A stretch of 64,000 nt of DNA from positions 434,001 through 498,000 of the forward strand of contig JAGFMI010000021.1 in assembly GCA_021030905.1 (NCBI GenBank), given 5' to 3'. Below, piece after piece: positions 1 through 64,000 of this stretch; positions within the stretch are counted from its first letter, which is position 1; each line of letters opens with the position of its first letter. The translations under genes were made by a program, and so were the position numbers. Origin of the DNA: Pyrenula massariospora (Eukaryota; Ascomycota; Eurotiomycetes; Pyrenulales; Pyrenulaceae). The notes under the pieces are model-generated. The model did no database searches, had not been told where the DNA came from, and worked only from the letters and a program-made list of their open reading frames with translations.

Positions 1-287
1 GCTTTGAGAGTCCTGCGCCTAAAGCCAGGCCGGAAATATTGCACGGTTGGACGATTAAGCCATGAGGTTGGTTGGAAATACAAGGATGTCGTAGACCGGT
101 ATGTATCACCTCAAAATGTAAGGATTACGATAGCTCATGAATTCCAAGTCTCGAGGAGCGGAGAAAGCTCAAATCGTCTGCATACTATGAACGGAAGAAG
201 ACAGCAAGGAGGCAGCTTGCGGAGGCGCAGAAGACGACAAAGGTGGACAAAAAGACGAGCCAGGAGCTAGCTAAATACGGCTACTAG
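1..287 (+). CDS. RPL16: 60S ribosomal protein L16 (uL13, L13A family), 3' end
   Basis: This is a structural protein of the large ribosomal subunit in the cytoplasm. The window opens in frame inside the gene, in the conserved segment [20 protein letters not shown] followed by [13 protein letters not shown] 50-bp intron (99-148, donor GTATGT, acceptor CAAG) splits an Arg codon. The last exon (149-287) gives the lysine-rich uL13 tail with [17 protein letters not shown] and ends in AKYGY, close to the yeast ending LAALGY, then a TAG stop. The 5' part lies outside the window. Family and splice sites are read directly from the sequence; only the upstream part is unseen. Confidence 0.95.
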
Positions 288-1075
288 GCCGTTCCGGGAC
301 AATGAGATGGTGCAGAGAATTTAAATGGGGATGTCAAGAGCATGGCTGAATTTGATGCTTAACAAGCATGCCCTCTAACGTGGTGCTCGGGATTAACTTT
401 CCGATCTTTGCGATTCCGATATGGCACATTCGACATTTGCCAAGACACTTTCAATAGCCAATATGAGAAATTTCACAATAACAGTCTTCATTGTTAGACA
501 ATGACGCCCCAGAACGCAACATCACTTGACCTGTTTGATGACCTTGGTCAGCACGACAGGTCCCTTCCAGACCAATGATTTTTGTCATTGCTTCTTTCAT
601 ACACCGTTATCATTTCTCAAGCGTCGGACTGTCAAAGGACGTGTCTATGCCGAAAGAATCGTCGCCAACCTCCTTCACCCTATTATCAACGGACGGCGTC
701 ATGTAGTTCCCTTTCCCTTGTGCTACTTTCCTTCGATATCCACCTAGTAGGGGCGGGCGGATTTAAATTAGAGTAGCGCCTACTACGTACGGGTCCAACA
801 AGCTAAAAGCTACGCAAGTCTGAACCGCGAAATTTCTAAATATGCTCGAACAGCGTTCTTAGCAATCGGTCATGTAGAACCGAGGATCTACCGATGGTAA
901 AGTGTCCACCCTACCCCACGTCGCTAGAAACCCTGCTGTCGATCATTTGGGACAATGTCATCCGAAGGTCTTGTATGGACTGATGGGGGGGGCGCCCCAG
1001 TACCAACCCAGAAGATGCATGTCAATTTGTGCTACGATATCCTTGCGAGTAACCACTCATCTCATAACCTGAGCG
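288..1075. other. Intergenic region between RPL16 and the acyl-CoA ligase
   Basis: It holds the 3' flank of the ribosomal gene and the promoter side of the ligase, both on the plus strand. Short open frames here (for example 526-776) show no recognisable protein or splice structure. I see no RNA gene or repeat. Confidence 0.5.
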
Positions 1076-2971
1076 ATGTCCGGTGCGAAGAGCAGGCTGT
1101 CGAAACTTGCCTCCCACTTTCTCTCCGCATCAGGCACTACACCGGTGGCGGAAAGACACAACATTCATAGCCTGTCCCCTACATACTTCCTACCTCGCGC
1201 AGCAAAAATTGAGCCCGATGTATGATTATTTAGATCAATACATGACAAGATCGATGCTGACAGCTTACCTAGGCGGTAGCGATATACCACCGCACCTCGA
1301 ATGACAAGATATTACGGCGGACGTACCAAGAAGCCGCCGACCGAGCCCGAGGACTTGCATACTACATCAAGAAGCATGGTTATGGGAAAGTGGGCATACT
1401 TTGTACCAATACTCCAGCATTCCTGGAAGCAATCTTTGGCATTGGAGCCGCCGGCGCTGTCAATGTTGGTAGGTCTTGAAAAAGCTTTGTCGGGGGCCTG
1501 GCTGATGTGATGATGAAAGCTATCAACTACCGGCTGAAATCTACTGATATCGCGTACATTTTTGACCATTCTGATGCGGAAGCTATAATTGTTGACGCGG
1601 AATTCCTACCTCTGCTTGATGACTTCCGGAAGGAACACCCTGCCATAGCAATCATTGTGGATACCGATACGGACGCGACAGAAGGGGAATTGAGCGGCCC
1701 TTTTGATGAGGCTGTATTGGAAGGCTTACGATATGATCAAGAGACGGGAAGTAAAGGATGGGATGGTCTCCAAGCTCAGACATCAGATGAGAATGGCGTG
1801 ATCGCGTTGGCCTATACGAGTGGCACCACTGCCAGACCCAAAGGCGTCGAGTACACACATAGAGGTGCTTATATGGCCGCCATTGGCAATATTATCGAAT
1901 CGGGCCTTAATTATCATGTTGGCAGGTGTCATTATCTATGGACGCTACCGATGTTTCATGCAATGGGATGGACATTTCCATGGTCAGTCACAGCAGTCCG
2001 AGGAACACACTACTGCCTTCGAAAAATTGATTACCCTGAGATTTGGCGGCTTTTGAAAGAGGAGGACATTACACATTACAACGCTGCTCCGACGGTGAAT
2101 ACGTTACTTTGCAATGATAAGAATGCCTCACCACTCCCAAACCCAGTCCGGGTCACTGTCGCCGCAAGCCCCCCAACAGCACATCTCTTCGAGCAAATGA
2201 CCAGACTGAATCTTCAGCCCGTTCATGTATATGGGTTAACGGAGACCTACGGTCCAATAACGAAAGGTTATCACATGCCAGCGTGGGAGGAATTACCTCT
2301 CAAGGAAAAGTACCAGCGCATGGCTCGACAAGGGCATGGCTTTGTGGCCAGCTTACCTAGTCGAGTGATTAAAACAGACGTAGAGTACGGAACGATTGTT
2401 GACGTGGAAGCAAATGGCAAGGAAATTGGTGAGATTGTCTTCGTGGGTAATATCCGTGCGAAAGGGTACTACAAAGATCCTGAGGCAACCAAGAAGTTGT
2501 TTGCTGGGGGTGTCCTTCATTCAGGTGACCTTGCAGTAATGCACCCAGATGGAGCAATTCAGATATTAGATAGAGCCAAAGACATTATTATTAGTGGTAA
2601 GTTCGCCATCACTCTCCTCAGTATTACGGATCATTAATCGTGACAAAGGAGGGGAGAACATCTCATCCGTCGCCCTCGAAGCAATTCTCGTAACGCATCC
2701 CGATATCCTTGAAGCTGGCATAGTCGCGGTAGCGGACTCACATTGGGGAGAACGACCAAAAGCCTTTGCTACCATTCAGCCAGGCAAGAGCTGCAGTGGT
2801 GAGGATATCATCCAATGGGCTCGAGAACACCCTGGGATTAGTAGGTTCATGGTGCCTAGGGAGGTTGAGGTGGTAGAAGAACTTCCGAAGACAAGCACGG
2901 GCAAGGTCAAGAAAAACGTGCTGAGGGAGTGGGCAAAGGGTGGAAACCGGAGCATGGAGGTGGAGGTGTAG
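1076..2971 (+). CDS. AMP-dependent acyl-CoA ligase, SidI-like, with peroxisomal PTS2
   Basis: The enzyme activates a carboxylic acid to an acyl-AMP and then an acyl-CoA. Four exons (1076-1219, 1273-1468, 1520-2596, 2649-2971) with introns of 53, 51 and 52 bp join in frame into 579 residues, usual for the family. Visible motifs are the nucleotide loop YTSGTTARPKG (about 212-222), VYGLTETYGP, LHSGDLAV, the hinge region ILDRAKDIIISGGENISS, and the catalytic-lysine segment TSTGKVKKN. The ATG at 1076 is chosen because it opens the only frame that splices into the conserved KIEPDAVAIYH segment, and because residues 7-15 (RLSKLASHF) match the PTS2 consensus R-L-x5-H-[LAF]. An N-terminal PTS2 is a known trait of SidI, the mevalonyl-CoA ligase of fusarinine/triacetylfusarinine synthesis. 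The SidI assignment is an inference from that trait and overall likeness; another medium-chain ligase is possible. Confidence 0.88.
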
Positions 2972-4991
2972 GTGTAGGTGCATTGGATATCTGAGTACCC
3001 ACGTACGTAAGCTGAATCGTCACTGTAGGTAGATTGGCAACGCGTCTCGACATTTTCCACAAAACAATGCAGCAGTAGTCCCACATCCAGTAGACCACGC
3101 ATGCTGTCTCAGATCTGGTAGGTGGATAGTAAGCTCGGGAACCGTTCAGATTCTCTGCAGTGGCACGCGAGAGCCAAATCTAAATTCACACCCACCGCGC
3201 AGGTGACGCCACCGTTGCGAGATACCGACGATTGAGTGGATGCACGTTGGCGTTTGCAGAATATGGTTCTGTCGCCGTCATCGTCAGGAGCCCCATGGGA
3301 CCCCAACGGTCCGCAGCGCTGAGCCCCCCTTTTGACCGCATCGAGCACCCAGCAATTGACAAGTCAATTGGGCGGAGATCGGGCAGTCGGCGCCTCCAAG
3401 GCCCGTCAAGAACAGCATTTCGCAATCCGAATAAGGTTGTGGAGCCGTCAAAAGTCTAGATTCCAGAGTTAAAGCATCTCGCCGCGTGGGTATCTCGAGC
3501 TCTTGGAAAACCTTCACGAATCGTGCCTGACGAGCATCAGGCGGCTCGGCGACTTTTCACCCCGGGCCCTTCGGTTTCCGTCCTCGAGGCGAAACATTCG
3601 AACCCAAAACGACGGCGATGACGGCGCGCTTGTGTTGGAAAATCAGGGGTTGAATTGCTAAAAGCAGGTGGGGGCTATGCGATGCGTCCTACAGCGGTGT
3701 TGGGTGTGGTGCCTTGTTGGTGGGTAGGTGAGATCATTGGGGAAAAGGGAGGGGTCTTTATGGGCATCGATGGGCGTGTGAAACGCGGCCGTGTTATGGG
3801 GGCTGTAGAGCCTGAGGTTGCGGGCCGAGGAGTGGTGTCGAGTAATGGAATGTCTGACATTGGCAGGGGAGATATGTGGACGTTTGGTATGCGGCTGAAC
3901 GTACAGTACATAGCATACGCAGCCAGAGAGCTAGGGAGAGGGCAGACAGATAATAAAGTTTTATCAGAGGGGAGGGTGCTTGATGTGGACTGGCTCCGTC
4001 ACCTGCATACCCAGGGTTCCCCAAAGGGCGTTTATGTTCTATTTGCAGGGAGTGCATGGGATCCCATGCTCTGTTTTCGTCTGCTGCTTGCAACACTTTC
4101 ATGGCCGCCCATCCTCTGGTCCGACTGAATTTCACGTGAAGAGATGAGAATATGGGAGACACAACCGGTCTGGTTTCGATGCGCACGAAAACGAGGATAG
4201 GCAGCCCACGAAGAAGCAAGCCTGTGGTTGTGGTTGTGGTTGTATTTCGCGTTCGCGCGTGTTACAACGGCGGCCCCCGATGAAGCAGCGCTGGAGCCGG
4301 CCTACACCCGATGCACCTTAGCGCGCCGTGGAGTGAGTTGTCTGCAGACCGACCCAGAGTCCAGCCCAGTCACCGCTGCGACTTACCATTCAACACCACA
4401 CAGCCTTGCTTTCCCCCCTCCCCCCCATCCCACACGATCTCTTGCACCATTCACTATTTCGGTCTCTTCACCAGCCGCGGTGATACCTTCTTATCCTTTC
4501 GACGTTCGTTGCTGTTCTCAAAACACCAAGTTCGACCAACTCTTTGTCCCGCCGCGGCAAGCTACCTCGTGACCTACATCTCCCGTTTCCTCATTACAAA
4601 CCTTTTGCCCCTGCATCACGCGCTTTACCTCCACAATACCACTCCCTGAAGCCTCACGCTGCTGACAGAAGGCGTCGATCTCGTCGATTATTCCCACCGC
4701 TAAGCACTCAAGTAAATTCCGGTAGTTGGAATGTTGCGAACCTCGGACTGATTGTTATCAGCTATAATCCCGTTCTAAGTTTAGACGCTACTGTTCCCCC
4801 GAACCGCCAATGACAAATTGACCGCGCTCAACCTCCTCTCATCGATACAGCTCCAATCCTTGCTAATGAGCTTCATGTGGATATTATACAGTTCTTAATC
4901 CATTACTGGTCGCTCACGCGGCGCATGAGAAGGTGTTCAGGGCTTCTACTAGCCGCGAGGACTTGGTACACAGCAATCCGCCGAAGGCAAA
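2972..4991. other. Long intergenic/leader region upstream of the GRR1-type gene
   Basis: No convincing gene is visible. It carries simple-sequence tracts: GGAGGTGTAGGTGTAGG-type repeats at about 2955-2980, a TGTGGT trimer-like run at about 4222-4243, and pyrimidine-rich stretches at about 4380-4640 like those found in promoters and 5' leaders of highly regulated fungal genes. Open frames at 3655-4128 and 4228-4649 look non-coding. A long 5' UTR for the downstream gene is plausible but not shown. Confidence 0.45.
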
Positions 4992-7900
4992 ATGGCATTG
5001 CAGGATCGTAGTCGTCGAGATAGTCGGCCTCCCAGTCGAGCGTCCAATTCTAGCTTCTCTTCGTCGCCTGAACGCGCTATTGACGATGACAACGATTTCT
5101 TCGACCAAGCCAACGACTCCGAATCATCCCTTGGCCTTACAAATTTCCGAGATATAAAACCCGGCGTCGACATAGAGAAACAACGTCAAGAATCTCCCAT
5201 TTCCCGATTGCCTCCTGAGATATTTCTCCAAATCATTACGAAGCTGAGCAGCTCGCCCGCAGACCTCCGGAATTGCATGCAGGTTTCTCTGTACTGGGCA
5301 GTACACACAGTCCAAACGTTATGGCATAGGCCTGCCTGCAACAAATGGGACAACTGCGTGATAATTGCACAAACGCTACACAAAGGCGGGTTCTTTCCGT
5401 ACCACGAGTATGTGAGGCGGTTAAACCTCTCAGCGTTAAACGAGTACGTCAGCAACGGAAGCGTCCGGCCATTTGAGAGCTGCAAGAGGATAGAAAGATT
5501 GACCCTCACAAACTGCAAAAAGTTGAATGATCAGGCCGTGATGGCGCTCGTGGAAGGGAACAGGCATTTACAGGCATTAGATGTGACGGACCTAAGAGAA
5601 CTTACAGACAAGACACTTTTCACAGTTGCTGCGAATTCTTCACGACTCCAAGGGCTCAACATGACTAATTGTACGAGAATCACAGACGCTTCACTTGTCG
5701 CGGTCTCAGAAAATTGCCGGCAGCTGAAAAGGGTGAATCTTCCTTCTCGTCTCTCTCGGTGTTTCGTGCTAATATGTTTCCAGCTCAAACTCAACAACTG
5801 TGAGAACACTTCTGACCCGTCGATCCTATCCTTTGCGGCCAATTGCCAAATGATCCTCGAAATTGATCTTCACGCCTGCAAACAAATCTCCTCCGCATCA
5901 GTCACGGCGCTTCTTGCCCAACTCCCATCTCTTCGTGAACTACGCTTGGCCCACTGTTCCAATATTGATGATGCTGCGTTTCTTGACCTACCTCCTACAA
6001 TGGTGTTTGATAGCTTACGGATCCTTGACATGACGGCGTGCGAGATGGTTGGTGACCTGGCCATCCAGCGCATCATTCCCGCAACACCGCGATTACGCAA
6101 CCTCGTCCTTGCCAAGTGCAAACACGTAACAGATCAGAGCATTAAGGCCATTGCTACGTTGGGGAAAAACTTGCATTACATTCATTTGGGGCATTGCACA
6201 GATCTCACCGATCAAGGCGTGATAGATCTTGTCAGGGCTTGTAATAGGATACGCTACATTGATCTTGCCTGCTGTAACCGATTAACGGATCGGAGTGTCC
6301 AAGACCTTGCCCAACTACCAAAACTTCGAAGGATTGGTCTTGTTAAATGCCAGAACCTGACGGATAGGAGCATCTTTGCTCTAGCAAAAGGCGCTACTAA
6401 TAACGCTAGGCGAGCCCAAGAAGCAATTCTCCCTTCAGGACATCCAGGGGCACATGGACGGTACCAAGCCATGATGAGAGAAGGTCCTAGCTTAGAAAGG
6501 GTGCATTTAAGCTACTGTGTTCATCTAACACTTCAAGTAAGAGCTTAAACGCAACCTCATGAAGAAATTTACTGACCTAGTATCCAGGGCGTCCATGCAC
6601 TGCTTCAAACATGTCCCAAACTCACCCACCTGTCCCTCACTGGTGTCATGGCCTTTCTCACACCTGATTTGACTCAATTTTGTCGAGACGCTCCACCAGA
6701 ATTCACAGACCAACAACGCTCTGTGTTTTGCGTATTTTCAGGAAATGGGGTTGCAAATTTGCGAGACCATCTCACGCAACTTGCGAATGCCACAGCAGCT
6801 CGGTACACTCGGCGCGTTGGCGAAACTGGCAGCGAAAGTGACTATGGTGATGAGGGGACTGAGATTGGTGAGGCGAGCGCGAACGAAGACGGTGTAAATG
6901 AAGTTGACGGCGGAGCCCCTCTGCCTGGTCAACACACGATGTATCAGCACGACGAGGATGATGATGCAACCGGCGAAGAGGGAGATGACGAAGAAGAGGA
7001 TCCCATCCCACAAGAGCATCGACACTCTCGATCTCGACGGCGAAGAGTAAGTCACCCAGATGCCGGTAGAGGCAGCTCCGACACGGCACGGATGCATAGA
7101 CAAGACATTTTCAACATTCACGCACCGGGCCCATCCAGCCTCCCTCCTTCGAATGGATTTCAACATTACACACCTCATCCAACTATACCGTCGCAATATC
7201 AGTTTCCTTCATATCCGCCAACTTACGCCAGCGAGTCTTCAGCTTTCATGCCTGTTCGTCAACATCCGGATCATCAATCATTCCAGCCGCAAAGGTCATT
7301 GACACCAATAGACCCTGCTGAACGAGTCCAACAGGTCCTTCGGGAACATCCAGAGCTTCGCTTACCAGGTAATGATCAAGCCATACAACAGCACCTATTA
7401 GCGAGGCATTATGGCTCTGGCACCTCCTCACCTTATGGCGACCTTCAGGAGCAGCAGCACCCACTTCATTTTACTCCACCTCCGCAGCAAAGCACTTTTG
7501 GTGGTCACATGCAGTACGATGGCAACACAGACGACGGACCTGAATTTGCACCCTCTGATTTCATGACCACGCAATGGGACATGTACCCAACCAGCCACCC
7601 AAATCATCACCCTCAGTCACACGTACCGCGTCCATATCCTGAACATCGTTCATCTTCTGACATTCTTACACGACGCTTACAGGGCATGCCTGCAATCACT
7701 ACCCCGAATTCAACTCCTCAAGGACCTCCTCTCCTTCATTCCTCCTCGCCATACATGTCTCAGGTCCAAGCGACACCGGAAACCTCGTCTCGCTTGATGG
7801 ATATCGATATGCAAGATCTTGAGCGCCAAGTGCAGTCTTTTCCACCTCTAAGCCGTGGAGGCAGCGCGCCTGCAACGCCTGGTGGAACGCCAAGCCGGAG

Positions 7901-8291
7901 TTTTTCCGGCCCGGTTCAGTCTTCGTCGGCCGTCCGGCCGAACGAGAGTATGGGGCTCGCCACTGGCAATCCGCATTTCCCTCAGGTTCCTCCGTGGCCC
8001 CCGGTAAGAGATCGTCGAAACATGCCAACAGGACAGCCAGCTATGCTGCAAGGGCATATCAGGCAAAGGCCGAGTGAAAATGGAAGACTCGGGCAACTCA
8101 GAGGTGATGCTAGCAGCGCTGATCAAGCTACGATAGATCATGGAGCAGAGTCACAGCTGAGGGGCCAGAACCTGATCGAGATGGATCACGAGATTGGAAG
8201 TCGACGACAGGATGGCAGAGTTAGTAGTTCAGGACCGATTGGTGGTGATAGGGAGGAAGGCAGCAGCACTTCGACGGAAGGCGAAGTATGA
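4992..8291 (+). CDS. GRR1: GRR1/GrrA-type F-box and leucine-rich-repeat protein (SCF substrate receptor)
   Basis: This is the substrate-recognition subunit of an SCF ubiquitin ligase; the F-box binds Skp1 and the LRRs bind targets. Exons are 4992-5732, 5784-6536 and 6588-8291, with two 51-bp introns, giving about 1065 residues. After a Ser-rich, acidic N-terminus, the F-box (ISRLPPEIFLQII..., about residues 69-112) is followed by a run of cysteine-containing LRRs of the type L..C..LTD. Intron 1 (5733-5783, GTGAAT...GCTAAT...CAG) has a length divisible by three and no stop, so it can be mistaken for coding. Removing it restores CRQLKRLKLNNC, the normal repeat. Intron 2 brings GVHALLQTCPKLTHLSL in frame. 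The last 460 or so residues are an acidic patch (DEDDDATGEEGDDEEE) and a Pro/Gln/Ser-rich tail. That is much longer than the roughly 590-residue Aspergillus protein, so an unseen intron or later stop cannot be excluded. Confidence 0.9.
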
Positions 8292-9166
8292 GATGCCTTA
8301 ATGACAACGGCCCGTGACGCTTGGATTATACTTTATTTTACCTATATATTCGGAACACGCGATATGTACTCTAACTTGTGGTACCCCTTGCAGCTTTTAG
8401 GACTGGGCTTTTTCTGCATGTAACGACCGGACACGACATGATATGATGCGGCATTCAACATACTTTTCCCCTGCTTCCTACACCGCTGCATTGAGGGTGA
8501 TTTGGATTTGCCGAAGCAATGCAAAACGAGGCAAAGGCAGTGCAGTGATGACGACGGCGTTCCATTCCTATTTTTCAGGTAGCCTTCCCTTCTAGCGCGA
8601 TTCTCATGTCTCCTTACAGATGAATAATGGGAAAAGGACTACGTGTGTAGCACCTCAGGTGAAGTCAGGTGGCAGCAAGCATGCAGTGGCGGGTAATAAA
8701 GAGTCACTCACCTGTTGTTATTCAAGGACATCCTGTTAGTGATAATTATTCCTCTCTGATCTAGACTATTGGGGTTTGAGCTAGCGAATTGCGATCTTTG
8801 TCTAGCTGACTCGGGATCCATACCGAGCAGACTTCCAGGTGTCCCGAGTTCTCACATTGAGGATGCAGTGACAGGTTAATGCGTACACACTTCTCTGACT
8901 TTCCATCCTCTTTGGAGTTTCATCTGATTGTGATATGTCTCTAAGAGATAGCGGTGTAGTAATAGGAATGAAATGAGTGGCTAGGCAGAACGCCGAAGGG
9001 CTTCGCGCAAGTTCAAGGGGAATATTGCGGGAACCACGCACAGCGTCGGCCCTCCTCCGGGGTTAATTTCCCAGCATCTACAACTCTTGCTTTTCAGAAA
9101 TCTCATTATACTCTTCAGCTTTTCTTGAGATATGAATTTTGAACCCTCAATTCAAAAATATACATC
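8292..9166. other. Intergenic region after GRR1-type gene
   Basis: It contains the 3' flank of the F-box gene and the promoter side of the small protein at 9167. A short open frame beginning at 9132 is in another frame from that protein. No recognisable gene, RNA or repeat is seen. Confidence 0.5.
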
Positions 9167-9646
9167 ATGCTACTCTTCACTACGAGAAACTTGGCGCGAA
9201 ATCAGCCACGGCCGGGGCCTCAAAACATTCGATTTACGCACAAATCACCACAGAAATCTTTCTACTCGCGCGAACCTCGTCAACCAGAACCTCCACAAGA
9301 CGACGATTGGGCCTGGCTCAGAGCCTGGAGACGAAACGCTTCATTCTATCTCATGACCTCTGCCGTCATCGGGGGTGCCGCCAGCCATCGCTATTTGCGC
9401 GTCGAGAATTCGGGACTGGAAAGAGCCTTTGGGGACAGATTTAACTTCTTGGTTGTTAACTTGAGCGTTGCAGCTCAGGGCTTGGGAACGGTGATTTTTC
9501 TCCGGTGGGACCGGAAACGTGATCGGTACATGGCTCCGTCCTCATCCAGGCTGCTGCGTTCGGCGAAGTTCTTTTACTCGCTTGTATGGACGATCTTTTG
9601 GATTCGGATCGGTGAGAAGGTGAATGATGGATTGTCGGATCGATGA
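9167..9646 (+). CDS. Small protein with mitochondrial-type presequence, paralogue A
   Basis: A single exon encodes 159 residues. I do not recognise a named family. The first 35-40 residues are Arg/Ser/Pro-rich without acidic residues (MLLFTTRNLARNQPRP..., then SFYSREP), which looks like a mitochondrial targeting sequence. Two hydrophobic stretches follow (about 60-75 and 92-110). The protein is clearly related to the one at 13425-13985: both have AWR.NAS..L, then E...L...FG.RF, a central AAQ, and a C-terminal AK.....VW..F.IR..EKV segment. The two copies flank the GMC oxidoreductase. The ATG at 9167 is chosen because it gives the targeting-like start shared by both copies. A role in mitochondrial membranes is inference only. 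Confidence 0.7.
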   Translation: MLLFTTRNLARNQPRPGPQNIRFTHKSPQKSFYSREPRQPEPPQDDDWAWLRAWRRNASFYLMTSAVIGGAASHRYLRVENSGLERAFGDRFNFLVVNLSVAAQGLGTVIFLRWDRKRDRYMAPSSSRLLRSAKFFYSLVWTIFWIRIGEKVNDGLSDR

Positions 9647-10795
9647 CCATAATTTTCGATGGCTCTCTATGGTCTGTGAGCGCATGTTAAGCTTTCCGGC
9701 TGGCCTTCAACGCTGTAGAAGCTGACTCGGTCCTTGCTGTGGACCTCTGTCTGCACCGTGGATCGACTTCGATTGAGATAGAAGCAGAAACTCTGACGGC
9801 GACGTCAAGGCGGAATCCGTGCTTCTGGCAGTGTCCCTTTGATGATCTTAGAGGTTTCCAACAACGATCAAGCGACTTTTTTCACCTTCCAATACCTGTC
9901 CTCAAGCTTGGTCCTGTTTCTTGACACCTTCTACCATCTCACGTCCTTGTCTTCTAGATGAAACTATTTCGATGCTCCAACTGCCGGTGACGCCTTCGAC
10001 GCCAGTAGCAATTCCAACACCACCCTCTAAAGACCTCCAAAAAACAACAGATACCGCCACTTTGATGTTAGTACTTTTGGTTTTGGTTCAGCCCAAGGTG
10101 TATGAAGTACTTCGGCGACACCAATGCGTCACACCGCTCCATCCCGGGTCCCACCCAAAAAATCGCGATTGGCCCCTTTGCGGCAAAAAGTGGACAGCGG
10201 TTTACCTACTCCAAGACTCAAAAGGCACGTTCGCATTCTAGACCTTCCCATGGTGAGGTTCTAGTAATGTGCTTGTAAGGCGCTAGATGCATCTAGAACA
10301 TTAAATTTTTATCCCAAGTCGGGCAATCCGATCACCACCTCCCAACATGCGTAGGAAGCTTCAGGACATGGGTGTCTTCTCTTCCCTTTTGTGGAAGAGG
10401 CCGTGCTTCTGGAGAGTGCCAAATCGGGCAAAGCGTAACGGCCAACGCCTCTCATGCTCTGTCCTGCATGCTTTCATCAGCTTTATCAGATTATCCTGGT
10501 ATCCCCTTCGGATGCAAGGCTGATATAATCTGTCGATCATTTGAAGGATCTTGCCTAGTCAAATAATATACCCTGCCCATTACTGCCTTTTGCGGGGAAG
10601 CAACCTGACCTACAGCCCCTATTTATTTTGCCGAGGCAGGGTCTTCCCAAAGCAGACGAATGTGAAAATGGAACCCCTCTACAGATTCCCAACTTCGGAA
10701 ACGGCTGTAGGACATAGATATAACCTATTCCGCCTCTTTTTACTGATGCTGAACATGCCTATGAAGCGTGTCCTCAAAGATAGCCGCCTCACATT
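9647..10795. other. Intergenic region upstream of GMC oxidoreductase
   Basis: Open frames at 9739-9924, 9921-10241 and 10551-10832 lack recognisable motifs, and the last overlaps the start of the GMC gene in another frame. Probably promoter and spacer sequence. Confidence 0.4.
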
Positions 10796-12910
10796 ATGGC
10801 AAGGTTACACAATATTGTCTTGGGTGTGCTGACAATCGCCTTTCATGCTCTTCATTCCCTAGCTGCTGTATCAAGGTGAGTCTTTCTTTCATAGCCAAAC
10901 GTATCCACGCTTCAGAAAGTTCATGTAACATGTTACAGTCGTGAAGGTATATTCCCACGCCAGACCCAGACCAACCTTACTCAGTTCGAGTATATCGTTG
11001 TCGGCTCTGGCGCCGGCGGCGGAGTAGTCGCCGCTCGCCTCGCTTTAGCTGGACGCTCCGTCCTACTCATTGAAGCTGGAGACGACCAGGGCGAAAATCT
11101 TAATTACACCGTACCTGCGTATTCGGCTAGGGCGACTGAGGATCCGCTACTTGCTTGGAATTTCTTCGTCAGGCACTACCAGGATGACGCTCGCCAGAAG
11201 CTGGATTTCAAGCTCACGTATACCACGCCTGATGGAGGTGAGTATACTGGGCTCGATCCACCACCAGGTTCAACAATCAAAGGGGTTCTGTATCCGCGCT
11301 CAGCAACCTTAGGTGGATGTACGGCACACAATGCTATGATCGCAGTGTACCCTGATAGAGACGATCTCGACAATATCGCGGCCCTGACTGGAGATTCCTC
11401 ATGGAGTGCCGACAACATGCGCAAGTATTTCGTCAAACTGGAGAAAAATGAGTATCTCCAAAGCCTACTCAGTCCAGGTCATGGCTACGATGGATGGCTG
11501 GGTATTGATGTCACTCCCCCTACTCTTGTCATCAAAGACCTCAGACTTCTAAGCATGTTGCAAGGTGCAGCTTCGGCACTCAATGGCATTTACAACACGG
11601 TCATTAATGTTGCGACTTTTCTAGCAGGTGACGCAAACGCAGATTCAGCTGCCAGAGATAGTACACCGGCCTTATATCAGATTCCCATCGCCACGGCCAA
11701 TGGGGCGCGCAACAGCGTCCGCGAGTTCTTGGTATCAGTGGCCGGCGCAACAAATGCAGATGGATCAAAGAAATATCCCCTCGAGATTCGCACCAATTCC
11801 CTAGCCACGAAGATTAATTTCGACACTTCAGGCCCTACCCCTCGAGCAACAGGCATCTCCTTCCTGGACGGCAAGAGCCTCTACCGTGCAGATCCCAGGT
11901 CTACCCAATCTACTACAGGCACTCCTGGAAACGCGACCGCCTCCCGCGAAGTGATTGTAGCTGGAGGGACTTACAACTCCCCGCAGTTGCTGAAGCTTAG
12001 CGGCATCGGTCCCGCTCGCGAGCTTCAGAGCTTCAATATTCCCGTCCTCGTCGACCTCCCCGGCGTCGGCACAAACCTCCAAGACCACTACGAAGTCGCG
12101 GTCCAAGGCCAAACCGAGCCAGACTGGGGCGTCCTCGCGGGCTGCACCTTCGACCAGTCCCCTTCCGACTTGTGCCTCCAGCAGTGGCGCGCCGGCACCA
12201 TCGCCCTGGATCGCGGCATCTACACCGCCGTCGGCTTCTTCGCCGCCTTGTACATCAAATCCAGCACCTCTCCCGACGGGAACTACGACGAGTTCGGCTT
12301 CGGCGGGCCCGCCAACTTCCGCGGCTATTTTCCGGGGTACAGCGTCAACGCGACCGCGCAGCATAACTGGTGGAGCTATGATTTGCTCAAATCCCATCCC
12401 AGGAATACTGCCGGGACAGTGAAATTGAGGTCGGCCGACCCGCGAGACGTCCCGGATATTGTGTTTAATTACTTCGACACCGGCAGTGGGGACTATGGTG
12501 CGGATCTGAACACGATCTACGAAGCTATTGAGATTGCGCGCTACGCCTTCGGCAATGCGACTGGCGTGTCTTTCACCGAGGTCCTCCCCGGCGCCGATGT
12601 CCAATCTAAAGAGGATATCGAGACGTATGTGAAGAACACTGCGTGGGGCCACCATGCGAGCTGTACATGTCCAATTGGAGCGGATGGGGATCCAATGGCA
12701 GTGCTGGACTCTGAGTTTAGAGTCAGAGGGGTCGATGGGTTGCGGGTGGTAGATGCGAGTGTGTATCCGAAAATTCCGGGGACGTTTACGTTGTTGAGTA
12801 CATATTTAGTGGGAGAGAAGGGGGCGGATATTATTTTGCAGGCTGCTCAGGAGGGGACTAGGAATGGCACAAGGCCGATTAGGAGGCGAAATGGAGCGAG
12901 CGGTAGGTAA
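10796..12910 (+). CDS. Secreted GMC (glucose-methanol-choline) FAD oxidoreductase
   Basis: Oxidises an alcohol or sugar-type substrate with FAD; the substrate cannot be read from sequence. Exon 1 (10796-10875) encodes a signal peptide (MARLHNIVLGVLTIAFHALH). A 63-bp intron (10876-10938, GTGAGT...TTACAG) is followed by one long exon, 683 residues in total. The FAD Rossmann motif YIVVGSGAGGGVVAARLA starts at about residue 45, then LIEAGDD. GMC signature 1 is YPRSATLGGCTAHNAM and signature 2 is GTYNSPQLLKLSGIGP. The C-terminal domain has the catalytic-His segment GHHASCTCPIG and LRVVDASVYPKIPGTF. All key motifs are intact, so the gene looks functional. It lies between two paralogous small genes, both on the same strand. 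Confidence 0.93.
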
Positions 12911-13424
12911 GTGGGGTTGGGGCAGGAGATTGTGCGATCCGGTCTTGGTGAATGTTTTAATTCTCAAAGGCCAATGCATAACTTTTCGTCCTAAGAATAC
13001 TGCCTTTGTATTTGTCTTCTCTGTTCAGTCTGTCAATCAACTCTTAATGCCTAATTAAGTGTGCGTCAATCAAGGCGCGCCACGAGCCTTAAGAACGGGA
13101 TCACGACGGCCGAGATATTTATATCACTATATCTACCTACCAATACCTCATTACCGCCACTTTCCCCCTTCTTTTATCCCATACGACACCAAGGACCCAT
13201 TGAGCTCAGGAAGGCTCAGTCTCTCTTTCAGATCAGAGGCATTTAGGCAGCAGCTTAAGATGTTACACAGTCCCACCTGCAAGTCATGCAAGGAGGTCGT
13301 CCGCTCGAGACAACCAATGACCACCGAGCTTCGTTTACCCCGCCGCCATTCTTCTTCCAAAATTGTCAACATCCAGATTAACGTACCTTTGTTCAAATCC
13401 TCAACTTCTGATCGAGCCTAGAAA
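12911..13424. other. Intergenic region between GMC gene and paralogue B
   Basis: About 0.5 kb that holds the GMC 3' flank and, from about 13120, pyrimidine-rich promoter-like sequence. Open frames starting near 13059 overlap the next gene out of frame and look non-coding. Confidence 0.45.
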
Positions 13425-13985
13425 ATGCTATTTTCACCGTCACGCAGGCCGCTGTCCAGCGATTTGCATCGATGCTCTTTCAAACCCCGTTTCTACCACA
13501 ACAACGGCTTCAAACCGCCCAAGAAACCATACACAAGCCAGCTCCCGCCACCTAAAGACCGGCCTGAATCTCGTTCGCCAGTTCATCCTTCGCCCAGAGA
13601 AATACTCAATATGCCAGTGACCAAGCTGCTCCGCTGGAGCGACGCCTGGAGAACCAATGCGAGCAACCAACTCAGCGACGCGGGGATCCTGGGCATGCTC
13701 TCTACAATTCCCTTTCTGTGCGTTGAGGGGTCGAAGCTTGATGAGATCTTTGGACCACGGTTCAGGGCTGTGCTGATGGTTGGTGGGGCGGCGGCGCAGG
13801 TTCCGTGGGCCCTGCTGATGATTGATTTATTCATGAGAAGGGTCTCTGTACCGTCAAGGCCAAGCGGGTCTGTTGCCCTGAAGTATGCAAAGGGTTGCAA
13901 GGTTGCACTGTGGATGGTTTTTGGGATTAGGGTTCACGAGAAGGTGACACAGCTTTCTATGAGGTGGAGGGAGAACGGTGTTTGA
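13425..13985 (+). CDS. Small protein with mitochondrial-type presequence, paralogue B
   Basis: A single exon encodes 186 residues related to the 159-residue protein at 9167-9646. The N-terminus (MLFSPSRRPLSSDLHR..., then PRFYHNNG) is Arg-rich and non-acidic, like a mitochondrial presequence. Shared blocks are DAWRTNAS, EGSKLDEIFGPRF, the AAAQ segment, and YAKGCKVALWMVFGIRVHEKV near the C-terminus. Two hydrophobic stretches (about 100-112 and 125-142) suggest membrane association. The ATG at 13425 follows an A-rich GAAA context and starts the presequence-like segment. No named family is recognised. The copies have diverged strongly, so the duplication is old. Confidence 0.7.
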   Translation: MLFSPSRRPLSSDLHRCSFKPRFYHNNGFKPPKKPYTSQLPPPKDRPESRSPVHPSPREILNMPVTKLLRWSDAWRTNASNQLSDAGILGMLSTIPFLCVEGSKLDEIFGPRFRAVLMVGGAAAQVPWALLMIDLFMRRVSVPSRPSGSVALKYAKGCKVALWMVFGIRVHEKVTQLSMRWRENGV

Positions 13986-16459
13986 GGGATGATAATAACC
14001 AAGTAACGGCCGATGTTTGACTGCACTATCTGACATTGGACCTTTGATAGCTTGGGTCAAGAACTCACCCATTAACGAGCTTGATGGGAATTTCATTCTT
14101 TTCGCCAACTTGTTCTGGATGATTGCTTTGCGACTCTCTTCACTTGTGAGAACCTTTGAAGGCTAGAAAGAAAACACGTCTCTTGGCAAAGGGCGAAAAG
14201 GGTTTCAGGCCCTCGCTACCGGGTACACCTAGATCTAGCCCTCCTGTCAGTGGTTAGAGGTGGCTAGCGAAGTGAAAAAAATATGCGAGCACAGGCTATC
14301 CTTGTTTGCATGATGTATCTCTTGGACCTCTGGCTTCAGCAACGGAGACTATAACTTCGAAAGAAAACGTGTCCGGTAATTAGGCGTGAGGTTCCAAAAC
14401 TCGAGCTGATTATAGCCTTGCTACATACCGTCTGCTAAACCTTGCTGCCACTCAGGCTCAAAGATAGTATTTGGCGGCTCGGTGAAGAAATCGATATTTG
14501 GATCACTGGGCACATCGAATCTTCAAGGGCAGTCTCCAAACGTCAGATCGATATGATCAGCAAGAACAGTTATATTTCCAGAAGTACCGGTCCTTTATGT
14601 CGTAGTCCCATGTGATCAGCCCTATTTCACGCTCCATCTAACCTCCCCTTTCCGATCAAGTTCAGTTTCCTCTAAGCTGGATACTCTCGCCAAAACTCCT
14701 CTGTCTGCCACAGCCCAGTCCAGCCAGGACCCAAAGCGCTAGATTTTTCCCTTAGATAATGTGCATAGACAGTACACATACGCAGACACATCGAGCATGT
14801 CTCTCCCCAACACTGCCGCTCTAATCCAATACTTCAACTACAACCCAGGGGCCAGACAAGACGAGAAGTCGCACACTCGATCAGATTCCTCTTTCCAACA
14901 GCTATACATAACCATCCAAACCCTGTCCAACATCTATCTATAACAATCATCAACCAACCCATCCCTCCCCTCCCCCCATCTCCTGTGCTCGCTCCGGCGA
15001 GAACGACGCTGGATAGGTCCGAACGCGGACCATGATCTTCCCAAAAGGCCCGCTTTCCCAAACTGATCTCTCCGCATCCACAACATCATCTACGTGTCCT
15101 CCCCCCCCCCGGGGGCCGGAACCGGAACGCCCGAGGGAGGCGAGACGGATTGCTACGCGTTGAGAGCTGCTACGGGGGTTTTGCACTTCACCGGTAGGAG
15201 TGGTGGGATCGCTGGCCGCGGATACGTCTGCGCTATGTTTATGTCTTGTTTGAGAGGGTGGAGCAGATTCATTGCCGGTCAAGCAGTCTCAAGGTTCCTT
15301 GTGTCATACGATTACATTATTCGCCGTCGACGGGTTCTCTGGAAATTATACTTAGTACAGCGCTCCTCAAGTCGGTGGCCATCTTTATATGCATTGGAGA
15401 GAGACATGGTACGTCCCAAGAAGCCATCCATCATCATGTAGTCTTAGAAGCAAGAGATATGAAGCAAGCACGGGGAATAGTAAGATTAGTGGTGAACAAT
15501 CTAGCAGACCACGAACTCCACATTTCAAACGCCAAGATACAATCTGGTGTCGGCCCGCGACAACCTCCTCAGCCTCCTTGTTACCCAGGACGAGATGACA
15601 GACAATTTCTTTGTGTTCCGATCGTGCGCCTTTCATGCAGCTTCCCTCCTTCATTCTGAGTAGTATTTCCCAAAGCTGTCAAAAGGCTAGCCATCCCGGC
15701 AAGATCCAGATAACAAGCCATGCAAATGCCGCCAAGCCTCAGAAACAGGTGACAGTTGGCTAAGAGTGCGGCAGGAGTCTTAAGACCATGCCAAGCTTGG
15801 CCGCCCATTCAAAGGGAGCCAGTCGCCATCCACGATCCGCGAGAAAGGCCAGCAGGCAGAAAAAAGCATGATTAGAGGAATTGTACCTCTTCTTAGAGGA
15901 TGGCAATTTTTCAATATCTCGCCATTCGAGGGCTTTCGGTTGATATAAGGGAAGAACAGAATCGTCTCGATAAATATTGGAAGCCTGATCCCGCACTGTG
16001 ATTAATCTTTGTCAGTGTTATGGAGATCAAAGCAACATTATAAACTTGTTCTCTCCTTTCTGGAGTCCGCAGAATGGGTCGGAAGAAAATCGACAAAAAG
16101 AACAAGGGGCTACCTGGTCTTGACATGATGTTACTATGGCGCGGTTGGAAATTGACTTACCCCGGAAGAACAAGGTATCCGGAAAGCCTAAGAGAATCTT
16201 AAGAAGAAGAGTTAGTATATTTACCATAGAGAAATTAAAAGGTATGGCTGTGTCTGGAGAAATTGGGAGACAAGAGCAGCACATGCCTGATGCAATATCA
16301 CAAATGAAGTAAACGAACGAAAAAGATCAAGGGGAACTGGGATCATGGGATTCGTGATTCTAAGCCTAGAATCAAGACTTAAGAAGGGAGATCGAAGCTG
16401 AAAATCGCATATCTGGAACGGCGGGTACTCCGGTTAGTGACTTCACAGCGCCAGAACTA
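13986..16459. other. Gene-poor 2.5 kb flank of the AT-rich block
   Basis: No protein family is recognised in any frame. Several open frames (14950-15282 minus, 15094-15441 plus, 15246-15659 plus, 15385-15654 minus, 16027-16284 minus) overlap on both strands and have no motif or splice logic. Composition is ordinary until the abrupt change at 16460-16505. It could hold a short or diverged gene, but nothing can be supported. Confidence 0.4.
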
Positions 16460-16495
16460 TCCCTTACTAGTCGGTAATGGGCCACTTATTCGCAG
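16460..16495 (+). repeat. Left terminal inverted repeat of the DNA transposon
   Basis: Starts TCCCTTACTAGT right after TA, then GGTAATGGGC and ACTTAT, ending CGCAG. It is the inverted match of 44801-44836 and marks the left edge of the AT-rich block. Confidence 0.85.
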
Positions 16496-17796
16496 TCCGC
16501 ACGACTATTAAATTAACCTCTTCTTTTCAACTATTTAATTATTTACTATTAATACTTCATGTTGCTTATTTGAGTATTTATTTAAATTATAAAAAACTAT
16601 ATTATATATAATATATCCTTTTCTATATTGATTTCGTTTATAATATTGTAAATTATTTAAAATATTATTTAAAATCTCGCTAAGGGGAATACGACTCTTA
16701 AAATATTTATTTTATAATTATATATAATATTTATACGCCTCTTTATAATCGATAGGGTCTTTATAATATAATATATTTTTTTAAAATCTCTCTGTAAAGT
16801 GCGCACTTTGAATAATTATTTTAATATTTTGTTGATATAGCTGTATATTTAAAATTTAAAATAGAATTAAAATTATTTTATATTAAAAATCTCTGTATAT
16901 TTTAAGCGCCTATTTTACTTTTTTTGTTTTTAAAAATTTAAAATAAAGGTAAAAGGTATTAGAGATATTTAAATTAAATAAAAAATAAAAGACTAGTTAT
17001 TAATTATATTTATAAAAATAACTATTTAACAAATAATAACTATATATTTATATTTATATATTGAAGAATCTTATCTACTTATTATATAATAAAATGATTA
17101 GTTAGAATTTAACAACATTTTTAATACCGTTATTTATTATTTATAAAATTAGTAAATTTTTGTGGTAATAAGCAGGTTTATAATTAACATTGTTATAATC
17201 AAAATAAAATATTATTATAAATAAAATAAGTTTATAATTAATAACAAATTAAAATTTAACTTTATTTTTATATTTTTACGGAATTTTATTTTAATTTTTT
17301 TTTATTTTAAATTTTTTAGTGTTAAATACTTTTTTAAAAGTATATTTTATATTTTTTTTATAGGTACTAATTATTCCGATATTTAAATTTTTTAATTTAT
17401 AAAAAAAAAGTTACGAAGAATACTAATTATTTATTATAATAATTAAATTTATAATATTAATATTTTAATTTTGATAGAAAAGACACTTAATAAATTTAAA
17501 TATAATATTATTTATAATTTTTAAATATGAAAGAGGTATCTCAATAATTTTTTAATTTTTAATATTAAATAGAAAATTAATAATATATATTTTTTTATTA
17601 AAAAAATAAATTTTAATTTTTCTGTCTGCGGTCTTATTTTTTATTATTATTATATATATTGCGCGGTATTTATAGAGAATAAGTTACTTATTAATATTTA
17701 TAAAAATATTAAAGATATAGAGAGAACGCGCAGCTTTATGAAATTATATTATTTAAAATTTAATCTTGTTTTAGTAATTAATTTTTTTTATATTAG

Positions 17797-18179
17797 TGTT
17801 ACGTGAATACTTTTAGATTACTGGAAGGTATTCACAGAGGTTGATTTTTAAAGGATAATTTAAAGTTAAATTAAGAAAAAAATACTTGTGAAAGGTTCAT
17901 AAGGGTAATTTAATATTTTTATAATTAATTAAATATTTAGTTATTTAAATTAAATATATTTTTTATAATTATAAAGGGTATAAAGTTGATTTCTATATAT
18001 CTTCTTTTAAAATTATATAAATAGTTAAATAAAGAAGTTTTTTAAATAAAAGCTATTTAATAACGCTACTCTTTTTTTTACATTATATAAAATATTTATT
18101 ATGTAATTTAAGGTTAATTTCACATTATCTTTCTTTTTTTATAAATATTTTAAATAAGTTGTAAAAAGTGCTTGTAACA
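17797..18179 (-). repeat. LTR of element 1 (left copy, 3' LTR)
   Basis: 383 bp, TGTTACG...TTGTAACA on the plus strand, same length and layout as 43696-44078. The outer (left) edge keeps more G/C than the inner edge. Confidence 0.85.
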
Positions 18180-21100
18180 TTCACCTTCTTTTTATTAAAT
18201 TTTAATTTTAAAAATTAATTATGGTGATATTTAAGTGGGGTTTTATTAAGCTCGCATTTAAGTAATAATGTTTATTTTTTTTGTTAAAAAATTTTATTTT
18301 TTTTAACGGATTGAGTGTGATAGTTTTATTGTTAAATTTTTTTATTAATATTATATTTAAATTAATTAATTTTATTTTATTATATTTTTAAAGTTTATAA
18401 AATGTTTATAATGTGTTTGTTGTGGTAAATTTTATGTATTAATATTATAAGAGTTTGTAGATTGCGCTTTAAATATCTTTTTGTTATAAATTGAATAAAA
18501 AGAGAAGGCTAAAAAGTAATTAATAATAAAACTCTTAAAGTGTCGTATTAAGATTTAATGTTTTAAAAAAATTTTTTAATTAGCGCAGCATCGTGTGCAA
18601 GCTTAATTTAAATATTTAATTAAATAATTAATAGTAGAAGATAATGAGTGTATTATTAATAATAATTTATTTAAAAGTGAACAAGTTAATATCACTGTAA
18701 AACAGAAACTTTAAGAGTTAGCTGTCTTAAGTATTAGTTAAATTAATAACTTATTAAATAATTTGGGTGATGTAGTAATAACATTTAATTTTGTTAATAA
18801 TATTATTATATTAATAATTAACAATTAATTAAATACGGTAATAATTTTTATGTATTTTTAAAAATAAAGTATTTTTTTTATTTAATGAGATAGTTTTAAT
18901 TTTTATTTATTAATATTTATTTCACTTTATATATATCTTTTTTTAAAATTTTATAATAAAATATTTTTTAAATTAAAATTTTAAAATATACTAATTTTAA
19001 AAGTTCGATATTGAATATAAAATATATTTAAATATTATTTTATAATTTCAATTTATAAATTGCTAATTTTTTATTTTATTTAATTTTAAAAGATTTGATT
19101 TATTAATAATCTATTTTTTTATTTAATTGTAAAATTTTTAAATTTTTTATAGAGAGATAAACTTTATCTTCCCTTTTTAGTTAAAGATTTTTTTTTATTT
19201 TATTTTATATTATTAATGTAGTTTTTATTAAATTTATTAAATTTATTAAATTTTTTGTATAACTGTTTTTGTAGTTTTTTTTTTATAAAAAGTTTTTAAA
19301 AAGATGTAGGTATTTTTTAAAATTTATTTTATAAAAAAAATATGTCGTTGTGTTATTTCTTTTATTGTTATAATATAATTATACTATAAATAATTGTTTA
19401 TTTTAATTATTTATATTTATAAAAAGGTAATATTGTAATTAATTTTTCAATATTTAGTTAAATTTTATTTATTTATTTATTTATTTGTAGATAAAATGTC
19501 GTAAATATTTTTAATTTAATTTTTAATTTTAATATTATTATTTTTTAATATTAAAATATAAATAATTTATTTTTATTTAATATAATCTATATTAAAAATT
19601 CAAAATATTGTACTATTAAATTTATAATAATTTTTATTATTTATAGTGTAGTGTAATTTTCTTTAAATAATTTAAAAATTATATATTTAATATATTTATT
19701 TACTATTACGACAATTAAATTATAATTATTTAATAATAAAAATTTAATAATAAAATTAATTTTAATATTTTTTTATAATTTTATAAATTTTTTTTATATT
19801 ATTGTTAGTATGTAAAGGTATTTATTAATTTTATTTTTTTAATACGAAGTATATCTTTTAATATAATTTTTAATTTACTATTTTAATTTTAATATTTAAT
19901 AAATTCTTTATATTAATTTAATAATATTATTAATTTTTAAATAATTATATATAAATAAATTGTGATATTGTCGTATATTTTTTTTATTAATTGTTTTAAA
20001 ATTATAAGCTTTACTTCTTTATTTTCTTTATTAAAGTTTTAAAATTTATATTTTTTATTATATTTTTATATAATGGTGTTGATAATTTAGTTTAAGTTAA
20101 AATTTCTATTTAAATTTCTTTTTAATATAAATTATTTAATGACCTTTTTTGTTATATAATTTTTTTTTTAATTAAGTATATTCACTTAATTATTTTTTTT
20201 ATTTAATTAATAATATATTTTAAATTTATATTGTTTTAAAAGTTTTAATTATTAAATTTACTTTTTATTTAATTATTTTATAGTTATAAATATAATTAAA
20301 TTTTTATAATTTATAAATATATTAAATTGCGAAACGCTTTTTGTATATATTTATTAATATTTAAATATTATTATTATTATTATTATTAACAACTTTTTAT
20401 TGTAAATATTATAATTTTATTTTATTGAAATCAACTTTTTTAAATAGTATGTTATTAAATATCGCTTTTTATTTTATAACTATATTAAATATACTTTTAT
20501 AATTAAATTTAATATATTTATTTCAATTTAATTTAATTAATTTATTTTAAATATAATTAATACTAAGACTTCTGCATAGAATTATATTAGTTAATTAAAT
20601 ACTTTTTATTACTTTAAATTTTATTTATATTTGTGGTTCTTTTTAATTAATTTAATTAATAATTCTATCTTATAAAAATACTTTTTAATAAATTATTAAT
20701 TAAAGTTGTAAAATTTAAAAAAAGTTTGTAATTTTATTACTGTAATTAATTTTAATTATTTTTTAATAGTTTTACTCTTTTTAGAGCTAATATGTATACT
20801 ATTTTATTTTATAATATATTTTAAAAATTCAATTTTTGTTTTGTAGAATTTGTATTTTTTAAATTTTAATTATAATTTTGTATTGATCAATTTTTGTAAG
20901 ATTTATTTAACTTATTTTTTATATATTTTAAGATTTTTAAAATAAATAAAAATATTATTTAGATAAATAATAATAAATTTATTTAAAAAGGGTTTTAATA
21001 GATTGTTTATTAATATTTAATAAATAATTAATATATTAATAAATTTAAACGATATTATTTAATACTCGTAATATTTATATTTTATTTTAAAAATTATTTT

Positions 21101-21260
21101 TTATTCTTCGTCTTTCTTTATATATATAAAATTATAAATTTTTTATTAATTTAGTTTTATAAAGTATTTTACTTTTTATAATTTATTTTTTATTTTTATA
21201 ATATTAAGTAACAAATATCTATTTTTAATAATAATTTTATTAAATTTTCAATAATCTATA

Positions 21261-21622
21261 TGTTACGTAGGTACTTCTAGGTTACCGAAAGATACTTGCG
21301 TAAATTGATTCTTAAGGAATAACTCAAAATTAAATTAAGAAAGAAATATTTATAAAAAAATTATAAAAATAATTCAGTATTTTTATAATTAATTAAATAT
21401 TTAATTATTTGAGTTAAATATATTTTTATATATTTTAAAATAATTAGTAGTAATTAGTCTTATTTTCAATGCTAAAATTTAATTACTTTTTTTTATTATT
21501 AAAAGTAATTAGTCGTGTTTACAAATAGTATTTTTAATTATTTTTAATTTAATTACGTGATCATTCTCGAGTATCTTTTTCTATAAATAATAATTAATAT
21601 ACCTTGCTTAATGACCGCAATA
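21261..21622 (-). repeat. LTR of element 2 (left copy, 3' LTR, about 30-bp deletion)
   Basis: 362 bp instead of 392; it lacks the segment that carries GCGAAGCCG in the other copies (around 21432). Begins TGTTACGTAGGTACTTC; ends CCGCAATA, with the final CA mutated to TA. Confidence 0.85.
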
Positions 21623-23831
21623 CTATCTTTTTTTTTTGCGGAAACATTTTCATTTGCGACTGTACTTAAACTGATTTTATATTTGATTTAATTTTTAATT
21701 TTTATAAATATATATTATGTCTCTGTATATTACAAAATTAATTAATTGTCATAGAAAATTTATAGCTTGTTTTTTCTCCGTTTCCTTCCCTACTATAATT
21801 TTCTGTAAATAATATATAATGGATAGTGTTTTTTATATTATTATAAAGAATTCTTTTAAATATTTAAACTGTATTAAAAAAAGATGTTGCTGTAACAGCA
21901 GTATTTTTATAAATATTTTTAATATTATAATTTAACAGCGACAGTGGCTATAATACTTTATTTCTAAAAATCGTCGGCGAATTATTTATTTAGTTTAAAA
22001 ACTGATATCTACTCAAACAGAGCAAACAAATATAAAAGAAAAACTAAAAGATCTAAATTATTAATAAAGTAAAATAATAATTTAAAAGGTGGACGTAGTT
22101 ACTGTTTTTAATAAAATAATTAATATCTCTATATCAATTTAATAAAACAACTTTTTTTTTAATATTAATATTTTAAAATTATCTTTTTACAGTTAATCAA
22201 ATTTTTTTGTAATTTTTAAATATTTTTAAATATAAAATATTTTTTTTACTTAATTAAATATTTTTAATTTTATTTTTTTAAAATTTTTTCAACTTTATAT
22301 ATATCTTCTTTTTAAATTTTATAACAAAATATTTTTTAAATCAGAGTTTTAAAATATGCGGATTTTAAAAATTCGATATTAAATATAAAATATATTTAAA
22401 TATTATTTAATAATTCTAATTTATAAACTGTTAATTTTTTATTTTATTTAATTTTAAAAAATTCGATCCATCAATAATTTATTTTTTTATTTAATTATAA
22501 AGTTTTTAAATTTTTTATAAAGAAATAAACCTTATCTTTTTTTTTTAATTAAAAACTCTTTTTCTAGTTTATATTGTGCTATTAATATATTTTTTATTAA
22601 ATTTATTAAATTCTCTATATGGCTACTTCAGCAGTTTTCTTTTATAAAAAATTTTCTAAAAAATATAAATATCTTCTAAAGTTTACTTTATAAAAAAAAT
22701 ATTTCGTTATATTACTCGTTTTATTATTATAATATAATTATATTATTAATAATTATTTATTTTAGTTATTTATATTTATAAAAAAATAATGTCGTAATTA
22801 ATTTTTCAGTATTTAATTAATTTTATTTATTTATTTATTTATTTATAAGTAAAATATTGTAAATATTTTTAATTTAATTTTTAATTTTAATATCGTCGTT
22901 TTTCAGTATTAAAATATAAATAATTTATTTTTATTAAATATAATTTATACCGAAAATTTAAAATATTATATTATTAAATTTATAATAATTTCTGTTATTT
23001 GTAATATAGTGTAAATTTTTTTAAACAATTTAAAAATCGCATATTTAATATATTTATTTATTAATACAATAATTAAATTGTAATTATTTAATATTAAAAA
23101 TTTAGTAATAAAGTTAATTCCAATATTTTTTTATAATTTTATAAATTTTTTTTATATTGTTATTAATACATAAAGGAATTTATTAATTTTATTCTTTTAA
23201 TATAAAATATACTTTTTAATATATTTTTTAATTTACTGTTTTAACTTCAATATTTAATAAATCCTTTATATTAATTTAATAATATTATTAATTTCTAAAT
23301 ATTTATATACAGATAAGTTGTAATATTGTTGTATAATATTTTTTATTAATTTTTTTAAAATTATAAACTTTGCTTTTTTATTCTTTTTATTAAAGTTTTA
23401 AAGTTTTTATTTCTTACTATATTTTTATATAACAATATTAATAATTTAATTTAGGTTAAAGCTTTTATTTAAATTTCTTTTTAATATAAATTGTTCAATA
23501 GCTTTTTTTATTATATAATTTTTTTTTTAATTAAATGTGTCCGCTCAACTATTCTTTTTATTTAATTAATAATATATTTTAAATTTATATTATTTTAAAA
23601 GTTCTAATTATTAAATTTATTTTTTATTTAATTATTTTATTATCATAAATATAACTAAATTTTTATAATTTATAAATATATTAAATTGCGAGACGCTTTC
23701 TGTGTATATTTATTAATATTTAAATATTATTATTATTGTTAACAATTTTTTATTATAAATATTATAATTCTGTTTTATTGAAATTAATTTTTTTAAATAA
23801 TATATTACTAAATATCGCTTTTTATTTTGTA

Positions 23832-24224
23832 TGTTGCGGCCCCTTCCGAAAGAACTCTGGACGGTATTTATATCATCCAATAAAATAACACCGGACATCA
23901 CATGACTGATAACTTGTGTTACCTTTGGACAATAATTATAACTATCAGGAAAAATAACTATTGTTAGCAGAAGCAATAACTATAGCTATTATTTACCTTT
24001 ATATAAAGTTATCAACTATTAATATATAGGAATCAACTTTATATCCCTTTTTGGAATGAAAATATATTCAACTTAAATAATTAAACACCTAGTTAATTAT
24101 AAAAGTATTAAATTATCTTTGTGATCTTTTCATAAATATTTTTTTTTTAATTTAATTTTAAATTATCTTTTAAAAATCAACCTATATAAATATCTTTTAA
24201 TTATTTAAAAATATTTATATAATA
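23832..24224 (+). repeat. LTR of element 3 (left copy, 5' LTR)
   Basis: 393 bp. The first 130 bp or so (from TGTTGCGGCCCCTTCCGAAA) keep near-normal base composition, while the inner end is fully decayed and finishes ATAATA instead of ATAACA. Confidence 0.88.
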
Positions 24225-26550
24225 CTTTAAATATTTTAAAGATAATTTACTTAAAACAAAAAAAATCTTTAATCAATTTTACAGTTATTAAAAAGGTAAA
24301 AAAATTTTTGCTAAATAAATATAATAAAAATTACTAAAAATTTAATAATTAATTTATTTAATGTTAAATTTATTTCAAATTTTAAAAAAATAAAATTATT
24401 ATTAACAAAAAGATTATGTTTGCAGTAAAATTATTTTAAAAAAAAATTTATAAATAGCTAAAACTATAAATGTGGAATTATTTATTAGTTAAAATTAAAA
24501 AAAAAAAATTTAAACAATTTTAAAATCGTTGCTGTTAAAATTTTTAAAAATTTTAATATATTTTAAAAAAAAATAGAAAAAGTGTTCAATACAATAAATA
24601 TTAAAAAAAATATTAAAAAAATTATTTAATAAATATATTAAATCTATTTAGCAATAAAGTATATTCAACATTTCAAAAAAATTTTTATAAAATTGAATTA
24701 AAACAATGAATTTTTTATAACAATATTTAAAATTAAACTAAAAAATAATATTAAAGATAAATTTATATATATTAAAGTAAATTTAATTACATTTAAAAAA
24801 TTAATAAAAAAAATAATAAATTTAAATAACAAGTTGAAAAATTGTAAATTGAAAAAATTATATAATCAACACAATGCAGAATATTAATATATATTTAAAA
24901 AAAATTTTTAAAGATCAAAACGTTCCTATACACAGAGAGATAAAAATTTTAATTTAAATATAATATAAATTAATAATGTGGAGAAAAAACCACTAAAAAA
25001 AAAAATATAAATAAAAATATAATTAAAAATTACTATTTTTATAATAAAATAAACTATATAATTTAAAATTACAAAAATAAATCAATATATGAATTCAATA
25101 TAATTTACAAAATAAATATTTTAAAGGTTGTATAAACGCCTAAAGAGTTAATAAAAATAAAAAATAAAATAAATTTTAAAAAAAGAAATTGAAACACTCC
25201 AAATTAATCTATTAATAAAAAAATAAAAATTTATAAAAAACTATCATTACACAATTATATAATATTAAAAAATAATAAAATAATGTAGTTAAAAAAAATA
25301 TAAAAAAAAATTAATTCATTTAAATGACACAACAAAAAATAAAAAATATATATTAAAGATAAAAACTGTTTAATTATTTTAAAATATTATAAAAAAAATC
25401 CATATTTTAATAAATAGAATCTTTTTTATAAAAAAACTCATTAAAATAAATATATATATAAAAATTGCACATTTTATTAAACAGTATAAAATAAATTTAA
25501 AAAACTTTATTACAAAAAAACATACATAAAAGAATAGAAAAAATATAAAAATAAAAAATATTTACACCATCTACACGACAAAAAAATTAATATTTATTTT
25601 TTAAAAAAAATAAAGATTTTAAATTAAAAAATATAAATTATTAAACAAAAACAATTTTAAAAATGTTAATTAAAAAATTAAAAATTATATTTATTAAATT
25701 GATGTAAAGCTTATCAACCTTAAAAAATAATATATAAAATTAAAAAAATTAAAAATAAATATTTAATTATTAAATAATAAAACAATACAATATATCTTCA
25801 ACAACAATATTTTTTTATTATCTTAAATCAACAAAAATAAAAAATAGTATAAAGATTAACATTATAAATTTAAAAAGTTATATTATAATAACTAATAATA
25901 AAAATAATATTTAAATTGAATATATAGTATTACCAAATCATAAAAATTTATATAAAATATTTAATGTTTCAAAAAACATATTTAAAAACAACACATATTA
26001 AAATACTTTAAATTTATTGTTCTATAAATTTATACAAAAACCATTTGGAGAATAAATATATACAAAATTTATTTCTTAATAATTTCAAAATATAATATAA
26101 AAAAAAATAAAGAAATTAAACCGATAATAAATATACTCAGTTAATATAATACATTTATATAAATAATTTTTTATATCAAAAGCACAGCGCAAAGATACAA
26201 CAATATCTTTAAAAGCATAAATTATAAAAAAAATTTGAAGAATTTAAAACAGAACCTTTCAAAAAAATAAAAAGTGAACCCTCCAATTTAAAAAATAAAA
26301 AGAAAAAATTCATATTATAACTTTAAAATAATTAATAAACACAGAAAGTGTATATATCATTAAGAGAAAAATTACTTTTCAAAAACAAAGAATATAAATT
26401 TTAATTAACTTAAAAGCTACCGAAAATATTATATTTTAAAAGTATATAAATAGACTAAAAATTTTAACAAAAAAAAAAAACAAAAATATACAACATATTA
26501 TTCTTTAAAAAAAATAAAAAAAAAGCGCAGAAAATATCAATCGAAATAAA

Positions 26551-26942
26551 TATTATGTAGGTACTTCTAGGTGACCGAAAGGTACTTGTGTGAATTGATT
26601 CTTAAAGAATAATTTAGGGTAAAATTAAGAAGGGATATTTGTGAAGGGATCATAAAGGTAATTTAGTATTTTCGTAATTAATTAGGTGTTTAATTATTTG
26701 AGTTAAATATATTTTTTTTTTTAGAGGGAGAGCGAAGCCGCTTTTTATATATTTTTAAGTAATTAATTATGATTAATTTTACTTTTACAAGTTTTATTTA
26801 ATCGCTTGCCATTCCGTTCAGAGTTAATTAGTTGTATTTTCCGAAATTGTTTTTGATTACCTCTGGTTTGAATTATGTAATTATTTTCGGATATCTTTTT
26901 TTATAAATAATGATTAATGTGTCTTGCTTAATGGCCGCAATA
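26551..26942 (-). repeat. LTR of element 4 (left copy, 3' LTR)
   Basis: 392 bp. Begins TATTATGTAGGTACTTC (TG mutated to TA) and ends GGCCGCAATA. It keeps many G residues, while C is largely replaced by T. Confidence 0.86.
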
Positions 26943-29900
26943 TTATTTCTTCTTTTTGCGGAAACATTCTCATTTGCGATTATACTTAAATTGATTTTGC
27001 GCTTCATTTAAATTTATTTTGTAAATATGTGTTATGTCTCCGCGCGTTATAAAATTAACTAATTGCCGCAGAAAATTTATAGTTTGTTTCTCCTCCGTTT
27101 TTTTTTTTGTCATAATGTTTTATAAACAATGTATAATAAATGATGTTTTTTATATTACTATAAAAAATTTGTTTAAATGTTTAAACTGTATTAAAAAAAA
27201 ATGTTGTTGTAACAGTGATATTTTTATAAATATTTTTAATAATATAATTTAATAACGGCAGTAATTACAATATTTTATTTTTAAAGATTGTTGGCGTATC
27301 GTTTGTTTTGTTTAAAAATTAGTATCTACTTAAAATGAGTAGGTTGGGGTAAAAAAAAAGTTGGAAGATTTAAATCGGCAGTAAAATAAAATAGTTGTTT
27401 GAAAAGTGAATGCGGTTATCGCCTTAAATGATTTAATTAATATTTTTATATCGATTTAATAAAACGATGGTTTTCTTTACACTGTTAATATTCCGAAATT
27501 GTCTTTTTGCAGTTAATTAAATTTTTTAAAGATTTTTAAGTACTCTCCGACGTAGGGTATCTTTTTTATTTAATTAAATATATTTAACTTTGTTTTTTTA
27601 GAATCTTTTCCACTTTGTATATATCATTTTTTTAAATTTTATATTAAAATATTCTTTGCGTCGGGATGTTAAAATATGTTGATTTTAAAAATTCGATATT
27701 AAATATAGGATGTATTTTTATATTATTAAATAATTTCAACTTATACACCGCTGATTCTTTAATTTATTTAATTTTAAATGATTTGATTTACCGATGATTC
27801 ATTTTTTTACTTTGTTGTAAGATTTTTAAATTTTTTGTAAAAAGGTAAACTTTATTTTCCTCTTTTAGTTAAAAATTTTCTTCCTAATTTGTTTTTTATT
27901 GTTGTTGTAATTCTTATTGTATTTATTATAATTTTTGTAAAGCTGCTTTGGCAGTTTCTTTTTGTAAAAAATTTCTTGAAAGGTTTAAATATCTTTCAAA
28001 GTTTATTTGATAAGGAGAATATTTTGTTGTATTATTTTTCTTATTGTTATAGTACAACTACATTATTGATAACTATTTATTTTAATTATTTATATTTATA
28101 AAAAGATAATGTTGTAATTAGTTTTTTAATATTTAATTAATTTTTTTTATTTACCTATTTATCTGTGGGTAAAATGCTGTTAATATATTTAATTTAATTT
28201 TTAATTTTAATATTATTATTTTTTAGTATTGAAATGTAAATAGCTTATTTTTATTTAATATTATTTATTTTAAAAATTTAAAGTACTGTATTATTAAGTT
28301 TATGACAATTTTTATTATCTGTAATACTATATAGATTTTTTTGAATAATTTAAAGATTGTATATTTAATATATTTGTTTATAATCACTATAATTGTATTA
28401 TAATTATATGATGAAGGTAATTTAGTAATAAAATCAATTTTAATATTTTTTTATAATTTTATAGACTTTTTTTAAACTGTTATTAATATATAAAGATATT
28501 TATTAGTTTTATTCTTTTAGCAGAATGTATACCTTTTAATGTAATTTTTTATTCATTGTTTTAATTTCAGTATTTGATAATTTCTTTATATTAGTTTAAT
28601 AATATTGTTAATTTTTGGATGTTTATATATAAATGAATTATAATATTGTTGTATGATATTTTTTATTAATTTTTTTAATACTATAAATTTTGCCTTTTGT
28701 TCTTTAATATATTTTTATGTAGTGATATTAATAATCTAATTTAAGCTAAAATTTTTATCTAAATTTTTTTTCAGTATGGATTGTTCAATGATTTTTTTTA
28801 TTATATAATTTTTTTTTCAATTAAATGTGTCCGCTTGATTGTTCTTTTTATTTAATTTATAATATATTTTAAATTTATATTGTTTTAAAAATTTTGATTA
28901 TCGAATTTATCTTTTATTTAATTATTTTATAGTTGTAAATATAGTTAAATTTTTATAATTTATAAATATATTTAACTGTAAAACGCTCTTTATATATATT
29001 TATTAATATTTAAATATTATCATTATTGTTAACAATTCTTTATTATAAATATTATAATTTTATTTTATTGAAATTAATTTTTTAAAATAATATATTATTA
29101 AATATTTTTTTTTATTTTGTATTTGCATTAAATATATTTTTATAATTAAATTTAATATATTTATTTCAATTTGATTTAACTAATTTGCTTTAAATATAAT
29201 TAATATTAAAATTTTTATATAAAATTATATTAATTAGTTGAACGCTTTTTGCTGTTTTAATTTTTATTTATATTTATAATTTTTTTTGATCAATTTAATT
29301 AATGGTTCTACTTTATAAAAATATTTTTTAATAAATTATTAATTGAAGTTACAGAATTTAAAAAAGATTTATATTTTTATAACTGTAATTAATTTAAACC
29401 ATTTTTTAATAATTTTGTTTTTTTTTAGATTGATTTTAATACCGCTTTATTTAACAATATATTTTAAAAATTTAATCTTTATTTTGTGAAATTCGCATTT
29501 TTTTAATTTAAATTATAATTATATGTTAATAAGTTTTTATAAAATTTATTTAATTTATTTTCTGTGTATTTTAAGATCTTTAAAATAAATAAATATATTA
29601 TTTAAATAAGTGATGATGAAATTATTAAAAAAAAATTTTAATAAATTATTTATTAATATTTAATATATAATTGGTGCATTCATAAATTTAAATAATATTA
29701 TTTAATATTTATAATATTTATATTTAATTTTAAAAGTCGTTTTTTATTTTTCGCTTTTTTTTATACATATTAAGTTGTAAATTTTTTGTTGATTTAGTTT
29801 TATAAAATATCTAATTCTTTATAATCTATTTTTTATTTTTATAATATTAAATAATGAATATTTATTTTTAATAATAATATTATTAAACTTTTTATAGTTT

Positions 29901-31763
29901 ATATACAATCTTAATTTTCTATTTTATTTTTTTAATATAAATAAAATAAATAAGCCGATTGATGATTTAGATTTTTAAATAAATTTTTTTTTCAAATTAT
30001 TTTAAATATAGTTTCGTAAAATATTAAATTTTTTTTTAAATAATTTATATATTGATCTAAATGTAGATTTTTTTTTTAATTATAATTTAATTTTATAATT
30101 TCATAATTAATATTTTAATAATGTATTTATATTTATTTTTTTTTAAATAATTTATTCTATATAGCGTATTTTTAAAATATTATTAAAATTATATATTTTT
30201 TTAATATTCTGTTTTCATCGCAGCTTTTTTTTTTTAAATTGTTGAAAAAAATTAATCTTTATTTCACAAAGTTGTTTAATTTTAAAAAAGAAATTTTTAA
30301 AAATTCTCACTTTATATCTTTCTTTTTTATTAATGTATTATAATATTGTATAAATTTTTACATAATTATATAACTACATTTATTAAATTTAAACTTTTTT
30401 GTTTATTAGTCAATGTCTAAATTATACTTTTATAATTATAATATATTAAAAATTATTTAATTAACTGTTATTACTATAACATTTAAATATATTATTTTAT
30501 TATAATTATTTATTTTGCATTATAATGATTTTATTTTAATTAATATTTTTTGTACTTTTAATTTATCTCTTTTAAAAAATAACATATTGTATATTTCTAT
30601 TTTTTTTTTTATTAAAATTTCCATTTTATTTATACAGCTTTAAAATATGATGTTTTTAGTAATTTTTAAATTAATTAAGACTTATATCCTTCGTTTATAA
30701 AGAGTAATCTTTTTTTTAATGGTATATACACTTTCTGTGTTTACTAATTGTTTTGAGGTTATAACGTAAATCTTTCCTTTTCACCCTTTAAATTGAAGGG
30801 TTCGCCTTTTGCTTCCTCGAAATTTTCTATTTTCGATTCTTCAGGTGTTTATGCGACTTTTAAAATATCCGCTTTATAAACCATATTAAATTTATATACC
30901 GGTTTGTTTCTGTAGTTTTAAACTATATGACTCATTTTGCTATAAAAATAGTAATTTTTAACCATATTCTTATTTATACCTTTTTTCTTTAATGATTTTT
31001 TTTTTTACATTATCAACCTACATTACATTTAAATTAAAGTTTTTATTTTTCTGTGTATGGGAACATTTAGATTTTTAAAAAATTTTTTTAAATATACACC
31101 AATATTCTATATTGTATTAATTATATAATTTTTTTAATTTATAATTTTTCAATTTGTTATTTAAGCTTATTGTTTTTTTTATTAGTTTTTTAAATATGAT
31201 TAAATTTATTTCAATATATATAAATTTATCTTTAACGTTATTTTTTAGTTTAGTTTTAAATATTGTTATGAGAAATTCATTGTTTCAATTTAATTTTATA
31301 AAAATTTCTTTAAAATGTTGAACGTATTTTGTTACTAAATAGATTTAATATATTTATTAAATGACTTTTTTAATATTTTTTTTAATATTTATTACACCGA
31401 ACATTTTTTTTATTTTTTTTTAAAATATATTAAAGTCTTTAAAGACTTTGATGGCAATAACTTTAAAGTTATTTAAATTTTTTTTTCTTTTAACTTTAAT
31501 TAACAAATAATTTCGTATTTATAGTTTTAATTATTTATAAATTCTTCCTTAAAATAACTTTATTGTAAATATAATCTTTTTATTAGTAGTAACTTTGTTT
31601 TTTTAAAATTTAAAATAAATTTAATATTAAGTAAATTAGTTGTTAAACTTTCAGCGATTTTTGTTATATTTATTTAGTAAAAACTCTTTCACCTTTTTAG
31701 TAACTGCAAAATTGATTAAAAATTTTTTTTATTTTAAATAAATTATCTTTAAAATATTCAAAG

Positions 31764-32155
31764 TGTTACATAAATATTTTTAAGTAATCGAAAAATATTT
31801 GTGTAAATTAATTTTCAAAGAATAATTTAAAGTAAAGTTAAGAAAAAATACTTATAAAAAAATTACAAAAATAATTTAATACTTTTATAACTAACTAGGT
31901 ATCTAACTATTTAAATTAAATATATTTTTTTCTCCAAAGAGAAAATGAAGCCGCTTCCTATATATCTTTAAATAATTAATTATAATTAGTTTTGTTTTTA
32001 CAAGTTTTATTTAATTATTTACCATTCCGCTCAGAGCTAATTAGTTGTATTCTCCGAAGTTGTTTTTAATTATCTTTAATCTAAGTTATGTAATCATCCT
32101 TAAATATCTTTCCTTATAAATAACGATTGGTGTGCCTTACTTGGTGGCCGCAACA
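31764..32155 (-). repeat. LTR of element 4 (right copy, 5' LTR)
   Basis: 392 bp, TGTTACATAAATATT... to GGTGGCCGCAACA. Here G is largely replaced by A while C is kept more often, the opposite strand bias from the left copy. Confidence 0.86.
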
Positions 32156-32300
32156 ATAAAACCCTTACAATATAGAATAAATAGTTATATTAAAACAATA
32201 TATTTAAATATTATAATAATGACAATTAACTAAATAATTCTTAATATATTATAATTATAAAAACATAATTTAAATATTGATTAATAAATAAAAAAGTTTA

Positions 32301-33053
32301 AATTTAATAAATATAATTATATAACTATGCAAAAATCTACATAATATTATAATATATTAATAAAAAAGAAAAATATAAAGTAAAAACCTTTAAAAATTTT
32401 TTTTTTAAAATTAAATAACTTTATGAAATAAAAATTAATTCTTTTTAATAATTTAAAAAAAAAAAATTGTAATAAAAACAAAATATTAAAAAAATATATA
32501 ATTTTAATAATATTTTAAAAATACGCTGTATGAAATAAATTATTTAAAAAAAAAATAAATATAAATATACTACCAAAATATTAATCATAAAATTATAAAA
32601 TTAAATTATAATTAGAAAAAAAATTTACATTTAAATTAATATATAAATTATTTAAAAAGAAATTTAATAAATATAGTTATATAACTATACAAAAATTTAC
32701 ATAATGCTATAATATATTAATAAAAAAGAAAAATATAAAGTAAAAACCTTTAAAAATTTTTTTTTTAAAATTAAATAACTTTATNNNNNNNNNNNNNNNN
32801 NNNNNNNNNNNNNNNNNNNNNNNNNNNNNNNNNNNNNNNNNNNNNNNNNNNNNNNNNNNNNNNNNNNNNNNNNNNNNNNNNNNNAATATATAATTTTAAT
32901 AATATTTTAAAAATACGCTGTATGAAATAAATTATTTAAAAAAAAAATAAATATAAATATATTATCAAAATATTAATTATAAAATTATAAAATTAAATTA
33001 TAATTAAAAAAAAAATTTACATTTGAATTAATATATAAATTATTTAAAAAAAA
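32301..33053 (+). repeat. 360-bp tandem duplication spanning the assembly gap, inside element 3
   Basis: Bases 32301-32660 are repeated from 32661 on. For example 32700-32784 matches 32340-32424 at an offset of exactly 360, and sequence after the gap (32885 on) matches 32492 on. Copies differ only by transitions. The left join lies in the short homology AATTTAATA. It makes element 3 about 393 bp too long between 5' LTR and RT compared with element 2. It may be a true duplication or a mis-join at the gap. Confidence 0.8.
32785..32884. other. Assembly gap (100 N)
   Basis: Exactly 100 N, a customary placeholder. If the flanking duplicate is collinear, the real missing length is about 67 bp. Confidence 0.99.
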
Positions 33054-36000
33054 ATTTAATATTCTACAAAACTATATTTAAAATAATTTAAAAAAAAAAT
33101 TTATCTAAAAATCTGAATCACCAATCAACTTATCTATTTTATTTATATTAAAAGGATAAAATAGAGAGCTAAAATTATATATAAATTATAAAAAATTTAA
33201 TAACATTATTATTAAAAATAAATATTTATTATTTAATATTATAAAAATAAAAAATAAATTACAAGGAGCTAAATATTTTATAAAATTAAATTAATAAAAA
33301 GCTTACAACTTAATATGTATAAAAAAAAGCGAAAAATAAAAAACAACTTTTAAAATTAAATATAAATATTATAAATATTAAATAATACTATTTAAATTTA
33401 TAAATATATTAATTATATGTTAAATGTTAATAAATAATTTATTAAAATCTTTTTTTAATAATTTCATTATCATTTATTTAAACAATATATTTATTTATTT
33501 TAAAAATTTAAAAATGCACAAAAAACAAGTTAAATAAATTTTACAAAAATTTATTAATATATAGTTATAATTTAAATTAAAAAAATACGAATTTCATAAA
33601 ATGGAAATTAAATTTTTAAAATATATTATTAAACAAAATAATATTAAAATTAATTTTAAAAAAAATAAAGCAATTAAAAAATAACTTAAATTAATTACAA
33701 TTATAAAAATATAAATCTTCCTTAAATTCTATAACTTCAATTAACAATTTATTGAAAAATACTTTTATAAAATAGAATTATTAATTAAATTAATTAAAAA
33801 AAATTATAAATATAAATAAAAATTAGAACAGCAAAAGACGTTCAATTAATTAATATAATTTTATATAAAAATTTTAATACTAATTATATTTAAAGCAAAT
33901 TAGTTAAAATAAATTAAAATAAATATATTAAATTTAACTATAAAAATTTATTTTATATAGTTAAAAGACAAAAAACAATATTTAATAATATATTATTTTA
34001 AAAAATTAATTTCAGCAAAACAAAATTACAATATTTATAATAAAAAATTATTAATAATAATAATAGCACTTAAATATTAATAAATATATATAAAAAGTAT
34101 TTCATAATTAAATATATTTATAAATTACAAAAATTTAACTATATTTATAATCACAAAATAATTAAACAGAAAATAGATTTAATAATTAAAACTTTTAAAG
34201 CAATATAAATTCAAAATATATTATAAATTAAATAAAAAGAATAACTAAGTGAATACATTTAGTTGAAAAAAAAATTATATAATAAAAGAAATTATTGAAC
34301 AATCCATACTGAAAAAAAATTCAAATAAAAATTTTAATTCAAATTAGGTTGTTAATACTGCTATATAGAAATATAATAAAAAGTAAAAAGCGAAGCTTAT
34401 AATATTAAAAAAATTAACAAAAAACGTCATACAACAACACTATAAATCATTTATATATAAATATTTAGAAATTAATAATACTATTAAATTAATATAAAGA
34501 ATTTATTAAATATTAAAACTAAAACGGTAAATAAAAAATTACATTAAAAGATATATATTTTGTTAAAAGAATAAAATCAATAAATTCCTTTATGTGTTAA
34601 TAACAATATGAAAAAAATTTATAAAATTATAAAAAAATGTTGAAGTTAATTTCATTATTAAATTTTTCTTATTAAATAACTATAATATAATTATAATAAT
34701 TATAAATAAATATATTAAATATGTAATTTTTAAACCATTCAAAAAAATTTATACAGCATTATAAATAATAAAAATTATCATAAACTTGATGATACGGTAC
34801 TTCAAATTTTTTAAATAAATAATATTAAATAAAAATAAATTATTTATATTTCAATATTAAAAAATAATCATGTTAAAATTAAAAATTAAATTAAATATAT
34901 TAACAGCATTTTATTTATAAATAAATAAATAGATAAAAAAAATAAATTAAATATTAAAAAATTAATTACGGCATTATCTTTTTATAAATATAAATAATTA
35001 AAATAAATAATTATTAATAACATAATTATACTACAATAATAAGAAAAATAATATAATAAGGCATTTTCCTTACCAAGCAAATTTTAAAAAATACTTAAAT
35101 TTTTTAAAAAATTCTTTATAAAAAGAAACTGCTAAAATAACAATATAAAAAATATAATAAATTTAATAAAAACTAAAACAATAACAATAAATAATCCAAA
35201 AAAAGAATCTTTAACTGAAAGAGGGAGATAAAGTTTATCTCTCTACAAAAAATTTAAAATCTCTACAACTAAATAAAAAAATAGATTATAAATGAGTTAA
35301 ACCTTTTAAAATTAAATAAATAAAAAAATTAATAATTTATAAACTGAAACTATTAAACAATGTATAAATATATTCTGTATTTAATATTAAACTTTTAAAA
35401 TCAGTATATTTAAACACTCCAATTTAAAAAATATTTTATTATAAAATCCAGAAAGAAAATATGTATAAAGTAAAACAAGTTTTAAAAAATAAAGATTAAA
35501 ATTACCTCATCAAGTAAAAAAAATATCTTACTTTAAAAAATACATAAAAATTATTACACTATTTTATCTATTACTAATAATTACTACAGCAATATTATTA
35601 TCAATAAAAAAAAAAATGTTTACTGCGACCGGCTCCACTAAAAGATTATTAATATTTTGTAAAAATATTTAAACAAAATCTTTAAAAATTAATTATTAAT
35701 TGGCGAAATTTGCTCATTCCTTATTATTATAATTTTTAATATCTATTTACTTTTAAACTTCAACATTTAACTCTTTCACTAAATATATTACTTTAATATC
35801 AGCCTGACGCTCAACCAACTCCAAAATTTTTCAAAAACATTTTAATCGTATATAATATTTCATAACCTGCATTATAGCTTACTTTTTTTGTTGTTTCTTT
35901 TAAACAATTTTCACTCAAATAAAGTTACAGATACAATTTAAGATTTTTTACAATACAGCAATGCAAAATTTATTATTATAAATATATTCGGCACAACATA

Positions 36001-36220
36001 TTAATTTAAAGGGTGTTATAATACAATTAAAATGGTTACAGTAACAAAATTAATAAGGAAGAATCGCTAAATAACTTAAAGAAAAAATAACACAATGTAA
36101 ACAGAAAAATTAAAAAGCTAAAAAAAATAATATTTTTAATAAACAATTAAATGGAGGCACAGCCCATTTATATATAATATAAATAATTTTTAGGACAAAG
36201 ATTTATAAAGAGAAAGCAAG

Positions 36221-36613
36221 TGTTGCGGCCCCTTTTAAAGAAACTTTAAACAGTATTTATACTATTCAATAAAATGACACTGAACATTACATAATTAATA
36301 ATTTATATTACTTTCGGACAATAATTATAATTATTAGGAGAAACAGCCACCACTAACAAAAACGATAATTACAGCTATTATTTATCTCTATATAGGGTTA
36401 TCAGCCATCAATATATAGGAATTAACTTTGCATCCCTTTCTAGAACAAAAATATATTTAACTCAAATAATTAAACATCTAATTAATTATGAAAGTATTAA
36501 ACTACCCTTGTGATCTTTTTACAAATATTTTTTTCTTAATTTAATTTTAAGTTATCCTTTGAGAATCAATCTACACAAGTACCTTTTAATTATCCAAAAG
36601 TACCTACATAACA
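36221..36613 (+). repeat. LTR of element 3 (right copy, 3' LTR)
   Basis: 393 bp, TGTTGCGGCCCCTTTTAAAG... to GTACCTACATAACA. The outer (right) end is better preserved than the same part of the left copy. Confidence 0.88.
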
Positions 36614-37081
36614 TTGTAGTTATATTAAATAAATTTTTATAACTAAATTTAATGCATCTGTTTTAATTTAGCTTAATTAATTTATTTTAAATATAATTAA
36701 TATCAAGGTCTTTATATAAAATTATATTAATTACTTAAACACTTTCTGCTGCTTTAAATTTTATTTATATTTATAATTTTTTTTAATTAATTTAATTAAT
36801 AATTCTATTTTATAAAAATATTTTTTAATAAACTGTTGATTAAAGTTATAAAATTTAAAAAAAACTTATATTTTAATTACTGTAGTTGGTTTTAATCATT
36901 TTTTAATAATTTTATTTTTTTTAAAGTTAATATATATATTGTTTTTTTTTACAATATATTTTAAAAATTTAATTTTCGTTTTATAAAATTTATATTTTTT
37001 AAATTTTAACTGTAATTTTGCACTAATTAATTTTTATAAAATTTACTTAACCTGTTCTTTATATGTTTTAAAATTTTTAAA

Positions 37082-37582
37082 ATAAATAAAAATATTATCC
37101 AAATAGATAATAATAAAATTATTTAAAAAGGATTTTAATAAATTATTTATTAATATTTAATAAATAATTAATATATTAGTAAATCCAAATGGCATTATTC
37201 AATATTTATAATATTTATATTTTATTTTAAAAACTGTCTTCCATTTTTTGCTTTTCTTTATATATATAAGGTTGTAAATTTTTTGTTAATTTAATTTTAT
37301 AAAATATTTTGCGTTTTATAGTCTGTTTTTTATTTCCGTAATATTAAATAATAAATATTTATTTTTAATAATAATTTTATTAAATTTTTAATAATTTATA
37401 TATAGTTGTAACTCTTCATTTTGTTTTTTTAATATAAATAAAATTAATAATCCTACAGGTAACTCGAATTTTTTAATAAATTTTTTTTTTAAATTATTTC
37501 GAATATAGTTTTGTAAAATATTAAATTTTTTTTTAAATAATTTGTAAATAAATTCAAATATAAATTTTTTTTCTAATTGCAA
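37082..37582 (-). pseudogene. Ty3/Gypsy reverse-transcriptase remnant of element 2
   Basis: On the minus strand, 37388-37582 still reads as an open frame containing ELPVGLLILFILKK and then LQLYINY. These correspond to the Ty3/Gypsy RT blocks SP.G.PILFV.KK and LR.CVDY. About 95 codons further on, 37082-37105 encodes YLDNIFIY, the YLDD active site with Asp to Asn, as expected from G-to-A mutation. The spacing fits RT. The remnant fixes the sense strand of the element; it is not functional. Confidence 0.82.
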
Positions 37583-40354
37583 CTTAATTTTATAATTTTA
37601 TAATTAATATTTTAATAGTGCGTTTATATTTATTTTTTTTTAAAATAATTTACTTTATATAGCGTACTTTTAAAGTATTATTAAAATTATATATTTTTTT
37701 AATATTTTATTTTTATCACAGTTTTTTTTTTTTAAATTGCCGAAAAAAATCAATCTTTGTTTCACGAAGTTATCTAGTTTCGAAAGGAAGATCCCTTAAA
37801 ATATTCTTTTATTATTTTTTTTATTTATTAATATATTATAGCATTATGCAGGTTTTTGCATAATTATATATTTATATTTATTAAATTTAAACTTTTTTAT
37901 TTACTAATTTATATTTAAATTATATTTTTATAATTATAGTATATTAAAAATTATTTAATTAATTGCCATCATTATGACATTTAAATATATTGTTTTAATA
38001 TAATTATTTATTTTATATTGTAAAGATTCTATTTCAATTAATACTTTTTATATTTTTAATTTATTTTCTTTAAAGATTAATATGTTGTACATTTTTGTTT
38101 TTTTTTTTATTAAAATTTTTAGTTTATCTACACATTCTTAAAATATAATATTTTTTATAATTTTAAAATTAATTAAAATTTTCATTCTTTATTTATAAAA
38201 AATAATTTTTTTCTTTATAATATATATATTTTCGGTATTTATTATTTGCTTTAAAATTATAATGTATATTTTTTTTTTTTAATTTATAAATTGAAGAGTC
38301 TGCCTTTTATCTTTTTAAAACTTTTTTTATTCAATTTTTCAAAATTCTTTTATAATTTATACTTTTAAAGATATTATTGTATGTCTATATTATACTTTTA
38401 ATATAAAAAACTGTTTATATAAGTGTGCTATAATAACTAAATATATTCATTATCGGCTTAATTTCTTTACTTTTTTTTATACTAAGTTCGGAAATTGCCA
38501 AAAAATAAATTTTAAATATATTTATTCTTTAGGTAGTTTTTATATAAATTAATAAAATAATAAATTTAAAGTATTTTTATATATATTATTTTTAAATACA
38601 TCTTTTAATATATAATTTATTTCACATAAATTTCTATAATTTAATAATATTAAATATTTAATTTAAATGTTGTTTTTAATATCAATTATTATAATATAAT
38701 TTTTTAAATTTATAATATTAATCTTTATATTATTTTTTGCTTTTATTAATTTAAAATAATAAAAAAATATTATTATTATAAATACATTGTATTATTTTAC
38801 TATTTAAATATTAAATATTTATTTTTAACTTTTTTAACTTTGTATATAATTTTTTAGGATTAATAAATTTCACATTTATTCAATAAATATAATCTTTAAT
38901 TTTTTAATTAATATTTTTAAAGTTGTTTTTATTTAATGGTTTATATTTTTTAATTAAAAATTCTTATTTTTTTTAAAAAATAAATATTAACTTTCTTATT
39001 GCGTAAATAATATAAATATTTTTTATTTTTATATTTTTTTTATATTTTTATATATGCCTTTTTATAACGCAACTTCCCAAATTCTTTTTTTATAATTTAA
39101 TAAAATATATATTCTTCATATACACATTTATTTTAGTAAGTTTTTTTATAAAAAAAATTTTATTTATTAAAATATAAATTTTTTTTATATTATTTTAAAA
39201 TAATTAAATAGTATTTATTTTTAATATATATTTTTTATTTTTTATTATATTATTTAAATAAATCGGCTTTTTTTTTATTTTTTTTAGCTATTTAATTTTA
39301 TTGTCTTTTAATACTATATAATTATATAATAATAATTTTTTTTTAAATTTAAATTTCTTCATCGGTAAACTGATTTAATATATTTTAATTTCTTTTTTTA
39401 AAATCTATTTTGTCCTTTATTTTTATTAATTTTTTAAATATTTATACAACCTTTAAAATATCTATTTTATAAATTATATTAAATTTATATATCGATTTAT
39501 TTCAGCAGTTTTAAATTATATAATTTTTTTTTTATATAAATAGCAGTTTTTAACTATATCTTTATTTATATTTTTTTTTTTTAGTAATTTTTTTTTTACA
39601 TTATTAATTTATATTGTATTTAAATTAAAGATTTTTATTTTCTATACATAAAAATATTTAAATTTTTAAAAAGTTTTTTTAAATATTTATTAATATTTTG
39701 TATTGTGTTAATTATAAAATTATTTTAATTTATAATTTTTTAATTAATTATTTAAATATATTGTCTCCTTCGTCAGATTTTTTAATAAAAATAAATTTAC
39801 TCCAATTCATATTAATTTATTTTTAATATTATTTTTTAATTTAATTTTAAATATTGTTATAAAAATTTTATCTTTTTATTTTAATTTTATAAAAATTTTT
39901 TTAAAACATTAAACATATTTTACTGTGAAATATATTTATTTTATTTATTATATAATTTTATCGGCATTTTTTTTAATATTTATTACTTTAAATATATTTT
40001 CCATTTTTTTTTAAAAGATATTAAAATTTTTAAAGATTTTAATAATAATAATTTTAAAATTATTTAAATCTTTTTTTTTTTTAACTTTAATTAATAAATA
40101 GTTTTGTATTTATAATTTAAGTTATTTATAAACTTTTTCTTAAAATAACTTTACTGTAAATATAATATATTTATTAATAACAATTTTGTTATTTTAAAAT
40201 TTAAAATAAATTTAATATTAAGTAAATTAGTTATTAAATTTTCAGTAATTTTTATTATACTTATTAAATAAAAATTCTTTTATCTTTTTAATATTTATAA
40301 AATTAGTTAAAAATCCTCCTTATCCTAAATAAATTATTTTTAAAATATTTAAAG

Positions 40355-40746
40355 TGTTATATAGATACTTTTAAATTATTAAAAAATACTTATGTAGATT
40401 AATTCTTAAAAAATAATTTAAAATTAAATTAAGAAAGAAATATTTATAAAAAAATTATAAAAATAATTTAATATTTTTATAACTAATTAAATATTTAACT
40501 ATTTAAATTAAATATATTTTTATATTTAGAAAAGATGCGAAGCCGATTTCTATATATTTTAAAATAATTAATAATAATTAGTTTTATTTTTAGCGCTGAA
40601 ATTTAATCATCTTTTTTTATTATTAAAAATAATTAGTTATGCTTACAGGTAATATTTTTAATTATTTTTAATTTAATTACGTGATCATCTTCGGGTATTT
40701 TTTTTTATAAATAATAATTAATATATCTTGCTTGGTGGTCGTAACA
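40355..40746 (-). repeat. LTR of element 2 (right copy, 5' LTR)
   Basis: 392 bp, TGTTATATAGATAC... to GGTGGTCGTAACA, preceded by AAATATTTAAAG as in elements 1 and 4. Confidence 0.85.
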
Positions 40747-43695
40747 CTATATATAATTATAATTCTTTATTTTATCTTTTTAATATAAATAAAATAAATA
40801 AATTTATTAGTGATTTAAATTTTTTAATAAATTTTTTTTTAAATTATCTTAAATATAATTTTGTAAAATATTAAATTTCTTTTTAAATAATTTATATATA
40901 GATTTAAATATAAATTTTTTTTTTAATTATAATTTAAATTTATAATTTTATAATTAATATTTTAATAATGTATTTATATCTATTTTTTTTTAAATAATTT
41001 ATTTTACATAATATATTTTTAAAATATTATTAAAATTATATATTTTTTTAATACTTTGTTCTTGTTATAATTTTTTTTTTTTAAATTATTAAAAAAAGTT
41101 AATCTTTATTTCGCGAAATTATTTATTTTTAAAAGAAAAACTTCCTTAAATATTTTTTTATTATTTTTTTTATTTATTAATATATTATAATATTGTATAA
41201 ATTTTTATATAATTATATAATTATATTTATTGAATTTAAATTTTTTTTTTATCAATTTATATTTAAATTATGTTTTCATAATTATAATATATTAAAAATT
41301 ATTTAATTAATTATTATTATTATAACATTTAAATATATTATTTTTATATAATTATTTATTTTATATTATAAGAATTTAATTTAATTAATACTTTTTATAT
41401 TTTTAGTTTATTTTTTTTAAAGGTTAACATATTATATATTTTTATTTTTTTTTTGTTAAAATTTTCATTTTATCTATATATTTTTAAGATATAATGTTTT
41501 TTATAACTTTAAAATTAATTAAAATTTTTATTCTTTGTTTATAAAAAGTAATTTTTTTTTTATAATATATACACTTTTAATATTTATTAATTATTTTAAA
41601 GCTATAATATGAATCTTTCCTTTTCATTTTTTAAATTAAAAAATTTCTTTTTTATTAATTTAATATCTTTTTTTTTAAACTTTTTAAATTTTTTTTACAG
41701 TTTATTTTTTTAAAAATATTATTATATTTTTATGCTATGTTTTTAATATAAAAATTTATTTATATAAATATATTATATTAATTAAATATATTTATTATTA
41801 ATTCTATTTCTTTATTTTTCTTTATATCATTTTTTTAAATTATTAAAAAATAAATTTTATGTTTGCTTATTCTTTAAATATTTTTTATAAAAATTTATAA
41901 AATAGTATATTTAAGGTATCTTTATATACTTTATTTTTAAATATATTTTTTAATATAGAGAATGTTTTAAATAAATTTTTACAATTCAATAATACTATAT
42001 ATTTAATTTAAATATTATTTTTAATATTAATTATTATAATATAGCTTTTTAAATTCATAATATTAATTTTTATATTATTTTTTATTTTTATCGATTTAAA
42101 GTAATAAAAAAGTATTACTATTGTAAATAAGTTGTATTGTTTTATTATTTAATTATTAAATATTTAATTATAATCTTTTTAATTTTATATATAATTTTTT
42201 AAAATTAATGAACTTTATATTTATTTAATAAATATAATTTTTAATTTTTTAACTAATATCTTTAAAGTTGTTTTTATTTAATAATTTAAATTTTTTAATT
42301 TAAAGTCTTTACTTTTTTTAAAAAATAAATATTAATTTTTTTGTCGCATAAATAATATAGGGTTTTTTTATTTTTATATTTTTTTTATATTTTTATATAT
42401 ATCTTTTTATAATAAAATTTTTTAAACTTTTTTTTTACTATTTAATAAAATATATATTTTTTATATATATATTTATTTTAATAAATTTTTTTATAAAAAA
42501 AATTTCGCTTATTTAGTTATAAATTTTTTTTATATTATTTTAAAATAATTAAATAGTATTTATTTTTAATATATATTTTTCATCTTTTATTATGTTTTTT
42601 AAATAAATTAATTTTTTTTTTATCTTTTTTAACTATATAGCTTTATTGTCCTTTAATATTGTATAATTATATAAAAATAACCCTTTTTAAATTCAAATTT
42701 TTTTATTGATGGATTAGTTTAGTATATTTCAATTTCTTTTTTTAAAATTCATTTTATTTTTTATTTTTACCAATTTTTTTAATATTTGCGCAACTTTTAA
42801 AATATTTATTTAATAAATTATATTAAATTTATATATTAATTTACTTTTGCAGTTTTAAGCTATATGACTTTTTTTTTATATAAATAGTAATTTTTAACCA
42901 TATTTTTATTTATGTTTTTTTTTTAATAGTTTTTTTTTTACATTATTTATTTATATTGTATTTAAATTAAAAATTTTTACTTTTTATGTATAAAAGTGTT
43001 TAAATTTTTAAAAAGTTTTTTTAAATATTTATCAATGTTTTATAATGCATTAATTATAAAATCATTTTAATTTATAATTTTTTAATTAATTATTTAAATA
43101 TATAACTTTCTTTATTAAGTTTTTTAATAAAAATAAATTTATTTTTATTTATATAAATTTGTTTTTAATGTTGTTTTTTAATTTAATTTTAAATATTATT
43201 ATAAATATTTTATTTTTTTATTTTAATTTTATAAAAATTTTTTTAAAATATTAAATATATTTTATTGCGAAAAATATTTATTTAATTTATTATATAGTTT
43301 AATTAATATTTTTTTTAATGTTTATTATTTTAAATACTCTTTTTATTTTTTTTTAAAAGATAATAAAATTTTTAAAGATTTTAACAGTAACAACTTTTAA
43401 ATTGTTTAAATTTTTTTTTTTTTAACTTTAATTAATAGGTAGTTTTGCATTTATGATTTAAACTATTTATAAACTTTTTTTTAAAATAGCTTTACTATAA
43501 ATATAATATATTTATTAATAGCGATTTTATTATTATAAAATTTAAAATAAATTTAATATTAAATTAATTAATTATTAAATTATTAATAATTTTTATTATA
43601 CTTATCAGGTAAAAAATTTTTTACTTCTTTAATTTTTATAAAATTAATTAAAAATTTTTTTTATTTTAAATAAGTCATTTTTAAAATATTTAAAG

Positions 43696-44078
43696 TATTA
43701 TATAAATACTTTTAAATTATTAAAAGGTATTTATAAAGATTAATTTTTAAAAAATAATTTAAAGTTAAATTAAAAAAGAAATATTTATAAAAAATTTATA
43801 AAAATAATTTAATATTTTTATAATTAAGTAAATATTTAATTATTTAAATTAAATATATTTTTTATAATTATAAAAAATGTGAAGTCGATTTCTATATATT
43901 TTCTTTTAAAATTATATAAATAACTAAATAAAAAAATTTTTTAAATGAAAGTTATTTAATAATACTACTTTTTCTTTTATATTATATAAACTATTTATTA
44001 TATGATTCGGGGTTAATTTTGTACTATTTTTTTTCTTTTATAAATACTTTAAATGGGTCGTGAGGAGTGCCCGTAACA
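43696..44078 (-). repeat. LTR of element 1 (right copy, 5' LTR)
   Basis: 383 bp, with the initial TG mutated to TA and the end intact as GTGCCCGTAACA. The outer (right) 30 bp are clearly less mutated than the rest. Confidence 0.85.
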
Positions 44079-44800
44079 ATTAGCTTTAAAAAATAGAGAA
44101 ATTTTAAAATAATATAAAATTTGTTTAAATTGATTATAAAAATAATATTTAGGCCATTTAAATATCAATTTTTCTATATTTTAAATTTAATAGATATTAA
44201 TTAAATATAATTATCTATTAAGACTGATTAACAATAAAATATTTATAAAAATATAAATATTTATAGTTATAATAAATATTTAAGACAGATTATATATTGT
44301 AAATTTTATAAATTATTTTTCAGTCTTTTTTATATATATATTAATTTAAATAGCCTATTTTTCGAAACACTTATTAAAATAAAATAATATAAAAAGTTAA
44401 AAAAATTTTTAAAATTAATATATAACAGAAAGTTCGCAATATTTTTTTAAAAATTTTATTTATAATATTTTAATAATTTTTTATTTATATTTTATAAATT
44501 TTTTAATTTTATTTGTCTTAACGTCTTCCATTTTTTATTTAAATAAAATAATAATTTATAAAAAATAATTATATAAATAGCTTTATATTGTAGTAATAAA
44601 ATATATTATATAATTTTAAAATATTATATAATAGTATTAAAGGCTTTTAGAATAAATTTTTTTAACTTTAAATTTTTATTAAACTTTTGCAATTTCAAAA
44701 TATTTTAAATTATATTAAATAAACTATAATTAATGATGATCAATAATTATAAAATTTTTAAAAATTTAAAATTTTACGATAAATAGATTGACAGGTAGAG

Positions 44801-44836
44801 CTGCGGATAAGTAGCCCATTACCAACTAGTAAGGGA
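44801..44836 (-). repeat. Right terminal inverted repeat of the DNA transposon
   Basis: Reads CTGCGGATAAGTAGCCC and then ATTACCAACTAGTAAGGGA, followed by TA. Its reverse complement matches 16460-16495 except for three C/T differences, which is consistent with RIP. Confidence 0.85.
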
Positions 44837-44838
44837 TA

Positions 44839-45677
44839 TATGAATTTCGCGATCGTTTCTCACCGTAATGGTTGCCCTCGAAGGATTTTGGCCCTCGGCA
44901 ATAAAATGGGTTTCTCTGTAAGTCGCTGCTTGGGTAGAGGGATGGCCTTGGCAGCCTGAAGACCCTCCTGCAAAACTAAACAGAAATGTATTGTTTCATT
45001 AGCTAGACGTTACCTTTGTTGCATGGGACCTCCTACATTAGATTGTCCGTATCATTCCATTCTTGGTATTGTTCCTCGAAAAGATGATATGGTGACGTGC
45101 GCACTTGGTGAGGCATTGGACGCTGGCTCTGAGGTATATATCGTACCGGTCTATGGAAGATGTCGTGAGATCCAGGTGCGGGAGGATCTCTTTGAAGCTT
45201 CCACCTCGTATTGCCCTCCAGGTCTCGACGATCGTTATCGCAATAGAATCGATAATTTGCTTGAACTCGTCGAGATTCTGGCTCCGGTATCATAGTAGCA
45301 ATCAATTGTAGACGATCTAAAGTAAAAGAATTTTAGATCTTAACCTGTACGTGTATTTCAGTGAGCAAACCTTACATACCGTTCAGGGAACCGTTGAAAG
45401 CATCCCCTAGAAAATCACGTACAGGTGGGAAAACCCGTTCTTTGTACTGAAGTTGTAAACTATCATTGTTTAATAATTTATCATGCGCACTTCCTGCCAT
45501 TAAACGGGCCTCGGAAAAGGCAGCAGCAAAATGCACATGATGGCGACATGAGTTGTCAATCCAGTACGTTGGAACTTGTGGGGGGACAAAAGTTGCTGGT
45601 AGCATAGAAATGTATAATTGAAGAAGCGAAAGGCCGATCATGGCGTCTTGATGGATCATTAACAACATCGAAGACAC
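44839..45677 (-). pseudogene. Unidentified coding remnant next to the AT block
   Basis: The minus strand has protein-like stretches in more than one frame. At 45372-45677 there is MLPATFVPPQVPTYWIDNSC... to GDAFNGSLNG. After a possible intron (GTATGT...TTTAG, about 45316-45383) the frame continues as RLQLIATMIPEPE, and a different frame holds LDEFKQIIDSIAITIVETWR with RGGSFKEILPHLDLTTSSID. A possible further exon lies at about 44870-44970, preceded by TTTTGCAG. The change of frame suggests a decayed gene. I do not recognise the family, and the limits are uncertain. Confidence 0.3.
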
Positions 45678-45909
45678 CTTGGCTTATTATCCTAGTATGG
45701 CGGGGATAAATAGGAAGAGAATTCACGATCTTGCAACGTGTACTGGAGTACCTCCGATATGATGTGGATCATCGGCCCGTGCACGCTTCCACGCGCACTT
45801 CCAAAACCTGTGCTACCCTGTGCTATCGATATCAATAAAGATTATTATTTCAGTAATATTCGAAAGAAATATTTTACAGATTCTGTTAAGAAGGAAGGCA
45901 AGCTTGATA

Positions 45910-47359
45910 CTATATTCGATAATACGTAGATAAAGGGCAACACCCAGGAGCACAGTGTATTTCTCCATTTATATGGATAGCACAGCTATCCACTACCATC
46001 TCGACTAACCCGGTCAAAGCACAAACAATTTTCTTCTCGCCTCTATCGACCCATTCGGTGGACAACGGTTCACACCAAATCTTGATCTGTTTGTTCAGAA
46101 AGTAGAATGTTCGCTGTTGAACCAACCTCCAAGCACCTACCTTGGCCTGCAGACCGCCATCCCCAGGCGCCATCGCAGTCCACACCTTTTTTTTGTCTTC
46201 TGAAAAATAGCTCAGATCTTTGATTACGCACAGGGTGCTGGTCTCGGGGCGGGTGTAGATCGTGCCATCTGCGCCCAAGACTGGGACGGGGCATTTGACA
46301 AGGGATGGGGGTTCGCCAGTACTGCCTTGTTTCGTTGCCTCTATCTTTCTGCTGGAGCGTTCACCGCCGCATCTCGCGCATGACCAACGCAGCGGAATGT
46401 ACTCTGAAGATCCATATGCAGTGCGTGAGCTCCCATCGGAGCTGAAAGCTAAAGCGTGATAATGTGCGCCAGACTGCGTTGAAGAAGCCATCGGAAAGCC
46501 AGCCGGACAGCCAGGCGTTGATAAGGACGGGGGCATGCGGTCTGTAGCCAGATCCCACATGTCGTAGATGGGATCGATGGTGACGCAGGCTGTGATCCGG
46601 GGGACAGCTGCGCCGCGGAGGGCACAGTACGCGCCCATGGATGCACCGGCGGGAGCTATGTGGTCCAGATCGAGGTTGAAAGAGGAGGGGAGAGAGAATA
46701 GGTGGTCTAGCACATGTTTTATGACGACTTCCCAGTCTAGGCGCGTGTGTAATTTGTTCCGGCAGAGGATGATGCCCTGCCCGGGCCCTTCATATGTGAC
46801 GACGGCGTAGCCCCGCTCTGTTCCTGCGGCTGGATATAGAGAGTAGAGTTCCTCTTGTGTGGAATCAGCACCTCCGCAATTGATCAAGATTGGGATTTTG
46901 CGCCCGAGAATCTGCTTCTGCGGTGAGGGGAGGTACAGGTACCCGGGGAGAGTGTGGTCGTTTTCATACGGGATGTTGAGACTCTTGACCTCGCCATCAA
47001 GTAAGGGAAGCGCTCGGCGGAAGTGAGAAACGCTCTTTTCGAACAGGCGTAGTACGCGTGGTTCGGGCGTCTCTGGCCGTTCATTAAACATGTACTGAGC
47101 GGCGCGGTAGTAGTTGGAACAACGTAGAAGTGTATCTCGTGCTGCTGGCTGGTCGCCATTTCGAATAGCCTCATCAGCCAGAGCTTCTGCCTTCTCAGCC
47201 TGCGTCTGCCAAGCCCGACACCAGCTCTCTGGATCGTCGTTGCGGATCTGCGACGCAGCATCCAGGCACTCGGCTTGTTTCAGCCCCGCAAAATGGCGCG
47301 GTGCCTAACATGCGGATGAACTCAAAGTTGAAGAAGTCCGATTTGAAGAAATGGTACAT
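45910..47359 (-). pseudogene. Alpha/beta-hydrolase (FrsA/DUF1100-like esterase) pseudogene with frameshifts
   Basis: The family comprises serine hydrolases often found with fungal secondary-metabolite genes. The start MYHFFKSDFFNFEFIRMLG at 47359 is typical. A frameshift near 47275 separates it from ECLDAASQIRNDDPESWCRAW and the core ending GTERGYAVVTYEGPGQG, with the nucleophile elbow GASMGAY. A second shift near 46525 moves the frame (INAWLSGWLSDGFFNAVWR and the following 50 residues are in the other frame). A third, at about 46310-46380, restores it for VKCPVPVLGADGTIYTRPETSTL and DPGDGGLQAKVGAWRL. No stop interrupts the pieces; damage is by 1-bp indels, so assembly homopolymer errors are an alternative to true decay. 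No substrate can be assigned. Confidence 0.82.
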
Positions 47360-48021
47360 GGCGGCTGTGACTTGGCTTGGAGCGTGTAGATGCACCTCCT
47401 CGACATAGGAAGCGATGTGAGAGCATTTTGGATTTTTCACTGCTCAATGTAAAGTGACCGAATATAAATGGAGACATGTTGCAGGTCCGGATCCGATGTT
47501 CACTTAAAAATACCGAATGATTGCCCATTGGTACCCGGTCGTTGGCTCCACGAGGCCGATAAGTTTGACTTGGAAGCTGTGGAAGGCTACCAAGAGCTCA
47601 AACATTGATGTTCGAACAGAGAAAGCTAGAGACTTGAAAAGAAAGAAAGTATAGTCTGATAGGAGGGTGCAATGTATCGCACTGACGAAGGGAAGTGTTA
47701 ACACTTCGAGAAGGATTTGGCGAGGGGATTACTCTTCCTTTTCTGTCTAACGCGCGAAGAGCACGCTTAACCTTCCCTAAAAGTCGCTTTCCTCACCCTC
47801 GGAGCCCGAGGTTTATCCTTCTAGGAAGTGGGCACTCACGAGGCTGGCCCCCGGAGGCTGGGTGATAATTGTAGTCCCTTACCGGCTAATAATCAGCCTG
47901 AAGAGCCTGAAGGAGGGGCCCACGACTTCTGTCACCAAGCCTCGTCACGACACTTTAACATCTACAACTTCTCTGGACGGAGGATCTCCTTAATGGAATT
48001 CACTCTGTCCCCGTGACGACA
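47360..48021. other. Divergent intergenic region (hydrolase pseudogene / F-box gene)
   Basis: It separates the minus-strand hydrolase from the plus-strand F-box gene and probably holds both promoters. Short open frames on both strands (47322-47528, 47504-47704, 47828-48016) have no motif. Confidence 0.45.
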
Positions 48022-49332
48022 ATGTCGTCTTACCTTCTTGACTGTCCCGCCGACACCTTGCTCTTAATCTTTGGAAGTCTTGCTGATGACACTAAAGCTG
48101 TATGCGCCGTTGGCCTTACTTGCAAGCTCCTCAGGCATCTATCACTCCCATGCCTCCTCAAACATGTGGATTTGAGCTCTCATAATAATGGCCGACTCCC
48201 TGAACAGGAAGATGAATTTCGCCCAGAAATCTATGCGGATTTCAGCGACGAGTATCGTCCCTTCAATTTAGTCCGCCGCCAGCGCGCATTTCTGCAGCTC
48301 ATTACTGATCGTCCAGACCTCGCGCGACATGTAAAGTCACTTACGTGGACGCTGATATGGTTAGATTTTGAGGAGGAAAGCCTTCAAGAGATCGACTATG
48401 AGCTTTGGAATGTTTTTAGCCGCATGACGAATGTGCGCACGCTTGATCTAGCATCCCTACACCAGATTGCCGAGGAGCCTTTCATTCGCCAAAATCCATT
48501 TCGGTTATTTCCTGCCGTGACCAATGTTCGGCTTCTTGGGTGGATGCATCGAGCACTCGTCGAAGCGATACTAAATTCGTTGGACCCGACAAAGCTCTAT
48601 TCACTCAGCCTTGATTATTTACAAGATGAAGGGGCGTTTACGAACGGCAAGCCAATGTCTATGGATGTCGCAAAAGATCTTGCCCCCCATCCCAAAATTT
48701 TCAATCCCAGATACCATCTAGATGATGCAGCATTAATAAGTGACGAAAATTATGATCGCCAGAAAAATCAAACCGCTTTCTCGTTTCCAGGCCCTATGTG
48801 GACTTCGCTTCGCGTGCTTTCAGGCCTAAACTGCACGTCGCTCACAAAGTTAGTATTGAAGATATCAGCCTATGACAATGATCTCGACGGACGCAACTAT
48901 TTCATGTTCTTTCGCGAGGCGACTAAATTTATTTCGACAGTGGGGCAATCTCTAAAGTCTCTTACTATTGTCTTCGCGGAATGCTCTATTATTTATGACG
49001 AAAGATGTATTGGTACCGCTCGCAATCACCGTGTTATGATTCGTCGCTCGCACATGTTTTTGGCAGCTTACTTTCTAAGGAGATTACTTCCAGTGCTAAG
49101 CCATAGCGACTTTACGGGCCTCACGTGTATCAAATTCCAAGGGTTCTCTCTGCTAAGCACGGCTGAACCAAATGAGCTGCCTGACGACATAGTGCGTGGG
49201 ATTCGCAAACTCAGTGAGAACTGTGCTTTGACTTCATGGCAAAATATCACACGGGAATCAAAAGCAGATTTTCGCCCGGTTTTCCATGGCTACGATTACT
49301 GCCCCGACGGAGCTACACTAGAGAGAATCTGA
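48022..49332 (+). CDS. F-box domain protein
   Basis: A single exon encodes 436 residues. The frame extends a little upstream, but the first ATG is at 48022 (MSSYLLDCPADTLLLIF). The N-terminal 50 residues match an F-box (LDCPADTLLLIFGSLADDTKAVCAVGLTCKLLRHLSLPCLLKHVDL), which binds Skp1 in SCF ubiquitin ligases. The remainder has scattered Leu-rich segments (VKSLTWTL, NVRTLDLASL, LYSLSLDYL, SLKSLTIVF) resembling degenerate LRRs, as in many lineage-specific fungal F-box proteins. No introns or disruptions are seen. Its substrate is unknown; the gene is unrelated to the GRR1-type gene beyond the F-box. Confidence 0.8.
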   Translation: MSSYLLDCPADTLLLIFGSLADDTKAVCAVGLTCKLLRHLSLPCLLKHVDLSSHNNGRLPEQEDEFRPEIYADFSDEYRPFNLVRRQRAFLQLITDRPDLARHVKSLTWTLIWLDFEEESLQEIDYELWNVFSRMTNVRTLDLASLHQIAEEPFIRQNPFRLFPAVTNVRLLGWMHRALVEAILNSLDPTKLYSLSLDYLQDEGAFTNGKPMSMDVAKDLAPHPKIFNPRYHLDDAALISDENYDRQKNQTAFSFPGPMWTSLRVLSGLNCTSLTKLVLKISAYDNDLDGRNYFMFFREATKFISTVGQSLKSLTIVFAECSIIYDERCIGTARNHRVMIRRSHMFLAAYFLRRLLPVLSHSDFTGLTCIKFQGFSLLSTAEPNELPDDIVRGIRKLSENCALTSWQNITRESKADFRPVFHGYDYCPDGATLERI

Positions 49333-49654
49333 AGAACCATATTGCCAAATATGAGCTAATCTTTGGCCGGGGAGGCTATCATCACCAAAAACGTCATCAT
49401 TCAATCTTCGATGAAGCAACATGGCAATAGGAAACGAATCAAGGACAAAGCAGAAAATAAGTAGATGATCTTCAAGACCATATAGGAATGCATAAACCGC
49501 TTTATATGGTATACACATCCGATAAAGTTATCTCTCAAATCTCCTCTGCCCTCCTTTTTGTGTCTCCGGCCTTGATTTATCGCGAATGACGGTCTAATGT
49601 ATAAGGTTCGACTCCGCGGCACCCCCAATGCAGCCACCAAGAACATACGAGAAG
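49333..49654. other. Convergent 3' region
   Basis: About 320 bp between the convergent F-box and secreted-protein genes; 3' untranslated sequence is expected. GGTTCGACTCC at about 49605-49615 resembles a tRNA T-loop, but no cloverleaf forms. Confidence 0.45.
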
Positions 49655-50756
49655 TTATGGCTTGTTGGGTTTATTCACACCTTGCGGCCAGGAATCCTGC
49701 TTACAAGACCCACCATTATTGTTCCAATATGCGTATATCGCGTACCAGGCATAATTGTCGCAATTAATCTTTGCACTTGCCCAATCAGCAGACCGTGGTG
49801 AACCTTTGCCGGCGACTTTTGCTGCTCTCTCGAACCCGATCTCGTCTGGTATGGTGCCAATGTTCCTCGTGAACGCAAGATGCAACCATTCGTGAAGCAT
49901 TATACGCTCTCTACAATCCACATTATTCAGCGTTTTTGCGTCGTTGGAGTTGGTAATATCGAATATATTTTTAAATTGGTTGTCATCGAAAAATGCCGGA
50001 CAGAAGACGATACTGGCGGATTTTTCAAAACTATACTTGCTCTCGATAACACCGTGATTCCCAGCATTATTAGTCACTGCCTGGGCTGCCGAATTACCAG
50101 TTCTATATGGTGTCGAACTTAGTCAAATATCAAAGACAGCCTAAGGAGCGATGATTTCCTTACCCACAATATGATCCGCCTTTTGAGTCCTTCACTTTCC
50201 CTTCCTTATCGCAGATGAAGCGCAGTCCATTTAGGCCTTTATTGTTACGTCCATCGAAACTCTTCAATTTGCTAACCAAAAGGTCATAAGTGTCCTTGAC
50301 GTAGCTGATCCGGTTGTCCTGCGCATAAAACATTTGGGTGAAGGCCGGATCTTCCTTCACGATGAACGCGATGTTGTCCTTCTTAGCCCCACTCCCCGGT
50401 GGTTTCGGAAGACTATCTTGGAGCTGTTGAAGAAAATCCGATCCATGTCCTGCGAGATCTAATGCGTCTTGAAATGCTAGGGTCACTTTTTGGCGGTCGA
50501 GCTCGTCTGTACATGTTTCATCCCAATCAAACCACCGGTCTGTCGCTTCTTTAGGCTGTTCGATCTCAAGCACTCGGGACTTAGATATCTTGTTCTTTGT
50601 CACAGGGTCCTCGTCATCTGGTTCATTGTCTGGGTTCGTTGCTTTTTGGTTCCCCCCTCGTGTTGCAAGGCTGGAAGTTAAGCTCCTGCCATTTGATCGT
50701 CCAACAATGGCCGCGCAAAGCGACAAAACCAAAGGAAAGAAAGGAATGCCTTTCAT
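49655..50756 (-). CDS. Secreted metallopeptidase-like protein (HExxH)
   Basis: Two exons (50756-50164 and 50117-49655) and a 46-bp intron (GTAAGG...CTAAG) join in frame to 351 residues. The signal peptide is MKGIPFFPLVLSLCAAIVG. A charged pro-like region leads to a C-terminal domain with MLHEWLHL: HEWLH at about 273-277 fits the zinc-binding HExxH. Paired cysteines (FIC, SYC, VFC, DCR, NCD, SCK) and the closing CDNYAWYAIYAYWN segment resemble fungal secreted putative-peptidase proteins related to the M35/aspzincin fold. Family-level assignment is tentative; activity and substrate are inference. The gene is divergent from the Cys-rich secreted protein at 51856. Confidence 0.8.
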
Positions 50757-50831
50757 TTATGGATACTGGGGCCTATTATAACCTCGATATTGGTGAAGGA
50801 GAATATAACGATGTGGTCGATGCTCGTCAAA

Positions 50832-50888
50832 CAAGTGGTCGAATCCAAAACAAGTAGTCGAGTCCAAAACAAGTAGTTGAATCCAATA
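50832..50888 (+). repeat. Minisatellite, three copies of a 19-bp unit
   Basis: Unit CAAGTAGTCGAGTCCAAAA, with a few transitions between copies, in the region upstream of the peptidase-like gene. A weaker partial unit precedes it (from about 50811). Confidence 0.85.
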
Positions 50889-51855
50889 ATTCATGGTACG
50901 CTTTTCATATTCATTTTATTTTATATGCCTTTTCTACCGCATTTTCTGGACAACATCTTTTTAGCTTGACTAATTGAACGGTATGATGCAAAATCTAGAA
51001 ATTGTTCCAACATTATGCTTTTGTCTTGAACTGATACTGCGCCAAGTGGTGTTGGACAGATTTTTCTCCCCTTTCGCCCCACACCGCACCTCAGGTCGTA
51101 CGTTGTTCAACCTCAAGAGCGTCAGGCTTGGCGCTCCTTTCCACTTCTTATTGCTCAGCCTTATAGATTTTCCGCCCTTACACTATCTACAGCTTCTGAT
51201 TGCGCTTATCGTTACACGGACCTTGCAAAAGCCACTGCCAAGACGACAGCCGATGAAACGGCATCTGCGCCGCCAACGAAGTGATAAATACGCTTATACG
51301 GTCTCTCAATCGACTCGTGTTGAATGCATGTAACGAGGCTGAAGAAGGCGGAGCAAGGCAGGCGTTCATAAATATCCTGTAGGCATGCTCTTTTCGACAT
51401 CCGCGTCCATCCCACGTTTGTTGTTGCATGCAGCTTGAACACCCCAACGCAGACCTGCCACATCCTTCAAAATCGTTGAACCACAAGGAACACTTTAAAT
51501 GATCAGACGATAATTTTCCCTTGCTCTTCCAACATTCCTCGAGTGAGTTGTGTTTGTCGTCGCACGGTTGGCATGTCGAACCCGGAATTTCAATTCTCAT
51601 TTTAAAATATCTTCGCGTTTGGATGAAGTTGGATCGTGCAAGCCAACTTAGCTGAGGCAGACTCTGATATCAGCAGAAAGATGGATGGTTGTTTAGCTCT
51701 GAGTATGCAATTGCAAGGCTACTGTTCAGGCCAAAAGGTGTCATCTCGTAGAACGTATATGAAAACTGAAATTTCGTCTTAACGAATGCCAATTTTATCC
51801 TCACTTTGTCTCTTGTATCTCTTACTGTGTGCATTTTTATTTCCGAAAAGCAAGC
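50889..51855. other. Intergenic region between divergent secreted-protein genes
   Basis: About 1 kb that should include the promoter of the gene at 51856. It also contains the Cys-rich minus-strand frame at 51187-51600, listed separately. Nothing else is recognised. Confidence 0.45.
51187..51600 (-). CDS. Possible small Cys-rich protein (hypothetical)
   Basis: An ATG-initiated frame of 137 residues with ten cysteines in the first 80 (CQPCDDKHNSLEEC..., FEGCGRSALGCSSCMQQQ..., GRGC), arranged like a small disulphide-rich fold. There is no obvious signal peptide and no known family. The C-terminal third looks less protein-like, so a splice or an earlier end is possible. It may equally be chance. 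Confidence 0.25.
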   Translation of the reverse strand: MRIEIPGSTCQPCDDKHNSLEECWKSKGKLSSDHLKCSLWFNDFEGCGRSALGCSSCMQQQTWDGRGCRKEHAYRIFMNACLAPPSSASLHAFNTSRLRDRISVFITSLAAQMPFHRLSSWQWLLQGPCNDKRNQKL

Positions 51856-53805
51856 ATGCTCTGTCATTGTGGAACTTGCCTTCTTGTGAGCTATCTTGGT
51901 GCATTTGTTCTCCTTTCCAATAATCTTGAAGTCGCTGCAAGACCTGCTCCGCAGGATCAACAACAAGGATCAACTACTGCTCAACTATTTCCAGTGACAG
52001 AGACAACTACAAATGACGGGAAGACAATCACTGGTGACCACCCTTACAAGGCAGCTCTCCCTACCCTAATCGTATTACTGATACTTTTCAGAGGTTTTCA
52101 CACCAACCTCACTGAGCATCAGTGGTGTGACTCCGCCAGTGACCAAGGCAACAACGGTTACGACAACCGACAATACTGGTCAAACTGTTGCTATCGCCGT
52201 CGAGGTTGGTGCGGGTGTAGTCGGTGCTGGAGCTGTCGCAGCTTGGCTGTTCAAGCCTGTCCCCGGAGCGCCTCCTGCCCCAACTACGCCCCCGCCTTAC
52301 TCTACCGCTTCACAGCCCTCTCAAAGCGATAACCCATCTACAAGTGACCACACTACTAACTCAGACTCTTCCACAACTTCGGAGACTTCATATTCTTGCC
52401 CATTCACCAAGATAGATCCCAAGGCTGATTTTCCGAGGCCGACCATGCCTCCAAAGTGGACCGGTGACCTCCCACAACAGACGATCTCCTCTATTCTGCC
52501 GTCGTGCACCCAACAAGGGAGCAATAACCAGCTGTATCGGGGTACTGATCCTGGATATGTAAAAGAGCTAGCGGGAGTCTTCTGTAAGAGCGATCTTTCA
52601 AAGGATCAAAGCAAAACTATTGGGCAAAAGGATCTTCAAAACGATAGCCAATGGAAAAATAGCAAATTGGATGGCATCCAAGTAAAATTTGATTTCAAGT
52701 TTGCCGCTAAGTATAATCAATGTCCGCAGAACTGCGTTGACTCTTACAATAGAATGGTTCTTTCATGTGGGTCATGAGTTCTCTACCATCCCTTGCATAG
52801 TGACTTCCGTCACCCACCGCCCATGAACTCTCAGTCCACAAAAAGGCTATCTGACGCGCTCTTTATACAGGCCAGTACAACTCCCACAGCATTTACGGCG
52901 GTGTCAGCCTCGAACAAGGCTGCGGAACATACAGTTTTATGATCGATGCGGAGCCTAGTACAAAATTGGATTGTAATCCGCCCGACTCGCGTGGCATTTT
53001 CTACAATTATGAATACCGTGATGCGGCGATCGATTCTATCCAAGACTTCTGCAAAGCCCAGGACGGCAAGACTTTAAAGCAAAAAGACGAAAGCACTTAC
53101 ATCAAAGAAACCACCTTCTCCGCTACCTACTCTGACAAGTGCCAGGGCAGTGGCACATATAAGATCGATCAGAAGCTCTGCGAAAAGTACCTCACCCAAA
53201 CAGTAGACAGCTGCGACACCAATTCCGTCATGTACAAGCACGGCGGCACCGTGACAGACACGGACAACTGCGGTGCCTTCTCATTCACGCCCAAAAGCTT
53301 CGACACCTTCGACTGCTACCCAAGCAACAAGGACCACGGCTACATCACGGGCGGCACACACAAGCAGGTCTCGCCCGGCGCCGCGAACGATGCGATCGAC
53401 GCATTCTGCGACCGCTACGGAGATGGGCAGACATATACTCTTGACCCGGCGGTGACGCCGAGCTCGGGGTTCGTGCAGGACAGCTGCAAGGGAAAAGGTG
53501 AGGCGAGTTGCGGGTACTTTTACACCAATGATGGTAAGAGGGTGAAGAAGGATGGGGACGTGGGAGATTTCAACATCAGGATGAGCGCTAGCTATATGGA
53601 GCCGCAGGGGTTTCCGTGCGGGGCGAGGGTGAAGTATGATATTCATGGGGATCGGTGCAAGGCTATGCTACGGAAGCTGGTTGGCGTGGAACCGAAGGGA
53701 GAGTGCTTAGGGAGCGACCCGAATAAGCTGGACTTGGGGACGTTCCTAGAATCTGGGGATAAAGGATGTGTGCTGTGGAATATGTGGGCTGTTGAGACGC
53801 ATTGA
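51856..53805 (+). CDS. Secreted Cys-rich protein with three related repeats
   Basis: Exons 51856-52033, 52092-52766 and 52871-53805 join in frame to 595 residues. The ATG at 51856 starts a signal peptide (MLCHCGTCLLVSYLGAFVLL). A Thr-rich stretch and a hydrophobic Gly/Ala/Val segment (VAIAVEVGAGVVGAGAVAAW, about residue 90) lead to a Pro/Ser/Thr-rich linker. The extracellular-type part has three loosely repeated Cys modules, each with an AI/EL..FC start, a long Tyr/Phe-rich middle and a C...V.SC-like end (FCKSDL..., FCKAQDGK..., FCDRYGDG...). Intron 2 (52767-52870, 104 bp) interrupts the Cys at the first module's end. The function is unknown; it resembles secreted or wall-associated fungal proteins with Ecp2/chitinase-tail-like modules, without a firm match. 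Confidence 0.75.
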
Positions 53806-55574
53806 GGGGGATTGTGTTCGTAGCGAGGGTAAACTTTTATTTCAACTATATGTATATAGTGATGTTCTTTTGATACTGAGATGGTATCACAACTACGTAT
53901 AATGTCCAGATCTATCATTATTGATTTTACATAGGCTTCACAGCCGATAACTATCAAGTAGATGTAAGCTCATTCAACATGCCAAGACTGGGCAATCCAT
54001 TCAAAGACGACGTTTCCGCTTGCATGGTCCAGCTGATCTCGCTCTTGACCAAACAAGCAAACAAACAAGATAGGTCGGGAAGATTTCGAATAAATACCAT
54101 TGCTGCAGCGAAAGCCGCTAGCATACCAAGTTTGAGTATTACTGTTAGTCAGATTCCAGAGCGGGACATTTTGGCAACTTATTTTCGGCCGTTGAGCAAG
54201 GAGTCCCCAAAAGCAGATTTCATGGCTGAGTCGAAAGGATCGAGATCTTTAAGCGGTTGTGGACTCACGAAATGGTTTGACCGAAGCTGTGCAGCGCAGA
54301 ATGACATCGCCGCCTGAAGAAAGAGTACAATAGAGTAACGAAGACCGACACTGCAGCGTTAAGAGTGATGAACGGACGACTTATGAACTTTACTTGATCG
54401 TAGAATTGTACGAGCAGTATTGTGATGACATTCACAACCCAAATTCAGTAGCCACGCAAGACGTGCTGGCATCTAGAATGAGAGCAGAAGTCCAGTCCAT
54501 TGTTAAATGCTATGTTGAACTGTACTACAGCGTTTATCTTCATGCCTTAGAAGCAGCACCTCGGGACCTACTGCTGCTATGTGATTGAGCTCACTCTCAG
54601 CAAATCCAACGTTCGATCTGCTCTTATTTGATTCATGAGAGAGGCTTCGGCTTCTTAGATCCCTGCCGTCTGGAAATTGTCCAGATGGTTCAAACGTCTT
54701 GCAGTCAGCGATAGCACATCAACAAAAGGCTAATGCACGAAGACCACCAGGAATTGAGAGGGCAAATTCTTGCATGACGTGATGGCCAAAAAAGACCCGA
54801 TCCCTCATAAGAGATTAACGCCAGCCTTGCAGCAACCACTTTGCAGGTAAGGCAGACTCGATGATCCTTGATTTTCACACCGGATCCGCGCCATTGTGGG
54901 CTGTCGATCAATCAAACTGGACCCTTGGGTTGTGCATGGAAACGTGATTGGGAACGTCAATCGTAGGGATAGCGCCACTAGAGTTGCGATTTGGCGCCCG
55001 CACTTCCACCCCCTGATCCGCATGCGCACTGAGGACTTCCACAAAAGGACAACCTCGCGCCCAACCGCGTGGATGAGTGGAAACCGACTCCGATAAGCGA
55101 TTTCATGTCCAAGGGTGCCTAACTCGGACATTTCCATCCTGGTCAACTTTATTTGGCTTGTTCCTTGCCGATTGGAGGGCGTTGATTGCACCACATCACA
55201 ATGCACGACTTTCTGATCAACCGGCACATTGCAGTTTGTAGCAATGCACAGCCGACCGCCTTGTCCGTGCTGCACAGCCGGCTATCCACCCCTGTGTCCT
55301 GAGCCATCTGAGTATCGGAAATCTAGCGCCGCTCATTCGTCTTGTCAAATCATGGCTTAGCAACCACGTCAAGCAACGTTGACATCCGCGGTCCAATCTC
55401 CTGGTGTGCCTAATGGCACTCGCTTTTTCTTCACTCCACGACCGAGAAGGAGATGCATAGTCTACATTTCTTTGTGGCTTAGCCGTCACACTGAACGACT
55501 ATATTGGATAGATGGACCCGCCTCACGGTGGGCATGTCCTTCTCAAGCTGGAACTCGGCTAGCCGCTCTTCACG
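53806..55574. other. 1.8-kb intergenic region
   Basis: No supported gene. Open frames at 53979-54317, 54394-54588 and 54805-55275 (minus) have no motif and overlap frames on the other strand. It contains the 3' flank of the Cys-rich gene and the promoter of the PTH11-like gene. Confidence 0.4.
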
Positions 55575-56587
55575 ATGCCGAATCCAGAATACGGCGTCGA
55601 GTCCAGGATCGGCAGAGCTACTTTGATATGCGGTTGGCCTTTTGCAATCTTCTCACTTGTTGTTGTATCTCTTTCACTCAGAGAAAATCTATACAAACGT
55701 GCACTCAGGATTGACGATTTCTTGATTGCGGTAGCAACAATCATTTCTCTTGCTCTGCTGATTCAGACCACTTGGGCTATCGTGGACGAGGGTCAAGGTC
55801 GTCATGTACAAGACGAATCGACAAAGGAGATTGCGATGGTCGTTAAGGTATATCTTTCCTTTCCGCCACGACCTGTCCAACTAAAAGATATGCAGTCCCT
55901 TTGGGCGAACGAGATACTCTGGGGGATTGTGAATATGCTATTGAGACTTTCGGCTCTCATTTTTATCCTTAGAATTTCCCATGATACATGGATGAGACGC
56001 TTGGCGAAACAACTAATAACCCTATCAGTAACACAAGGTCTAGCATTATTGATAGAACAATTCTTTATCTGCCGGCCTTTGTCTTTAGCTTGGAATCCGA
56101 ACACAGATGGGTCTTGTGGCAATGAAATTGTGGCTTATATTGTATTTGAGAGCCTTGGAATAGTTTTGGATATGGCGATTTCCATCTTGCCTTTGAATTC
56201 AGTTGCAAATCTACAAACAAATCTTAAGATAAGAGTCATCGTTGCCATCGTCTTCGGAGCGGGATCATTGTAAGGCCAATCGACTAACTTCTTTTCCGCC
56301 AAAAACTGTACTAACTGTGCTTGTCTAGAATAGTTGTCATAAGTGCGTGGCGAGTCCGGGAGCTTAGCATGGTCAATTTGCCAGATATGACCTATTCAAA
56401 AGGCTACCTCGGCTTGCTGTCGATTGTCGGAGCTTTCTTTTCCATCTGCTCCTGCTGCAGTTCTTGTCTAGCGCGTATAGCCCGCACAACATCCGACCGC
56501 TTTAGTCGAATAGAGCGCAGCTCTGCTAGCCCTGTCTCAGTAGTCCACTCCTGCCAATGCCAAAGATGCGTACAATATCGAGCTTAA
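55575..56587 (+). CDS. PTH11-like seven-helix membrane protein (fungal rhodopsin-domain family)
   Basis: A plasma-membrane receptor-like protein. Exons 55575-55847, 55896-56269 and 56329-56587 give about 301 residues with seven hydrophobic segments (GWPFAIFSLVVVSLSL, DFLIAVATIISLALLI, WGIVNMLLRLSALIFIL, LITLSVTQGLALLI, YIVFESLGIVLDMAISILPL, VIVAIVFGAGSLIVVI, YLGLLSIVGAFFSICSCC). The RIDDFLI and FFICRPLSLAWNP segments fit the family. Intron 1 (48 bp, 55848-55895) is in frame and stop-free, so it can be misread as coding. The C-terminus is uncertain: another frame downstream (about 56545-56828, DAYNIELNTVLSKGPTLRPARVNN...) looks coding and may be a fourth exon replacing the Cys-rich end. There is no CFEM domain. 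Confidence 0.8.
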
Positions 56588-56828
56588 TACCGTATTGTCA
56601 AAGGGTCCGACTCTGAGGCCTGCTCGTGTCAATAACACTTGTGAGGAGGCAAAAAAAGAGACAACGGAAGCGGAGAGCATGTCCAAGGGGCTTAAGAAAG
56701 CAGTCTTAAGAAGTTTCCGGATCGGTAAAGTTGGACTTCTTGATTGGAGACCTCAGAAACGAATAGATATTTCGATCTCATCTACTTTACCAAAACGGAA
56801 GAGAGCTTGGACAGTTCGAAGGATCTAG

Positions 56829-57383
56829 AGAGATTTGCACATCGAGAGTGGAAATCTAGAAATGTTTTGCAAGAAAACTTCAGATACGAACAAATTGAAC
56901 TATTGGCATTTGGATCTCCCTTGGTCCTCAAAAGACGTGGTTGATAATAACATCGGCAAAATGCCAAAGTTCCAAGTTAAGAGTGCCTACACCTATCGAG
57001 CAGAGCGAGGATATCTGCCTAGTATCCGCATCTATTCATGGATCTTGACGATTAATTTTACATTCATACTAGACCTATACAGGTAAAAGTGGGCATGAGA
57101 AGGGAGGTTGGGAAGATCTAAAGAGCAATATAATGGGGATTTCCTGTTATGGTTTACGTTGACATTTTTTTCTAGAGCCACAACCTCAGATCCTTGCCTC
57201 TATACTCTACTAACGGCAGCGAGGATATCCAGTTTATATCCATACTGTACTCTAAAATTTATATCCATACTGTACCCTAAAAAGGTAGTACATTTTAGTG
57301 GCGCAATCGCGCACGCTGTTAAAGCGCCTTGTGCCTTGTGTTGAGTTTTAAGGAGCGTCCTAGCTTTAACCATAAATACACCA
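56829..57383. other. Convergent intergenic region (PTH11-like / HeLo genes)
   Basis: About 0.55 kb of 3' flanks of convergent genes. It holds a short imperfect direct repeat, TTTATATCCATACTGTAC, at about 57233-57280. No gene is seen. Confidence 0.45.
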
Positions 57384-58525
57384 TTAGAACTCCCTGTGCC
57401 GCAAATAGTAGGGTTTTGATCTTTTCACTTGAAAGGTCCGAAGAGCCCGCTCGCTCGGATGGAATTGGTGAGTTATGGCCTTCCAGTAGAGAGCCTGAAC
57501 GGCATCAAGGTCTTCATTCTGAAGCGCGTCGGCGTCCTTCCCGTACAGTACAGAGGCAATGTCATCTAAGTCTGATCTGGCCTGGAGGCCGTACCGTTTC
57601 CATGTATCGGCAGAGACAAAACGGCGTTTTCCCTTCTCGAGCGCTTGCAGTTGCGACTGTTTGTTTAGCCATTTCTCGACCGCTGTATTACCTTTCGCGT
57701 CTATGTCCGCCTCTACAGGAGGATAGCGGTGTTGTAAGACAGCTAACTTGACGGAACCTGTCTCCGACAGATCTGGGTGATCTTCACCAGCCACTTCCTG
57801 TACTAGACTTAGAGCTTCAGGTTGCTGATTCGCGCAATCCGTTCGTTCACTTGCACGTCCATATTAGGCCCGCCAGATGGTTGTATCGGCGTGGTAACAG
57901 TCTCCAGACCATCGATGAGATACTTTATGTCTATGACCAGACAGTCGAGCTTTTTATTGTCCTTGATCACCCACTTAGCTTTGCCTTTCAAACTCATTTT
58001 AGAAAAGTGACGTGTTGTTGTTGCAATTCTGAAATCATCAAAACTCTGATTGAGAGTCATTTGTAGCTCTGTGCAATCATGTGGCCATCGCGACGGATCA
58101 GGTGAAAGAGTGAGGTGAGCGCTTGGAGAGCCTAAGTGACATGTCAAGCGCCGAGGCGTTTGGTCGCTCAGAGTCTGTCGCAACCATACCGTCTCCGGAG
58201 CTGCGAGGTTTTTTACGAAGAGCATAAAGATTTCGTTCAAAATCTCATGAACAATATGGGCAAATGGTGTCCCTATGAGTTGAGCGGAATGGTGGTTGTC
58301 ATGTTGTGACTGCTGCTTATCAGGCTTCGTTGAACCCATACTCTGTCCCCATTGGTAAAGACGGCATTGCTCAATCTTCAATTGTGCGGATAGAATAGCT
58401 TGGGAGTCACTCGCATTGTGGTACGTGTCAATGACTGAAAAGATCTCAAGGCAAGAAGCAAAAAGTCCTCCGAGTGTCACACCACTCGCAATCACTCCAA
58501 TGACTTGAGCCATCGTAGGAGACAT
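57384..58525 (-). pseudogene. HeLo-domain protein (HET-s-type N-terminal domain), frameshifted
   Basis: HeLo domains are membrane-acting cell-death effectors or signalling domains in fungal allorecognition. The first frame (58525-57809) begins MSPTMAQVIGVIASGVTLGGLFASCLEIFSVID and has LKIEQCRLYQWGQSMG, a typical HeLo start. It ends prematurely at 57809, just after ERIARISNL. The rest continues in another frame (EALSLVQEVAGEDHPDL, then KWLNKQSQLQALEKGKRRFVSADTWKRYG) to 57384. No intron fits, so a 1-bp deletion near 57817 is the simplest reading. It may be a real inactivation or a sequencing error. Combined length would be about 375 residues. No prion-forming repeat or NACHT/NB-ARC domain follows. 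Confidence 0.75.
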
Positions 58526-58905
58526 TGCGATCCGGAAGCCTAAATTTCAGACAGTCAGGTAAAAAAAGGCTGGTATCCGAACAGCCTTAGCTGAAGATCT
58601 GCATGATACTTATGGGACCAATCAGGTTACACGCGGTCACGTAACAAGATAGCTTAGAGATCTATCTACTGAATGTTATGAATACTGGATTACCCCTGTG
58701 CGTCTGCGTAAGTGTTCCTTGCAGTTGTCTCGCAGATCATTTGAGAACGAACTACTCGGTGTTGATCCTATGAGAAGAAATCGGTCGAAGATCCACCAAA
58801 GGGAAAATACTACTCAAAGGCTGCCTAATGGAATCCCAGATACATAAACTTTGAGTGGAATATTACTACACGAGCGAGGTCGAGAATGCAGCACGGTTCT
58901 CACTT
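58526..58905. other. Intergenic spacer between same-strand HeLo and ankyrin genes
   Basis: About 0.38 kb; it should contain the HeLo gene promoter. Nothing else is recognised. Confidence 0.45.
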
Positions 58906-61332
58906 CTAATCATGTTTTAAGATATGTCTGTTCACTCCAGCTTCATGGTCCGAGGGCGGCCAATTCCGTTCAAGTCTTTCTTTGAACATATCCCATCGGC
59001 TTTTGAGCAGATGAGACTCGCTAAAATCCGGTTGAATGGCTAATTTCAAGGCGTCCAGGATGTTAGAAGCTCCGGAAAGCTCTCCATTGGTTACTCTTTG
59101 TGTGACCTGGCGAAATTTCCCCAAGCAGTAGATACAAGTTGTCCTTAGACCACTGGGTTGCGTGTATCTGCTTTTGTAGATAATGAGCTCGGCATCGGAG
59201 AAACTCGATGTGGCGGGTAGACTGTTTTCGAATAATGCTTCTAGGAGATTGTGCCTGTATGAATCCAAATGTACAGTCGCCGCGCCGAATGAAATGTAAC
59301 TCGGATTTGGTTCATTGCTGTTGGCTTTAATGTGGTTTATGGCGGAATGCCACCATATTGATCTTGTTTTGACCCAACCTTGTCCACATAAGCAACAACG
59401 TAAAGAATTCGAATACATTGACTCGAAGACCGTTTCGATAGGGGTCTGAAAAGCGGCCAAAAGACTTTGCCTAGACCACTCGCTCCTCTGCCAATTTGAC
59501 TTCTGGAAACTCTGATCAACAAATTCGACAAGGTCATAATCAGATTCCATCAAGGCCTGACGCCAGATCATTAGCGTATCCGGATGCTGTATGGCTACCT
59601 GGGTCGGATTGCATGGCTGAACGCCGCGTGATTCGACATGTGGGTCAGCGCCTACTTTTAGCAAGACTTCGATCTGATGTAATTGAACAAGTTCGCCTGA
59701 TAGGGCAAAGTGAATGAGCATTTGGCCATCGGCGGTTGTCGAAGTATTCATGTCAATGTTGGCTGCTTCTAGAACTTCCTTAAAGGCCTTTTGATTAAAA
59801 ATCCAATCCTCGTTAAGGGACGCGATCGATCGCAGCACCAGCCTCATGATCGGCTCTCTTAGCTCCGGGTCATCCAATTCATCCCTAAGACAATTCTTCA
59901 ATATCCACACGGCCAGGTTCATCACTCCTTTATTGTTATAACGATATGGGTCTCTTTGGTAGCCGAAAATGTTAATGATCGATTCTATATTGTGACCCTT
60001 TGGACTTTGAAGGAAGCTGGTGGCTGCCACATCAGAAAAGCAACGGATTAGGTCGATCCAATCTGATTCATCACCGATTCCCCATATGGTGCTATGATAT
60101 GCGAGATCGAAAGGCGTGTAAGATGGATCGCAGGAGTTTGGAAAGGTAAGAGCACATGCATCGCTGTTGCATTCAAGTAGCATCTGACATAAGCTTCGGT
60201 GGCGGTATCTTGTTGCCCAATGTAGAGGAGTCCAGCCATCCTCATCAACGTCCCAAGGCGACGCCTTGCCACTTTTGAAGAGTTCTTGTAGGGCTGTTGA
60301 ATCACCCTGTTTACAGAGCTCAAACACTGGTGCATCATTCGGAACGGCATTGAAATATCGGAGCTTATACTTCCAACCATGAGTAGCCGTACCTTCCAAT
60401 TTAACCACAACTCCATTTTGCAAGCCTCGTAGAACTGTCAATGGCGAAGGCCGGAAAATATACACTGTCCACACATCGAAAGTCTTTTCATCTGATCCCG
60501 CGCCGATCATAGAAGGACGACGGGTTTCGGTGATAGTATAGATAACACCGAAAAAGTATCGTTTGAGCTGTTGAGTATAGAGGGGGATTTCTGTAGATCG
60601 TGACAGCAAGCTCGATGTGTTTATTCCAGAGGCGAGCTGTGACTTTATCATATCTTCTGTTCCTAAATTCAATTTCTTCGCAACAGCCTTGAAATGTGCT
60701 CTCATTGAGTCATTGAGTATATGCTGAAGATTGGTTCTCAACACATCATCTCGAATTTTGTCTGTCATATGGGAAACCTCATCATAAAGCTTATCAAATT
60801 GAATTTTCTGGACGCTACTTGCAGTAGCGGTAGTCGAAACCGAGCGCGACATCACGTGCCGATCAAGCTCATCAATATGAGACAAGGTTGTGCTATGATT
60901 CTCTGCGATCTTTGTAGCTAAAGCGTCGTTCGAACTAATGTTCATTCGAGCCATGGCAATGATCAATGTCAGCTTTGTCTGCGTAAGGAGCTCTCTCAGC
61001 TGGGGTAATTTGTCCGCTCGACGAGCATATCTGAACGAGGCTCTTAGACGCTTTAGTCGACTAGATCGACAAGATTCGGACGCCATCATGTCGACCATGC
61101 CTTCCAAGGATTGCATCTTACTAAGGCAATCTTGAAGAGCTGTTGTGTAGCTCAGCTCATTTATTGACATGTTATCAAGGACGCGAGCTAAGGTAATTAG
61201 CTGAACGGCCGTTTCTTTCGCGTCTTCATGAGCATTTCGCATCCTAGAAATGAAGTTGTAGGCTTCAAGAGCTGCCGCTAACACCTTACTCACAATAGAC
61301 ACCACGCCACCGGCGGTAGAAACGCCGTCCAT
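58906..61332 (-). CDS. Ankyrin-repeat protein with fungal STAND-type N-terminal domain
   Basis: A single exon encodes 808 residues from the ATG at 61332 (MDGVSTAGGVVSIVSKVLAAALEAYNFISRMRNA). The frame extends five codons further up, but only from a GTG. This start resembles the alpha-helical N-terminal domains of fungal NLR/STAND proteins. Helical, coiled-coil-like sequence runs to about residue 240. Ankyrin-like repeats lie at about 335-395 (GWTPLHWATRYRHRSLCQMLL) and again around 555-595 (DGQMLIHFALSGELVQLHQIEVLLKVGADP). A CCLCGQGW...H..H segment near residue 675 looks like a zinc-binding cluster. There is no P-loop, so it is not a complete NLR. It lies in a minus-strand series with the HeLo and AAA genes; a role in allorecognition or immunity is inference. 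Confidence 0.8.
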   Translation of the reverse strand: MDGVSTAGGVVSIVSKVLAAALEAYNFISRMRNAHEDAKETAVQLITLARVLDNMSINELSYTTALQDCLSKMQSLEGMVDMMASESCRSSRLKRLRASFRYARRADKLPQLRELLTQTKLTLIIAMARMNISSNDALATKIAENHSTTLSHIDELDRHVMSRSVSTTATASSVQKIQFDKLYDEVSHMTDKIRDDVLRTNLQHILNDSMRAHFKAVAKKLNLGTEDMIKSQLASGINTSSLLSRSTEIPLYTQQLKRYFFGVIYTITETRRPSMIGAGSDEKTFDVWTVYIFRPSPLTVLRGLQNGVVVKLEGTATHGWKYKLRYFNAVPNDAPVFELCKQGDSTALQELFKSGKASPWDVDEDGWTPLHWATRYRHRSLCQMLLECNSDACALTFPNSCDPSYTPFDLAYHSTIWGIGDESDWIDLIRCFSDVAATSFLQSPKGHNIESIINIFGYQRDPYRYNNKGVMNLAVWILKNCLRDELDDPELREPIMRLVLRSIASLNEDWIFNQKAFKEVLEAANIDMNTSTTADGQMLIHFALSGELVQLHQIEVLLKVGADPHVESRGVQPCNPTQVAIQHPDTLMIWRQALMESDYDLVEFVDQSFQKSNWQRSEWSRQSLLAAFQTPIETVFESMYSNSLRCCLCGQGWVKTRSIWWHSAINHIKANSNEPNPSYISFGAATVHLDSYRHNLLEALFENSLPATSSFSDAELIIYKSRYTQPSGLRTTCIYCLGKFRQVTQRVTNGELSGASNILDALKLAIQPDFSESHLLKSRWDMFKERLERNWPPSDHEAGVNRHILKHD

Positions 61333-62299
61333 GATGTAGAGTATCACCTTTCACTATCCGATGTCAACATAATCTTTAAGATTCGACAAGCTTAGGACAT
61401 AGCCAGATATGAAGGTCTCTCGAATATAGCACCGCAGAGTTGTGTTTTCCAGGATCTTTGTTCTACTACTTGTTGACAGCTCCTCAGCGGTACCTCTCCA
61501 GAAGCACTGCCTCAATGCTTCCATTGAGGTCATTATCTCATTGGATGAGGCTGCATGGGTGGTCTGCAACGTGATTTCATCGCGAGGTTCTGTGGAACAA
61601 TTGGGGCCATCCGAGGCTCAGGGGCCGAAGTCGTGACAACCCCTCCATAGCCCTGTGTTTGCTCTGTTTGCTGAAGCTATTCCTATTCGGTACTAGTCAA
61701 TCTAGGCCGCAGTTCATTCGTTAACGATCGTAAGGCCTAGATAGTAGAATCATGCACCCTTTCACAACCCAATAATTAGCCGATGAGAGGTGTCACGGCT
61801 TCTATCCTCCAGTCTCGAATGTCAGAAAAGTGCATCCTGCAGTTGAAACTAGCCCTAATTACCGTATTGAGAATCCACTGGTCAGGTTCCGTTACATCTG
61901 CAGAGCCCAATATTTGCCCTGATATAGGACATCTGATTTTAGTACCGCAGATACGGTGGCCAAGAAACTATATTTTAAATTATAGCATAGCTTAGGCTAC
62001 TTTAATCACTATACGTAGGACACATGCCTAGGAGGCCGTGCATGAGAAGCATTCTGTGGGTAGCGAGCAGGCTTCGTTCACAAGACATTCCTCTTAGTAC
62101 AATCGTTTCATGACTAGCTACAACACAACACTTTAATTCTCTTCGGAATAATTCAACAGCATGCGGGGTTTAATGAAGAAACTAGGAGTTATCTATATCT
62201 CTATTGAGACGGTGTTTAAGCATCGAACGAACCCATAACTAAGTGAGAAAGGTTGATATCCGGCCCAAACTAGAAGTCTCTGCATTAGCACATAAGCTT
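61333..62299. other. Intergenic region between ankyrin and AAA ATPase genes
   Basis: About 1 kb with the ankyrin gene promoter and the AAA gene 3' flank. Frames at 61354-61569 (minus) and 61783-61995 have no recognisable content. Confidence 0.45.
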
Positions 62300-64000
62300 C
62301 TATGTCTGTTCATATGGCAGGTAGGTCCGGATTTTCTCTCCCCACGCTCGTTGGCTCGCCAACGAAGGAGGATTTCCGACATCAATCCCTGTTTTGTCCT
62401 TCGACAGCTCGCCCTGAAAGTCTTCAATGTTCTTCTGCGTCTGCCGCGACACGCTAGGCCTTGTTCTCTGAAGGGCTTTAGCAAAGTGCTGCGTGGTGAG
62501 CAAAAGCTTCGCATTTTCTTCATTCTGCCCATTATGAGACGACTTTACTTGATCTACGGCCCAAGCTAGTGCAGCCTGTCCGCAAAGATTCCGAAGATCT
62601 GCACCAGAGAAGCCTGGAGTGTCTTTGACGATTTCATCGATGATGATTGAGGAGTCCATGTCTTCTTTTTTAAGAAACAAGCGAAGGATCTGTTCCCTCT
62701 CTTTCTCAGATGGGAGCGAGAATAGGACCCTGTGCGGGAGCCTTCGTAAAAATGCGTCGTCAAGGTCGGAAGGTCTATTCGTCGCGATTATGATGAACGG
62801 GCTTTGCTCATTTGTAACAAGTCCGTCCATTCTCTGGAGAAATAGAGTAATAGCGTTACGTTCCCAGGTTCTATCGTCTGCAGTACGGCGACGGAAGAGA
62901 GAGTCTGCTTCATCAATGAAAAGAATGCAAGGATACAGCTTAGTGCAGAGCGAAAATGCAGCACTAATTAATTTCTCAGTCTCCCCGACCCACTTATTTT
63001 GTATGTTTGCTGCATCGATAGCAAGCATATTGGCCCCAGATTCTTTGGCAATGGCACGACTAAGGTATGTTTTGCCGGTACCCGGTGGACCATAGAATAA
63101 GGCACCTTTGATTCGAACCTGCTCCAGCAAAAGGTGTGATATACCTTTAGCGCGTAACTTCGAAAGTGCGATAAGCTGTTTAACTGTCTCTTTCGTCTCG
63201 CTGTCCATGATGACATCCTCATACGTAGCTTGAAGCTTGGATGGATCGACCACGTAGCTTAGTAGATTCGTCTCATGCTGATCACACTTGTCTCGGACAG
63301 ACTTCAGAACATAATCTAAAGTCTGGCGTTGCTCACTGGTGTCTCCCTGCTCACAGATGTCTCTCTGCTTGCTGATATCTCTCTGCTTGCCATGAATACG
63401 CATCAGTACAACTTTTATGTCTTCGGTGTCTAGTGTGGACTTAGCGAGAGTTCGTCCACAGATCTGCCTTACGGCTCGTTGAGCATTTTCATCAGACAAC
63501 GTAGCGTTCTCCAAAGCCGCGGCAATTTCTTCTGAGTCGGCAAAATCCCATTCTGGATATGGTGCTAGCAAATCAGGGGAGCACATCAGGCTCTTCCACG
63601 CTAGGTTCTGACGGAATCCTCGCCTGAGCTTTCGAGTGTATAACACGCGTTGCCGTCTCTTTTCCAAAGTCATGTCATCTCGCGGGACATCGAAAGCACG
63701 AACGTTAAGAGCAGACTCTGCGTCTACGTGTAGCTCTTTGCGTAGTTCTGTTTCCAAAGAGCTAAGCCCTTCGGGTCGGCAAATAGGGCAATCACAATAA
63801 GACTTGCTTGGCTTTCTTGTGAAGGGAGATCGACTGGTTGAGATTGATACGAAAAGGATAATCTTTTCACCTAAAGCGCGGCGATCTTCAAACCAAGGGC
63901 GAATAATGCTAAAGAAAGTCAAGTCATTCGAAAGATCTAGAATGTCATTTGCGTGGCGAAGATGGATGAAAACGGGGGACAGATTTTCAAGGGGTTTCCG
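62300..64000 (-). CDS. AAA-family ATPase, 5' end beyond the window
   Basis: A single AAA domain protein, likely a remodelling ATPase. The frame is open to the window edge (PVFIHLRHANDILDL... precedes the first in-window candidate start), so the N-terminus is missing; 566 residues are visible. Walker A is GPPGTGKT, Walker B ILFIDEAD, sensor 1 IIATNRP, and FLRRLPHRVLF holds the family arginines. GFSGADLRNLCGQAAL is the C-terminal AAA lid. The layout is like ATAD1/Msp1-type and other fungal AAA proteins with a substrate-binding N-part. The N-terminal part has a CDCPICRP cluster and a repetitive KQRDISKQRDICEQGDTSEQ stretch. It is followed on the same strand by the ankyrin and HeLo genes. Confidence 0.9.
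   Translation of the reverse strand, partial: RKPLENLSPVFIHLRHANDILDLSNDLTFFSIIRPWFEDRRALGEKIILFVSISTSRSPFTRKPSKSYCDCPICRPEGLSSLETELRKELHVDAESALNVRAFDVPRDDMTLEKRRQRVLYTRKLRRGFRQNLAWKSLMCSPDLLAPYPEWDFADSEEIAAALENATLSDENAQRAVRQICGRTLAKSTLDTEDIKVVLMRIHGKQRDISKQRDICEQGDTSEQRQTLDYVLKSVRDKCDQHETNLLSYVVDPSKLQATYEDVIMDSETKETVKQLIALSKLRAKGISHLLLEQVRIKGALFYGPPGTGKTYLSRAIAKESGANMLAIDAANIQNKWVGETEKLISAAFSLCTKLYPCILFIDEADSLFRRRTADDRTWERNAITLFLQRMDGLVTNEQSPFIIIATNRPSDLDDAFLRRLPHRVLFSLPSEKEREQILRLFLKKEDMDSSIIIDEIVKDTPGFSGADLRNLCGQAALAWAVDQVKSSHNGQNEENAKLLLTTQHFAKALQRTRPSVSRQTQKNIEDFQGELSKDKTGIDVGNPPSLASQRAWGEKIRTYLPYEQT

Follow-up and report, generated by a model that had tools for sequence, protein, structure and literature searches.

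A strongly AT-rich block in otherwise ordinary fungal DNA raises the question of whether it is a formless tract or an accumulation of elements whose order of arrival can still be read. Where LTR pairs can still be recognised, by transversions and duplications, in DNA largely erased by mutation of the type of repeat-induced point mutation (RIP), insertions of known order provide a relative time axis. Such an axis bears on two questions: whether RIP is a single event or builds up over time, and whether chromoviruses home in on copies of themselves that have been silenced or simply persist there. The block considered here lies in Pyrenula massariospora and was analysed within a stretch of 64,000 nucleotides (C13:434001-498000; the window) of a 37.8-Mb, 33-contig genome. 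GC content per kilobase is 43-57% in the window flanks and 7-21% from 17 to 45 kb. The block is a nest with a clean order, consisting of one TIR element and four successive LTR insertions, whose parts are as follows:

16460..17796, no strand: left piece of the outer TIR element, including the left ATTAG (17792-17796); TA duplication and matching inverted ends
44079..44836, no strand: right piece of the outer TIR element, including the right ATTAG (44079-44083); joined flanks match relatives
17797..44078, minus strand: LTR element 1, span including nested inserts; LTRs 17797-18179 and 43696-44078; TSD ATTAG
21261..40746, minus strand: LTR element 2, in element 1; LTRs 21261-21622 (30-bp deletion) and 40355-40746; TSD CTATA
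23832..36613, plus strand: LTR element 3, in element 2 and inverted; LTRs 23832-24224 and 36221-36613; TSD TTGTA
26551..32155, minus strand: LTR element 4, in element 3 and innermost; LTRs 26551-26942 and 31764-32155; TSD ATAAA

The initial annotation had set the block at 16460-44836, and these limits are exact: the TIR element runs from TCCCTTACTAGT (16460) to ACTAGTAAGGGA (44836) with TA on either side, and the AT-rich composition starts ~50 bp inside each TIR end. Its LTR sizes (383/383, 362/392, 393/393 and 392/392 bp for elements 1 to 4) and its four matching 5-bp target duplications (TSDs) returned the same values on recheck. The insertion order that it proposed, from the TIR element through elements 1, 2, 3 and 4, is upheld by the TSDs, the LTR pairs, the joined flanks and an inward gradient of RIP and GC content.

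Comparable nests have been described before in fungi. In Mycosphaerella graminicola, 78 nested TE clusters of 7.5-63 kb have been described, with an LTR element as the base in 49 and TSDs verified in 35 of the LTR-base clusters; the same was done for the primary LTR insertion in eight clusters larger than 20 kb whose base is a DNA transposon or unclassified (PMC4522978). Multi-level nesting is given there as well, e.g., base 242 with (49 (263 (623))), and a drop in GC was demonstrated for one cluster (PMC4522978). The levels in its table are mostly of different families, whereas four related elements occupy the present nest, which has five levels including the TIR element (PMC4522978). The same source names nested clusters for Leptosphaeria maculans and Epichloe, fungal genomes that resemble this one in having nested elements (PMC4522978). 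The present locus is a clean, fully resolved example, with four insertions in certain order in DNA mostly erased by RIP-type mutation.

All four LTR elements have paired LTRs, TG..CA ends and a TSD within the 4-6 bp range, with some terminal bases changed by RIP-type mutation. The 5-bp TSDs are exact at four of four elements; at the composition of the block, a random pair of 5-mers matches with p ~0.0126, and four of four with ~2.5e-8. Mates within a pair differ almost entirely by transitions, with 66 transitions and 2 transversions in 383 sites for element 1, 53 and 0 in 362 for element 2, 81 and 0 in 393 for element 3, and 92 and 0 in 392 for element 4 (pooled, 292 transitions and 2 transversions in 1,530 sites). 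Between pairs, the 24 pairwise alignments give 20-24 transversions for elements 2 versus 4 and 44-73 otherwise, so that by transversions every LTR is closest to its own mate. Kinship among the four elements might suggest that the block arose by duplication of a single RIPed element and not by separate insertions. Each level has its own TSD, element 3 is inverted, the LTRs are of three types, and transversions number 20-73 between pairs but 0-2 between mates, which makes such an origin next to impossible.

Continuity of the host sequence across insertions 2, 3 and 4 had also been claimed, and joined flanks match uninterrupted relatives not only at these sites but at the outermost insertion too. 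At each inner site, 100+100 nt of joined flank were compared with the other three elements, and the sequence aligns through in 3/3 of them (1-6 transversions and 0-3 gap columns over 184-201 columns). At the outer site, 80+80 nt with one TSD copy were compared with two relatives of the TIR element, and run uninterrupted in both: C22:1587831-1589923 (160/160 nt) and C4:1194438-1195536, a truncated copy (146 nt), with no transversion seen in either alignment. The insertion site reads ATCAG in these two relatives and ATTAG in both TSD copies of the window; the site may have mutated before insertion, or both TSD copies may have done so later.

The outer element itself is a ~2.1-kb TIR transposon, putatively of Tc1/mariner type by its TA target duplication and matching TIRs. 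No DDE_1 or DDE_3 profile match was found in the window, where the element is heavily mutated. Three full-size TA-flanked copies (that of the window, L031 and L032) and two MITE-like copies (L013 and L014) were identified. Comparison was made with four other loci, two of which served for the joined-flank test. For instance, C22:1587831-1589923 differs from the whole window pieces by 29 transversions of 1,334 and 13 of 753. In the copy at C22:1996986-2005934, the left and right pieces adjoin at the insertion site of the window, and this copy independently hosts an LTR element with AAAAT on either side. The locus at C13:695145-695905 has the right piece only. Alignments extending to 17735 had hinted that LTR element 1 is preceded on its left by something like the internal end of an element; this was rejected, as the TIR flanks, once joined, match TIR copies that have no interruption.

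An assembly gap falls within the nest, inside a duplicated segment of element 3:

32785..32884, no strand: assembly gap of 100 N, interrupting copy B of the duplication in element 3
32310..33061, no strand: 360-bp tandem duplication in element 3; copy A at 32310-32669; copy B at 32670-32784 and, beyond the gap, 32885-33061

The gap admits the reading that unrelated repeats were joined across it in assembly or scaffolding. The scaffold join is supported because elements 1, 2 and 3 straddle the gap with matching LTRs and identical TSDs (2, 0 and 0 transversions between their LTRs). On the left side of the N run, positions 32670-32784 duplicate 32310-32424 (5 transitions, 0 transversions), and on its right side positions 32885-33061 duplicate 32493-32669 (6 transitions, 0 transversions). 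The true size of the gap is predicted to be 68 bp, for which the parts of the duplication sum as 115 + 68 + 177 = 360, and an artefact of assembly is thus highly improbable. Over 292 compared sites, copies A and B differ by 11 transitions and 0 transversions, and the duplication probably arose late, because this divergence is low. Elements 2 and 4 continue without it.

That all four LTR elements are related, as first proposed, is borne out by their mutual alignments, with the qualification that the kinship is not uniform: the elements are mosaic, with three LTR/3′-end types among the four. Transversions were counted per 250-nt tile, with tiles over the deletion in element 4 set aside for the comparison of elements 3 and 4. 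As far as coordinate ~5,500, the transversion fraction between elements 1 and 2 is 0.004-0.065; between 3 and 4 it is 0-0.028 as far as ~5,200, and between 2 and 4 it is 0.008-0.067. Over the final ~1 kb, which leads up to and into U3, elements 2 and 4 still align (0.016-0.052), whereas elements 1 and 3 are unalignable or at noise level (0.24-0.27) against these two and against each other; the outer LTR end aligns again in some element pairs. Grouping therefore differs by region, being (1,2)(3,4) in gag-pol and (2,4) at the 3′ end, and from these differing affinities elements 1 and 3 seem to have acquired other 3′ modules. The expectation that elements 1-3 would align from end to end consequently holds over gag-pol and not over the last ~1 kb. 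This does not count as a failure of the nest, because every junction was tested separately. In element 4 a deletion at ~30822-30843 has removed ~1.1 kb, so that there is no alignment to the others over that stretch.

A comparable case is crapaud of Podospora anserina, which is described as carrying gag plus reverse transcriptase (RT), RNase, integrase and a chromodomain, as subject to RIP, and as having two terminal repeats that total 800 bp, of which the 5′ half shows variants (PMC10787394). Its internal regions are independent of LTR subfamily, as in the mosaic elements here, and one crapaud cluster has a ~1.1-kb internal deletion, much as element 4 is without ~1.1 kb (PMC10787394). The likeness to crapaud is drawn from its description, and on the present side it covers four copies and fetched loci.

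The LTR elements are best assigned to the Ty3/gypsy retrotransposons, and are probably chromoviruses. Profile searches found a trace of RVT_1 (PF00078-type RT) in element 2 (36956-37417, minus), RNase H in element 4 (28988-29257, minus) and element 3 (33826-34098, plus), and integrase H2C2 in element 4 (28505-28675, minus) and element 3 (34408-34578, plus). The gypsy order of RT, RNase H and integrase is thus pieced together, with RT from element 2 and RNase H followed by H2C2 from elements 3 and 4, no single element carrying all three traces. The strands of elements 2 and 4 (minus) and 3 (plus) are assigned because of this domain-trace order; element 1 would be minus and gypsy by homology to element 2. 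Ty1/copia was rejected, since the only two RVT_2 matches genome-wide are on C17 and C18, with none in the window. The rve integrase core profile had no match genome-wide, though controls matched; a gag profile had none either, and as its controls were also blank the result is uninformative.

The chromodomain profile has six matches in the genome, one of them after the integrase of a relative at C4:1092612-1092740, and none in the window copies at E 0.001. The DNA of the C4 chromodomain aligns over its full length to elements 2 and 4 and over its first half to elements 1 and 3, which suggests that the domain was common to the window copies. Chromoviruses such as MAGGY (PMC3605345) have the Ty3/gypsy domain order seen here, and the C4 relative has its chromodomain match after integrase. 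In contrast to MAGGY-type chromoviruses, the window copies only carry DNA homologous to the chromodomain stretch of that relative.

Mutation throughout the block is dominated by C:G to T:A changes that affect both strands, with C/T and G/A both common, and is limited to the block, AT-richness stopping near the TIR element ends. At LTR differences, with 97 sites that have a variable neighbour set aside, the mutated fraction is 81/115 for CpA, 113/164 for CpT, 17/35 for CpC and 11/29 for CpG. No preference for CpA over CpT was found at these differences (0.70 versus 0.69), and saturation may mask one. Such a preference is usual in RIP, though not universal, and RIP is a process of the sexual cycle that requires a RID-type enzyme. 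The term "RIP-type mutation" is used here because the CpA preference is absent, perhaps hidden by saturation.

The load of this mutation follows the order of the nest. From element 1 to element 4, GC content is 9.5, 11.4, 13.4 and 15.9%, and the AT-state fraction is 0.708, 0.639, 0.607 and 0.509 at 895 transition-type sites, taken from the 12 of 21 tiles alignable in all four elements. Bootstrap support for the full AT-state order is 0.904, and the step from element 2 to element 3 is weak (bootstrap 0.905; z 1.9). Eight fetched regions yielded three further two-level self-nests, which extend the comparison:

C29:1547781-1561327: outer TSD CTGTG, inner TSD ATATA
C6:1893-15414: outer TSD CGCAA, inner TSD TATCT
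C4:1070607-1084177: outer TSD TAGCG, inner TSD TTTAC, read by eye from the junctions

The least ordinary aspect of the locus is that, in 6/6 outer/inner pairs from four loci, RIP-type mutation has changed more of the homologous transition sites in the outer element than in the inner one; the difference is weak in two of the pairs, and the three window pairs overlap the data of the 895-site test, so that they are not fully independent. The z values are 3.7, 1.9 and 4.9 in the window, 11.8 in the C29 nest, 1.3 in the C4 nest (where the inner right end was placed 13 bp too early) and 26.1 in the C6 nest. The elements belong to different 3′-end types, and the levels could differ in AT content because their subfamilies do, irrespective of when each was inserted; the weak steps (element 2 to 3, and outer to inner in the C4 nest) lend something to this reading. 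The uniform direction of the difference across the four loci makes it unlikely. Longer exposure would account for the heavier mutation of outer copies, and nesting may be usable to calibrate RIP. The fuller proposal is that nests form a stratigraphic record in which RIP is progressive over many sexual cycles, its rate calibratable by insertion order with no clock. We give this proposal an even chance; it builds on a certain insertion order, on transversions so few that little other time has passed, and on a load that rises from inner to outer copies. One narrow literature search found nothing relating RIP load to retrotransposon insertion order, which does not demonstrate absence.

The history that would produce such a block begins with a ~2.1-kb TIR transposon entering ordinary ~48% GC DNA at a TA target. 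A Ty3/gypsy LTR retrotransposon would then have inserted into it with a 5-bp duplication, followed by a related element into element 1, a third on the opposite strand into element 2 and a fourth into element 3, each with a 5-bp duplication. RIP would have converted most C:G to T:A across the block, ending near the TIR element ends. This account of a TIR element, four nested gypsy insertions and RIP throughout is almost certainly correct; the anatomy, order, RIP-type mutation, RIP load along the nest and gypsy domain order that enter into it are direct observations.

What brought the later copies to the block is a more balanced matter. Chromodomain binding to H3K9-methylated RIPed DNA could have drawn them there, which we consider about as probable as passive retention. 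Under passive retention, with a likelihood slightly short of even, insertion may take place at any site, copies that hit genes are eliminated, and copies in dead AT-rich DNA persist and accumulate. The statement that the family inserted repeatedly into copies of itself is sound as description, but the concentric pattern requires no preference for the newest copy: from element lengths, the chance that every insertion lands in the newest element without preference is 0.77 x 0.43 x 0.30, or ~0.10. This concentric order at p ~0.10 accords with retention, as does the lack of a detected chromodomain in the window copies.

Other insertions bear on the same choice. At least 11 other LTR pairs occur in the eight fetched regions, which were chosen by family matches; the number is a lower bound because the pair finder, whose cut-offs for hit length and transversion number excluded 3/4 of the known window pairs, recovered 1/4. 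Flanks of <0.30 GC lie on both sides of 8/11 pairs, against 0/20 random 500-bp points, all 20 of which are at GC 0.43-0.60 (drawn on 15/33 contigs, 21.1 Mb). This bias fits retention and targeting equally and does not decide between them. Two of the 11 pairs, with 0.37-0.42 GC flanks on both sides, lie in ~40% GC DNA as retention would allow, and one is mixed. As several AT-rich blocks of this sort are present in the genome, a centromere reading of this one was set aside. Inner copies of nests have AT-rich surroundings by construction.

Two kinds of kinship were compared among the four nested Ty3/gypsy elements (17797-44078; element 1 outermost, element 4 innermost). Gag-pol pairs element 1 with element 2 and element 3 with element 4, while the 3′ end plus U3 pairs elements 2 and 4 and leaves elements 1 and 3 each distinct. 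Elements 1-4 are mosaic. At RIP-type differences between their LTR pairs, CpA was not preferred over CpT, and GC per kilobase falls as low as 7%.

Two of the elements carry internal rearrangements:

30822-30843, element 4: internal deletion of ~1.1 kb
32310-33061, element 3: 360-bp tandem duplication

The sequences flanking the deletion match separately in the regions searched, and its junction was not seen in other copies among the matches listed for those regions, four or fewer for each. The two copies of the duplication, within which the 100-N assembly gap lies, differ by 11 transitions and 0 transversions (292 sites compared).

The outer, Tc1/mariner-type element shares its TIR with MITE-like elements of ~0.2-0.5 kb in the same genome; TA duplications were checked, and found, for those at loci L013 and L014. 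A further copy is broken by an LTR element, with the duplication AAAAT read from junction sequences.

L013 1274-1751: MITE-like, TA duplication checked
L014 1502-1967: MITE-like, TA duplication checked
C23:203271-203492: MITE-like
C32:406572-406784: MITE-like
C5:112711-112919: MITE-like
L031 (C22:1996986-2005934): interrupted TIR copy

Two adjoining open frames, possibly an incompatibility-type locus, occupy 57809-61350:

57809-58546, minus: HeLo domain
58906-61350, minus: ankyrin repeats, plus a PigL_N match that falls below the cut-off
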